From the NCBI GenBank assembly GCA_037576195.1, contig CM075101.1, forward strand, positions 41,974,001 to 42,038,000: a stretch of 64,000 nt of DNA, given 5' to 3'. The notes below the pieces were generated by a model. That model was not told the DNA's origin. It saw only the letters and a list, made by a program, of their open reading frames with translations, and searched no databases. This DNA is from Phytoseiulus persimilis. Lineage: Eukaryota; Arthropoda; Arachnida; Mesostigmata; Phytoseiidae. Positions within the stretch are counted from its first letter, which is position 1. Each line of letters opens with the position of its first letter. Position numbers and translations under genes: made by a program. Below are positions 1 to 64,000 of the stretch, in pieces.

Positions 1-3000
1 CTAGCGGCGTCGCTGCCGTCAGAGCTACCGATTGCGGGGTGGTAATTGGACATTGTTTCGAGGCTCGAGGAGAGAAGAACCCTCTTGGTCAATTTTGAGG
101 AACTTTTGGTGAGGACCTTGGGATCACAGCCAGCGTTCGGCCGCTGTTCAGTCAGTCATCGATTCAGCACCAATTGAGATGAATTCGGCTATCGCTCCGT
201 CCAGTCCAGCCGGGCATGCGGTGGGCTCGTCTATCGTCTTTCAATTTACGAGTCATCAATCAAATTATTTTATTGCCGCGAATTTCCCGTCGCGCTCTCC
301 GCCCGCAGGGCCGTCTTCAGTGTGTGACTGGAAGCTATCGATCCTCGTGATCCATGAACGTTTTCCAGTTGGGATGCTTAAACGTTTGGATCCGTTGAAA
401 AATTAACCCGGAGTCAATGGTTGCCGACGAGGAGGAAGTGCGAAGCAACCGAGTGGATCCCGTATAGGGTCGGGATCGTACGTTCGAGGGATTTGCATCC
501 GACGAAGGACTTCTGTCCGTCGAAACTAACGCCACAGACGCGTACGGCGAGGATAATCGCCCGCGGATCATCGCGTTGTGGCTTGTCGGGTGACCGTCGT
601 ATCATCAATAATCATTTGGCCATTAGCCGTGTGGCTCGTTGGTCGTTCGCTTGGCGAGCCGGTTGGTTCTTCTATTCGCTCACCAGCCAGTCGTTCGTTC
701 GTCCCTCCGTCGGTCTGTCTGTCAAACAGCTAGATGCTTCGACAGTGCTCGGCTGTCGGTTTTATCGCGTAGGCGAAGAAGTACTACGTCCATTCATCCA
801 CGCGGCAGCGTGAGTCAATCACTCATTGATCCAGAAAAGTGCGGCCATTCGCAACGCGATCCATAACTCGCTCCACACGATATCCCGTCAAAACAAACAT
901 TGAAATTAAATAATCCATCCATCCAATGGAATTGATTCCGTTCGATAGCTTCAACGATGCCGGTGGTCGACTGCGCTCTTCCGCTGAGTCCGCCTGAGTG
1001 CGTGGGCGGTCACAGCAACTTTGTTGCATTTTGCACAAGTCCAAGCTGTCTGAGATCGTCAGTTGGACGATCGGTTTCGTCCACTTCAAGGCGGAAACTT
1101 CGGGCAAAGATCGGCCCGGAAGCCGGAGATTCCTTACGCTCTCTCCATATTTCCTCTGGAGGGACAGGACGGAGATGAGTTGTCAAGACGGGTAACATTC
1201 ACGATGAATTGCAAAATGACCACCTTCGCCGGGCCGTGCGTTAGCTGGCCGCAGAAGCTAGCGGAGAAGATGCAGAGAACAGCAAAGATGAAATGCAAGG
1301 GAGAGAGAGATACGAACAGGCAGAAGGCCGAGGCAGCCGATTGGACGCAGGAAAACGAGCGGTGGTGAAGACCTCGGCTGCACTTTGATGCAAAGCGAAA
1401 GCGTTCGTTCGTTGAGATAGACGGACTCTAAGGGGAAGGCGATAGATGTAGACTAAGACAGAAAGTGAGTGTTTTGGCGGGCTGGAGGGAGCTTCAGGCT
1501 GGCGGCGAAGACGGAACCAACCCTTGGGAGGCCGGGAGGGGTCTCGTAAATCAAAAGAGTGCATTTGCTCGTTGCTTCACTGGCCTGCCTCGATTGCCCG
1601 CCGTTGCCCCGCCAGGCAGTGGCTTCGCCGCAGCAAACGGCAGTGGCATAAAGTGGCTCGATTGTCTTCACGCAGCGACGGCGGCTACTGCCCCCACTCT
1701 TAGTACTACAACGACTACCACTCGTCGTTGTACTCGGTTTGCTTCCTCTCTTGTTCTTTCGGCTCCTCACCGACTCTCAATAGCCGCCGGCCATTCGCCC
1801 ATAAGTGTCAGCGTCGTGTAGGAGACGTCTCGCGATGTCGGCTCCAATATTGCGCCCCACTCGCGCCGAAACTGCACCAACTACCCCGGGCCCAGCGAGT
1901 ATCGTGCATGTGCGTGCGCGACTTCCGGAGCGTCGGACCCGCAAACTTCTACGAACACGCTCGATGAAATCCCACAGGTTCGAATCCTCTTCGCACCGAG
2001 TGAAGGCTCCGATTATTATAGCTTACTTTTCCATCGCGGGCAGCGGGGTCCAGACGCTAATTACGAGTGGGATCGTCACGCTGTTCGCCGGATGAACACT
2101 TTACGTTCGTTCCGCATCCTTTCAAGTGCGACGCACTCGAGAGAAGAGTCATCCACTTGCTGCTCCCTCCGTTGATCGATTGTTCGAGCTCGCTTCCAAG
2201 TTTCATTCTGAACGCCCAGTGTGTCTGACAGCGTTGCCCTCGGCTCGGCCAGCTCCCGAAGTACACGGAGGCGACGTTGCTCCATTTCATGTTTGTTTGC
2301 ATCATTTTCTCGTTACATCATTATATTCGCAATCAAAAATGGCGTTTGTTTTCGTTGTTTGTGTCGTAAGAGACTATCAGTGACAATCGAAGAGATCGCA
2401 GCGAAAATTTCGGCTGAAAAGTTGATCGCAATCAATGACGACAACAACAACGAAATTCCCAACGATGAGTTTCGCGATATTGAGGGCTCTCCTGATGATT
2501 CTCGGTGCTATGATCATCATGCAACTGTCTCTATTCGTCTGGCTGCTCTTGACCGTGTCTTGGGCCGAGATGGGTTGAGAGCGTTTTCTTGGAGCGACGG
2601 TCGGGAACCAGTCCTGCGGAGCTCTCTCCTTTCGGGAAGCATGAACGGCTCGAGAGAGAAAACTGCAACCTGGAAAACCGACAAGGAAACCCGTACATCA
2701 TCTGGCCATAGCGATTTGGATTCCGTGCTTTTGGGAACGCTCGACTTTTCCGTCCCTCAACGATTCGACCGCTAGCGGGTGAGCGAGGTAACTCCTGCGA
2801 GAGCCTGAACTTGAGCGAATGAATATTTCCCTCAGTCAACCACGAAATTGGAGCCACCTGAAGTTCGACGCTGCTCCGCCATTGGATTCAACGTCGAGTT
2901 CGGTTCTGAGAACCCGATTCCGGTTCTTTCGTATTGAAAGCCTTCTCTGTGAATGGAAAAGTTTTCCGAGCAATCGCACTCATTGAAGTGGCCGCTCAGC

Positions 3001-3016
3001 TCAAAAGACTCAGCAA

Positions 3017-3062
3017 GCGAACGAATGAACGAACGGACGAGCGAGCGAGCGAACGAGCGAGA
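3017..3062. repeat. Imperfect (GCGA/ACGA)n tetranucleotide tract
   Basis: About eleven consecutive four-base units of the form NNGA (GCGA, ACGA, ATGA). This is one of many tetranucleotide slippage tracts scattered through the window. Confidence 0.9.
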
Positions 3063-4605
3063 GGTCGGATCAGGCCGAGCGAGAAGGAAGTCGCGAGGGA
3101 AAAACACTGGGAGAAATCGAACCGAGCGTCTGGTATTCCGCCACGTCAAAGGATCACTGAGCGTCGGATTAAATGACTTATAATAAGCTTTGCAAAGGAA
3201 AATCCCTCAGTATCCTTCGCCGTCTCCGTTCTCGCCTTCCTTCTGCCTCCGCTGACTTTCTCTGGCCCGAGGTCAGAGTCCCTGATACGGCATCGAAGTC
3301 TCCCAGCGGTTGAAAAGTCGAGTCCTGGCCGCCCTGTCGACTCCAGGAGGCTCGAGACGAGGCGCTGTTCCCCCGCTCCATCTCTTTCTTCTGAAACCGA
3401 TGTTACTACGAACGTAGTGAGCCAACCCTTCGGAACCGTGCGATGGAATGTAGATTGCTTGCTTGGAGGGTCGTCGGAGTCGTTGTTCTCGCCGCCACCA
3501 ATCACCTTGTAAGCAGAGTGAAGAATTCAACGAGGTGGTAACGTATGCAAAAAAAAGAAGAAAAAACGAGGGAAGAGTGATCAGTACAAGTGAACGAACA
3601 GGCGAATCGACCAGGCGAATCGGCGGGTCAGGAGCGTAGAACAGCCATTACGAATGCAACCACCGAAGCCCCGGTACCAACAGCTTAACCCGCGGAATCG
3701 AGGACGATCGAGAAGAAAAGAAAGAATCGGGACGCTCGGGCAAGAAGACGGCGGTTCGAGTCCAGCAGACGACCGCGCATTTTCAAGCGTTCGCTATTCG
3801 CACGAATTTTCTGGATTTCAACAAGAGACGCTTGTTCGATCCAGTATTTCTGAGTTTTGATTTCTCGCTCGCGCGAATCTGTCAAATTCCCTGTCGAATC
3901 GAAACAGTCCCTCTGATTTGTCTCATCTCATCATCTTCGGGACTTTCGGCGGGATGGAGTCGATATTGCCGACGATTTGTTCGACCTTGTCTTTCACTCG
4001 GAACGAAGGGGAGAGTTTACTTTTTCCCCATCAGAAAAACCGAAACTGTTGTTGGCCCACGGCATCCTCGCTGACGGCTGGACCGACGGATGGATGATGG
4101 AAATCATATGCCTCGTTCCTGACGCCTCTTTGGGCGAAGAACAGCAATGGAATAAAAAAAAATGAAGAAGAAATGTCCGTGCCAGAGCGCGCCTTGTCCG
4201 CTTCCAGCTTTTTCGCTCGTTCCCCGGCGCGAGAAGAAGCGGTCTTCAAGGCCGTTGGGTTTGCTCCGTTGTGCTGTGTTGTTTGGGTCCTGTAACGCGA
4301 TTTCGGCTCCGATGTCCGCCCGCCGATCCGGTCAGAACACATCGTCGGTTTTGAATTGCGCAACTTCGCGCGCTTCTCGGAACCCTCAACGCAAGCCGTC
4401 GCGGGGAGCGCGTTCACCTACGATCATGGAACTCGAGAGCTCCCGCCGGATCATTTTCTATTTCTTTCGAGAGTCTCTTCCGTCCGCGAGGATGGGCCAT
4501 TCGGTCTTGCCGGATCGCGTTAGGAGCGATCCCCATGTCGTTGGAAGTTTCTTCTTCCTCGTGAAGTTTCTGAATGGCTGGCGGGGCTATCCAAAGCCAA
4601 CCGAG

Positions 4606-4621
4606 AAAAAAAAAAAAAAAA
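4606..4621. repeat. Poly-A run (A16)
   Basis: Sixteen consecutive A on the + strand. No target-site duplication or retroposed gene body is visible upstream, so I do not call it a retroposon tail. Confidence 0.95.
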
Positions 4622-6176
4622 GAACGAACGACGGAGTGCTATTACGAGCGCCCGTGTCACGGACTTCCCTACATGGGTTTGTTGACATCTCCGTGGACGC
4701 GAAAAGCGTTCTGTCGAACGTCGGCTGCTTTCGTGGAATGGAAATCGGGAAGCCACGGAATGTATCGCGCGGGAGGATTTCGAACTTGCAGCCCCACGTT
4801 CTGAACACGAACTTCCCCGTGAGCTCGTCGTCGAATGTATCGAATCTGAAGACTGCGGCTCGGATGTCGGAAGGAGACGCGAACCTCGGCAGGGAACTCG
4901 AAATGCCGGCGGGCTCGTGTGTGGCTCATGCAAACACTGTTGGGTGGCTAGTGGATGAATTCTGTTCGGAGCAACAGAATCCATTGTTCTCGTTTCTTGT
5001 TCTTTTTTGCCGTCCTCGACTACTTTTTCTCCTCCTTTCATCGAAGTTTGGTTGTCTCGTCGGCGGAGTGTAAAGTCGAGACGTCGTTCCAGCAATAAAG
5101 TCCATTTATCAGGAGAATCTGTGCTCGACGAACGAACGAACCGAGCGACCAAAAGGACATTAGAGGAGATTGGGCTCCTCTAACGGGGAAATACAACTCC
5201 TTTCTCTTTTTTCCCCGCTCCACTCCGGTCCGTCGCTGATATGTGGTGATGAGACTTGTGGACGGGCCCAAGCGTTTGTGGAGAGAAACGAACTTGTGGA
5301 AGCGGCGAGGAAGTTGAAGAGAGTAAGTTGAAGAAGAGGAGGAACAGAGTGCGCGCGCGCCTGTGTTGAGGAATATTGTTTGAGGAGGACACAGCTCCTT
5401 GCGCGCAACGGGGATCGTTATGCAAAATGGAAACGGCAATACCGAAATAAATTGAGGGAGGCCGCGGAGGGGTCTCCGGTTGGCGGGTCGAGGGAGAAAC
5501 TTGAGCGGACGACCACGGGCGGTGCATCGCGCTGCCGAACTGTGCGCGTGAGCGGAAGAAACAGCATGAGGAAACCTGAGAACGATTCGCGTCACGGCCG
5601 TCTGTGCAAATGATCAGACTGGTGAGGGGTGTCACCGCGTCCGCACCGTGCTCAGATAGTGTGGATGGAAATAATTATCGTTGCGGCCGAGGTATGGAGC
5701 ACCATCGAGAGGAGCGAACCAGCGCCGAGGTTCATATCGCGCAATCTGTCGTCCGCCATTTCGTTCAGCTCAAGGCACCGTATCGCTCGTTGTGCCGCAA
5801 GAAGACCATTTCGATTGGCCGTCCGTCTCGGGGTTCAAGTTCGGGGCTGAGCTTTGAGCCCCGGCAGAAATTCATTCGAGTCGACTCGCCGGTCAGCCAG
5901 CCAGCTAGCGAGCCAGCCCGTCGTTCGAGACTGAAGCCGAGTGTTATGGAAGTCAGTCGCGTGGAAATATCCGCTAGTCGGCCGACTCTTATGAAAGAAT
6001 CAGGACGGCACAGAGCGGGAGGGCGGGCGAGCGCGAACCGGAAGTCATTTTTATTACACTCGGCGTGTTCCTGTGTGTCTTTGCGTTTTCCCCTCCCACA
6101 TCCAATCGCTACTGCCGCTACGGTTCGAGATTACTCCTTGTGTCCTCGGGTCTCCTGAATAGGCTGCCTCCTGTTC

Positions 6177-6192
6177 CTCTCTCTCTCTCTCT
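6177..6192. repeat. (CT)8 microsatellite
   Basis: Uninterrupted CT dinucleotide repeat of 16 bases inside a pyrimidine-rich stretch. Confidence 0.95.
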
Positions 6193-6320
6193 TATTTCCT
6201 GACCCTACTCGTTCACCCTTCCCGCACTGTTGTCCTGCTTTCCTCGTCGGCTGCAAAAGGTGTTGAAAGGCTTCCCCTTAACGAGATCTTCTTTCCAGAC
6301 AAGTAATCACACGAGATTAG

Positions 6321-6341
6321 CTGCTGTTGTTGTTGTTGTTG
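6321..6341. repeat. (CTG)2(TTG)5 trinucleotide repeat
   Basis: Seven trinucleotide units. It would encode a Gln run (CAA) on the - strand, but nothing around it supports a coding exon. Confidence 0.95.
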
Positions 6342-7470
6342 ATGTCGCTGTTCTCCCGAGAAATCGAGGCGCAATTCTAACATCGTATTATTAGCTGACC
6401 TTGCGCAGTAAGCTATTCTTCTGTTCCGGCCCGACGAGAGAACTATCGAGCGCGTACAAGAGGAAAAGTAGAGGCCTGCGGAAGCTGCCGCAAGTAGAGG
6501 CAATGAGTCCGTTGCTCGATGCGCTCCCAATCTATTCTGGAAATGTCACCCCTCCTCGAACTCCCCTGAGAGTCTTCGGGTTCCGACCTCACTGGACGAC
6601 CTCCGTGGGGGTATCGACAGTGAACTCCTGGACCTCATAATCAGGATGCCATCCCCGTAATGAATGTTTACGTCATACCGGCACTGAGGACTCTGTTATA
6701 CCTCATGGGGAGCTCACCGCCAGTGTACGGCAGTGGCGATTGTAGCTGACGAGAATCGTCCTCGTGACAGGGCGCTAATCGGCTGACGACGTACTATGCA
6801 GGCAATCCGCGTTTTCGGACGGGAACGTCACGATTTCCGATCGCTCGATGGACAGAAGAAGCGAGATATAATTCAGTCGAATGAAAAAGCGAAAGACCCA
6901 CGATGACAGCCACTAGACACGATGTAGGTACGTCGAAGATTGGTACTCGCACGTGGAAGAAAAAACGTACCAAATGAGGGAACAATGCCTGCGAGCCATC
7001 GCCGGGAAACGATTCCAAGTGAGATAATAATCATCGTCTGTATCATTGTGTGTGTTGAAGCACTGCTTCAATCAGTGAATGTTCATCCAGCTCATCCCAT
7101 CCGATTGTTGCGGTTGGCGATTCCCAGCGGAAGACACTCGTTTCCAGAGTGGGAGCGATGAGAAAAGCCCAAATCCGAATGAGAGGAAAAAGAGCTTCAG
7201 ATCGCATGACAGATGGGTACTCTGGAAACACGGACGAGTAACATCGTTGCGCGCATGCGCTGCTGGTCTTTCCTCGGTCTCCCTGCGTTCGCACGCAGGC
7301 TCCAGAATCTTGATTGCAGCTGAGGAATTCGCGGTGGTTTTCGGTGGAAAAATGATCGTAGCCGCCGTGAGGACCCTGCGGTGATGATTGCGGGTGACAG
7401 GGTCGAATATTCTCGATGGAAACGATACCAGCGCCGGCGATCTGGTTTATCATCGCCTGCTCGCACACTT

Positions 7471-7508
7471 GCTCATAATCGTTTTTGGCTCACTTTCAGG
7501 TAAGAAGC
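7471..7508 (+). promoter_or_regulatory. Ratchet (recursive splice) site 1: 3'SS fused to 5'SS
   Basis: A branch-like CTCAT (yUnAy, A at 7475) is followed by a T/C-rich tract, then CAG ending at 7499, directly joined to GTAAGA from 7500. A 3' splice site abutting a 5' splice site with no exon between is the defining form of a recursive splice site, known from long introns in flies and vertebrates. The reading frame after the junction stays open to 7694, so a small exon beginning at 7500 is an alternative. A weaker CAG|GTAATT at 7753/7754 could act as its donor. Confidence 0.45.
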
Positions 7509-7753
7509 AACGTCAGCGACGAAGATGATGTCGATGAAGTCCACCGGACGACGGCCGCAACGATCCACGACTGTGTGGAAATCGGTGACACGCGAAGGAT
7601 CTCCGTAATGATCCTTACAGGCACAAACTCACACACAGAAACGCACGCAGAAACAAACACGCTCACAAACGGACACTTAATAGACGGAATGTGACGGCGA
7701 ATAACACGACGGTAGCCAGTTCTCTCGGTCATAATGACGATCTTCGCTCTCAG
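7500..7753 (+). other. Possible transient RS-exon or cassette exon after site 1
   Basis: The stretch is bounded by the 3' splice site at 7499 and by CAG|GTAATT at 7753/7754. The frame starting at 7500 is open for 65 codons and begins VRSNVSDEDDVDEVHRTT, an acidic, protein-like stretch, then stops at 7692-7694 inside the interval. As a full exon it would carry a premature stop, which is typical of a regulatory RS-exon and not of a constitutive one. The donor is weak (GTAATT), so confidence is low. Confidence 0.15.
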
Positions 7754-10702
7754 GTAATTTCTGTATTCCGTACGCAATCGCCACTCGTATGCAGCCGGGT
7801 GAGCGGCTGGCCGGTGGGATCTTTAATTCCGTAATTTTTCCCGCCCCCTCCGGAACTGCCGGGACTTCCCCGATGGAAAAACACGGCTCTGTTTGATTCT
7901 TCCCAGAACAATGTTGAATCGCCCTACGAGATATGAGGAGCGGCTGCGCAACACCCTGGGAAATGAAGTCAAACCGGTGCAGGAGTCTGGTTTGAAGAAG
8001 CATTCAAAATGGAGCATTTTCTTTCGGCGCGAAATTCGGAAGGACTGCGGTTTTTCCCTGGTTTTGTTCCTATCGGGTACTTGTTCGTTTGGAACTTCTG
8101 GAAAATCAAGAAGTCAAGGCAGGCTCCTATGGGAACGACGTGGTCCACACAATTGGTGGCCGCGGGTCGTCGAATCGAACGACACAGATCGGCTTCAACA
8201 AAACGATTGAGGAGACTCACAGCAGACATAAAGAAACACTCATAGTCTCTCACTAAGTGCTCTGTTTCCGGAGGTCATCACCAGAGATGAGGAGTGCTAC
8301 CATAAACAGCGACCCGTGAAGGAATAGAGCCTCGATCTCCGTCCGAGGACATCGCTCGTAGGCGTCAATACGAATGAGCGAACGGAAGCTCGCACTCGAG
8401 CGTCTGTTCCCGAGCATGTCCTGCCGCCGCCAACAATCAAAAACTGTTCTCCTGAAAGTGCATTGATGGGACCGCCCTCCGGTCCGAGTCGCATGCGTCC
8501 CTGGCCACATCGGCGCAAAGCAGGGTTTGCGGAGGTGGAGTAGAAAGAACTGCTCGGGAACTGTTCTTCATCGTGGAGGAACTTGAAACTGTTCTGGAGG
8601 CAGTCCGACGGACCGGCCGACCGAGCGAGCGACAGACGAACAGGCCGTTCGGCAGTCAGGCAAGCTGGCAGTCAACGATCGTCTAATGGTTCTACAATTA
8701 TCCCACAACACAAGAGGCCGTGCGGCTAGCACCAAGAAAGAGAAAAAAAAAACGGAAAACGCGCGCGCACCGAATGACTTTTGACATTCCGAAAGCGACA
8801 GAAAGAGAACAGCGCAACCCGTCGACAACGACGACATAGACGATGGCTCTGAGGCGGTGGCGGCAACAACAACAGCGAATGAACCGATCCGCACTCTATC
8901 ATCGAGTTGTGCGCCAGAAAATGTGTTTCTCGTATGTCCTCTCCGTTCCCCAGTCCCGGTGTCATGACCAAGTCTCTCCCGCGGACCAAAGTACTGCACG
9001 CCCCGTCGTTACTACCATTGTGGCGGCTGTCCCCCGTGCGCGGCCATACCCAGCCCAAGTTTCGCTCGAGCGTCCCCTCCGAACAGGTGGAAGAGAAATA
9101 TTCGAATGAAGTTGGAAAAGTTTGCTATTCGATGGGTTTGTTCCACCGCTTCTCCTGCGTGCTCGCCACGTTGACTGCTTGCATGCCTGTGAATGGGAGT
9201 CGCTTTCAAAACTACCGAAAGCGTCATAAAATCTGCATTGCCAGCCCTCCGCTTCACTCGGCAGCAGCCGCTGGCCCGCTCACCCTCCCGAGGCCCTTGG
9301 ACTTTGTTGGTCAATCGCTCGACCGGAACAGCGGGTCCGGCGGATGCAGCACCTTGGAGTCCGAGCTTATGTTGGCTTTCCACCGAGTGGCTGGGACCGA
9401 GGACCGGGGCGAGCTGAACGGCCAGGAGTCCGCTCAGGATGAACAGGGGATTCGATTGTGCGTAGCCAGATCACTGTGAGCAAGCGGGGAATCCATTTGT
9501 GCGACCGAGACAGTTCGCGAACACATTTATATCGACTCGATCCCCCAATCGATTTCCCTCGATGACTCCGCCCGCAGCGCACGGTATCGCTTCAAGTTCC
9601 GCCGAATCCCACTTCATTCCCGTTTTCGATTTTTCCCCCCGATCTTCGTGGGGCGGAGCAGAATTTCCTAATCGTTTGTCAGATCTTCCCAGAGGAAATT
9701 TCGCTGGGCCTCTCCGAGTTGCTCGTTCGTTGGGAGAAGTTGAGCGAAGTTCCCTCGCTGTCCTGGCTCGTCGGACGGAGAGGGAGTATAACAGAGTTGA
9801 TGGGGATTCTTGGCTTGGAATGCGCTCATCCTGAGGAATCCTGATCTCATCTTTGCTGGTGGCGCAGTGGTGTCAGCGGCGGGAGGATACATTGGAGGGT
9901 AGGAGGAAATCTTAGGAGAAGAATCCTCGGACACACACACGCGGAGACGTCCAGACGCAAACAAATCACCGAAATACAAAAAGGGGCAAAAGAGAATGGA
10001 ATACAGTTCGCTGGAACCACTGCTCGTGAAGTCTGGACTCGCTTGACTTGGCCTGCCGCTGCTGTCCTGAGAGCTGGAAGCAGGACGCTGCAGCACATTG
10101 TCCAGGAAGCTCCTCCGGGGCAACTGCCATCAACTGCAGGCAGCCAGCTGTACCTACACAGCGCCTCAAGCGAGATTCCGACAGCAACAGATGTCTTGGA
10201 GGAGGGAGCATCGAGGGCCACCGGGAGTTTAACTTCTGAGAGTTCGGCTAACCGGTGATGCAGACAGGCAAGCTACCGACGTATCCCTGAGAGAACAAGC
10301 AATCAGAGTGGAATCAGCGCTTGTTGCTCGTTCGTTCTGAGCATCGGGTTCCACACCGGCTCGGAGCCGGTGTACCGCTTTGCTGTGACGCTCGTGGAGT
10401 TGACGGTGGAGCACCTAGTTTTTAATGCCGTTGCCTTTTCCCTCGTCGGCTGGGACCTCCGGTAGTCCAGCAGTCCGCTGGTCGGTGGTGGCAGGTTCGA
10501 AGTGATCTCAAAGGGGAGATGCAGCCCTAGGCTCTGTTTTACAACCGGAGCCCTTTCTACGGCCATTTATCTACGAACAGAATGCAAGAGCGCGGCGGTG
10601 GTAGCTGTGAGGCGGATCTTGCTGGTTCTACTTCCTTCTGAGTAGCTAATGTTATCTTTTTTGATATACAACCCGCGCCTTTATGGCCGCTTTATAGGTT
10701 CT

Positions 10703-10710
10703 GTAAGTAG
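10703..10710 (+). promoter_or_regulatory. Strong unpaired 5' splice-site match (GTAAGTAG)
   Basis: GTAAGTAG is close to the full metazoan donor consensus. No convincing coding exon precedes it. A possible acceptor ends at CTTCCTTCTGAG near 10641, but the sequence between is short and not recognisable. It may be a cryptic donor. Confidence 0.15.
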
Positions 10711-10717
10711 TGCTCTG

Positions 10718-10728
10718 CCCCCCCCCCC
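10718..10728. repeat. Poly-C run (C11)
   Basis: Eleven consecutive C. It lies 15 bases downstream of the GTAAGTAG donor-like word. Confidence 0.95.
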
Positions 10729-11782
10729 ACCTCAACTCTTGCGCTTTCTTCTGAGATATGTTCGCTGCAAGTGGGGAACCTTCGCTTCGCCTTCTGTGGT
10801 TCCGTGTAAACCACGCAAAGTCGGCTCCTCGAGATTCAATTCATGCCCTGCTTCGGAAGTGGAGGTTGCGTCTTGAGTAGTGAGAGCAGCCGAGCGCCTG
10901 GCGCTACGTCCGAAATCGGGACTTTTGTTCGTCTGCGGCACATTGCCGGAGCGCACCTCGTCTGAGAGCTTCTCCCCCTTTGAGGATCGCGGTCTGCCTT
11001 CGCGTTGCGCCTCTCGAACTCCCAACAGTTCCACGTTTGAACTGGCTGCTGTCTCCGCTAGATGCGCTACTATTTGTGGTTGCAACGGTGGTGGCGGCAG
11101 ATCCAAGTCGGAAGAATTTCTTATAAGGCCACCGGATATTTATCCGCTTTTGGTTTTGAAGTTTATTCTTCTCCAATCGTGACGGCACCGTCGGCGCTCC
11201 GGGCTGCCGCCCTGACGAAATCCAACAAAAGACAAAAACATGTGGGTGTTCAAATTGTTGCTCACCGACGCCACTCACTGTCGAAGATTGAATTCGGAGC
11301 TGACGCTCCTTTCGGCGCAGTTCCGATTTTTCTCTCGAATAATTTTTCCAATCGAAAAAAAATCGAGTCGAGAAAAACTGACCCTCATCCAAACATGCAC
11401 TTCGAACGCTTCATGGCGCCGATTTCATGACCGACGCCGGAACGGGACAACAGTCTTCGGACGAATTTGGTGGATATTCTCCGTGGCGAGCGAGACCGAA
11501 GTGACGATCAGAGTTGATTCCAGACTGAGATTTGAGTTTGAGATCGTACGAGAACGAGGCTTCTCAGGGCCGTTTCTCGCGAGACACCGTTCATTGACAG
11601 TGTAATTCTTCTCTATGAGGTAATTGGAGCGACGTCTGTGGCGAGCGGGCTAGCAAACATTAGAACGGGCCAGCGAGACGAGAGGCTAGCCGACCAACCG
11701 ACCGAGCGGTCGGCAGCACGTCGACTGTCTAGAGACATAGAATTTATGTTCTTATGGCCGGCGGGCTGGGCGAAGCATCGTT

Positions 11783-11800
11783 TGCCTGCCTGCCTGCTTG
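11783..11800. repeat. (TGCC)n tetranucleotide tract
   Basis: Four TGCC-type units. A similar CTGC tract occurs at 15897-15911. Confidence 0.9.
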
Positions 11801-14023
11801 CCCGCTGAAATGAATGCGGCCTTATCGGCGAAATCGCACCGAGTTCTCAAGGGATCCACATAGCTGCTGCAGGAGCTACTGTCGCTGCTGGCCATAACAA
11901 TAATCATTTGGGATTTCGTTATATTTTTCTCGCCATGTTTTTTCGTTATGTTTCCCTCTCCTTCTCGTTCCGAACGTGTTTTCCCCTGCACGCGCACAAC
12001 TCTGAACGACCCCGTTTGAACTTGAAGAGAATACTGAAGAAAGCGTCCAGAGGAATATCAACATATATTCCATAAGTCGGCTTCTTCCGCGCTCGCTCTC
12101 GCGCCACAAGAACTCGGCTTTCGAGGCACCCTGGAATTCGCATCTCTTCTCTTGAATGGTTTTCAAACGATCATCTGGAGCGGCTCGCGCTTACCAACTC
12201 TTTACAGAACAGTTCGAGTCCGCTGGATACACAGGAGTCCAAGAGGAACGCGTCGTTGACCTTCTCTGCCGAGCTCGGTCGTCCAGCTAGCTGCCCTGTC
12301 CGCCTACAGAACCGTCGGTCACTCAGTCAGCCGGCTGGACCGTCTGGTCGACCTATCGGGTTGACCGGTGATGGATTTTCGGACCAATTTCCACCACAAA
12401 GTTCTTTCTACTCGTATTTTTATCCACTGAGGAGATTCCTCCGCCGCTCCGCTCGCTTTAGACCACCTGCTAACTCTGAAGCGGTCTGAGGCGGACGTCG
12501 TGGGCTCTGATTTGATAAGTTCCGCGTTCTTGTGAGAAGAATGAGAGGGGGGAAGTTGCATTGTTGGCCAAGCACAAACTCCGCGAACGAAACTGCCGTT
12601 CTTTTGTTGCTATAGAGTGAGTACATGCAAATGTATATTCAGTACCATCGCTCTTGGCATCGAGGGATCTTTGGCATCGTCATTGACTACGGAGTTAGTC
12701 TAGACATGTGAAACTGGATTCCAGGATGGATAAGATGGCGAATGACATGGGATCGTGCCGATCCCCACAAGTTTTCCGACGTTTCACGGAAAGCTCGGCG
12801 AATCTCGCTTTTGTGACCGAGACCCCTAACATCAGTCCGTCCCTTCACGGTCGATTTTTGTGGCATGTTAGGTGGTCGGACATTCACCGGGTCGAAAGCA
12901 AGCCACAGGAATGGGGAGGGGAGCGATCATCCCGCGCTCGTTCCCCCGCTAGGGACGAATATGGATATTCGAGTAAAGTTGCCCGGTCAACTTGGTGGTA
13001 ACTTCGAGCAGCACTGTTTGCCAGCTGTTACCTCGTCGCCGCCGCTCTGGCCGTCGTCGGCCGGCTGGGAGCACAAGACGTGATAGAAAATCATTACCAG
13101 CTACCCGGACGGCTTGCAGGACAGCTTACCGGATAGCTGGCTGGCGGGACGATAGCGAGCATGCTTCAGATTTAGCTGCCCGATCACATGAGGGACGAGT
13201 TTTTGTGCTACGTGACACCCTATCCGCAGATGGCTCAAGCACGTGGCTTGTTCCTGTCGGTGGTCTTGTTCAGGAGGCCCGTTGTTGATATCGCCTCCGA
13301 ATCGGGTGCTGTCGTTGAGGGCGTATGATGTCATCATCCCCGTTGAGAGAAGCCCCCGCTTCTCATTCTGTTTCTTCCGGGTTCCCGTGTGACCTTCGTG
13401 TTCCTGTCCTCTCTTGGCTCTCACGGATAGCTTCGGCGCTCGGTCGCGCCCTCCATCCATTGCGCGCTTTTTCGCGAATCGCGTATCGCCGCCGCGCAGA
13501 GTTCCTCGGGACCTCCCGTGGGCACGCCGGGAGGGGCGGAGGAGTCGCGGGAGCCATCGATCAATGCTCGTCGATTCAACAACTGTTAAAAGTTTGTTGG
13601 GCAGGAAAAAAAGATGCGTCTCCGGCACAAGACTAACTGGATAGCTGTCCGGCGCACAGCAAATACCATCGGCGAGCAAGCGGAGGGTATTGTTCGAGGC
13701 GAGCATTCAGCCTGAAGACCATTACCGGCCGAGTCATTTTTCTCCGGGCGGCGAGCTCTGCGAATCCTTTCGTCTGCTCGGTTTCGCTCCTTGACAAACG
13801 CACTCCTTGCAAAACAGCCGCAGCTGCTGGTTTGATCGTTTGTTCGTTTTTCCATCGTCGTGCCTAAGTTTCCCGCTAGGTTTCCTCTCAGAGTGGGTTG
13901 TGTTTCAAGCTCAGACTGGGACTCCACCGGAGTCGCCAAGGAAATGTTGCAATAATCCATCTGTTTCCTCGTCTCGCGACCCAACAAGGAAACTAATTCG
14001 TTGGCAAGCTGTTCGGAGGACCC

Positions 14024-14041
14024 GTCAGTCAGTCAGTCAGC
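14024..14041. repeat. (GTCA)4 tetranucleotide tract
   Basis: Four perfect GTCA units followed by a partial unit. Confidence 0.95.
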
Positions 14042-15848
14042 TTACACGTTTGTCAAACATCCGAGCGGGCATTCCAGTCGCGCTCGGAGCGCGTCGGTTC
14101 TGCAGCCAGTCCGCGCACTTGAGGACGGGGGGCACGCGGCAGCAGAGCAACATAGAAGAGCGCCACGTAATTAAAAGTTATTCCTCGAAGACTTCGAGCC
14201 GGGCTTTGATCTCTCCTCGGAGGCGTTGGTAAGACGAGGCTCCGCAGGACGGCGAACAGGGAACCGGGACCGCGGCGGGAGGGGTGGGGAACACTGCGCA
14301 GCAGGAGACGACGGCAAGTGCAGTTGCGAATTCCTCCGTGGCGGCATGAACAAGTTAATCGCAAGAGACTCCGAGGAGCAGCGGCGACTGCCAGAGTAGT
14401 TTTTGATGAGCACGGCGCAGAGAGCGATTTCATGCCCACGACCCGCTGTGGCGACTCCCGCGGCCTGACGAACCTCTTCATCAAGCGGTTTCCTTGCCGA
14501 CTGCGTGGAATGGCTCCTGCCCTTGGCAGCGCGGTTATTGCGACGGGTGCCGTACCGACCGACGCTGGCGACGGCAGTTGTTGTTGTAGACACACTAAGT
14601 TGTCACGGCCCCGGAGGCGAGCTCTCAGCTGATCGGTCCAATAGCAGACTAGCGACATCACTGCCGGTTTGCCTACTTGCCCCTGGCCGTCAAACAGAAT
14701 GAGCAAAAAAGGAGAACTTGGGGCTTTCGGCACGTGAGCGGCGCCTGTTAGCGCTCGACTCGTCGCGCGCGAAACTTGTTCGTCGACGCGTTTCCCCGGG
14801 CTGTCGTCCGCGGAACTTCGCGAGCTCGGAGTCGACGGCATCAGAAACAACAAGCAGCCAGGGCCCAGCGAAACGGAGATGGCTTTCTCTAGAGGCTTCT
14901 TCAAATATCGGCGACCGTGCGCTCCTGCTCACTCCAAATCGTTCACCTCCCCGTTCAGTCCTAACGGGTCGACCCGCCGGCGAGCTCGATTCATCTATCG
15001 ATCGGGCCATCGAGCGTGTCTGGCCCAGGACCTTCCGATGTGGCGGTCGCACCGAGACCCAAGGCCCAGGACGAACGACGCATGTGGGGCTAATGTAGGT
15101 CTAACGACTCTTTGAGCGGGCATAAATATTCATAACTCTCGCACTTCCCCATCGCCGCAATATCTATGCCGAAAGCCGGCGTGGAGGGAGGGCGTGCACT
15201 TAACCACTTATGGTCGATGGGGGATTCTTCCGCGTTTTCTCACTTTTGAGTTGGTAGACGAGGTTGCACTCTCCCTCTATTTCGTCAATCCCCCTCTCCC
15301 CCGCTCGTCGTCCGTCTTCAGTGGGGAATCCGTGTAAGGGGTACCGGGGCGACGGGGCCGTGCTTCCATCAAAAGGCTGCTGCTGCGGAGCGAAGGAAGG
15401 AAGGAAGTCATGAATGGCATTTTTAAGAAGGCATAACGAGAGCTCGATGCAACAGGAAAGGGAGATGGCCCAGGACGCCACCATTAGGAATTGGTCTCGT
15501 CAGGAACTGCACACTTCGAATTCAAAGCGCGAGCCCCCGACGGGTCTCCACTCGGTTCCTTGTCGCTGTTCCCGTGGCTTTCGCTCGTCCTACCGCAGTT
15601 GTGACGACGCCGCCGTAGACGTCGACGCCTCCCCCGCTGCGCATATGTGTGCAAGTGCCTCCGGAATCGATTGCGATTTGGTGCAACAAGCACCGCCGAG
15701 ACCAACTTGGAGGACTAGTTTTCGCCCACACAACGGGCGAACACGACTGGCGTAATAAGACAGCGAAGCCAGTCAACCGCTTCGAACGCAAAGCCAACCA
15801 ACTAAACGACGATCAGCCAACCCAAGCAAAGCGTAACCTGCGCATAAC

Positions 15849-15911
15849 GACGTCAGCCTCAAACTCCGACTAATTGACGTCTATATATACTACCACTGCC
15901 TGCCTGCCTGC
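15849..15911 (+). promoter_or_regulatory. Promoter-like patch: two TGACGTC motifs and TATATATA
   Basis: GACGTCA (15849-15855; TGACGTC on the - strand) and TGACGTC (15875-15881) resemble CREB/ATF-type elements in opposite orientation. The second is immediately followed by TATATATA (15882-15889), then a CTGC repeat (15897-15911). A transcript starting about 30 bases past the TATA motif would begin near 15.91-15.92 kb. No coding exon is recognisable downstream, so this could be an enhancer, an antisense promoter or chance. Confidence 0.2.
15897..15911. repeat. (CTGC)n tetranucleotide tract
   Basis: Three to four CTGC units directly downstream of the TATATATA motif. Confidence 0.9.
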
Positions 15912-18900
15912 TAGCAGCCCGCGACGGACCCGCCAGCATCCACTCCTCCGGAGCGACCCGAACTCAGTGGGTGGCGGGCGGGCGGGCAGCTTCTGCGGCA
16001 AGCGCGCGCCGAAGAGTCACGCCGAGAACCACCAGCAAGCCAAGCATCGTGGGGAGGAGTCTACTATCAGAAACTTTTCGCTTTTTCCCCCGCCACAATA
16101 ATGTTGCAAGCCAACCGAAAGCACTCGATGATGTCCTCCAACTTGGAACTTCGAGGTGAACGGTTCCCGTGTGCAGGAAGTGTGGGACGGAGCTAGAACC
16201 GTGGTTCTCGAAGCCTCCATGCATCGGCCACCGTCCAGGGCGCCGCTTTGCAACATCAGAGTCGCTCCCAGACGAGAAGTTTCTCTGATTCCGGGCAGCA
16301 TACCCGATCTGATCCGTGAAGGGATCCGAAACAAGAGAATCCAGCGCGGGCGGAGGGACGGGAAACAAGAGGAGAGAAAGATGCTCAGAAGTCTTGAATA
16401 CACGACGAGGCAACGGCGGGAGTTGCGTGCGTGCGTGCCCGCGTGTGTCCGGCCTGCTCCCAATATACATGCTAAGTAGGCACATCTGGTCGAATGGTAA
16501 CCTATTTCGATTAATGTCTCCGGCCGCAGGCTATTCGACCTGACCGCCGAACGTCCAACCACCGAAACTATTTGGATGGATGCCCGAGCCATGAGAACAT
16601 GTTAACAACGAAAGCCCCTCCACCACCATCGGAATCCCCCTCGAAACTTGCGAAACGAGAGTGAGCTAACATCTTTTTGGGGCGTCGGACTTCGATGATC
16701 CATGAGGTGCTGACTTGCAATACGTGCCCCGGCCAACCACTCCGGGATAATGTATCTTTTGGCCTGGGCTTTCCTCGGGGGCTCCTTTCGTTGGCAAAGG
16801 GCGGCCGGCCGCACCAAGTGACCTAACCCCGTCGTCACCTTGCTCTGGAGCTCAACTCGCCTCTTGGCTTAGTTGCTTCGTGCGGTTTTGAGTCGAAACT
16901 GCACAGCCTGGATATCACAGCTGGTTGCTGGACCGCCTCCGGTCGGGGTTCGCGTCCCCGTGAACGTTGGCGATGCCGACTCGGACCCAGCCGAACCAAA
17001 TCCAGAAAAGCTGATTGGTATGCAGACCACCACGCGTACCGCTTGGGACTGATTGCAGCCGAAGACTGGTTTGTTTGAACACCACGGAAGCTCGGCGTCT
17101 GCCCATTCGTCGGTCTTCCGGGTCGGTTTTCCCTTCTCCCGCTGGACCGTGCTGTCCTTCCGTTTCGACGCACTCCGGATGACGTCGAATCACTGGGGAT
17201 ATCAATTTTTCGCACTTCGGGCTCTCGGAGCGACGTTGCACGTAGCCGGTGATGGCCGCGCGGCGCGGGACAGCGCCTTCATGGCCACCTGACTGCAAGG
17301 TGCCACGATTGATGTCTTCAACAACAACGCAAACTCATTTGGAGTACCGCCAGCAGGATCGGATACGATAACGCTCACAGCATGCACGTCGTTCCCATGG
17401 CTTCTAGCAGTCTGTGCGATACCAGCAATCTCGAAAACTCACTCCAACTGACCGCAGCACAAGCGCTCTATCGAGCTCGAGTGGTCGACACTCAGAAAAA
17501 AAAAATCAAACCTTGGCGCCCGCTTTCTAGTCCGACGAATGAATGGACGTGCAAGAACGCGCCATGGGGACCGGGGGCCCGGGGTTCGCTACGGAGGAAA
17601 CTACAATAAGCTGCCGCGGGAGATGGAGCCAAGTCGGTCGTTGACGGAGTTTTGTATGTAGAGTGCGTGATGCGGAAGATCGTGAGAGCTCATTGCTTTG
17701 ACGGCTCGCGATGTTTGTTCTGACGATCAGCCCTGGCGGCTGTGACTCATTGACCGCAGCTTAGGCTCCCTCACGGGCGGACAACGACGACGCCGCCGCC
17801 GCCGAACGAGCTCCTCACCGGCCATAAATCGTTTTTACGAACTCCACCGGCTGCTTTTCGAAGCGAGCGCTCGTTTTGCTTTTTCAGACACTCTCTTGGA
17901 AATTCCATCGTCGATGCGCCGTTCGCACTTCGGCTCTCCTCTGAATACCGAGCGTTTTTTTTCTCTACTTCTTTCTACTTTCCTCCGCTTATCCGGCTCG
18001 CCGTGGGCTTGGCCCTTCGGACGATGCATCGCTTTGCCTCCAGCATGCATTCTGGTTGACAGAAGGGAAGGGATCCGAACCGCCCCCACGCTTCTTCTGA
18101 CAACTCCTGACGCGCGAACCGACAGCATCTTCCGTGGACGGACGAAGTTCTCGAGCAGGCCGAGGCCTTTCTCTCTCCCTGCACCGCCGTGCCGGACAAC
18201 CGCAGAACACGCTCTTCGCGAAAAGGACGACGAGAAATCAGGGGGTGAACTCGGGAGAGTGGGAAGGCTCGCTTGACGGGATCGGGCGCAACGACTCACG
18301 TTCATAGGCTCCGAGGCTCCGAAGTTTTTGAATTTTCGCGCTCTTTTGTGGAGATCGGCAGTCGGACAGACGGACGGATGAGAAACGCCACCGGACCACG
18401 GGGAAAAGTTCGGCTCGGAGAACAGATGACTTCGAGAAAAAGCGACGCGGTTCAACGAACTGCCACCGATTTGTGTATATTATTCTATATAGTTCTATAA
18501 TAGACGGCCTCGGACGGGAGCAATTTTGAACACACAACCGAACTCCATTGTCCGGTCGGGCCGGACCGGCGGAGCCCTACACTACGCCCGGCTGGCAAGT
18601 TGCTCGGATCGCCTGAAAGATGTAATTTTCCAGTAGTATCACTTCCAGCTCCCGGCAATTCGCTCTGCGTGCTCCGTTGTTGTTCTCAAGGGTATTAGCA
18701 GGACGCTCGTACGAAACTTGAGTTATGATGTTCCGCTGGCCCAGTCTCTCGGTAGCACATTCTTTTGGGAATGGGCATCTCCGCTCCGACAGCAGGATCC
18801 TCCGAGCGCCTCCGGAGCCACATCTGCCGGGAGACTGAGAAATTCCTGCGGTTTCATTTTTGCGAAGTCCCGCCACAAATGGATGGACCGCTCGTTCGTT

Positions 18901-19075
18901 GCGCAGTTGTTTTGTTTTTCCGTTTGGGTCTCTCGAGAACGGAGCCGACAGGGATTCGTAACCGGCTGGATCCGGGACTGAGAGGTCTCACAAGTGAAGT
19001 CTCGCTGTCGACCGGTCAGGATTTAGTGAGACGACACCCTTGGAATTGGAATTTCGCACGACGATTCAACGGAGA

Positions 19076-19110
19076 CTTAACTCACTTTCTTCTTCCTTTC
19101 AGGTGAGGAA
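19076..19110 (+). promoter_or_regulatory. Ratchet (recursive splice) site 2: 3'SS fused to 5'SS
   Basis: This is the best of the five. Branch-like TTAAC (A at 19080) precedes a 20-base tract (19081-19100) with a single non-pyrimidine, then CAG ending at 19102, then GTGAGG. Branch-to-AG distance is 22 bases, within the normal range. The frame after the junction stays open for 88 codons before TAA. The only nearby downstream donor I see is a weak GTACGT near 19358. Zero-length exon geometry supports recursive splicing; a genuine short exon starting at 19103 remains possible. Confidence 0.5.
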
Positions 19111-19798
19111 CGAAACGCAGCATACCATTTGTCAAACTGTCCCCGACGACGGCTTCCTCCGTCGAGAACCCATCAGCAAGCTTCATCTTCGTTGTTCGGT
19201 TTTTGAATTATTGAAACGTAGAGCTCCTTCGCGTACACGAGGTCTATTACCCACCTTTTTGTTTTCTGTCTGTTCATCAGCGTGGGAAACGCGATGCTGC
19301 ATCGGGAAGCTGGCTGGCTGGCAGGCTTGGGATTCGCGTTCTTCTCGCCGGCGGTTGCGTACGTAACCGAGCAGCTACTCGACGGCAGCTACACTATCGA
19401 GAGAGGAAGTTCCGTCTTCAGAGATGGAGTAATCCACTCGATTTGCGCCATTTGATCCGACAGCTCCAACATTCGATCGGGTTTGACGAGTTTTCGACGA
19501 TCCGGGAGGATCAAAGCCGAAAGGCCAATGAAAAACCTCGAAAACGTCGTCTCCGTCCGCTCGAGCGAGCGACCGTCCGTCCGTCAGACAGTCTTTGTGT
19601 AGCGTGAGACTGAGTGATGCCATGCTTACTTGATGCTGCTAGCCGCCTGGCTCACAGGGCATTGGACGGAGACTTACAGAAAAGTCAGTAGCTTTTTCGC
19701 TCCCTCTGTTTTCTTCTGACGACTTCGAAGTGGATGAGGGATTGTTGTTCTGTTCACAATGGACATTTACATCTGAACGTTCTGAGGTGCTGTGGTCT

Positions 19799-19799
19799 G

Positions 19800-19839
<40 letters not shown>

Positions 19840-19880
19840 GGACGGACGGACGGACTGACGGACAGACTGGCTGACTGAGG
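19799..19880. repeat. (GACA)10(GGAC)4 compound tetranucleotide tract
   Basis: About ten GACA units (19799-19838) pass into about four GGAC units (to about 19854) and then degenerate GACT/GACG units. This is the longest simple repeat of its class in the window. The shift from GACA to GACG fits point mutation within a slippage-prone array. Confidence 0.95.
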
Positions 19881-21657
19881 AACTGGTTGGCCGGTTCACG
19901 TCTGACGACGGTTTTCGGTGGACGCTACGTCAAGCCGAGGAACGACGGAGGAATCGCCGTGAGATGCCGATGATAAAGCATGCGGAGTTGAGAATTACTC
20001 GAAGTACAACACGTCTCCCGCGACTAAATGCTTTTACGTGTGTGCTCGTGTCGACAAGCCATTCGGGCGACAGAAGCGTGAGAATTCACCTGCGGAGGAT
20101 TATCCCACATTAGACGACCGTTCAGGAACGAAACCGTATGCGCGTGCTTAATCTGTTGCCAGTTCGAGCGACAATTACATCCCTAGGGCAGCGCCGTCTT
20201 ATCTGGACACCGTTTCAATTATGTCGGCTCCGAGGTGCAGATAAGATTAATGTCTCAACTTGGCTTGCGGCCTCTCTCACCGCGTCGAAGCGATCGTCTC
20301 CGTAACGGTTCCGCTGCGCTGAAGCAGATGCGGCACGACATGAGACGGCGAGGAGCGACCGATCGATTGATTGCAGCTCGATTGGGACTCGACCGCTTCC
20401 CTTGACCGACTTCTGGAGTTCACGGCCGAAACTGGGAGCGGAATGGTGCGGGACACGAGAGATATGGTCCCCACTTGGATTCGGTCGTCAGCCGCGAGAC
20501 ATGGACGAGCGGGGCTCGATCGAGAGGAGAGCGCGGCCCGAGAATGGCTCCGGTCGTCGGCGGGTCCACCGTGCTTGCTGGTTGCCGACAGCCAGTTGGG
20601 AGGCAAGCTTGCCCCGCGCTCAGCGAGCCAAAGACACCGGCCAGACCCCTGCTTGACCGACGTGGTCGTCGTCGTCCTCCTCCTCTGATGGAGCCAATCA
20701 CGCGTCCGTGAGGGGGTTGCCGTGGTGTTGGCTCCGAGCGAACGCCATCTGGCCAGTGTTGTGACCCGTACAGCTTCAATTTCGTCGTCGGTTGCTTGCT
20801 CACTCCGCGATGGAGTGAGCAATGAAGCAAGAAAGCGAGCGGCCCGCTGACGGACTCGGAGCCGCGGCGAAATCCATCTCGCTCCGGATGTCTATCTATC
20901 CGTCGTCTTCGCTTCATTTTGAACAAAGATGGGAGAAATAAAGACGTAACACCGCAAGTGCTCTTGAAAGGGGGTGAGATCGACTGCTGCATGGGACCCT
21001 CGGCTCGGTGTCAGCTGTAGGCGGGCGGGCGAGCGAGCGGGCTACAGGGTGAGCGGCCCGATGCGCGAGCGAAGTTGTGTGCTTGCGTGTGAGTTGCGGA
21101 TTTAGTCGGTATTTGTGATGGATTTCTTGAGGGAGGAAAAGCTTTTGGCCCCCGGAATCTTCTTCGCCCGCCACTCGAACGCGTCTTGGCTTCCTACATA
21201 CAGAGCGAAATAGGGTTGCCCTCTCGTCAGCCCCAGGACGCGCGCATCGTTTCCGATGATAGCTCCAGCATCCAAATCTCTCAGACTGTAAGCACTCGGC
21301 ACTCGTTCGTGCTCGAATAGAATGGAGCTCCGACCCGAGCCTCTCCCGATTCGTCGAGCGTACGCCCGCCCTGTGGAAAAACAATAGCACAGAGGACACC
21401 GTGCCGCCATATTTTGTGCCGTTGCGTCCACCGATAGCTCGACGAAGGTATGGCGAACCCGAGTGGAGACTCTCGCGGCTAGCGGGAGCTGATGACGAAA
21501 TATTCCACGAAATGCCCGCAAACCTTTGCGATAAGTGTCTCGATTCCTCCGCCAGCGGAGATCCGAAAGATGGCGTCGAGGTTCATTGAGAAAAAAATCC
21601 CAATGGACGCGCAACTCTTCAGGCCTGAGCAATGGAACGAAGAGCTCGGAGGATGCG

Positions 21658-21668
21658 CCCCCCCCCCC
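21658..21668. repeat. Poly-C run (C11)
   Basis: Eleven consecutive C within a C/T-rich stretch. Confidence 0.95.
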
Positions 21669-22398
21669 TCCCTCCCAGCTTATCGGAAGCTTCCCCGTCG
21701 GGATGGTTCTCATTCGTCAGGAGCGTTATTACCGTAGAAGTCGCGGGGATTTTCGGGTCAAATCAGGACTTTCACGAGAGCGTGATGATCGTTCGGAAAT
21801 ACACCTGACAACGCTTCGCTGACAGTTTGGAGAAAGCCGAGTCAACGCGCGGCTCGTTTCGGGTCGCCCGTACCGGAGTCGCGTCGCGTCGACGGTCGCT
21901 GCCCGTGCCCATACTCGTCGCAGTCCTGGTGTATGTGGTCATTATCCAAGAACAAAAGCCGTAAGCACATTATGTGACGAGAGAGCAGCGGAACGCCACC
22001 GTAATAACTCAAGAGGAACACGACGAAGCCGCCAACAACAACACTTGAAAAGAGCATCATCGCAGCATTCTTCCAAATGGACGCGAAGCCACTGCGCGAC
22101 GGGCATATTCATACGAGGCATGGCCCATCTATCATTGTGAGGCACAAGCAGCGCCCGTATAAATTTGCGTAGACTTCTCTGGTTGGACGCAGTCACGGCC
22201 GAAAGCACGACCGTCGTCCGGATTCCAGATTGAACACTTTCATGTCTCGCAAAGGCCAGGCGCCATTAAAAAAGTACGGCAGCGGCAATTTTCGACGGGT
22301 ACTCAACGTAGACATTTGTACACAGGAGCGGGGCGCGGTCCACAGAATAAAGCGTCGATGACGAAAACGATGACTGTGGCGGTTCCAGCTAACCGCCC

Positions 22399-22443
22399 GA
22401 TGGATAGATGGATGAACGAACGGATGAATGGACGGACGGACGA
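22399..22443. repeat. Degenerate (GATG/GAAC/GACG)n tetranucleotide tract
   Basis: About eleven four-base units sharing GA, with GATG, GAAC and GACG variants. A similar GACG/GATG tract lies at 42297-42347. Confidence 0.85.
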
Positions 22444-25400
22444 GGCATCCAAGGCGGTATTCGCAGAACTGCCTGCAGTATCGAGCTACGAAAGTACCGA
22501 GGAGGCAAGTCGATCAAGGCTAGGAAAAAAAAATTCAGCATAAATGTCGATGGCGTATAGATTGATCTGGATCGATAATCACACCGGCGTCGCATGAGAC
22601 CGGTTCATAGTCGCCTTCATCTTCCACCAAACAGAAGCGTGGCACGAACTGGACTCTCTCCAATTTCGTTCGGAAGTGGTTTCTCGCCGGTACACCCTGA
22701 TCGTACGAGTTCGACGCTCGTCGGCTCGCTCTTCACGAGTTTCCGAAATCGACGACGGCACGACGATTTGTCGAGTCCCACTTAATACAACGATTAGGAG
22801 CGCGATACTGGAAGCGATACTGATGGCGGTGGTGGACGGTACGAGTTATTTCCTTCCCGCTCGTATTCCACTGTCGATTCTCCCTCTCGTCGTCTTTCTG
22901 GACGCGCTGCCTTCATCATGACGATTATTGATGGCCGGCGAGGCTTCTTTGGGAACTCCGGTCGGGAGATGTCACACGGCAGCCGGGCGAGCAGCGAAGT
23001 ACCCTCACGCGAGGTAATTGATACGGTTCCCTCGAGTGTGACAGCATAATCATGCGAAGGTCGAAGAGCAGCAGCTTCAGGAGCATCTGATGGTAGTGAT
23101 AGGGAAATGTCGTCACCGAAATGAAAGGGGACGGCGCGAGAGACGACCCGCGCGCTTGTCCGTCTTGCTGGGATTGTTCATTGTTCATCATTCTGAGCCA
23201 AAGTACTGAGTCGATGGCTGGATAAAGGGTGAACGAAATAGCGATCCGACCGACTGACCGACTGACGGACGGGCGAACTCGACTGACGGACGCTCGAAGC
23301 CATCCCGGCATTGTGTTTTCCCACAACGCCGGTGAGGGTGATCGTGATTGTACTGCTGCCGAGCGCCACAACCTCCTCCTACACCATCTGACATCTGAAA
23401 TCCATCACTTTGTGAGGCGTACAACAGCCAGCTGACACTTGGGCACACGCATTGTATAACCAGTGGTTAATATCGAACGGGGCGCCACTAGCAGTACCAT
23501 CACCAACAATGGCCCAAGCAATTCATTAGGGCAAAAGCTAATTACCAAAAGTGACATACGCCATCTGGCGCCGGCGCCGCCTCTGCATACCTCGTAAACT
23601 CTCCGCGATCTCATCCTCCGAGGGAAAGATGAGCTTCGCGCTCCTACAAAGGGAAAAAAGAGTGGAGCGTTTCAGTTCTGCAACGAGCTAACGCGGAGAG
23701 TTCGCCTTCTTGAAAGACGCACTCCGCCGGCGTCTCCTAGGCCCGCTCTTCCCGCCTTCTCCCCGGAGAGGATCACGCAGAGCATGCGCACCCACCAGCT
23801 GAGAACAGGAGTATTCTCCTGTAGGAGGCACTAGGAACACCAACCTCCTCTTCAAGGAGGCTACGCCGAGCGTGGCCCTGCACGGGAAGTGACGGCTATT
23901 TTCGTTGATCTTCTTCCCCCTCGCGAGGTGATATCGTTTTCCCAGCCCTCACACTGATGATCTCGTCGTTAGGGTTCAACGCCCCGTCGCGGAAGGACCA
24001 GCACACATCCTTCTTCTGTGTTTGCCGGTGATCGTGTGGCTAAACGACGCCGAGACAATCAGGTCAAGGATTTGGGTTATGGTTAGATGGCTCCTTCGGA
24101 TAAAGTGGTCAATATCGGTCGCCGTCCACAACATTGTTCCGAGTTTGACATGGCGTGTCGTGCTCTGGACCTCGATCTCGCTGGACAACGAGCTGGAGGC
24201 TACCGGCTCGCAGGTTGGACGGCGGGAGTTTTGGAGCCAGCGGCCTCCTGCTTTCCCGTGAGGCCCAAATCTTGGGTTTTATCTCACCGCGGAGATCATT
24301 CTCCTGAGTGGGGAACCGCCACGAGACCAATGCAACCAGAACAGTATTAGGAAACCGCGCGGAGGACCACCGAAACTATGGCATCCATGACGCGGATGAT
24401 GTTGGGAAGCTATTGCAGCATCAACGGGCCGAAACCTGCGGTAGCGATTGTTGCTCGAATTGATCACAAGCGAATTGATTTACGTCGACTGCGGGTAGCC
24501 AGCGATCTTGGCTGGCCGCCTTGCCGCCTAATTTATAATTGGCTCCCCGTGGATTTATCAACAAGATCGCGTCACGGAAAATCAGTCGGTTGTTCTGATC
24601 AGCCGATCTGAACCAAAGTTAACAACAGGAGAAAGGAAACGGCAGCCACGGTTCACCGGTCGGACGCCTTTCGGAGAATGCGTATCGGTCTACGGAGTTT
24701 TCTGTTGAGGAATTCGCTCTACATGATTTGTCGTAATCAATCGCGTATGCCTGCATTCCGATTTTTCTCGCGGACAGAAACGCGGTCACAACCGATGATC
24801 TCAGCGAGCTCTCGACTCCGGGTCACGGGATGACGTTCGGCGTCACGTTGAGCGAAAACGTCAAAGCGGCGGACTGGTTCTCAGCGCCGTTTCGCCTAAT
24901 CCATCCGTCCCAGTCGTACGAATCCGGATGGACTGCGTCGAGATTTTCGAAACCGGCACAAACTTGGATGACCGCAGGGTAAAAAGAGCATCTGACAGGA
25001 CCGACCGCCCACGCCAACAACAAACCGTTTGTCTCCGGAGTAGAGAAGTAAGATTAGCATGGATATCTAAGGCGGCCAGGATCCATGCGATCCGTGAGTC
25101 CAATCTCCTCCGCGAATCGTTGCCATCAATCTGGATATCTCTGATATTTTATCGGGAAACGCTCGGATTTCAGAGCAAAACGTACGGATCCGATCCTGAC
25201 ATTCAATCGTCGCTGAAAAGTTGAAAGCAATGATTCGATCGATGTTAGGACTTTCCAGTGAACACGATCGAGAAAATTGATGGAAGGAATCGCAGGAAGG
25301 CGACGCCGTTTCCGAGCTCGAAAATTAAAATGATTAGAATTGGCGTGACCGATTCGGAAAGCACTTCATCATTCAAACGTCGTGTGGCTCCTCGGTCCGC

Positions 25401-26243
25401 GCCGGTTTCGCGCCCTGTTGCCGAGAAAGACCGATCGACTGAACCACTCCGACCGATTCGGGCAAAATGAGCACTCGCCACTGAAAACCGCGTGCACGGT
25501 CATTTAACGACGTTCCCAGAGCTGTCTTCATCGTTTTCTTTTCAATCATTTTCAATTTTACATGATTTTGGTTTTCTCGAAGAGCGGCGTCAACGTTGAT
25601 TGAGAGACATGGAATTGAGAAATTAACGGGAATCGCTCAACAACCCTGAGGTGTTTTCTTCACCTTGTTTCGTTGGCGCCAATCGGAGGCGGACTCGATT
25701 GATAAATCTCCGCAATAAATTAAACTGCAAGTACACGGTAGCGGCGTCAATAGCCTCGGGGTCTTTCAACGGCTTTCTGAGGGTTTGAATGCACGACTAG
25801 TCGGTCGGCATTCCGGGATTTCTGAGCCTTCACAGTTGAAGTTCTTCTTGACTTTCAAGTTCATGCTGCAAACCTAGTGAGAGGTATCTATCATCCCTAA
25901 AAGTCTGGAACGAAACTCCGAGCTCAGACAGGCTCTCGCCGGAAGACACAGCTATGTCTGGAACACGTACACACGCATCGAACGCTTCTATTCTGATGTT
26001 GTAGTCGCCCGCTTCCGTGATCACACAGTAATTGGCGGCGTGCAACTCCAATGTCAGCCGGTCGGTGGGTCGAAGCAACAGACAGACACCCTCGCTCGTC
26101 CAGAGGCGGAGAGGCTGCCGCGAAGAAGCAGAACAATTGCTCACAACAATTATCTGCCCGTCAGTTCAGGCGGTTATCCTTCCCGTAATTTAAATTCTAT
26201 TCATCTTCTGGACCAGCAGCAGTCAAAAGCGGAATGGCTCAAG

Positions 26244-26257
26244 GAGAGAGAGAGAGA
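26244..26257. repeat. (GA)7 microsatellite
   Basis: Fourteen bases of GA repeat in a wider purine-rich patch, about 180 bases upstream of the GTAAGTAAG donor-like word at 26437. Confidence 0.95.
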
Positions 26258-26436
26258 TCAGAAAGGAGAAGGAATGCAGAACATTGGGAAAAGTTGGAGA
26301 CACCAACACCGCGCAATGAAATTCTCCCGCAGCATGAATAATTGACAGGCTGCGAGGGAAAAATCGAGAATGAAATGATACCAGTGAAGTTCAGGGGTCT
26401 TGCCCGTCGAGGATTGTGGTGAAATGTACGGGCACG

Positions 26437-26445
26437 GTAAGTAAG
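26437..26445 (+). promoter_or_regulatory. Strong unpaired 5' splice-site match (GTAAGTAAG)
   Basis: GTAAGTAAG is a near-perfect donor on the + strand. The preceding about 200 bases are purine-rich, as exons often are, and a possible acceptor with CAG lies near 26165. The frames before the donor are interrupted and unrecognised. It may be a non-coding exon or a cryptic donor. Confidence 0.2.
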
Positions 26446-26917
26446 CATGCGCGAGCTGGATGGAAGGGGATGATCAAACAAAGTTGCCCGAAATCGACAT
26501 AAAGTGATTTTGGCCCACGAACGAGGTGTTTGCTCGTCAGAAAACTAAAATTCGACGCAGAGTCTGCGGAAACACCCCGCTAATAGCATACCTCCGAGTC
26601 ACGGAGTTTGCTCAGAAGCTTCGGCGTCTGCGGAGAAAGAACGCACGCCCACGTGGAACCGAACCTTGACGACTTCCAGTTCGGGCTTCGATTGCTCCTT
26701 TGACTACCGGCTGTTCCCGTATTTTCTCCCCGGCTCCAGCAATCAAGACCGTCGCGACAATAGCTTTCGAGGAGAATCCCCGTTGATACCAACCACGAGC
26801 CGTACCGCGGCATGCCGGCAACGTTTGTGTTCGGCGAAGATCGTGCATGAGCGTACCGCTCTCGAATAAAGTGTAGGCCGCACGCTTTGTCGCACCAAAA
26901 AAAGAATACATACGTTC

Positions 26918-26925
26918 ACACTTAC
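26918..26925 (-). promoter_or_regulatory. Strong unpaired 5' splice-site match on - strand (GTAAGTGT)
   Basis: Read on the - strand, the word is GAG|GTAAGTGT. An ATG frame on the - strand from 27010 runs open into it, but the peptide is Arg/Leu-rich and unrecognised. It could be a cryptic donor or the first exon of an antisense transcript. Confidence 0.12.
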
Positions 26926-29900
26926 CTCCGCGGCACTCTAGCGCTCGCAGCCGAGGAGCGAGACAAAGGGCATCGCGCGGACGACTTCTCCGCAAACAAA
27001 CAGGAGACATTTCACGTGCGCTGATGGGTTCTCAGGCGGATGTAAACGACGGACAGAAACAGAAATTTGAATTTTCATCACTAAGTAGTGGATGTTTTGT
27101 TCAGTCAACTTTATCTTCTTCAAACGCCACCGCGGGTGCTTCATCGGCTCATGGATTATAAGGTTCATAAAATGTTTTCTGACGTGAACGCTCTTCGAGC
27201 TGAGAGACCTTGGGAAGGAAACGGGCGACTTCTGCATAACTTTCGAATTATCCGGAGAGAGAACCATAAATAATCAAGGGGCTTATGAAATACAAAACAC
27301 GTCTCGATCGGGCTCCATTGCCGACGAGTCGTCGCATGGATGCCATTTGTGTGTTTTGATTGTAATCACCTGCTTCCAGGGTATAATGACCGAGTCCTAT
27401 CATGTATCTTCAGTGTTTGACAAATTAGTCCGGCTACCAAGTACGCTCTCCGCTTTCCTGGGAGCGGACTACCAGAGTCATCATCCGAGGCGACTGGCTC
27501 GCCGATCGTCATCATACCGCGTGTGGAATGCATGCATGCAGGATAATTAAAAATTATATCCGAGGAACGAAGGGTGCGCCAAGCGTTTATCCCAGCCCGC
27601 CGTAATACCCGTACTGCTGCTGTACACGCGTAAACATTACCTGCATGCACACAAACAGAGCCGAGTGTTATTACGCCAACGATGTAAACAAGAGCGACGA
27701 GAGGAAAACATGGAGATTGGCATCATCATGTGGGACGCCAAGTGGTCTGATCGAGAGGCAAGGAAAAACTTTCAGAAAAAAAAACATGGAATGATGCGAG
27801 AGAACGGTCGCGCTCCTGGGTGCCTGCGTCCGTCCGCTGTTGGACTTTGTTTCGATCCTAGCGAATATCGGGCAGAAAGACGCTACGACTGGAGGGAAAA
27901 AAGCAGTTTTGCTTCATTTCCATATGTGCCGTTTCAGAACTGCTTTTTTCGTCTTCCTGCTCCTTGTCGACACATTATTTTACGGTGTGGTGGTCGTTTG
28001 GGCTGACATATCGTTTGTATTCGGAGACTGTTGCAGTCTGGCCCCTGCTGAACGTGACCCATAGCGGCACGCGCAGTGGCTCCTCTTCTCGTCTGCGTCT
28101 CATCGCGTTCCCGTTGCCATACTCCCCAATCGAACCCCCTCCTCCTCTCGTTTGGAGAGCACATGACTTCACGAGGCGCGATCGAATCGCCGCGTAATCG
28201 CTCCGCACGCGATGATCCCCAAGAATATTCGATAGTAGCTTGCGCGTGCCTCCTGCGGTCCGCGTTATTGTTCAGAGCTCTCGTGTCAGAAGAGAACACA
28301 ACGGCCCTTCATTCCCTGTGTTTCAAAAAGAAAATCTCGGAGCGATGCTGCAAGTTCCTGCATCTGCTTCACGCCGTAACGACGCATACGTGGGAGAAAC
28401 TGTAGTTCGCTTTAGTCGGCTGATAAAATCCTGCCGAACGGCGTAGCGTCTGGGGTAGAATCGAGCTTCCCGACGCTGAGGGCTTCTCCAGGTTGTTGCT
28501 CAAGGATTCTTTCGGGCGAGGAAGTGCATAAGTTGGCGCGGCACGATTATGAAGTCAGTAGTGAAAGCTGGCACGGCGAAAGTCTTTGCCCGATAAGCGG
28601 CTTATCTATAACGGACGGCAAGCTGGGCTTACAACTTCTCAATGAAGCGGCACCATGACCACAGAAGATAACGGCGACGGGACGAGACTCGAGCTGCGGC
28701 CGCACAGACGACAAAACGGTTCTTCCGTCGCGTTTCGCTCTTCGCTGACGCATTCGGTCGCTATCCGTCTCCCCTCGCTTGATTCCATTCCGCATATTCT
28801 AAACTTACCTTCGTTGAATCGGGTTCAAGGTCGTTCACCAGAATCCCGTATTCATGGGCCGTCAATGGCTTTCATCACAGTCACGATCGTGCGCTACGAT
28901 TATGATGTTCTCGTCGGCAATCGTCAGACGATTGATGGTCGTGATATCGCTGGTGCAGATAAGATAAAGCGGACGTTCACGGTTGGGAGGGTGCCGATCA
29001 CGTGAATATCTTCTACGATTATGATGCTTCCAATAATTATGCTGCCGTCATGGACAAAAAAGGCCTTTGACGATTGTCCTGACGACCGACCGGACGAACT
29101 CAAACGCGAGTCACGGAAGAACGGTGTAACCATTCGCAACGAATATAAGATATGAATGCACACTGGAGAGGGAGAACGCGACATCATTTTTCATCTATGC
29201 GCGGTCGGTGTAAGTGGGCATAACGATTCCCAGAATTAATCATTTCCTGCGGACCAAGTTCCACTGGCTGCTGTCTGTTGCTCTCGGGTAACTTGCGCCG
29301 ACGGCAGACGCGGACCATAATTTCAGCGTGATGACTCATCTCCAGCAACAGCGGGGGAGAGAGGAAGGGAGCAGAAAAAAAGAAAGAAAGAGACCTGAGT
29401 CGAGGAGCTGCACGCTAACGAAGGTTCTGGAAACAACAACCACCACTTCAAAAGGAGCAACTGAAGTGAAGAATGAAATTGACAGAAACGGTCGTCTTGG
29501 GGAATGGCCAAGAGGTCCTTTGTACTCGTGGGACTGCATGTACCCCAGACCCCAAGATGGCGGCGTGAGTAACGTGAAGTCATCTGTTTTTCTTTTCGGT
29601 TTTTCCCCTCGACAGCCGCTATAATGAGCGTCGAAGGAACAACAACATCAGCAAGGCCATCACATGGGCAGGTGAGACGAGTGATGGCAGTTCGCACGCT
29701 CCGCATCACGCTGTAGAGCCCATACGAATCTCTCACCTCGCCGGTACCGTCACTTTGTTCTGCACACTTGTGAGGAAGAGACCCAAAATGACTAAGAGCT
29801 GTGAAATGAAATATGAATGCACGTACGTCCACGTTGACAGCGTCACGAATACTTACGACCGTGTACGCGGTCCGAACGAAACGGCCAAAACATACGGAGG

Positions 29901-31203
29901 AGACCGCTGCACATGAGGCTTACCCTGCCAGCGCCGCTAACCGCTTGGTTCAGGACAGCCATCAGCATTATCAGGGACGGAGCCCGACCAGACAAGTCCA
30001 GCGAGAGGCGCATTGGAGCGGAAGTTTTGAGCCGTGATTCATCTGGTTCCGTAAGAAAGAAACATGCAACCTCCTACGCACAGTGTCCAGCCCTGCGCAT
30101 CTATGAGCTGCTGGTTATTTGGCAGAGTCGACCCAATCCTACATTCCAGGAATCAGCTCACTCCAAGGAGCGACCTCGAGCCATCCTTGCTTAGATCACG
30201 TCGGTCGAAGTCTCCTCGCACGTGATGCTGCCGAACACCCGACGCGTAACCACTTCTGCTCTCGCGGTGCAGGTGCCCCGGTCGGAGAGACAAAACCACC
30301 GCATCTGGTTTCGTGAGGGGGGATCCGACGAGCGCAGAGCCCTTGCGGCACATAACACGCCATCGATGCGTCGGACCTCCTATCCGGAACACTCGGACTG
30401 ATCCGGCTGTCGTCATTCGTGCAAGCCGCTGCATGAAGAGGAAATGGACGGAACAATAAGGAGACTCCAGAGACCGGTGGCAGTTCCAGATGGGGACAAG
30501 ACGCCGTCCCGCCAACAAACGAGACGACCGGAGTGGAGTCGCCCTTGCCGTTACTTGCAGGGGGAGGACGCGCAGGACAAGGATCGGGGCTCAGGTGATG
30601 GCGGAGATCCCGGTGTTGTCCTTAAGAGCTGTTCGTCTTCATTAAGCTCGCAATACTTCACCCGGGCTCTCCCTCTTGAACTTTAAAGCCTGACGACCAA
30701 TAACTGACCAGATAACATTGATATTGTCGCCGGCATCCCGCCCCTGTCCGACCACCCACACGTTGCATCGTGCACCTCGCAGCTCCTAACGAAGCCGTCA
30801 CGGCCTGAGTCACTGCCGCTGTCGGTGTGCGCCATGTCCGCGAGCGGAGTCTCGCTTGCAGCGAAGCCACTCTCTCCTCGGGAGGAACAACGTAGGGATG
30901 TAACATCGAGGGATAAGAACTTTTCAGGAGCGCTTGCCAGACTGATGGATTGAGTGGAGGATCCAGTTGACAAATGAAGGTGATCGCGTCGAGAAAATAT
31001 TGCGTTCACGTCACTGGCGCGCACCGAAACACATCAGATCGCTTTCATTCCATCGGCGGAGGAATTCTTCGCAACAGGAGCTCATTGACCGACGAGCAAG
31101 AACGCGAGCCTCGCGATGCGGCGCTCGCAGACGTATATCTTCACACATATTGAATTAATGTTCAATTCAACCGGCGGTCGCTCGGAATCGTGTTCCTCTT
31201 CTG

Positions 31204-31222
31204 TCTCTCTCTCTCTCTCTCT
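31204..31222. repeat. (TC)n microsatellite
   Basis: Nineteen bases of uninterrupted TC repeat. Confidence 0.95.
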
Positions 31223-31991
31223 ATTAGTCTTTATTCTCCCCGCCCCGTTCCCCCCAGTCATTCCTGCGTTGCTTCCGTCGTCGGTTTGAGGTGGTAAAGC
31301 CATAAACTCCGTTTCGGAATAATGACTGCATCTCAATGCTACCGATTCCCGGGTAACATTTGAGAGTGGTCCCGATTCGGATTCTTGCCGCCAACTGCTT
31401 GCGTTGCGGGGGAATCGTACCGGGGCTAAAGATGAGCGCTCTTCGCTCGAACCCTGCGGTCCCTCCTCAAGGTTTCTCAGATCGCTCTCGATGTCGGAGA
31501 CCTGGTACTGCCGAGAGCCGAGCTAAAGCTCCTGCTGGTCTAAAAGTGCCAGATCAAGAGTCACCCGACTCCGCTGATCTGCTGTGGAGCGGTAGGCCCA
31601 GAAATCAGAATCGACTCCCTCCACGAGAGCGGACAAGCGCTACCACTTGAATCTGTGTATGTACATCGACGACGGATGAACAGCAACACCGATTTCCCGA
31701 TCACCAGACTTTCTGGATAACTGATCGGCTAATTGATTGTATGACTGGCCGACTGACTGACAAGGGCCGGTGCGTTGACTGTTGTCGGAGGCGTACTGTA
31801 CAATGCATTGCGACTCGTCCGGTCTGAACTCTGTCCGCCAACGCGAGGCGAGCTGATTCGGACCCCGCGTATCGAATTCCGACCCGTTCTCAATCGCCCG
31901 CCCTAAACTTTCCAAAATTATCTGAAGCGCCTCGTCTTCGGCGCGCTTCGTATGCAGTCATCCGATCACTAATTCTGTCGAGCTCTCCGGC

Positions 31992-32006
31992 CGATCGATC
32001 GATCGA
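31992..32006. repeat. (CGAT)n self-complementary tract
   Basis: Three to four CGAT units, embedding overlapping GATC palindromes. Confidence 0.9.
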
Positions 32007-32558
32007 CCGTCCGTCCTCCATATTTGCTCCATCTCGTTCTGCTCGAAACAAGGCACGATCGTTTGTACAACGGATTCTCGGGGCGAGGGTCAAGGGTTCC
32101 GGGAGTCCCATCATGATCTCCCCGACGGAGAGAGTCGCTGGAAAGTCCTGGAATTCGTGGAATGCCCTGGATGAGCCAGGCTGCGTTTCTCCCCTTCTGT
32201 CGTCTTCTTCCCGTTTGACAACGAGCCAACCAGGCAGATCGGCAGCCAGGACGCCTGGCAGGCCGAAACGAAGCTGTCAGTGGCCTGCAGCATGGGAGGG
32301 GAGAGGAGGAGAAGCAGGTAGGCTGACTGACCGACCAGTCGGCCGGGCAGGTCATCTCATGTCAGCTCTTGTTAAGAATACCGATCGCGATGACAACAAC
32401 CGCGAGCTTTCGGTCGTCACGAGAAGAGAGGAAAAAAGCCTCAAAACCCAAATAACTCTCACATTTCATCCATTGTTGGAATCCGCCGGGAGGGGCACGA
32501 GCCTTGCTGTTGGTTCAACATCGCTGCCGCCAGATAAAACGGTGTAGACCCGTGCCCA

Positions 32559-32570
32559 GGGGGGGGGGGG
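32559..32570. repeat. Poly-G run (G12)
   Basis: Twelve consecutive G, followed by purine-rich sequence (GAG/GGA words) to about 32640. Confidence 0.95.
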
Positions 32571-35500
32571 CGAGTGAGGAGAAGAATGGAGGGGGACAGA
32601 GGGTCGGGGCAATGTAATCGCGTTAGTGTAGAGAGAGAGCTGCAATAGAACGAACGGCTCTGATGAGTTGCCTTGGGGCTCCCCAGAGAAACGCTAACCA
32701 GCAGCCGCCATCAGCACCACGACTAGCTGCGGTCCGTCTGAACGGGCAAACGCGAGTTTCGATCTCCACAAGTCTCTCTGAGTGTCGGATTGTGCGGGTA
32801 TCGTGGACGTGGGGAATTTTCTCCGGTCTCTGCTCGAACGTAAAGTCGCTTCAATTAAGCCCAGCTTCGAGCGGCGAGGCGCGAGACTGTTTTTAGCTCT
32901 GGACGGTGATGCCTCGCGCCGACTGGCTGAATAGCAACAACATCCGCAACTGCAACAATAAGTGAACAGCATTCATCAACAGTCTGCTGCTGCTGCCGCT
33001 CTTGTGGGCGTTGTTGTCGTAGCGGTCCTCATTGCGGTCCTCATCATCGTCGTTGTCATAATCGTTCGCGGTAGAACGAACCGAGCGGACGGGCAGCCAG
33101 CTTGAGCGTAAGGGAGACGCCGAATTACGACAAGAAACTACAAACGGCTGTGATTGTGTGCATCAGCGTGTCCTGCTGTGGTGCGATATTGCCCAGCGGA
33201 TTGTCTGTCGCTTGTTTGCTGCCTCTGCTGCCAATGGGTCAGGCCACCCGCTCAAACCCTGCAGTGGGTGAATCTTGGCTGTCCACTTGGTCTCCTTACC
33301 CAGCGGGCAGGCGGACAGGACAGCGAGTGCACCCTGTGCGGATGGACAAACGAATGATCAGCGAGCGAGCGAGCAAGCGAAGAGACAGCCAGAAGGCCAG
33401 ACAGATGTAGTTCTCCGCCGGCCAGCGATTCTGTCATTACTGTTGAACTGTGTTTTCGGCGGGTGAACAACCTCATTCCTGAATTCTTCCTCTTTTGCCC
33501 TGAATCACTCTTTCTCTCGCTCTCTCTGAATACCGACTCGTGTGCGATCGCATGTTATGCGAGCGCGACAGACTCGGAAAGTGTACGCACCCGTGGGCGA
33601 CCTATATCCGAAACTGAGCTCGAGTTTACATCTGAGGCATTCCACAAACAGAACCATAACCACCTACAAGAAGCTTCTGACCAGGCATTGTAGATCTTTG
33701 AGATAGGGTTAAGAGCTTTCTAGGGCTCGTTCTAGGGAGTTTTAGGGCTGTTCGACCGGCTACACAGTCTGTTGAGGGCTCTTGAGGATAGATACGGCAG
33801 CATTGCGGTGAGATTGTCTTGAACACCACTCGGAAAACCCTCCTCTGGTGTGAAATTCGAATATCCGTTCGATGGCTTCGGCTCCGAGCCGCGGTTTTGG
33901 GCCTGAGCTCGATTGACCCGAGTGTTGTGATCGAGGGGAGGAATAACAGGTGACAGAGATAACCTGAGGCCGTTCGGCAACGGAAACAGCTTCAGGAAGT
34001 TACTCGATGTAATCGGGAATCTCAGCCAACCCACATCCAGATTTCCAGATCGCCTCCCAACAAACTCTGGCTCGCTCAAGACCGGTACATTCCGCACCGA
34101 CAGTTTTGCACGATACCGGGAAGTTTCAGTGGTGAGCATGTGGTCTCTCGCGTCCGGACCTCTGTCTCGGCTACATGGGTTATTGGGGAACGGTCAGGAG
34201 CTGATGGGAACAACAAAACGACATCAACAGCGGGGCTTAGCTGGGAATCATCAGAACACCAGCCCCCGAAAAAGGATTTCCTCCGTCATGCCTGACCGCT
34301 TCCTCCTTGCTCCATCAAGACGGAATCTCACTTCGCTGGGAAGGCCATTGCCACCGTGGTAGCAGAGGACGTCTTAAGACTCGATCTTGACACGCTTCAC
34401 AGACCTGTTTCTCTCCTCTATCCAATTCCCTGAGGCCTCGCGCAGACATCCATTCACTCCGCGATTCACTCGACTTCCCAATGATCTTCTAGTGAACCAG
34501 AAACGCGCGAGAGGAATACTGTCCGTGGACTCCGCCAATATCCTCGGAGGCAGGGCCGTCCGAGATGGAACTCCCCTCCCTCGTCTTCACTCAATCGGGA
34601 CGGAAGAGACATTCCATATTTGACGGCTGTAGAGAAACGGCGAAAAAAAGGAGACGGTTCCGAACGCTTCGTATTCAGCTGCTGGTGTGTGCCGGTCGCA
34701 CGTGGTGTGTGGGTGGCCAACGCTGTCAACGATGACATCCTCTCGTCGACGTCGTCAAAGCCTCGCTGTCTACTTCTACTTTGGGACCACCGCGCGACCT
34801 CTCTTAACCAGAGCGGCAATGCTCCGAGCGGTAGCATTCTCATCGGAAGTGAAAGCTCAATGTTAGGCCCCGTTGGCAGCTCCAGCCGAATAAGGCTCAG
34901 GTGGAGAAACCGGGACCACGAATCCGATGCCTGAACATGCGCATGCATCATGGGACAGCTTTTCTATTGATGATTTGTTTTATATCGGAACGAGAGTGAG
35001 GCACGAGATCCTTTCCGTAAGACGAGTCAACGACGAGTCGCCCTCAAATAGAACCTGATACAGCCGTAAATGAGTATAAATAACATTGTCGACGTCATCA
35101 CTCGATGTCACTCTATCCACACGGACGCTCGAGCGAAAGGGAAGTAGATGCGGCGACGAAGATGACTTCTCAGCAGCAGATGCTGCAGCCGGAGTGTTCA
35201 TGGAAAGGCAGGATACTCCGCCGTCGAGCGAAACCAGCAATACGGTGCTGATGGTGGTGTCGTAGCGCTCATTTCCTATCCGTTGATCCAGGAGGATCCA
35301 ATAACCACGTGGCTAAGCTTCCCGCATCTGAGGCTGTGTCCTGGTCGGGCTGTGGCGGTCCTGCTTGAGGGGCGACAACTCCCCACACGTAGGGCTCCCT
35401 CATGCTGGCGTCCTTCCCCTAGTGCCAGCCTCGCTTTCTTTGCTTCCATCGTACCGAGCACAAGACAAATGACAAACCAAGATGGCTGCATTTCCGTTTC

Positions 35501-38500
35501 CGGAGTCTCGAAAATACACATTCGCCTGGCTTCGTCGCTGCCTTCGACGTTCACTTCGCCTCTCCCGGCTTGTTCTGACACCAACCGTAGGTGGCCATCG
35601 TTTCGGCTCTTTTGCACATTAGCGAGCCGAAAGCTCCAAATTTACAACAGACCCATTCCGAGTCGAAGCCGTTCTTTTTTTGGTGATATCTCAGCACTCT
35701 CCCTGAGTTCTCTCGTCGTCGATAAGAAGCGGTTTTGATTTGAAACGGCGGGAACGAATGCAGACGACTGGTTTTATGACTGTCATTGCGGTCAGGGTTG
35801 CAGAGCGCGGCTAGTCGCGATAGAGTCGCGGTTCGGACCGAGCAGTATCCGATGGATTGCATGTATCAACTCTTATTCTTTTTTTTTCCGCTATCTCTTT
35901 TATCTGATGCGGTGCTGTATGTCTTGGTTGTCTCAAGAGAAATAAGCCGCCGCGTAATCTTGGTAATTTATTCAGAATTGAGCCCCCTGTTCAATCGCCC
36001 GCTCGCTCGCTCGACCGCCCGCCCGCCGGCCTGCTATCCAGAGATCCCGAGACCGCTCGCACAAACACTAGACACGCGGGGTCGACGCAACAATTTGTTG
36101 AAGGATATCTCGGAGCGGGCGACTTTTCATTCATCCAGACAGGGTGCCTCCTTGCCTGTTTTCCTGCTAGACAGCGCCAGGCTCGAGAGCCAGCTCCTGA
36201 CCGAATCTTCTCTCGCAGCGGCTAAGCCACAGATATGGCAGGGGAGGAAAGCCATTTGCAATTTTGATGAGAGGCTGGAGAATAAGCCGAAGCAAACTAG
36301 CTCGCTGTCTGCTCGGCCAGCCGGTCGTCTTTTGGGTTGACTTCGGGCTCATAACGGAGCGCCCCCGACTTCGATCCACGTTCCCCGGTCGCTCAACTCG
36401 CGCTTCAAGCGAGACATAAATAAACAGGCTCGTACATATCCATCAGCTCATCAATGCATGAATTTCAACGCCGGGACAGCAGCCGAAAGATTCGACGTCT
36501 CAGGCTCACGAAGAGAAAACACGCGCCCGTCAATGCGCTCCCGAAACCCCAAGGGAGCTTTGAGGCGGAAAGAGTGAAAAAAGGAAGATGCGAGAGTGGG
36601 TGTTCATCCGACGATGATGCCGGTCCGCCAGTCTGCTCTCGGATTTGGTTCCCGGACCGTTCCGGGCCCCTAAGAACTAGTGGGGTCGGCGCCTCGAAGG
36701 GCCACGCTCCGCTCTCTAGCAATCAGGGTGTGCATGAGGTCCATTAGGCCTCAAGTTTCCAAGTTTGACCAACCAGCTCGAGGATCAGTCAGACGGTCAA
36801 GCCAGTCTTCGCAGGGGAACCTACAAGCGGCCAGACTTTTGTTCGTCAGCCCCATTTCCACCAGCGCTACCAGCCCTAAAGGGGACCGCGATTACTCCCC
36901 TCGAGGACTGAGTCAGCGAGTTGTCATCTTTTATAGATCTTTCAAGATCCTCTGGCACGTTAACGAGATTAGACGAAATCGAGTGCCAAAATTGAGCAGA
37001 ATCCGGCGGGAGCAGCAAGCTTGTGAGCAAATATTGTCACTCGATCCGAGCCCCGTACAATCATCCCCCACTTCGATCACCATCCGTCAATTCAATTACT
37101 AATCTATTCAATGATCGGTCTCTCATCGTTTTTGAACCAGCCCGTCTGGCAATCATTGAGTGATCCGTTCCTTGGGCTCTACTCATGATTTTACGGTTCC
37201 GCGGGAGATGACCGCACGATACGCAAAGCGGCTCCTTTGGCTCACGAGGAGCGCGCCGAGCCTCATTTGAATCAGTTTAGGAGCGCTCCGATCGACAGGA
37301 GACAATGTTCCTGCTACGCATCTCCGCGGGTTCTTGGGGCATCGTTTGCGGCCATACAGGAATTTGATTTGCTCGTCGCAGAATGAACATGGGACTGGGG
37401 GAGCCACCGACCGTCCCTAAGAGTCTGTGCGATGGACGGCGGAACAGGGGTTGGCCGCGAGTTCAGGCGAGCGGGAGTGTGCTTATCATGCGATGGCATA
37501 TGTATTGGTGTGGCTTTGTTGACAATCGGGGCTGTAATTGACAAGTATACTAGGTAAACTCGAGTCGAATCTTCCTCACACTGGGTCGCCTCTGCGGCTC
37601 GCAAACGAACCTCGCTTGGACAGTAATCAACTTACCGACAAACATACATACATTCATTCGTGCGCCTGTCGGTGTGCTCCTGGGTACATATGTTCGTAGG
37701 GGTGCTTAAAAATGCGCGTGCTCATGTTCCCCCAAACGTGTCAACCCCCGGACGCGGATAGCTAGTCGATAGTAGATCCGGAGTGGATCGCGTCGAGCTC
37801 GGGAGCTGATGTCGACTTTGAAAATTCCCGCCAACCGAAAAGGCTCCGCCGTCAACTCTCAGACTGTAACATCGTCGTAACTTATGGTTCTGCTGAATCC
37901 CCGAAAACGGAAGCCGTGGTTTTGCACCTCGTGAGAACACAGGGATTCACATGGAAAGCGGAACCGAAACCAAACAGCTCGAACAAGCTGCTGTATCAAC
38001 CTTTGTGGAAAAGCGCTTTGGGCAGAGTTTGTGGGAGGCGAACACAGCGTTCCGAGTTTGGCCGATGATTCGCGGGGCATTCACACGCTTCGCAGATCGA
38101 GACGGGAAGGGAGGAGGAAATATCGAGATTTCGTCGACGATTTTCCGCTTGAGCTGATTCAGAAAAATATTTTCTGTCGACACCTCGGACGTTGATTGAA
38201 ATCACCTAAACGAATGATCCAACTCGCTCACACATAAATCCGACGTGTGTTCCGATTCTGATCACCGGCTTTCCAGCTCGGCTTCGCGCCGCGCTTCCTA
38301 CACTTTTCCTTCCGACCATCCGAGCGTTACTCCTTCGGTGCAGCCAATTAGACATGCTGTATTCGTTTCCGACGTTTTTGATGTCTTCCCCGAGGAGCTC
38401 CAGTCCACGTCAGCGTTCCGACGTTCGAGTCTCTCGGGGACCTGGAACAAAAGCTGTAGCGATCCGTTCTGTTGGAGACTGGAAAGCGACCCCGATTGAG

Positions 38501-39348
38501 CTTGCGATCTCCCAAGAAAACATTTTCTTGAGCCTAAGAACGACCACGATCCGAAGCTCTCTAGATCACTCCTTGAAAAACGAGGTTTTCCCGCGATGAG
38601 ACCGCAGAGAAAAGCGGGAGTGAATCACGACGGATGACCTGAGGGCCCGTGTTGTGGATATGAAGTCGCGCACTCCTTTCGTACCTACGTAACTCTTCTC
38701 TTCGTTCTCGGGACGTTCTTTGTAGCCAAAGTCAGCTCGAAACCGCAACGGGGCCGTCGAACTGAAGGCAATTTGTGAGGAACAGCGAGAAAAAATCTCT
38801 GCAGACACCTGAAAGCGTACCACGGTTTGGAGAAGCAACGCTGGAGGGTTGATCGCTCCAAGTTCGTTCTTCTGCCGCCGTTGTCGGTTCGCCATTGAAC
38901 TCCGATGCTCATCTGGTCGGCGCTTTCGGATCAAGGCCAGGCTTTGTTGTTCACTAAAAATGGAAAAAACTCAAATTACCGAACGCGAATTCACGTTGGA
39001 TTCGATCTCGCTAACGCCATTCAATCCTGTTGCGTTATTGCTGTTCAGTTGTTCTTAGTTTTTGGTCGTATGAAGTCGATTACGGATCGCTAGAAGACCC
39101 GTTCGCTTGACGATTGTCCACAGACCATCACGAGTCGATTCAAGATACATTCATTGAATAGTAAAGGATCATAAATGAGAAGGAATCGATTGCAACCACT
39201 CCCGATTTGAATGAGCTGCCCCTCGGAAAACGAGACCTTGTGGAAATTTCATCCAAAGCTCAATTATCCCTGCAGGATAGCTTGTCTACATTCATCGATG
39301 ATCCATGTTTCGCATTTGCTCTCAGCTGCCGAAGTATCTTGAGTAATC

Positions 39349-39384
39349 GACTAAAACTATTCTCCCGTCTTTGCAGGTAAGCGA
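39349..39384 (+). promoter_or_regulatory. Ratchet (recursive splice) site 3: 3'SS fused to 5'SS
   Basis: A CTAAA branch-like motif (A at 39354, one base off yUnAy), a pyrimidine tract (39358-39374) and CAG ending at 39376 are joined to GTAAGC. The frame after the junction stops after about 24 codons, so a constitutive coding exon starting here is unlikely in that frame. A second donor-like GTGAGC at 39484, followed by strong G runs, could define a 107-base RS-exon, as the recursive mechanism requires. Confidence 0.5.
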
Positions 39385-39483
39385 TTCGTTGAGTAATGGA
39401 AAATCGCCAGATCCGGAGCCTTCTCGTGTTTCTAAGGCCGCCGTACAGTAGAGAGTTTTATGTGCCATCAGTGAAAATAACCT
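39377..39483 (+). other. Putative RS-exon of ratchet site 3 with downstream G runs
   Basis: The stretch lies between the acceptor at 39376 and GTGAGC at 39484. G-run clusters start 23 bases past that donor; intronic G runs are known to strengthen use of an upstream donor. The combination is what exon definition of a recursive site would need. No transcript evidence is available. Confidence 0.2.
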
Positions 39484-39506
39484 GTGAGCGTCTAGACGCT
39501 TCCAGA

Positions 39507-39532
39507 GGGTGGGGGGGAAGGGGGGGGGGAGG
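39507..39532 (+). repeat. G-run cluster (G3, G7, G10)
   Basis: G3, G7 and G10 separated by T and AA, followed by GG. It is a possible G-quadruplex former on the + (transcript) strand, placed just after the donor-like GTGAGC at 39484. Confidence 0.9.
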
Positions 39533-39606
39533 CATTTTCCTGTCTCGGCCAAACGTTCGTCAGCACAAAATAAATTCTCTCGATATTGCGCCGGAGTTTC
39601 CGGGAG

Positions 39607-39630
39607 GCGAATGTTAGCGAGAACATTCGC
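39607..39630. repeat. Perfect 9-bp inverted repeat (hairpin)
   Basis: GCGAATGTT (39607-39615), a 6-base loop and AACATTCGC (39622-39630) form a perfect stem in RNA of either strand. It is too short for a microRNA precursor; no further pairing extends the stem. Confidence 0.7.
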
Positions 39631-39908
39631 GGCCCTCCGCACTTCTGGAAACCATCAGTGAGCCTGCTGCGGCTGTTCGAAGGCGACAAGTTTCAAAGTC
39701 GACCTTTCGATGCTCGTGGGGAGTGGGGCCGAGCTTCGAGCGTTCGACCAAGATTACTGATGCAGGGCACTGAAGATTCCGCGAAAGGAATGGAAAATAA
39801 TCGCCGCTGAGATCGACGAAACTCAGAAGACGCTGCGCGGTCCGACATCGACTCGTTGTTGAGCTGAGTGAGAGCCGAATGGATGGATGATCGACCGCGG
39901 AGGAGCGA

Positions 39909-40604
39909 ATGGATGAGCTCATTGAAGTTCATGTCGGTGACGCATGGCTCCCATATTTTATTCAGGTACTCGAATATGATCGATTCAAGATCAGTGAGTT
40001 GAGGCTTGTGTCTGCGCGGCCGATCAAACGACTGCAATTACGTCCCCAGGGGTCCGCGGTTTTTTTTTTCACCGACCTTGCCGTCACACGTGACTTCTTG
40101 GAGATGGAGAATCTAGAACGCTGTACTTCGGACACGAGACCGATGCCGAAAGAGGAATTTCGTTTCAATAAACGCTCGGTACGGTATCGATTCGTTCGTA
40201 TATCGTACATCATTGCAGGCGTAAAGGCTGCTCTCATTTATCAAATTTCGATGTGGCCGATATATCAGGCCTTCGCGTTCGACGATTCACTCACACTTTT
40301 CCCACGTACGCGGCCGGTGTATTCAGCTCCTTGGATCCCAACTCACGTAGGCGCAACAAAAATTACGGAATTATCGGTCCTGCGGGAGAGCCCAGCGACA
40401 GAAAATGCGACTGAGTATACAGGCATCCCGATCCGAGATCAGACGGACCCGAAAACAAAACGATGGAAGAAAACAATCCTCGATTCGCGCTACGTGATAT
40501 GTCCCGGGGTCGGAACGAGAGATAATTGTGCAACGAAAGTTGCCGGGGCATCCGAACCTTCTGAGAACGGACAACTTTTGGCTCGAGTTCCCGACGACGA
40601 TTGA
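39909..40604 (+). CDS. Unrecognised open frame, possible coding exon or gene relic (231 codons)
   Basis: I do not recognise this product. The ATG at 39909 opens a 231-codon frame ending in TGA. Its make-up is more protein-like than other long frames here: balanced Asp, Glu, Lys, Ile, Val and Thr, only about 10 percent Arg and low Ser. One short hydrophobic stretch lies near residues 100-118 (SYIIAGVKAALIYQI). There is no signal peptide and no conserved motif I can name. The same frame, after three stops around 40618-40734, is open again at 40791-41282. A splice-like CAG|GTACTC at 39965 falls inside. It may be an exon cluster, a decayed gene, or a chance frame in AT-richer DNA. Confidence 0.12.
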   Translation: MDELIEVHVGDAWLPYFIQVLEYDRFKISELRLVSARPIKRLQLRPQGSAVFFFTDLAVTRDFLEMENLERCTSDTRPMPKEEFRFNKRSVRYRFVRISYIIAGVKAALIYQISMWPIYQAFAFDDSLTLFPRTRPVYSAPWIPTHVGATKITELSVLRESPATENATEYTGIPIRDQTDPKTKRWKKTILDSRYVICPGVGTRDNCATKVAGASEPSENGQLLARVPDDD

Positions 40605-40790
40605 CTCGCGTCGTTTGGCTGAGAACCCGATGGGCAGACAGGCAACGGAATATGAAACAACGCCGCGCCTTCGGTCGCTCGAAGTACTTCGGAGCGGTAC
40701 AGCAACGAACAATTGATTCTACCAGATAATGATGGCGGTGCTACATGACGCTGGGAAGGGAATTACACGGCCGAGCCCCATACTTTTATT

Positions 40791-41282
40791 GTGATAGCGA
40801 TTCTTCCGTTTGTTTATCCATTCCGTCATCGACTCACCGCGGAGCGCCGGTGTTCAAACCGTGATCGGCGCCACATCGTTGACACCCGCCTCCAAGGCTG
40901 GATCCTACGCCGAGTTCAAGTGAAGGCGATCGGAGCGAACTCGATCGCATTCTATGCCTCCGAAGCTGATCGGAGCGCGTGCCCGATTTATTTTCTCTGC
41001 GAAGTTTTACACGAAGACCTTCACGGAGCTCATTCCAATCTGGTCTTTCACCAAGCAGTTGATTATGGGCACGAAAACTGTGAGCCGTCACTCCATCATC
41101 CTTCTCCACAGAAGCTTTCGTTTGAATTATTCACCTACTTTTCGACGAAAGTTTTTGTGCTTCCGAAAACACTGCAGAAAATTGGAGAGTCGAACAGCAG
41201 ATGTAAACACAACAACAGTTCATTTTCCCAGTGTTACCTGAAAATAGACGAAGAGGCGCGAGCTTCCGACTGCAGGCTCTGA
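40791..41282 (+). CDS. Unrecognised open frame in phase with 39909-40604 (163 codons)
   Basis: No family is recognised. The frame begins with GTG in my reading (no ATG near the start), so it would be an exon or relic, not a complete gene. It is in the same phase as the frame ending at 40604, and the phase stays open again past its stop to 41449. The peptide is fairly rich in His, Cys, Phe and Lys, with little Arg bias in its second half. A competing frame one base over is also open, which weakens the case. Confidence 0.08.
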   Translation: MIAILPFVYPFRHRLTAERRCSNRDRRHIVDTRLQGWILRRVQVKAIGANSIAFYASEADRSACPIYFLCEVLHEDLHGAHSNLVFHQAVDYGHENCEPSLHHPSPQKLSFELFTYFSTKVFVLPKTLQKIGESNSRCKHNNSSFSQCYLKIDEEARASDCRL

Positions 41283-41567
41283 ACAATTCGACGAAGAGTT
41301 TTTCCCTCGAACGAGTCAAAACATGCGAGAACCTACGCACGCGGGTCCACGAAAGCGGCTGCCTGGGGCCTTGACCATCGATGGAAACGGTACTTTGCAT
41401 CACCATTTTCTTTATATTTATTGTCATCATAGGCCATCGCATGCACAGCAACCGCGCTGCCGACAACAATTATTGTTTGTTGGAGGGAAATCTGGACGCT
41501 GTACTGAGATCACATGGACGACCAGAATCCGCACTATGAATCTTGGAAGACTCGGCAAGGCGGTTGA

Positions 41568-41593
41568 TTTCTTTCTTTCTTCTCTTCTTCTTT
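41568..41593. repeat. Polypyrimidine tract (TTTC/TTC units)
   Basis: Short CTTT and TTC units in series. It is followed by GTCGACC and not by an AG acceptor, so I do not call it a 3' splice site. Confidence 0.85.
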
Positions 41594-42296
41594 GTCGACC
41601 GGCCTCTTCTGTGTTTGGATACAATCGTCAATAACTGTTTGATTTGTTGTCGTTGTCATTGTCGTGCGATTGCTCAATTTGCGAACGCATTGACGATGCG
41701 ACCGCGGCATCGCTGCACTCGATGATTGCGTGGACTGCATTCGCAGAAACCATACCGGCAGATCCCGAATCCTAAAAGCGCAGATGCGTTCCGTACGAGA
41801 GACCCTGTCAGTTGCGATTTTTGTGGGATTAGAGAGTAGAAAATCCAGAGCACAAAGTGAATTCGGCGATGTCTCTCGGAACTCGCCCATCGGGTCGGTC
41901 AGGAACGGAGCTGAACACCTGACCCCTTGGCATCCGGTGCTTTTTGTTAATGAGTCTTGTTTTTCCGCGCGCGTGCGTGGATGTTATACGCGTGTAATTG
42001 CACGTTTTTTTCTCCATCAATGCCGGCCGCCCGTCAGTTCAGTGCTCTGCCGGCGCTTCGGAGCTCGGATTGACGCTGGAAGTCGACGACCAAACAGCGA
42101 GCGGCGTCCGTGCTAGCAAATGGCCAGAGCATAAGTCATAAACATAAACTCTGAATAACGACCGAAGGGCCGGCAAGCCAGCCAGCCAGCGAGCTGACGA
42201 CGGCCGACACTCAGCAGACTGGCCGGCCGGCGTCGAAGCTGGCGACAACGCTGCATGGTTGGAGTGAGCTGCCATTATTAGGGGTTTTCAGATGCA

Positions 42297-42347
42297 CGGA
42301 CGAACAGACAAACGGACAACCATATAGACAGACGGATGGATGGACAG
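42297..42347. repeat. Degenerate (GACG/GACA/GATG)n tetranucleotide tract
   Basis: About twelve GA-containing four-base units, interrupted once by CATATA. Same class as the tracts at 19.8 and 22.4 kb. Confidence 0.8.
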
Positions 42348-44411
42348 CGGCTTCCATTTTTGAGTTTTTTTTCTCTCACCGACGACAGAGCTCTGCTAGC
42401 GAACTCTCATCACCAGCAGATGGCGGACACGCTCGGGAGAGTCAGACTTTTCGCTGTGCTTATCCATCGAATGCTTATGTCCATGCATCCGCGAGCCTGC
42501 CTAGACCGTATCTGGATGTCCGTGTGCGTGTGCTCGTGAGTGCCGGCTTCCACCCTCACGAACTCATGGTCCACAGTTCACCGGAACAGTTGTCACGATA
42601 GCAACAATGACAACACCGAACTCGGCCGGTTGGGGGGATCAGCTGCGTTCTCGAATGACTCCGAGATTTAGCCCGTTTTCCACTGCAATAGCGGGCTCCG
42701 AACAGTTTCCGGAGGAGAAAGCGAAGGGTTCGAGAGTTAGAACGAGAAGGACTCCCCTCGGAGAGCAAAAACAGCAAGGAAAAAAAAAGCCCACTAAAGA
42801 GTCTACAGCGAGCCGCGCGTGGGTTTTTTCTAGACTCGCTTACTTGGCTACTTGGTTTGATGTTCGGGTGCGAGTGAGTGTGTGGGTGATTTTTTCCACT
42901 TTCTCACTCGTTTCTTTCCCGCTCGGAAGTCTCCATGGGTGGCGGGCTGTAGCCATCAAAAGCAGCGCTAGCATCGGCAATAGGTTTTCCAAGGCCATTC
43001 GGTGGCAAGCTAGTTCTGAGATCTTTTACATTCGCTGTCGTTTCTAGATGATGATCCACAAGGAGGACCGCGCGTCAGAGATAGCGTTCAAAAATGAAAA
43101 CAGAGTGGTAGTTTAGCGTTTCGAGAAAACGAACACTCTCCTCGGCTTCAAATTTGATCCGTGTCGCGCCGCGATAAGAACAGCAAGATGTCAACAATGA
43201 GGAGCGGGCAGAGCATCGAATGCTGAATATTTGAAAATAGGGGCGTACAGCTCAGGTAGAGGTAGCGATTCCGCCTGTTGACTCGGTAGATCGTTTCGCG
43301 CGAGAAGCGATTTCGCATTCGAAATCGTTTCCCCGTTGTTAGCTTTTTTGCTGCCCGTTGTGTTTGGCGTCATCACATTCGTTAACTCAGCAAGTCAGCG
43401 CATGCGATGATGAAGCAGTTTTTGCCCGTCTGTAAATCCTCGCCTCCATCTGTCCACCGAACCTGAATAGATCTTTCGAGACTTCCGAGGAATAATATCG
43501 CCGTGGGCAAGGAGACACTCCACTCGCATTCGTTGTCGAGATTTTCAAGAAGGCAGTAATAAGGACGGATTTCGTACCAAGCGTTGTTTCCGATGCTGTC
43601 TCCGTTTCAAAATCCAATCACGTTAATGGACTCCACCGATGCAGACTTGAAATTAGGAGCAATGATTCCAAGGTCAACTACACCGTTCGTGTCGTTCAAC
43701 AGTTCGTTCCCGAACTTTCTATCTAACTTCACCGATAGCCACCGAGTTTTCACGCTGCTTCCGTGCAGTCGACAGTTGGATTCAGCCAACGTGCTCGCTC
43801 ACATGAATGCAAAACATTCGTTTGAAGAGCTGGTGGCTATTGGGGCTTCCGCGGCCGATGCCTCGGGAAGCGTGCACGTGATGTGAATATTGGAGCTAGA
43901 ACTCCGCGGCGGAGGAACATTTGTCAGAATCGAGGGCTCTATGGAGCATGGCCATCCATCTGCGGCTAAGCACTGCCTTTTTCAAGAGCTCGTCTCCGAT
44001 CTGAGCATCGACGACGTTCGAGCCTTGTCGACTACAGACATTGAATAGCTCGAAGTTGTTCCAGTGCTTTGCCTGTTCGACTTTTGTTCGCGCGGTTCCG
44101 TGGCTCCCAGTGAATTCGTCGGCGTGCACGAGGATAGTAAATAGTGCTAGAAGGGAGACACTGCTCGACGACAAAACACAACAGAGCTGGATAGGCTGAC
44201 GGGTGGCCAGGCATGGCGCGAGGTCGGCGATCGCGTTCGTTATACAACACCAGACAGAAGTGCTTGCGGGTAATTGCTATGACGACTCCGAAGATCGAAA
44301 AGCAAACGGACCTACCGGTCGGACGAGCGACCAGACGGACAAACGGAGTCGCGGACTCATGGGCGAGCACACGTATCGCGAACCCGTTCAGACCAGATCA
44401 TGATTTGATAC

Positions 44412-44420
44412 GTAAGTTAG
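44412..44420 (+). promoter_or_regulatory. Unpaired 5' splice-site match (GTAAGTTAG)
   Basis: GTAAGTTAG on the + strand, preceded by TAC, a poor exon end. No recognisable exon precedes it. Confidence 0.1.
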
Positions 44421-44903
44421 AATCACCCGAGCCCCGAGTGGCCTTCGTGCACCGATGAAACATTCGCTGTTTGGCGGAGCATAGCATGATGGCGGCGACG
44501 ACACGCGATTCTGTTGTTATTACAACCGTCTCCAGTTATTCTTTGAGATGAAACAGATCCATCTGGCAGAGGCGGGCGCTCCCGAATCCAGTTGGACGTC
44601 GTTCGCTGTGCGCATGGCATCCGAACAGGGTCCGAACGCTACGTCGCTCGAAACTCGTATCATGTCTGTTCTGTCAAATGGAGATTTTTAGCGAAGTTTC
44701 AAGAGCCGAAGTACCCGCTACTCAACTCCTATTGACGTCGTCGCTGACAGAGCTGCCGGGACTGGGACTTCACCGGGCCCGGTTCCACATCTTCGTAGAG
44801 CGATCGAGCCGCTGGAAGGAGCACTGGGCCAGAAACGTGTCATCGGTCTCTCAGGACATGACCCTAACAGAAAATTCACCTGTTGAGCGATGCCTATTCC
44901 GAG

Positions 44904-44930
44904 CCTGCCCTCGTGCCTGCCCTCGTGCCT
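44904..44930. repeat. 12-bp minisatellite, 2.25 copies
   Basis: Unit CCTGCCCTCGTG, two perfect copies and a partial third. Confidence 0.95.
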
Positions 44931-46962
44931 ACCTGCCGTTGACATGAGTTCTAATATAGGTTTCACACGTTTCGCATTAGGAGAATCAAGGTCTCGATGG
45001 AAACGGAAGAAAATCTCGGATGAAGCTCGTCGTTACAAATCTCGAGTGATCGCAGCTTAATGAGAGCTGGCGTCGGGAAGAGTTTGTGACCAGATGGAAG
45101 ATCGACGTCGAGTAACCCCGCGAGGTGTGGGAGACACGGCGCAGTCTTGAAATGATCGAAGCCTGATGGAGATGAAGAGAGAGGGAACTTCAAAGTGGAG
45201 GATCGACACTAATTCATTCCTGACGGATCCGCAGGGGCGGATTTTTCAGTCATTCAGGTCGCTTCCTAAGGTTGTCGATTACAAGACGCTGAAGGGATTC
45301 CACGAAATCCCCTGAGAACTCCTCGACCGGAGGGACGATGTGTTTCAAACGAGTGGAAAGCTCTGCTCGGCACTTCGAGAGACGTCGGGTCCTTGGAGAG
45401 GATCGCGTTCTCATGACGATCGGAAAAAGAGCTTGGAACCGCGGGAAGTCTGAAGGAGAACCATTTCGGTTCATGGAAAAATCGCAGCGGTCCAAGAAGC
45501 TCGGGAGTCCTGGGACATTGAATTTTTTCTGAAGCGTCTGTCGATCTTTGTCCAAGATCATTCTCCTTCGCCCGATTCGTTCATTTCGACTGCGATCGCC
45601 ATCAGGTTCCGGGGGCATTCTTCATACGTAAAGTACCGTCAAATTGTGGTGTCACGACCAACATGGCCACCGTTTTCGTCGGTCGTCGATACCGTCTCGA
45701 TAATCATCGCTGAATGGAGCTATCAATGGGAATCTATATGCCTCGAGATCCACTTGAACGCCGAGCGTCTTGAGCCAAGGCTTAGCGCGAGTTGATTTTT
45801 CTTTTCTCGATTCGACGCAAGGCTGAGCCGGGCGACGAACGCGACGTTCGGCAAATAGTTTTTTGATTGACTTGTTAGAAGGTTGTCGGTAGCAGTTGAG
45901 ATGACGATGGGCCTGATGATAGTGTTGGTGGCAGTGGGTAGTCAGAAGCACAAGATTAAATCGCGAGCCTCACTCAACCTCAACAATGAGCCTTCGTTGT
46001 TGAGCAACTGACTCGCTCGCACACCCAGAGTCACGGCGGCAGAGTAAACAATAAAACAGCTACCAACAAGTAGCGACGCTGATTCACGGAAATGCCAACG
46101 CCGAGGTATCTGATCGAAACGGAGCATCGGAAGGAGGAATTCAGACGATCCCAACTCGCCGTCTCCGAAACCGCTGTTTCGCAGCCGAATCGATCCCCTG
46201 CTACGGTGGAGCGTCGCACGAGTTGGAGTGATGCCTGCATGGATTTCTGTGAGGTCGACGTTCCCGCGATCACTGTGAACTCCGCGTGCCGGTCGAGCTG
46301 TTGCAGTTGGGGGGGGCGTGGTACCTTGCGCACGCGTGCTCAGGTATCGTGAAGTTGCCCGTTGCGATTCCGAACCTCTTAACTAGCCCATCGTCGAATT
46401 ACGCAGAACTCGAACGCTGAGAGATAGCCATCTCGTTCGCTCTGCGACAATGCGCTGCTTGTTTAAGATTTCCCTTCGGAGCCCGAGAACTTATTTCAAC
46501 AGATCTCCAAGAGCTCAAAGTCTGTGCTATTCCCGTTCCGGACAAGTTCCAAAAGGAAGAAATAGAAGCGAGGGAGCTCGGGCTTTCTCTTCTCGCAGTC
46601 CTAGCCTAGTGTCTCACACTCGGAGTTTCCAGAACTGTTCGGGGCTTTCTCGCGCCGGCTTGAAAAATCCTCCTCTGGTGAATGACAAGGAGACCGAAGT
46701 GACGAATGACACCATGGGTTTCGGAAGAATCGTCGTAGGTGATTTTCGCCGCAGCGGGGTCGTGGACGGCAATCGAGCCGCGGGAAAGTGCGCATCTAAT
46801 CGAAGGTGACAACAACGTGAAGAATCACCTTCCCTCCTCCTTCCTCGCTGCGGGTAGAGTTCTACGTGCCGTTACCGCCGTCGTTTTAATGCATTTCTGA
46901 TGAATCCGAGGCCTCCCCGCATCCAGAGCGGCTAGTTGCTCGGCTCGTTAGGCTCGTCACCT

Positions 46963-47117
46963 CTTGTTTCTTTTTTTCTCGCTCTCCATTGTGTTCTGCT
47001 GCGTTTTGCCTCTTCTCGTCATCTCTTCAATGTCTTTAGTCTCGTTTTCTCTTTCCATCGCCAACAGCCTGTGTGTATCATCTGTCGCACCCCGTAATCT
47101 CTTTTCAGCCTCCTCCC
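46963..47117 (+). other. Pyrimidine-rich stretch with acceptor-like end
   Basis: About 150 bases dominated by T and C (TTTCTTTTTTTCTCGC and TTTTCTCTTTCC words). It contains CTCTTTTCAG ending at 47109, a good isolated 3' splice-site match on the + strand, followed by more pyrimidines and not a clear exon. Function is unknown. Confidence 0.3.
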
Positions 47118-47154
47118 TTCTCCGGTCTATCTGGCTGTCTGATAGTCTACTCGG

Positions 47155-47162
47155 ATACTTAC
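47155..47162 (-). promoter_or_regulatory. Perfect 5' splice-site match on - strand (CAG|GTAAGTAT)
   Basis: The - strand reads CAG|GTAAGTAT, the full metazoan donor consensus. Upstream on the - strand is purine/GC-mixed sequence without a recognised exon or pyrimidine tract, so it is not a ratchet site. It may be a donor of an antisense transcript, or chance. Confidence 0.15.
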
Positions 47163-48017
47163 CTGACTGGCTGTCTCCTCGAGCACCTCCTGGGCTGCAC
47201 GGGTTAGGAGATGGCTGGCTGGCTGGCCGGCCGGTCGTCTACCGAACGCATTCAGACTCGGGTTCAGGTGTTTTCTCTCATGCGCGAGTGAATGACAGGA
47301 GCCTACAGGTCGTGCTTGCTAAGTTCTCGATTCACTGGTGCAGCTCTCCCTGAAACTCGGACGCGAATGAATCCGTTGAACATTTCCGAAATGTTCACTT
47401 ATCCTCCGATCTCCTGTCTGTATGCGTGCGGAGTCGGTTCTTCTCAGGATACATTAAACGCGGTCTCAGCATCATTCCGCAAGAGGACTCATGAAGTGTT
47501 CCATGTGGTACCGCACGGTACGATCATGTGGCACTTGGACTATTTCGGGGAATCGACGTCGAATTCACGACTGGATTGAGGAGTTAGCAGCTATGACGTT
47601 GGCAGGGATATCTTTCTATCGCTCCTCCCGAAGCTTGTAGACGTCAGCGGAGGGCTCTTAAGATTGCTGGAGCCTCGGTGACTGAAGGCTTGTGGATTCA
47701 CGATCCTGTGACCAAAATAAATCCCAGCCGAGCGCTAAGTTGAAGTCACTGTATCGTTCTCGGATCCCGCTCGGCCCCGAAAGAGAGGGAGACCGACCGA
47801 CCGACGACTATTATAGACCAGCTTAATTTGATAAGAACTGTTTCAATGTGTGGCCGAGTATGCGTCTTCTGTGTGCCGTGCTGTGACCCTACACCAGGAC
47901 GCGAGCCGGACAGGCATCTCGGAACGACGACTGGTTATAAACTTTAATTGGGTTCTTTCGATAACACATTGCCGAACGAAATAGAGCTTTATCACGAGTC
48001 GTCCGTCTCTGCGCATC

Positions 48018-48032
48018 TGTGTGTGTGTGTGT
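48018..48032. repeat. (TG)7 microsatellite
   Basis: Fifteen bases of uninterrupted TG repeat, followed by TAGGTAGGG. Confidence 0.95.
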
Positions 48033-50173
48033 AGGTAGGGAAGAGAGGGCCGCATTTGAATACTCGGAAAGATAGTGCGAGAGCGAAACACCAAATCCCT
48101 CGCTATCAAACAGATAAACTGTGAACCCTTTAAACTCCATTGCTCGAACGCGATCCACCACGGGCCACTGCTCGACAATAAAACCCTGATTTCGAATGTT
48201 CGAGTTTCCTTGCTCCAACCCGACCTTCAACGGTTCTCGAATCACCACGAGCAGCTAATTTGCCCGTTAGTCTGCTGATTTCTACGCTCGGAACACGAGG
48301 CAATGACTTCCGTTCCGTGAGCAGAAGACTTCGCTCGGAGGAATCGATTCGAGAGAAGTCGCGTGCGCGGATATCCCCGCCGAATTTTCAAAGAGCGCGA
48401 AAGCGAAGGCGACTAGTGAACTGCGTGAATTCAACACTCTTCCCGAACCGGACGGGCGTATCCCTTTCATCGAAATTTACATGAAAGAATCCGCGTGGAC
48501 GCGAACAACGACGGCGTCGACGACAGAAATCGCGAAGGTCGGTGTCGTTTCATAGAGGGTTTCCTTTTTGTTTGATCCATGACTTACCCTCACATTATAG
48601 GTTGTGGAGCGGTTTCGATTAATTCGAAAGTGATAAGTGATTCACGCTAGGTCACTTGGAACGAAAATTATCGCAAACTAAGTTGTGCGTAGCTTCAAAC
48701 AATGAGGGGCTCGCAGCGCTCCCCGAACTTCTCATTTTTCCCGGCTCTGTTTGCTGTCTCTCCATTGCCGAATCGATACGCAGAGCGAAAAACTTGCTGC
48801 ATCGAGAGAAAATATCCTTAGTGGATTCGGTGATGCGGGCGAGCAGGCGGGGAACCAGGTCGAACCAGAGAACGAGCGGTCGGCGGGTCTCGGAACGGAC
48901 GAACGGGTCTCCGAAATGCATACGCAGCAGACTCTCGAATTGAGTTGTTGTCTGTATCGTTTTTCCCTCCGTTCACTCACCTCGCCCTTTTGCCGACCAG
49001 ATTCGGAGCGCGCACTTCGGCGGGTCGAGATTTCAGTGGACGCCGCCGCTGCGGCCGCCGTCGTCGATTCGAGAAGGCATGTTTTTTTGCCGGCCGTCGA
49101 GAGCTGCCCCTCAACAGTATCCAAGACAACCTCAGTAGCAACGGCAACAAAGACACGAGCGATACGTGAGATGTCGCGACGGCTCGTCGCATCCTCCATT
49201 TTGTGTTTTCCCTTGCTTAGTCTTTATCGGGGATGTTAGTCAGAACGACGGGTCGCTGTCAGTGGGGACGACACACGAGCGGACATCGCTATGTCTTCGT
49301 GCCGGGCGCTCTTACACTTCGTCGTCGCCGCCTTTCTCCCGGCACTCAGTGTGACAACCAACACTCGCTTCGAAGATTGGTAATTAAAGCGAGAGGCCTT
49401 CTCGTTTTTTTCTGCTTGACTTTCCTAAGCAACGGAGTGAGTTCTCGACATTCTCGTTTCTCGAGCTCATTGATGGCAAGCTTCGAGTTGTACTCCATTG
49501 ACGGGCTCTCCGAGTCGTGCGGGTCAGATCGGTTCTGGGCAACTCACATCGTTTCCCTGAGCTGAGGCACATTACATACAGTTCTGTGTCATCAAGGCTG
49601 CCATTCATGGACAACTCATGGTACATCGCTCAGCATGTACTCGGTGGCACTGCCATTCCGAGCGACATCTCAGATGAATCACTAAGCTCCAAAGCCTCAG
49701 GAATGTTCTCAGATCCTGATTGTTGGGAGATCTGAGTCGTAACCTCCTGAATCTGTCCTAGTATTCAACGACATCGCGGAAGGTTCCGTCGGTGGAGCGT
49801 TCCTCGTTCTGAACAATTCAGACAACCATTCGATAGAGGCTCCGTCGAACATTCGCGTATACATATATTTCCCATCCGCCTTCACGCCTGCCAGATCGTG
49901 TCTCCTCCTCTATTCTCCTGTGTATCTCCTTCTCTCGATCCGCTCGAAGCACGGTTTCGAACGGAATCAGAACGAAACGATTTCGATGGTCGCGAGCGAA
50001 CTGTACCGTCACCCCATCTCTGTCTGTCTTCATCTTCCCTGAACGACGACTGCCGAAACGAACGAAACGGGAGAAAAATGACAAACGCTAAAGCCACAGT
50101 CACATCGTTTGTTCTCCTTTCTTCCCCATTTTCCTGGAGAGGCAAACCCAGGAAATCCCCCGTACTCCTATGA

Positions 50174-50377
50174 TGGAACGAGGAAGAAAAGAAAGAAACT
50201 CACAAGGAAGAGAGCGAGGGGGAGAGCTTTTCCTGGTGACAACGACCTGCGAAGGAGGAAGAAGGGAACAGGGAGAACCGGAGGAATCAGATGGGGAACG
50301 AAGAGAATAAAAACGAAGACGCCGAGGAACTGACTGGAGAGAAGAAACAAGGGAGGGTGAGGAGGGGGAGCTGTCAA
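50174..50377 (+). other. 200-bp purine-rich block with possible exon end
   Basis: The + strand is strongly purine-biased (GAAG, GGAA and AAGA words) for about 200 bases, unlike its surroundings. One frame (50240-50383) reads as a highly charged peptide including MGNEENKNEDAEELTGEKK from an ATG at 50291. AGG|GTGAGG at 50356/50357 is a reasonable donor, followed by a G run. Purine-rich GAA/GAG repeats act as exonic splicing enhancers in known exons. A neighbouring frame is also open and Lys/Arg-rich, so coding status is unresolved, and no acceptor is evident upstream. Confidence 0.2.
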
Positions 50378-51533
50378 AAATGATTATTTTCAAAAGTTGG
50401 CGCCAACCGGAAGTGGAAGACGTTCGAGGTGCTTTTTAGGTTCCGTCGTCATTCTTCTTCCGGGGCGATTCTACCCACCACGCCCCCCCCCAACATTTCG
50501 CAGCTCAACTCCAAGTCCATTCCTAATGCTGCTAAAAGGCTGCACACCTGCATCCACTACTTTTGAAACCGCTATCTGAGTTGAGCGGTCGTTCGGACGG
50601 CAATGATGTGTTGTCCTGGATACCCTACCAAACGTCATACGCTAGAACTCAGCCGACCGGGAGTCGCGCCGACTCGTTCGAACTGCCCCCTTCATTAGTT
50701 ATCCGTTGCAATTAAAATGCTCTCCCAAAGTTTCGGGTAGTAGCCTACCCAGTCAGCCGGCGGGCCAAACTGACTATCTGATGGTTGGCAGGTCTCTATC
50801 TGTGATCCAGTAGAGATCTCTGCAGCGAGGGGGAATCCGTTCCGTTGTGCTTGCTCATTGTGATTCAGCGCGGGATGAGTTAATCTATTATGAGCGAGGC
50901 TCTTTGTTTCGAATAAACCAACCTGGGAGTTGAGCGCAACGACTCGCCTTCGGTTTTCAACAGCTTTGATACAATCGAGCCCCCGCCTAGGGCAAGCTGA
51001 TTTCCGATCAAGAGCGAAGCCTGAACAGGAAACAGTGCCTGAACAGATTTCGATCGATACATTCATCGAGGGTACGGCTCGCATAAATCCAATTCAGAGA
51101 GCTCATCGAGAGCCAAACATGTTCCGAGAGCATCTCTCGCTGAGCTGGCTACCGGCACAGGAGAATCTGCGCTTGCATCTGGACAAGAGAAGACTCTGCT
51201 TTCACTTCTGTGGCTCTCGTGTTCGAATGATCTCTCGAGTATCGTTCACAGCATCTGACGAGCGGCCCGCTTGGCCGGCAGAATGAAAAATGCTGTTTTA
51301 ATATGAGGCGCGCGTGCATGCTCAGGCTCTCCGTTTCTAGCCCTCTCATTCTCCCAGCGTTCGGTCGTGGTCCGTGCACCGCATGCAGACTCAGCGTCTG
51401 GCGAGCACGCCGCCGGCTCGTGTGATTTGACGACGGACTGATAGATGGTCGCTCCGCCCTTGCCGTGACCTCGATAGAGGATCTCTCTTTCTTCGTCGTC
51501 TTCGCCGCGATAATCGCACAACATCCATCGCAT

Positions 51534-51670
51534 CCCCTTTGGACCTTTCTCTCCGATTTCCCCTAAGCGTCTGCCGTTCCCTCTCCAGACTCCTCCTCTC
51601 CCTCCTGCGCCCAAGTAAATTCACCCCCAGCTCATTGCCATCGCAGTCGTCCCCCTCCCCCCCTCCGTTT
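51534..51670 (+). other. Pyrimidine-rich stretch (CTCC/TCCC words)
   Basis: About 135 bases rich in CCCTTT, CTCTCC and CCCCTCCCCCC. No clear acceptor or exon follows. Read on the - strand it is a G-rich/purine block. Confidence 0.5.
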
Positions 51671-52576
51671 CGTAGATGGAGATAATATTGATAATTGTCG
51701 AGCACCAGATGTTCTGGATCAGACCGAGCAGCCGACCGCGACCAGACGACGGCCATAGAAATAGGGAATCCGAGCGACCGACGGCCCGTCCCTCCGTTCC
51801 TGCTGCTCCCGCCGCTGCGGCCAACCGGCTAACAGCCAGCGAGGCAGCCACTCCATCTGACCAATTGTCACGAAACGGACAAATTTTCGTCGGGTGCATA
51901 CTTTGCCGCGCGTACCCTTGGTGGAGTCCGAGCTCTCGATGTAGCAGTTTCATTTCGGGTATCGGGCCGACGCGGTGCCCGCATAAATGGATAGGTGAAT
52001 GACTTTATGATTTTTTGCAACGAATGACCTTGATGTATCCATTTTTCCGCTCATCGTATCAGAGTTCATGCCGAATTGGTTCCTTCCACGACAGCAGTAG
52101 CCGATCGGAGGAACGCTTCCAAGATTTTCGATGTCGGCTCGGCTCAATCCGAAAGACGATCTTGTCGAAATCCCAGGTTAAACCATTCGAAAAGTTCTAC
52201 TGTAACCAGTTTTGTGCGAAACATGTTTTCCTTCAAGGGAGCGAGCGATCAACGACTGGCGTTAATTCGAGGGGGCTTGGGCCGATCACTTCTCACCATA
52301 TAAAGCAATACCGTGTGGAATGGATGGTTAACGATTAATCCTCGGTCGCGAACGATATCTGCTAATCATCGATAGGTCGAAGTTATCTGCAACTCATCGC
52401 TTCACTGTTAGTCAGCATTGATACTCTACGAACAGTTTGCTCACGGTTGCGCGGTCGTGAGATGAATCACGTTTGCGGCGCTATCAGTTACAGATATCCG
52501 CTCCTCCGGCCGGATCGCCTCCCGATGGTTCCCGGTCCGGAGCTGCATTCGGAGATGTATCCATTCGGAATAAAAT

Positions 52577-52609
52577 CTCTAACATTTCTTCTCCGTTCCA
52601 GGTGAGCTT
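52577..52609 (+). promoter_or_regulatory. Ratchet (recursive splice) site 4: 3'SS fused to 5'SS
   Basis: A perfect CTAAC branch motif (52579-52583, A at 52582) lies 19 bases from the acceptor AG. Pyrimidine tract ATTTCTTCTCCGTTCCAG ends at 52601 and is joined to GTGAGC. Forty-seven bases on, a second GTGAGC donor (52649) gives a compact RS-exon. The geometry matches known recursive sites closely. Confidence 0.5.
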
Positions 52610-52648
52610 CGGAGCTAATTCCCATCCGGTATCGTTTCGGAAGATTAA
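52602..52648 (+). other. Putative 47-base RS-exon of ratchet site 4
   Basis: Bounded by the acceptor at 52601 and GTGAGCG from 52649. In the frame set by the junction it reads VSFGANSHPVSFRKIK and then meets TGA at the donor boundary. If both donors compete, using 52602 keeps the exon out and using 52649 includes it. Confidence 0.2.
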
Positions 52649-54310
52649 GTGAGCGCCGCTCCTGCAGAGGGTTGGTTCTGTTTCGCTTCACAATCTAAAT
52701 ATAACTTCAGGCGAATGACAGGCTTCGAGAGACGACAATGAGTCGCTTGGCACTCCTTTCCGTGACAATATCCGAATAGAGAGAGGGAGGAAACTTTTTA
52801 CCATCCTGCGACAGACTCAAAAGTGAGAAGCTTATTCTGTTTGACAGTGGTGTCAAAAGGAATTCTGAGATATCGTTCGAAAAGCAAAAACGGGTCGATG
52901 GAAAGACGGAACCGAGACTTCTGATAGCGTTTTCGATCCCTTGTCCCTCTTGAATGTGTCTGACTCGAGCGATTTTGGTGGCGAAAATTTTTGTTTGGTT
53001 GGCATCAAGAAGACCATTGACGAAGGAAGATGTCGCCCACGAATAGCGTACTGATTCACGGCACGTTGTTTGCCGACCGCAATAGAAGCAGCAGCAAACG
53101 CCGCCCTGAAACGTGCGACACGAACCCAAGTTCGTGACTCCGGCACTTCCTACTTTTAGGTTTTGTCTCTAACAAGGCAGTTGTTGGCCATGTTTTTTTT
53201 GGGTAGCGTTCGAATTTCTCCGCAACAATGCCTCGGAATGGGATGCTGCTGCTGGGAGAATCGTCTGCGTTCCCAGCCAAGCGGAGTGTGAGCCGGGAAT
53301 TTCGACCTGAAAATGTTCAAAGTCCCGATAATATTCTTGTCTTGCGAGAATTCAGCCTGTCGTCCTCAAAAGCTCGTCGTCGCAAAAATTCGAGATTCAG
53401 TGTCATAAATTTCACCTGCCCTGGCTCCATCTGCCGTTTTGCCGTTCGGATTTCCTGGAACCGGCGTAGAACCGAGAGAATGAGCGAACGTTTGGACTGA
53501 GCCCGAGCCTCTCTCCTCCCTGTTTGTGGCAAGTAACTCCCCGAATGGAGATTTAAACAAGCCTCCGCGCACGCATCCGTTCTCAGGCTGACTGTCTCGT
53601 GCGTCGTCTTGAGAGATGAAGATGAATACACGCCGAATAGAGGGAGCACGCTGCACCGTGAGGAGCAACGCTGCCGCCCCATCGCCGTGGAGACAAAATG
53701 AAGAAGAACAAATCCCTGGGGTGGCCTTCGTCGTCTCTGGCAGCGGCGTCTGCTACGACGATCCCGTGCTCCTGGTGCCGAGCAAGGGTTGAGATGACTC
53801 ACTGCAGCGGGTACGTGTGTTCGTTGTGATCGCGGTGCCCGGCGTTTTAGAGCGTTCTGCTCATGCGTCCAGTTTGTCTGCCTGCTCCAGACCATACAGA
53901 GAGAACTACTTCTGTGGTGAGTCTCGTACTCGCGGCAACATTCCCCAGACTTCGAAAACGGTTCTCTCTGACGTAGGCGACAAGAACGCTTCAAGTCCGC
54001 GCCAGCCCCACTGAGGATCTTTTGTTTCAATGACTCATCGCAATCCACGTTCTGAGTTCTGACCGGCGTGTGCACCGCGAGTCGTGATGCACAAGTTCGG
54101 ATATCTGGTGATGGAACGTGTTCCTGAACTTGGAGAGACCATTGCAGCTTGCACATGTAGACTCCGGGGAACAACCCGAGCTCCGAAAATTCGCTCTGCT
54201 CAGGCCGGTCGGTATTCATGAGCGAGAAAAATGAACGCAGAAGAAACAATTCATGTGCGCGCGGTCCCACTGAATGACCAAATACTACCAACGAGTGGCC
54301 TACCGACTTG

Positions 54311-54327
54311 CCGGCCGGCCGGCCGGC
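54311..54327. repeat. (CCGG)4 self-complementary tract
   Basis: Four CCGG units in a row, fully palindromic. Confidence 0.95.
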
Positions 54328-57300
54328 CCGCTGGCGGGTTGACGTGTGGGAGTTAGAAGCCAACTTGGGCTCAGTAGTCGTGGGTCAGTACCCTCAGCTG
54401 ACGGTACTGACTGGCCGACGACTGAGTGACTGATTCCGTTCTTCCCTCATTTCTACCAAAGGTCGCGTACGCTACGTTTCTCTGTTTGCCGGAGCTTAAG
54501 ATTCGCTGAACGCAGCGCTTATGTGAAAGCCGTAGAGTAGCCAAATGTATTTACCACCGGTAACGATTCGAGCGCCGTCGCCGCAGCCAACGCTCAGCAG
54601 CCATCAGGATGGCGGTCAGAAAAGATACACGCACAAAACCTTGGTCACTTAAACTCAGTCTGCCGACTTCCTTTCTGTGTAGTACCCGCCCTCGTGAGCA
54701 ATGACCGACCGCGCTCGGCCTGATCAGACGGACGGATGTCCGGACGTAGGGTGGATGGATGAACAAACGCCTATGGATCTCTTTTCGAAAAAGCTCTGGT
54801 GGTCCAATTGAGTGAGGCTCGAAGCTGAAGTTCGCGAGGGACAACGTCGGTGGCGGCAGGGCCGACAGAAAATGTTCGAGTCTTTGAATGCGGAAGGTTC
54901 TATTGCCACGAGGCGTGTTTTCCTTTTCGTGTCGAGAACCACCGTGCTCGCCGTGGAATTCCGAGGGGAATCGAGCCAACGAGGCAAGACGCTTCCCAGG
55001 GCTGATAGTTCGGCTCGAGGAGGCCGGCCAGCCGACGACGAGGCAAACCTTCGACAATTCGTTTGCTTGCGCCACTGGGAAGCCCACAACAAACGAACGG
55101 GCTCTGCTATCGATGCATATCAACAATTCGTTGCCTGTCTAAATATAGAGTCTGCTACTGTGCGGGCTGTCAGCTCGCCGCGCCGCCGCCGGAGCCATTA
55201 GCTCGTATGTATGTATTGAACGATCGGAGGGAGAATGGAAGCGGGCAAACCGCTAGCTATGCATCCAGCTAGCAAGGAAAGCCATTGTTGTGAGGGAATT
55301 TCTTCCGGGCCGCCTGCCAGATCCTGCTTGATGGGCCGACCTAGTGAACCGCTCGCCCATCCTAGTTGCCAGCTTTCTCGAACCGGTTCCTCAACCAGCC
55401 TGCAAATCGCTCACCTGCTCGAGTGGCTCCAGCCGTTCAGAATGGCTTAGCCCGATCAGAGAATTCGTCGGCGTTCCTATCCTATTAGGGAGACGTTACG
55501 TGACGACTAATTCGGCCAGAAACAAACGTCGTCGATCAAGCCGACCGCGAAGCGGGAGAGCGACTCAACCAGGCGACCACGACAGACCAGACAAGCGAGT
55601 TGAGAGACGCAGCGACCGAAAGGAATGCGAACAGGCTTCCCACCGCAAATCTTTACCGAATGAATTCATTCGCCCATCAGCGTCTCAGTGCGCCGGCACA
55701 CGAAGGGACACGCACAAAATTCATTAACACTTGTTCGCTCGATTATCTTGCCGAGAGGTTCTTGCACTTAGTGCTCGGATGGGGCGAGCGGCCGCGGAAC
55801 AACAAAATAAATATCGAATCTGTGCTCATCGAGACAGTGCTGCCTCTCATGGACGGAGAAAAGCAGCTGGAGAAACGACATCGGCATCAGACGGTATGCT
55901 GCAGACATTAACCTTTGCTTGGGGGCAGTGATCACGTTGATTTCTGCAGGCGCTGCGGTCCCATGTCGGAGTCACGTACGAGAAGGCCAGTCTGGCTACG
56001 GGACGAGGAGAGGGACAGCAGTGCGAAATGCCCCGGCCAGGGGTGGGTGATACGACAGTGACAGCTGGAGACGTAACGGGACGGAGCCGGGTGAAACCCC
56101 GAGGATCCGATCTGGCCAACCTACAACCCCGTACTCCCGTCCTGTCCGTCTGGCAGACCCACGGACGGGCGGGCGGCCGGACGCCCCAGCGAGTGGTTTC
56201 GAATCGAAACCATTTTTCATAATTATCTGTGGCGTAAGCCGGCCTCGAAAACACCATTAACAGGGCGCTCGCGCTGATCTCTCTCGCTCCCCACCGCAAC
56301 GCTTGGCTGTAGGTCTGCCTGAAGGACCGTCTCTGAATCCGTCTGTACATACGAACGATCGGGATAATGCCCGTCGGTTCGACGCACGGGGAACCAATCG
56401 GCCGAACCAAACGTTCGGCTTTAATTCAAACATCGCCTAATTGGATCCCTAGCGGCCGAGCGGCTCGCTCGGGAACGCAGGCGGAGCGGAATCAAAGAGA
56501 AGGAGCTCAGGGAATCAAAGTGTCAAATGAACATGGAAGTTCTTCCTCTCGAGACAAATCTTGAAAAGATAATTCGAGCCCAATCGAGCTGATCTGCGGA
56601 CGATCGATGAGGAGAAAGAAGACCCTGACGCGATCGGGCCCGATTCGAAAAGACGTCTCGGAGTGACGATGGAACGGGAAATTACTTTTTCCAGCAAGAG
56701 TCATTGAAAGCCTTCACAACCACGAAAACGCTGAGGCCCCAGCGAGAAAGATCATTGAGGGAATTAACCACGAGGAGGCACAAACTAACATTTAAGCCGA
56801 CGCTGCGACTTCGAGTGCCGTCGTAACAAGGCTGGAAACTTTGGCCTCTTGCTGACTCTGTCTTCCTCGTGAGGAAGGCGTCACGCTACGATTTCCCCAC
56901 AGCGACCGGCTTTCGCACCGACGGGCTCCGAGAACAGGGGCACAGTTTCTTGAGTGGCGGTCGTCCTCGAGTTCATTCTTGACGTGCTTTTCCACAGTTT
57001 CTCGAGTCGTAACCAATCATCTCTGTGAGTGGCGTCAGAGGAGAGCGGCTGCGACGCGGAATTCTTTAGGATTTAGGATCGACTTCCCGAGGAGTTTTCG
57101 GTCGTCGTTGGCTCAGCCTGCGGACATCTCGCTTGATAATCTTCTGCTATCGCACGAACTTCGAAAAATCGCCAGACGGCTTAGAGCGCGGATCTGCGAC
57201 GACCACGACCCGGGCTATCCGAAGCGAGAGGCTCACAAACAGAAAACGGTCGGAGTCTATGATCGCGTAGGCTCTCGGCGGACCGAGAAAGCCGAACTCC

Positions 57301-58410
57301 ACTCGATCTCAACGGAGTTCGCGTGTGCGAGGCAAGTTTGTTTAGTGGCGATGGCTGGCCCCAATTTGTGTGGGAAATGACGTTTTTATGCCTGCGTAGC
57401 AGACCTTGTATCTGGCTACTGACAGACACAGAATGTCTGACAGAACCCGCAGACGATACTCGGCCGCACTGCATTGTCTTCGGAGTAGATCGTGGCACCG
57501 GACGAGAACGATTCGAATGAGTGACGAGCGACGCGACGCTCGCTCCATCCATCCGACGGCTCGAGGCCTCATGACCGCTTATGCATGGACGCTGATTAGG
57601 GAGGCCGAGTTTTTTGTACATTGGATCAATTGAATGTCTCACACGCGGGAAGAGATGGTGGCGAACCCGTGCCGTGAGATACTATCCCGCGGACTGACAT
57701 CGAAGTGATGAAGGATAAGATCAAAGACCGGATGGCGGAATCCGTATCGAGCAGAACTTTCCCGGAACGAAGCTCTCCGGAAAAGCGAAGGTCGCGGCCC
57801 TCCGAGACGGAGGAAGTTCCGCATCCGATACCGACAGGACAAGATCCGAGATAGGATCGAAATTCAGACCGAACAAAGTTTCTAAATTGGCATCGAAAGA
57901 CTCCTCTCTGTGATCTCCCGTTCTGTCGGAGCGATCCCGGAGGCGACAAGATCCACCTTGTCCTCTCTGCGGTCGTCCTCGTGCGGCCGCCAATTCAGTC
58001 GCGTAGACAAAACGAGAAACCAGTTCAAGGAAAATCGGTAACCGCCAGTGATGACGATCGCCGCTTCAGTAACGCTGGCTGTCGTGCGGATGTCCGCGAT
58101 CTCAGTAGAGTGACTCAGCAGAAGTTTCAGCGACGAATTCGTCGACCAGCCTGCTTCCGTGGTAGATAACTGAGCTGGCGGAGGCGGCGGGCTTGCTCGC
58201 GAGAGAACACCGACACATACACACTCATCTCCTCGGGAAGGCATATACCGCATACCTACTAGTATGTGGCGATCGCGGTCGGTGTCAGTGGGAGGAAGAC
58301 ATATGTGGTATGCCTCCCAACTTGTCTTGTGAGACGTCGGCGAGCCAGTGGCGCACGCACATGCCACTCCATTGGCCTCTTTCATGGAGCCGACCGCTTC
58401 TACTGGAGCC

Positions 58411-58447
58411 TATATATCAATATATGTATTCGTTAGCATATATATGC
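58411..58447. repeat. TA-rich patch with 12-bp palindrome
   Basis: TATATATCAATATATG is followed 10 bases later by GCATATATATGC (58436-58447), a perfect 12-base palindrome, in otherwise GC-rich sequence. It could hold a TATA-type core, but no Inr or exon is recognised. Confidence 0.6.
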
Positions 58448-59161
58448 GATCCAGGCCCTGAACCGATCGCCTGCAGCCGCCGCCGCTGCTGGCCAGTGGC
58501 AAATGACCGGCTCCGAAATACATATTTTGAATTTCAATTCGATCGCGTCTCTGTCGAAGGAACTTCCTTCTCTTCTGATTGTCGTCGTCGTCGTCTCGGT
58601 TGCTGATGTAGAAGCGGCGGAGAGAGCTCGAGGAGTGCGCGGCGTTGTCGTTTCTGCATTTTGTTTTCCCAAGAAGCGACACGACTTCCAATCGGCTTCT
58701 CTTCAGGCGTGCAGTCTGTCTGCACACTCGCGCAGATTGCCGGATCGACACCGGCGGCCGAACAAGTTATCAGATTCTCGCAGTCCTCTCCTGAGCGGAG
58801 TCTCTGTTCTCGAGCTTCCCTCTCGATTTCCGACGGATCTCGGAGCTCATCTCACGAGACGTTGCCGAAGTAGCGAGCGCCCGGACCGAACTCCCATCGG
58901 AAACTTTGCTTCGCAGGCAGACGGGCATTCCGCACGTAGCTCTTTATTTCTTTATGGCCGGCGGACGGCCGCAATAGCCTTAATACAAGTACTGGTTATC
59001 TGTGTATCACTCGCTCTGGCTAGATCTCCGCTAGATCGTGGGTGGTGAGCACGGCCACACAAAATGATTAAACAAGGCCTGACAAGTGGATTGACCAATA
59101 AATACCGTCGGAGTCTTGCCTACCGAGGGAATTATTTTACAAGGCGACCAAACGTGGACTT

Positions 59162-59175
59162 CCCCCCCCCCCCCC
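59162..59175. repeat. Poly-C run (C14)
   Basis: Fourteen consecutive C. Confidence 0.95.
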
Positions 59176-60798
59176 GTCCGACCGTTCCGCGGATGACTAC
59201 CCAGACTCGAATACTGACCTATGGTGACGTCATAATGGCGAAGTATTCGTCCACCTCAAGTTCGCGACTCTCGGCCCGCGATTTTTGTGAAAATCGGTCG
59301 GCAGTCATGGGAGATCACGATCCAGTCTGGCTCGGAAAATCCCAGACACTGAGCTCAGAGGCGGCCGAAAGAGCGGCGAAGACTCGAGTTGAAGCGGGTG
59401 CCACCTGCAAGATTCGCTTCGCAGCGCCCGCGACCGTGCAAGGCCTTGTATGCCGTAACGAGGCTCGCCGCGCATTTTGTTTAATGATGTCATTGTGATT
59501 TCGAGAAGCAGGGCTGTGGTACATTGAACCAAGACACCGTTGGCTGCTTCACACCTTCCTGCACCCGCTAACAACTTACTCCCCGACTTTGGCTGAACCA
59601 ACTGCTGTTGTCGAGCCGAATTTCCTTGCTTGGAAGATTTCTGTAGTTCTACTGTGATTCTTTTTTTTTCGTTCGGGAGGACCAACGAGTCCGGTTTATC
59701 GTTGTGAAACTAGTTAGCGCATAGACCAAGCATTCCTTTTGAGGGGAAGTGATGGCCCGTCAAGTCGACTGTCTATGGTCTGGGGGAACTCCAGTGCGGT
59801 TTGATTGGAATTGAACAGTTAATCTTCACAGTATAGTGATGAGCCCACGACACGTCACAGCGGATCACATCCACCTCTGTTGAGAGACGACCCGCCTCGG
59901 AACACATGAATCGTTCCGGACCCACCGGAGGAAAGAGAACATTACAGGCGACCTCTACTTTTTAGAGCCTTGATTGGGCTTTATGACGGGACCTTCACCA
60001 AATGTACTACGCTACGATAACCAAACACAATGCTCAGTCGAGCTGGCTCGCGCGCTCGAGTGGCTTGATAAGCTCCGGTTTTTATGAAAGTCGAACGTAG
60101 TGGTCACCATGTCGAACATGATTTTCCCTCTCGTCGTGATTGCGATCGCGCGGATTGTCAGAGTTGCGCTGTTTGTGAATGCTGCCGCGCCCCGCATATT
60201 TCTGTCGAGTTTTTGCCTCGTCGTAGGTGGTTGCAGCGGCATTGTCGGCTGCAGCCTCTCCGAAACGATGCAACAACGGCTTAGGGTGAGCCAGCAGAAA
60301 TGTTGTTTCCTTTTCCTCGTCGTCGTCAGCGGTGCCAGCGAACGAGCAATGCTTTCCGAGAAGCGTTCTCACACCAATTCATAAAAATGTTCCTTCCCCG
60401 ATCCTCTCTCTGGGGTGTACAATAGTGATACCATCGGAGTGGCCGCCGCCGCCGCCACCGTCTTCGCAAACTCTGCTATCGCAGCGGCTGCCGACATCCT
60501 TGGGAATAATATCATGTGAGACAGCGAAAACGCGAATGGAAACGAGAGAGGGGGGAGCGCGGGCTCGGAGATGTGTTGCGGGAACGGGGCCGCGTGTCAA
60601 ACAAGCTGCTGATCACGTAATCGGGAGCACAATGGATCCCGCTCTACATGTCAAGTCCAGAGACGGAGTGGACTTGTATTACGAGAACACAATCAAACAG
60701 AACACCGTTGACTATCGGCATAAGGGTGCATAGGAACAGCGAACGCCGCGAGGGAACACCAGAAATACAGAGATTTGTATCTCCATCGAACCAGAGGC

Positions 60799-60813
60799 GG
60801 GGGGGGGGGGGGG
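60799..60813. repeat. Poly-G run (G15)
   Basis: Fifteen consecutive G, the longest homopolymer after A16 at 4606. Confidence 0.95.
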
Positions 60814-62016
60814 CAGCGACGAAGTCCTGCTCTCGAGGCACAGTTATAATTGCACTCGAAACCGGAGAGTGGGAGATATGAGCCGGCGCGGGCTCGGTGA
60901 GATTTTGTTTGCGCGCCAAACAAATCTGGCATACCGAGCCATAAATGTTTTATTTCCTCGTGGGCGGAAGCCAGCTAGGCCAAGAACGTGGCGCAGCGGT
61001 CGCACAACTCGAGCGTCGGGATCAAGCGGATGTCAGGAACTCTTCGCCGAGCGCCGTTTTATTCAATGAGAATGCCTCTTCTCGTCTCCAGGTTCGGAGG
61101 AGCAGTTTGTCCGTCGTATGTTCATTCGAGTGGCCATTCCCGTTGCGAAAGCCCAGACAGGAGAGCACATACCTATAAACACAAGAGCGAGTCCTGCGTG
61201 TGGGATTTTGTAGCTTTTTTTTGTAGAGGAATTCCGTTTGATGTGTTTCGTCGCCTGTGGCATTCCATGTCCCATTGTTGCTGTGCTCGCCCTTGTCGGC
61301 ATCTTTGTTGTTGCTGGCAGCGGGGTCTTTGTTGTCGCCCTGCAGTCATAAACGCGGCCCACGGAAGAGCTCTTCCGTCGAATATTGAAATCAGATATCA
61401 ATCTTCCGGAGCATGGCTGTTAGTCGCCAGGACTATTAGCGGAGCTAGCTGAAAAAGTTTCCTCCTTCCCGCTCGCTCTCCGTCCCTTATCCTGGAGCTT
61501 CTTGCGAGCATGGCAAGAAAACTCGCTGGATGTCTGTTCGGCTCAGGATGTGCGCGGCTTGATCTACTCCCAGCCCGCTAACGACGACGACGTCTCGCTC
61601 GGTTCACTCGTTCGACTTGTTCCCGGCTAGACCGGCGCAGGCAGCATCTCCTCCTCATTTTCCTTCCTGATACCTCACACTGAGTTCTCCTCCATCATCC
61701 TCCGCCGTTCGCTCCGGGCCACTGGCGGACCGGACCAGCAAGCTAAGCAGCTTGCTTGGTCGATACTCGCTGAACCCTTCAACGTCATCGCCGGTAGCAA
61801 GGGCAGCAAATTAACCGAATCAACGTCTTAGCCTCCTGCACGCGAGGGACCGAACGAACAAACCCTCGAGTGCATGGGCTCAGGATAGGTGCTCGTTTGG
61901 ATGGCCACAGATTTGCTCACGCAATCCCAACACATTGCTCCTCTTCAAGGAACGGACTCGAGACGACGGTGGTTATCGGGTTATGACCCGCTCCCGACGA
62001 ACACGACTCGAGTCCA

Positions 62017-62038
62017 TCCCGCGGAATCGAACGCGGGA
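62017..62038. repeat. 7-bp inverted repeat (hairpin)
   Basis: TCCCGCG (62017-62023), an 8-base loop GAATCGAA and CGCGGGA (62032-62038). The - strand loop TTCGATTC resembles a tRNA T-loop, but no A box or acceptor stem is found. Confidence 0.6.
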
Positions 62039-62406
62039 CTCTCTGTTCCGCTCCCTTCTCGATTGAACTCGATCCCGATTCCACCGTCAGCCTTTTCGCG
62101 ACTGCTCGCTGTTGCGATGAACAAGAATTTATTTTTTTATAGCTCCCCGATCGGGTCCCGTGTTCGGAGATGGTTTTAGTGGTGTCGACCGGGTGGCGGA
62201 GCGGACGAGAAGGAAAAAAGGCCACGGCTGAATATTCTCAGCTTCGTTCCGTTCTCAAGCTACGCGGTCATGATTCAGCCGGTCGAGCCGTCATTCAGTC
62301 GAGTAGTTCTCGCGGTGCGCCACTCAGCGATCCGAGTTAGTTCCTGGGAGCGATAGAGGAAGCGCGGAGACGGAGCTCACATCTGTCGCCCCCTCCCCTC
62401 TTTTCC

Positions 62407-62446
62407 TTATTAACTCACCCGTCTATTCCGTTCCGCAGGTAAGACA
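62407..62446 (+). promoter_or_regulatory. Ratchet (recursive splice) site 5: 3'SS fused to 5'SS
   Basis: TTAAC branch-like motif (A at 62413), tract CCCGTCTATTCCGTTCCG, then CAG ending at 62438, joined to GTAAGA. Two further donor-like words follow: ATG|GTACGT at 62531/62532 and ATG|GTAAGC at 62929/62930, giving an RS-exon of 93 or 491 bases. The frame from the junction stays open through the first of these. Confidence 0.5.
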
Positions 62447-62531
62447 AGCCGTGGATCTTTTCCTGGAACATTGCTCGCGAGTTCATCTCTCGCTCGTTCC
62501 AGTAGGAGTCTCGCGACTTGAACACCGCATG
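62439..62531 (+). other. Putative 93-base RS-exon of ratchet site 5
   Basis: It starts right after the acceptor at 62438 and ends before GTACGT at 62532. It is exactly 31 codons and open in the junction frame (VRQAVDLFLEHCSRVHLSLV...). A length divisible by three and an open frame would also suit a genuine coding cassette exon. No protein family is recognised. Confidence 0.2.
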
Positions 62532-63175
62532 GTACGTTGCACCAACGCGTCGGACATCGTCTCGGATGAGAAAAGTTGAGCCGCAGCTCCGAGAGAACTT
62601 CGAGTCGGGCGAACCGGACGGCCGGATAGAGAGATTGGGGCTCTCGGAGGGAAAGAACCGCAAGGCTTTATTGACGCTTGCTACTCCCATTGTTGGAAGT
62701 TGTTGTTGGCTGTGAGAAGGGGAGCCGGGAACACGCGCGGGGTCGATGGGAGGGAGGGAAGCGGTCGAGTACTTCATCCTAGCAAGTGATTCTATGACGA
62801 CGGAGAACAAACCCTGCCCGCGCCGCTGCTGAAGCTCGTCTGCAACTGACGACGACGACACCATCGGAAAGGACTGAGGGGAGCAGAGGGAAGAGCAGCA
62901 GGACGGTGACGACGACTATACCCATCATGGTAAGCAAGCGTTCACGCAAGCTAGTCGGGCGCGCATCCGGCCGCCTAGATCCGTCACTGTCACAGGCGAT
63001 CCGTTATGTACGGTCAACGCAAAGTGCTGTTCAATTTCACAATGTTTGGACTTTTCCGTCGTTCAGCAGCTCGAACGATAAAGCCGATCGACGAGTCCTG
63101 CGTCCCGGGAAGCACCCACTCGGACGCACAAAGGGGGGAACCATCGAAGTCCGATTTCGATTCATCATGCGGTTC

Positions 63176-63180
<5 letters not shown>

Positions 63181-63212
<32 letters not shown>
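63181..63212. repeat. (AG)16 microsatellite
   Basis: Thirty-two bases of uninterrupted AG repeat, the longest dinucleotide repeat in the window. GA repeats of this length bind GAGA-factor-type proteins in insects; that role here is untested. Confidence 0.97.
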
Positions 63213-63214
<2 letters not shown>

Positions 63215-64000
63215 GAACATTCCATCCGCCTTAGGGGATCGCCACTGCCGCACAGAACCGCGCCTCCGCTATCGGCTGTCTCCCCTGCCTCGGGTTGCAT
63301 GGCCTTTGCACAGCGGCGGCGGCATCGGGCGCGGCCGGTTCGCAGGCTCCTTGGACCTCTCAGGCGTCTCACGGAGACCTGCTTGTATACCGGTCTATTT
63401 TTCACATTTGTCACCAACTTTATAAGTACCCTGGAAGACGCCGGAGATTCCCGCGGGAAATTATTGACTGCGCTGAAGAAGAAACACAAGTTTACGCTTC
63501 CGGTGTTGTTATTGACTCCATCGGGTCTGCTCTTCGAGGGCACCACTGACGAGGCTAAGCTGGTACGTTTTTCCAGCCGCTGGCTCGAGTCGTTGCTTCC
63601 TCCACTCCCTCCCCGCTCTTTTCATCTCGATTTCTCTGCCTACCACGATCTGTCTTCAATGCTATAGTCCCGAATTTATAGAGCAGCAGCCCCTTCTCGT
63701 CGCATGGCGCTTGAGCCGCTCTCCGAGGGAACCGATGCATGCTTGCCGGCCGGTCGCTCGGGTGGCTGGCGATCCGCTCGTTTTTCGTTCAGAAGCCGCA
63801 TCGAGAGTGGAATCTTCGGATTTTTTTCCCCCCGTTCGGGTCGTCTACATGACGTGCCATTCCATAAATAGTCGTAAGCCGAGTGCGCGGCGTAACCGGT
63901 GACAAACATCAGAAGTCCTCCTCGCGGTGCTGTCTCCTCGTCGGTTCGCTACCAAACTAACTCGACTTCCATTCTACCCACGCCTCCCCCTTCTCCGGTT

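What the first reader, a model, noticed from the sequence alone, without database searches (positions are those of the whole stretch)
7471..62446. Five evenly spread ratchet-like (recursive) splice sites, all on the + strand
Seen directly: at 7499, 19102, 39376, 52601 and 62438 a pyrimidine tract plus CAG is fused to GTAAG or GTGAG. Each has a branch-like motif 19-25 bases upstream. Spacing is about 11.6, 20.3, 13.2 and 9.8 kb. By eye each strand has six AGGTRAG words; five of the + ones sit behind a good pyrimidine tract and none of the - ones (near 26.92, 28.81, 29.73, 47.16, 48.98 and 55.41 kb) does. Known: recursive splicing of long introns, first described in Drosophila Ubx, uses exactly this zero-length-exon motif. 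Inference: the window is a giant intron of a + strand gene removed in steps, which would explain 64 kb without a recognisable exon.
Basis: partly seen in the sequence, partly recalled or inferred. Interest (0 to 1): 0.75.

Follow-up and report, generated by a model that had tools for sequence, protein, structure and literature searches.

The report
Stepwise-splicing site array in giant intron
The five marked spots look like real relay points that let a cell cut out one enormous intron in short steps; they are part of a run of nine, a known trick from fruit flies seen here in what is probably a mite.

Summary
The window holds five tract-CAG|GTRAG fusions on + and none on -; order-2 random sequence gives 0.07 per strand. 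With 100 kb added on each side they are five of nine. The nine best of 1238 AGGT sites on both strands of 264 kb are all + (scores 16.4-21.7); the best - sites reach 15.9. Spacing is 9.8-25 kb, more even than random (CV 0.30, P=0.0008). The nine lie between a LETM1-domain gene (+) and a Shark-type SH2-ankyrin-SH2-kinase gene (+); 11 window pieces searched for exons gave no accepted match. The Shark frame opens with an ATG right behind an acceptor. Best reading: a recursively spliced intron of 166-185 kb, most likely Shark's 5' intron. Genome-wide, tract-CAG|GTRAG words outnumber the GTYAG control 73 to 17. So this is ordinary use of a known mechanism, in a probable mite (species untested). Notable: nine sites (a fly study reports up to seven per intron), and 73 genome-wide sites without an excess of downstream cryptic-exon donors, although the nine-site array does show one. 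No RNA or related genome could be tested.

The parts
7475..7505 (+). ratchet point (RP) 3 of 9: tract-CAG|GTAAG, junction after 7499
   Evidence: score 17.6; 8th of 1238 AGGT sites in 264 kb
19078..19108 (+). RP 4 of 9: tract-CAG|GTGAG, junction after 19102; branch-like TTAAC
   Evidence: (score 21.1; 2nd of 1238)
39352..39382 (+). RP 5 of 9: tract-CAG|GTAAG, junction after 39376; no YTNAY branch motif
   Evidence: (score 19.2; 6th of 1238); 601 bases around it gave one match, itself, in the genome
52577..52607 (+). RP 6 of 9: tract-CAG|GTGAG, junction after 52601; branch-like CTAAC
   Evidence: (score 18.6; 7th of 1238)
62414..62444 (+). RP 7 of 9: tract-CAG|GTAAG, junction after 62438; branch-like TTAAC
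   Evidence: (score 16.4; 9th of 1238)
1..64000 (+). inner part of the proposed intron; RPs 1, 2, 8 and 9 lie outside the window at window positions -32167, -12099, 87610 and 105243; proposed intron end (Shark acceptor) at window position 133833
   Evidence: no accepted Pfam match for 11 + strand window pieces tested

Best explanation
The five sites are ratchet points of recursive splicing, and belong to an array of nine that cuts one giant + strand intron into ten pieces. Proposed working: the upstream exon is first spliced to RP1. The GTRAG that follows the CAG then regenerates a donor at the exon's end. That donor is spliced to RP2, and so on, each step between RPs removing about 10-25 kb while the polymerase moves on. 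The last step joins the exon to the acceptor in front of the Shark ATG (C1:42107833). Nothing of the RPs stays in the mRNA. Shown: the motifs, strand bias, spacing and gene order. Inferred: transcription, use of the sites, the order of steps, the first exon (somewhere in C1:41923196-41941800) and Shark as the host (about 0.65 given that the array is real).
For: Nine best of 1238 AGGT sites in 264 kb all on +, scores 16.4-21.7; 20 Markov-1 sequences give 0.55 per strand at 16 or more. Window alone: 5 against 0, null 0.067. Spacings 20.1, 19.6, 11.6, 20.3, 13.2, 9.8, 25.2, 17.6 kb; CV 0.30; P=0.0008 against uniform placement. The genome-wide rate of TTNCAGGTRAG would predict 0.43 on + in the 137-kb array; at least 8 are there (pattern chosen after seeing the sites, the 8 counted by eye). 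Genome-wide Y10-NCAGGTRAG 73, one-base control GTYAG 17, reversed-pattern control 25; of pairs of strict words within 30 kb 5 of 5 are on one strand, within 60 kb 6 of 8. CTRAY in the branch window in 25 of 73 against 0 of 17 controls (Fisher P=0.002; for YTAAY 19 of 73 against 1 of 17, P=0.06). Gene frame: LETM1-domain reading frame that stops after C1:41923195; Shark domains SH2, ankyrin, SH2, SYK/ZAP-70-like kinase from C1:42107834. The donor word GTAAGT (5 on +, 20 on -) and the acceptor word TTTCAG (37 on +, 66 on -) are scarce on + in the interval, 11th and 19th lowest of 4018 six-mers, as expected if decoys are selected against on the transcribed strand.
Against: No RNA evidence and no conservation test was possible. 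The - strand is not empty: two - sites inside the window (41238 and 61173, donors GTAACA and GTATGT) score 15.9, just under the weakest of the nine (16.4); at 15 or more the count is 9 on + to 2 on - (random 0.9), at 14 or more 9 to 4 (random 1.8). One - word outside the window (position 96456) passes the tract rule, and the ninth + site (105243) misses it with 13 of 20. The depletion of decoy words is not general: among the 16 words printed GTGAGT is 49 to 43 and GTGAGA 68 to 45 the other way. Counts of strong single acceptors (25 on +, 30 on -) and donors (100, 105) do not differ by strand. The Shark acceptor has an extra AG seven bases upstream, and Shark could have a promoter of its own close by. 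The last piece (28.6 kb to Shark) is longer than any gap between RPs. Exon 1 was not found. The splice matrices are generic ones recalled from memory, not trained on this genome.
Confidence: 0.8

Rival explanations
1. Real ratchet points, but in another + strand unit between the LETM1-domain gene and Shark: a long non-coding RNA or a gene whose short exons I missed.
For: The link to Shark rests on order and strand only. My exon search by amino-acid composition is not sensitive: several true Shark exons score low, and only 11 pieces of the interval, all + and all in the window, were tested against Pfam.
Against: No competing + exon was found in that limited search. The Shark ORF has an ATG right behind an acceptor, as expected for a gene with a 5' untranslated exon upstream. 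Even spacing across the whole 137 kb fits a single intron.
Confidence: 0.25
2. The sites are 3' splice sites in front of ordinary cassette exons or expressed recursive exons (like Ubx microexons) that happen to begin with GTRAG.
For: In the nine-site array the best donor 20-300 bases downstream is stronger than at random intron positions (median 7.6 against 4.7, P=0.001; 20-150 bases P=0.025).
Against: Genome-wide, 73 strict sites (two of them in this array) show no such donor excess: 12 of 73 with a donor of score 7 or more, against 13 of 73 on the antisense strand. Two of the nine sites have no donor above 4.5 within 300 bases. Nine chance GTRAG exon starts in one interval are implausible given 73 against 17 for the one-base control genome-wide.
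Confidence: 0.1
3. Chance: pyrimidine-rich, GT/AG-rich DNA gives such words without function.
For: Words of this kind occur on either strand genome-wide (TTNCAGGTRAG 571 forward, 527 reverse; reversed-pattern control 345 and 332), and some have poor tracts (4 of 20 fetched score below 9). Two - sites in the window score 15.9.
Against: Random models give 0.07 per strand in the window and 0.55 in 264 kb, against 5 and 9 observed, all on one strand.
Confidence: 0.03
4. The sites were spread by a mobile element that carries an acceptor|donor pair.
For: None found; nine similar sites in a row would be one way to see it.
Against: Searched against the 264 kb, the 1.2-kb surroundings of the nine sites gave, besides themselves, only two short matches of 24 and 33 bases. 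601 bases around the site at 39376 gave only themselves in the genome (one of five window sites tested).
Confidence: 0.01

Closest known systems
Intronic ratchet points of Drosophila (recursive splicing; Ubx, kuz, Ten-m)
   Same: Fused acceptor|donor without a retained exon, in very long introns, several per intron, evenly placed (fly pieces typically 9-15 kb; PMC6110457 Results).
   [quoted passage not shown] gaps of 10-25 kb; GTGAG more often than GTAAG among the 73 genome-wide sites (45 to 28; 4 to 5 in the array); no genome-wide excess of downstream cryptic-exon donors.
Cryptic recursive exons (RS-exons) of flies
   Same: Flies: ratchet points are followed by a short cryptic exon, about 50 nt, whose donor loses to the ratchet donor (PMC8605326 Introduction). 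The nine-site array has a moderate excess of downstream donors.
   Different: The excess is absent in the 73 genome-wide sites; two of nine array sites lack a candidate above 4.5 within 300 bases.
Computed RP-site excess in long introns of fly, mosquito, bee, beetle and sea urchin
   Same: Excess on the sense strand over the complement (PMC2773006 Table 2).
   Different: A mite or other chelicerate is not among the five invertebrates of that table. My site definition differs, so densities are not comparable.

Membership tests
Recursive splicing ratchet point | Acceptor (tract + CAG) directly fused to donor (GTRAG) | tested here: met
   five in window, nine in 264 kb
Recursive splicing ratchet point | Enriched on the sense strand over the complement | tested here: met
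   Nine best sites all on +; 9 to 0 at score 16, 9 to 2 at 15, 9 to 4 at 14; 8 to 1 by the tract rule in 264 kb. That + is the sense strand is inferred from flanking genes, not from RNA
Recursive splicing ratchet point | Lies inside one very long intron (63% of fly introns over 40 kb have a high-confidence site) | tested here: inconclusive
   Interval of up to 185 kb between LETM1-domain stop and Shark ATG; no accepted Pfam match in 11 + window pieces; exon 1 not found and exon search of limited sensitivity
Recursive splicing ratchet point | Sites placed to cut the intron into pieces of similar size | tested here: met
   CV 0.30, P=0.0008 against uniform
Recursive splicing ratchet point | Branch point upstream of the acceptor half | tested here: inconclusive
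   YTAAY in 4 of 9 array sites (random 5%, P=0.0007) but YTNAY 5 of 9 by the same window (random 33%, P=0.14) and CTRAY 2 of 9 (P=0.17); genome-wide CTRAY 25/73 against 0/17, P=0.002, YTAAY 19/73 against 1/17, P=0.06
Recursive splicing ratchet point | Conservation of the motif among related species | not testable with these tools
   the genome has no relatives here (stated)
Recursive splicing ratchet point | Junction reads, lariats or saw-tooth density in nascent RNA | not testable with these tools
   no RNA data
Cryptic RS-exon model | Functional donor shortly downstream of the ratchet point | tested here: inconclusive
   array: P=0.025 (20-150 nt), P=0.001 (20-300 nt); genome-wide 73 sites: no excess over antisense or controls
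Shark (SYK-family) kinase as host gene | SH2 - ankyrin repeats - SH2 - tyrosine kinase in order on one strand | tested here: met
   Pfam SH2, Ank, SH2; kinase piece: top PDB entry labelled EGFR (9p9u), then ZAP-70 and SYK chains. The name Shark is recalled; that the array lies in this gene is not shown

The most novel reading that the evidence does not exclude
Recursive splicing is a genome-wide system in a mite lineage, with an intron of up to 185 kb removed in ten steps through nine ratchet points, and most of its ratchet points are truly zero-length: they work without the downstream cryptic-exon donor that the fly model requires, so they would have to be recognised without exon definition.
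Probability: 0.25. Interest if true: 0.7.

Novelty: new member of a known kind. Interest (0 to 1): 0.45.

Why it matters
If RNA bears it out, recursive splicing is used in a lineage where my searches found no report of it, and becomes predictable from sequence alone in a compact genome. The 73 genome-wide sites could then test whether a ratchet point needs a cryptic downstream exon. The array also gives a clean case for asking why long introns are cut at even intervals.

Tried and rejected
Exon 1: I first took the strong donor at C1:41923026 as Shark's first exon. Reading the sequence showed that it lies in a LETM1-domain coding frame that stops about 170 bases later, so this was dropped. Remaining donor candidates in C1:41923200-41941830 reach at most 9.2; none was chosen.

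Mobile-element origin and chance were tested and disfavoured. Rfam gave nothing in the window at its gathering thresholds. Tandem repeats are minor. The 237-codon + ORF of the window (39891-40601) has no Pfam match at E 0.1. Of 10 further window pieces, one had a weak hit below its cut-off (YedD, E=0.06) and nine had none at E 0.5. No - strand piece of the window was tested against Pfam. Three pieces outside the interval, searched early, gave one below-cut-off hit (TFA2_Winged_2, E=0.12) and nothing else; one more, upstream of the interval, gave none.

Organism: genome of 181 Mb with four large contigs of 54.7, 52.0, 38.9 and 28.1 Mb; the window is 53.6% GC with CpG observed/expected above 1 in all 16 of its bins; a fatty-acid-binding-protein exon nearby has the mite allergen Der f 13 as best PDB match. 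From recall this looks like a phytoseiid mite. No paper with matching assembly numbers showed in the listings; I did not test it further.

Literature: recursive splicing with Hymenoptera, with mite, with other arthropod words (none of the 15 listed papers held the phrase, so that search says little) and 'ratchet points' with insects. No report in a chelicerate appeared in these four searches of an open-licence library, which is not proof of absence. Papers seen: PMC6110457 abstract and whole Results; PMC2773006 abstract and two sections; PMC8605326 passages and Introduction. Others were seen only in listings.
Full report
Check of the observation. Only these five sit behind a pyrimidine tract: 14-18 of 20, against 8 for the sixth + word and 7-11 for the six - words. 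For tract plus CAG|GTRAG the window gives 5 on + and 0 on -. Sixty order-2 Markov sequences give 0.067 on average, never more than 1. The branch motif is weaker than claimed: YTAAY at 3 of 5 sites in the window, and nothing fitting YTNAY at 39376.

Beyond the window. The window lies at C1:41974001-42038000 of a 181-Mb genome. I fetched 100 kb on each side and scored the AGGT sites of both strands with generic acceptor and donor matrices (recalled, not trained here). Of 1238 sites the nine best are all on +: the five of the window plus window positions -32167, -12099, 87610 and 105243. They score 16.4-21.7; the next + site scores 13.6. The - strand comes close to the weakest of them: two - sites inside the window, at 41238 and 61173, score 15.9, with donors GTAACA and GTATGT. 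So the count is 9 to 0 at a score of 16, 9 to 2 at 15 and 9 to 4 at 14, where 20 random sequences average 0.55, 0.9 and 1.8 per strand. Two of the four - sites above 14 or so lie near the AK3-like gene or upstream of it (C1:41915638, 41902038). The eight gaps between the nine sites run from 9.8 to 25.2 kb; their evenness has P=0.0008 against uniform placement.

Gene frame. On + upstream: ELL (Pfam ELL and Occludin_ELL) and a LETM1-domain protein (PF07766) whose frame stops after C1:41923195. On - between them: an adenylate kinase. Downstream on +: SH2, ankyrin repeats, second SH2 and a kinase piece whose top PDB entry is labelled EGFR and whose next matches are ZAP-70 and SYK, the architecture recalled as Shark. 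Its reading frame has an ATG at C1:42107834 directly behind TTTCAG. Between C1:41923196 and 42107833 I found no recognised exon, but the search was of limited power: 11 pieces, all + and all in the window, went to Pfam, with one weak, below-cut-off hit (YedD, E=0.06), and several true Shark exons would have ranked low in the composition score by which I chose pieces.

Genome-wide. The strict word Y10-NCAGGTRAG occurs 73 times; changing one donor base to GTYAG leaves 17, and the reversed pattern gives 25. Pairs of strict words within 30 kb are on one strand in 5 of 5 cases, within 60 kb in 6 of 8. In the first 100 listed places (all on C1) of two looser words, neighbours within 70 kb agree in strand in 22 of 31 (listing) and 17 of 22 (listing), P about 0.015 and 0.017; farther neighbours agree in 36 of 68 and 42 of 77, as by chance. 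The two lists overlap. Of 20 sites fetched from apparent clusters, four score below 9 and are probably not ratchet points. So the motif appears to be used across the genome, and this array is one example.

Working. The simplest reading is the fly mechanism: exon 1 is joined to RP1, the following GTRAG becomes the new donor, and the process repeats to the Shark acceptor. In flies, 63% of introns above 40 kb have a high-confidence site, and pieces are typically 9-15 kb (PMC6110457). RP-site excess over the complement has been computed for fly, mosquito, bee, beetle and sea urchin (PMC2773006).

A point of difference. In flies, ratchet points are said to go with a cryptic exon of about 50 nt and its downstream donor (PMC8605326). 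In the nine-site array, downstream donors are better than at random positions (P=0.025 for 20-150 nt, P=0.001 for 20-300 nt). In the 73 genome-wide sites they are not: median best score 5.05 against 4.56 antisense and 5.39 in controls, and 12 of 73 with a score of 7 or more against 13 of 73 antisense. The two results conflict. The larger sample suggests that most ratchet points here lack a strong cryptic-exon donor, but I have no fly positive control for this test, and some of the 73 may be ordinary exon starts.

Strand evidence inside the interval. GTAAGT (5 on +, 20 on -) and TTTCAG (37, 66) rank 11th and 19th lowest of 4018 six-mers for strand bias, as expected if decoy sites are purged on the transcribed strand. 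The other splice-like words of the 16 printed do not show it as clearly, and GTGAGT (49 to 43) and GTGAGA (68 to 45) go the other way. Strong acceptors and donors overall are balanced.

Verdict. It is a new member of a known kind, in an organism that is probably a mite. The part worth following is the number of steps and the apparent absence of cryptic-exon donors genome-wide.

Noticed in passing
window 39891-40601 (+): A 237-codon open frame, poor in Arg and Ser compared with most long frames here, about 515 bases downstream of the ratchet point at 39376; no Pfam match.
   Followed up: partly
C1:41916179 (-), window position -57821: A coding exon of the AK3-like gene appears to start with GTAAAG directly behind its acceptor (score 13.1), so an ordinary exon start can look like a weak ratchet point.
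   Followed up: no
C3:10662579-10710865 (+), C4:17147242-17177093 (+), C4:21736085-21758729 (-): Further same-strand runs of strict tract-CAG|GTRAG words, 13-28 kb apart: likely further recursively spliced introns.
   Followed up: partly
C1:41923026-42107833: Runs of eight T: 33 on +, 63 on -, although A and T are equally frequent overall.
   Followed up: no
whole genome: Many of the 147 kinase matches span nearly the whole profile in one frame without a stop: the genome seems poor in introns inside coding regions, yet seems to hold introns of over 100 kb.
   Followed up: no
window 41238 and 61173 (-): Two - strand acceptor|GT fusions with good tracts but donors GTAACA and GTATGT score 15.9; not examined further.
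   Followed up: no
window 19800-19867 and 63179-63212: Simple repeats (AGAC)17 and (AG)17.
   Followed up: no
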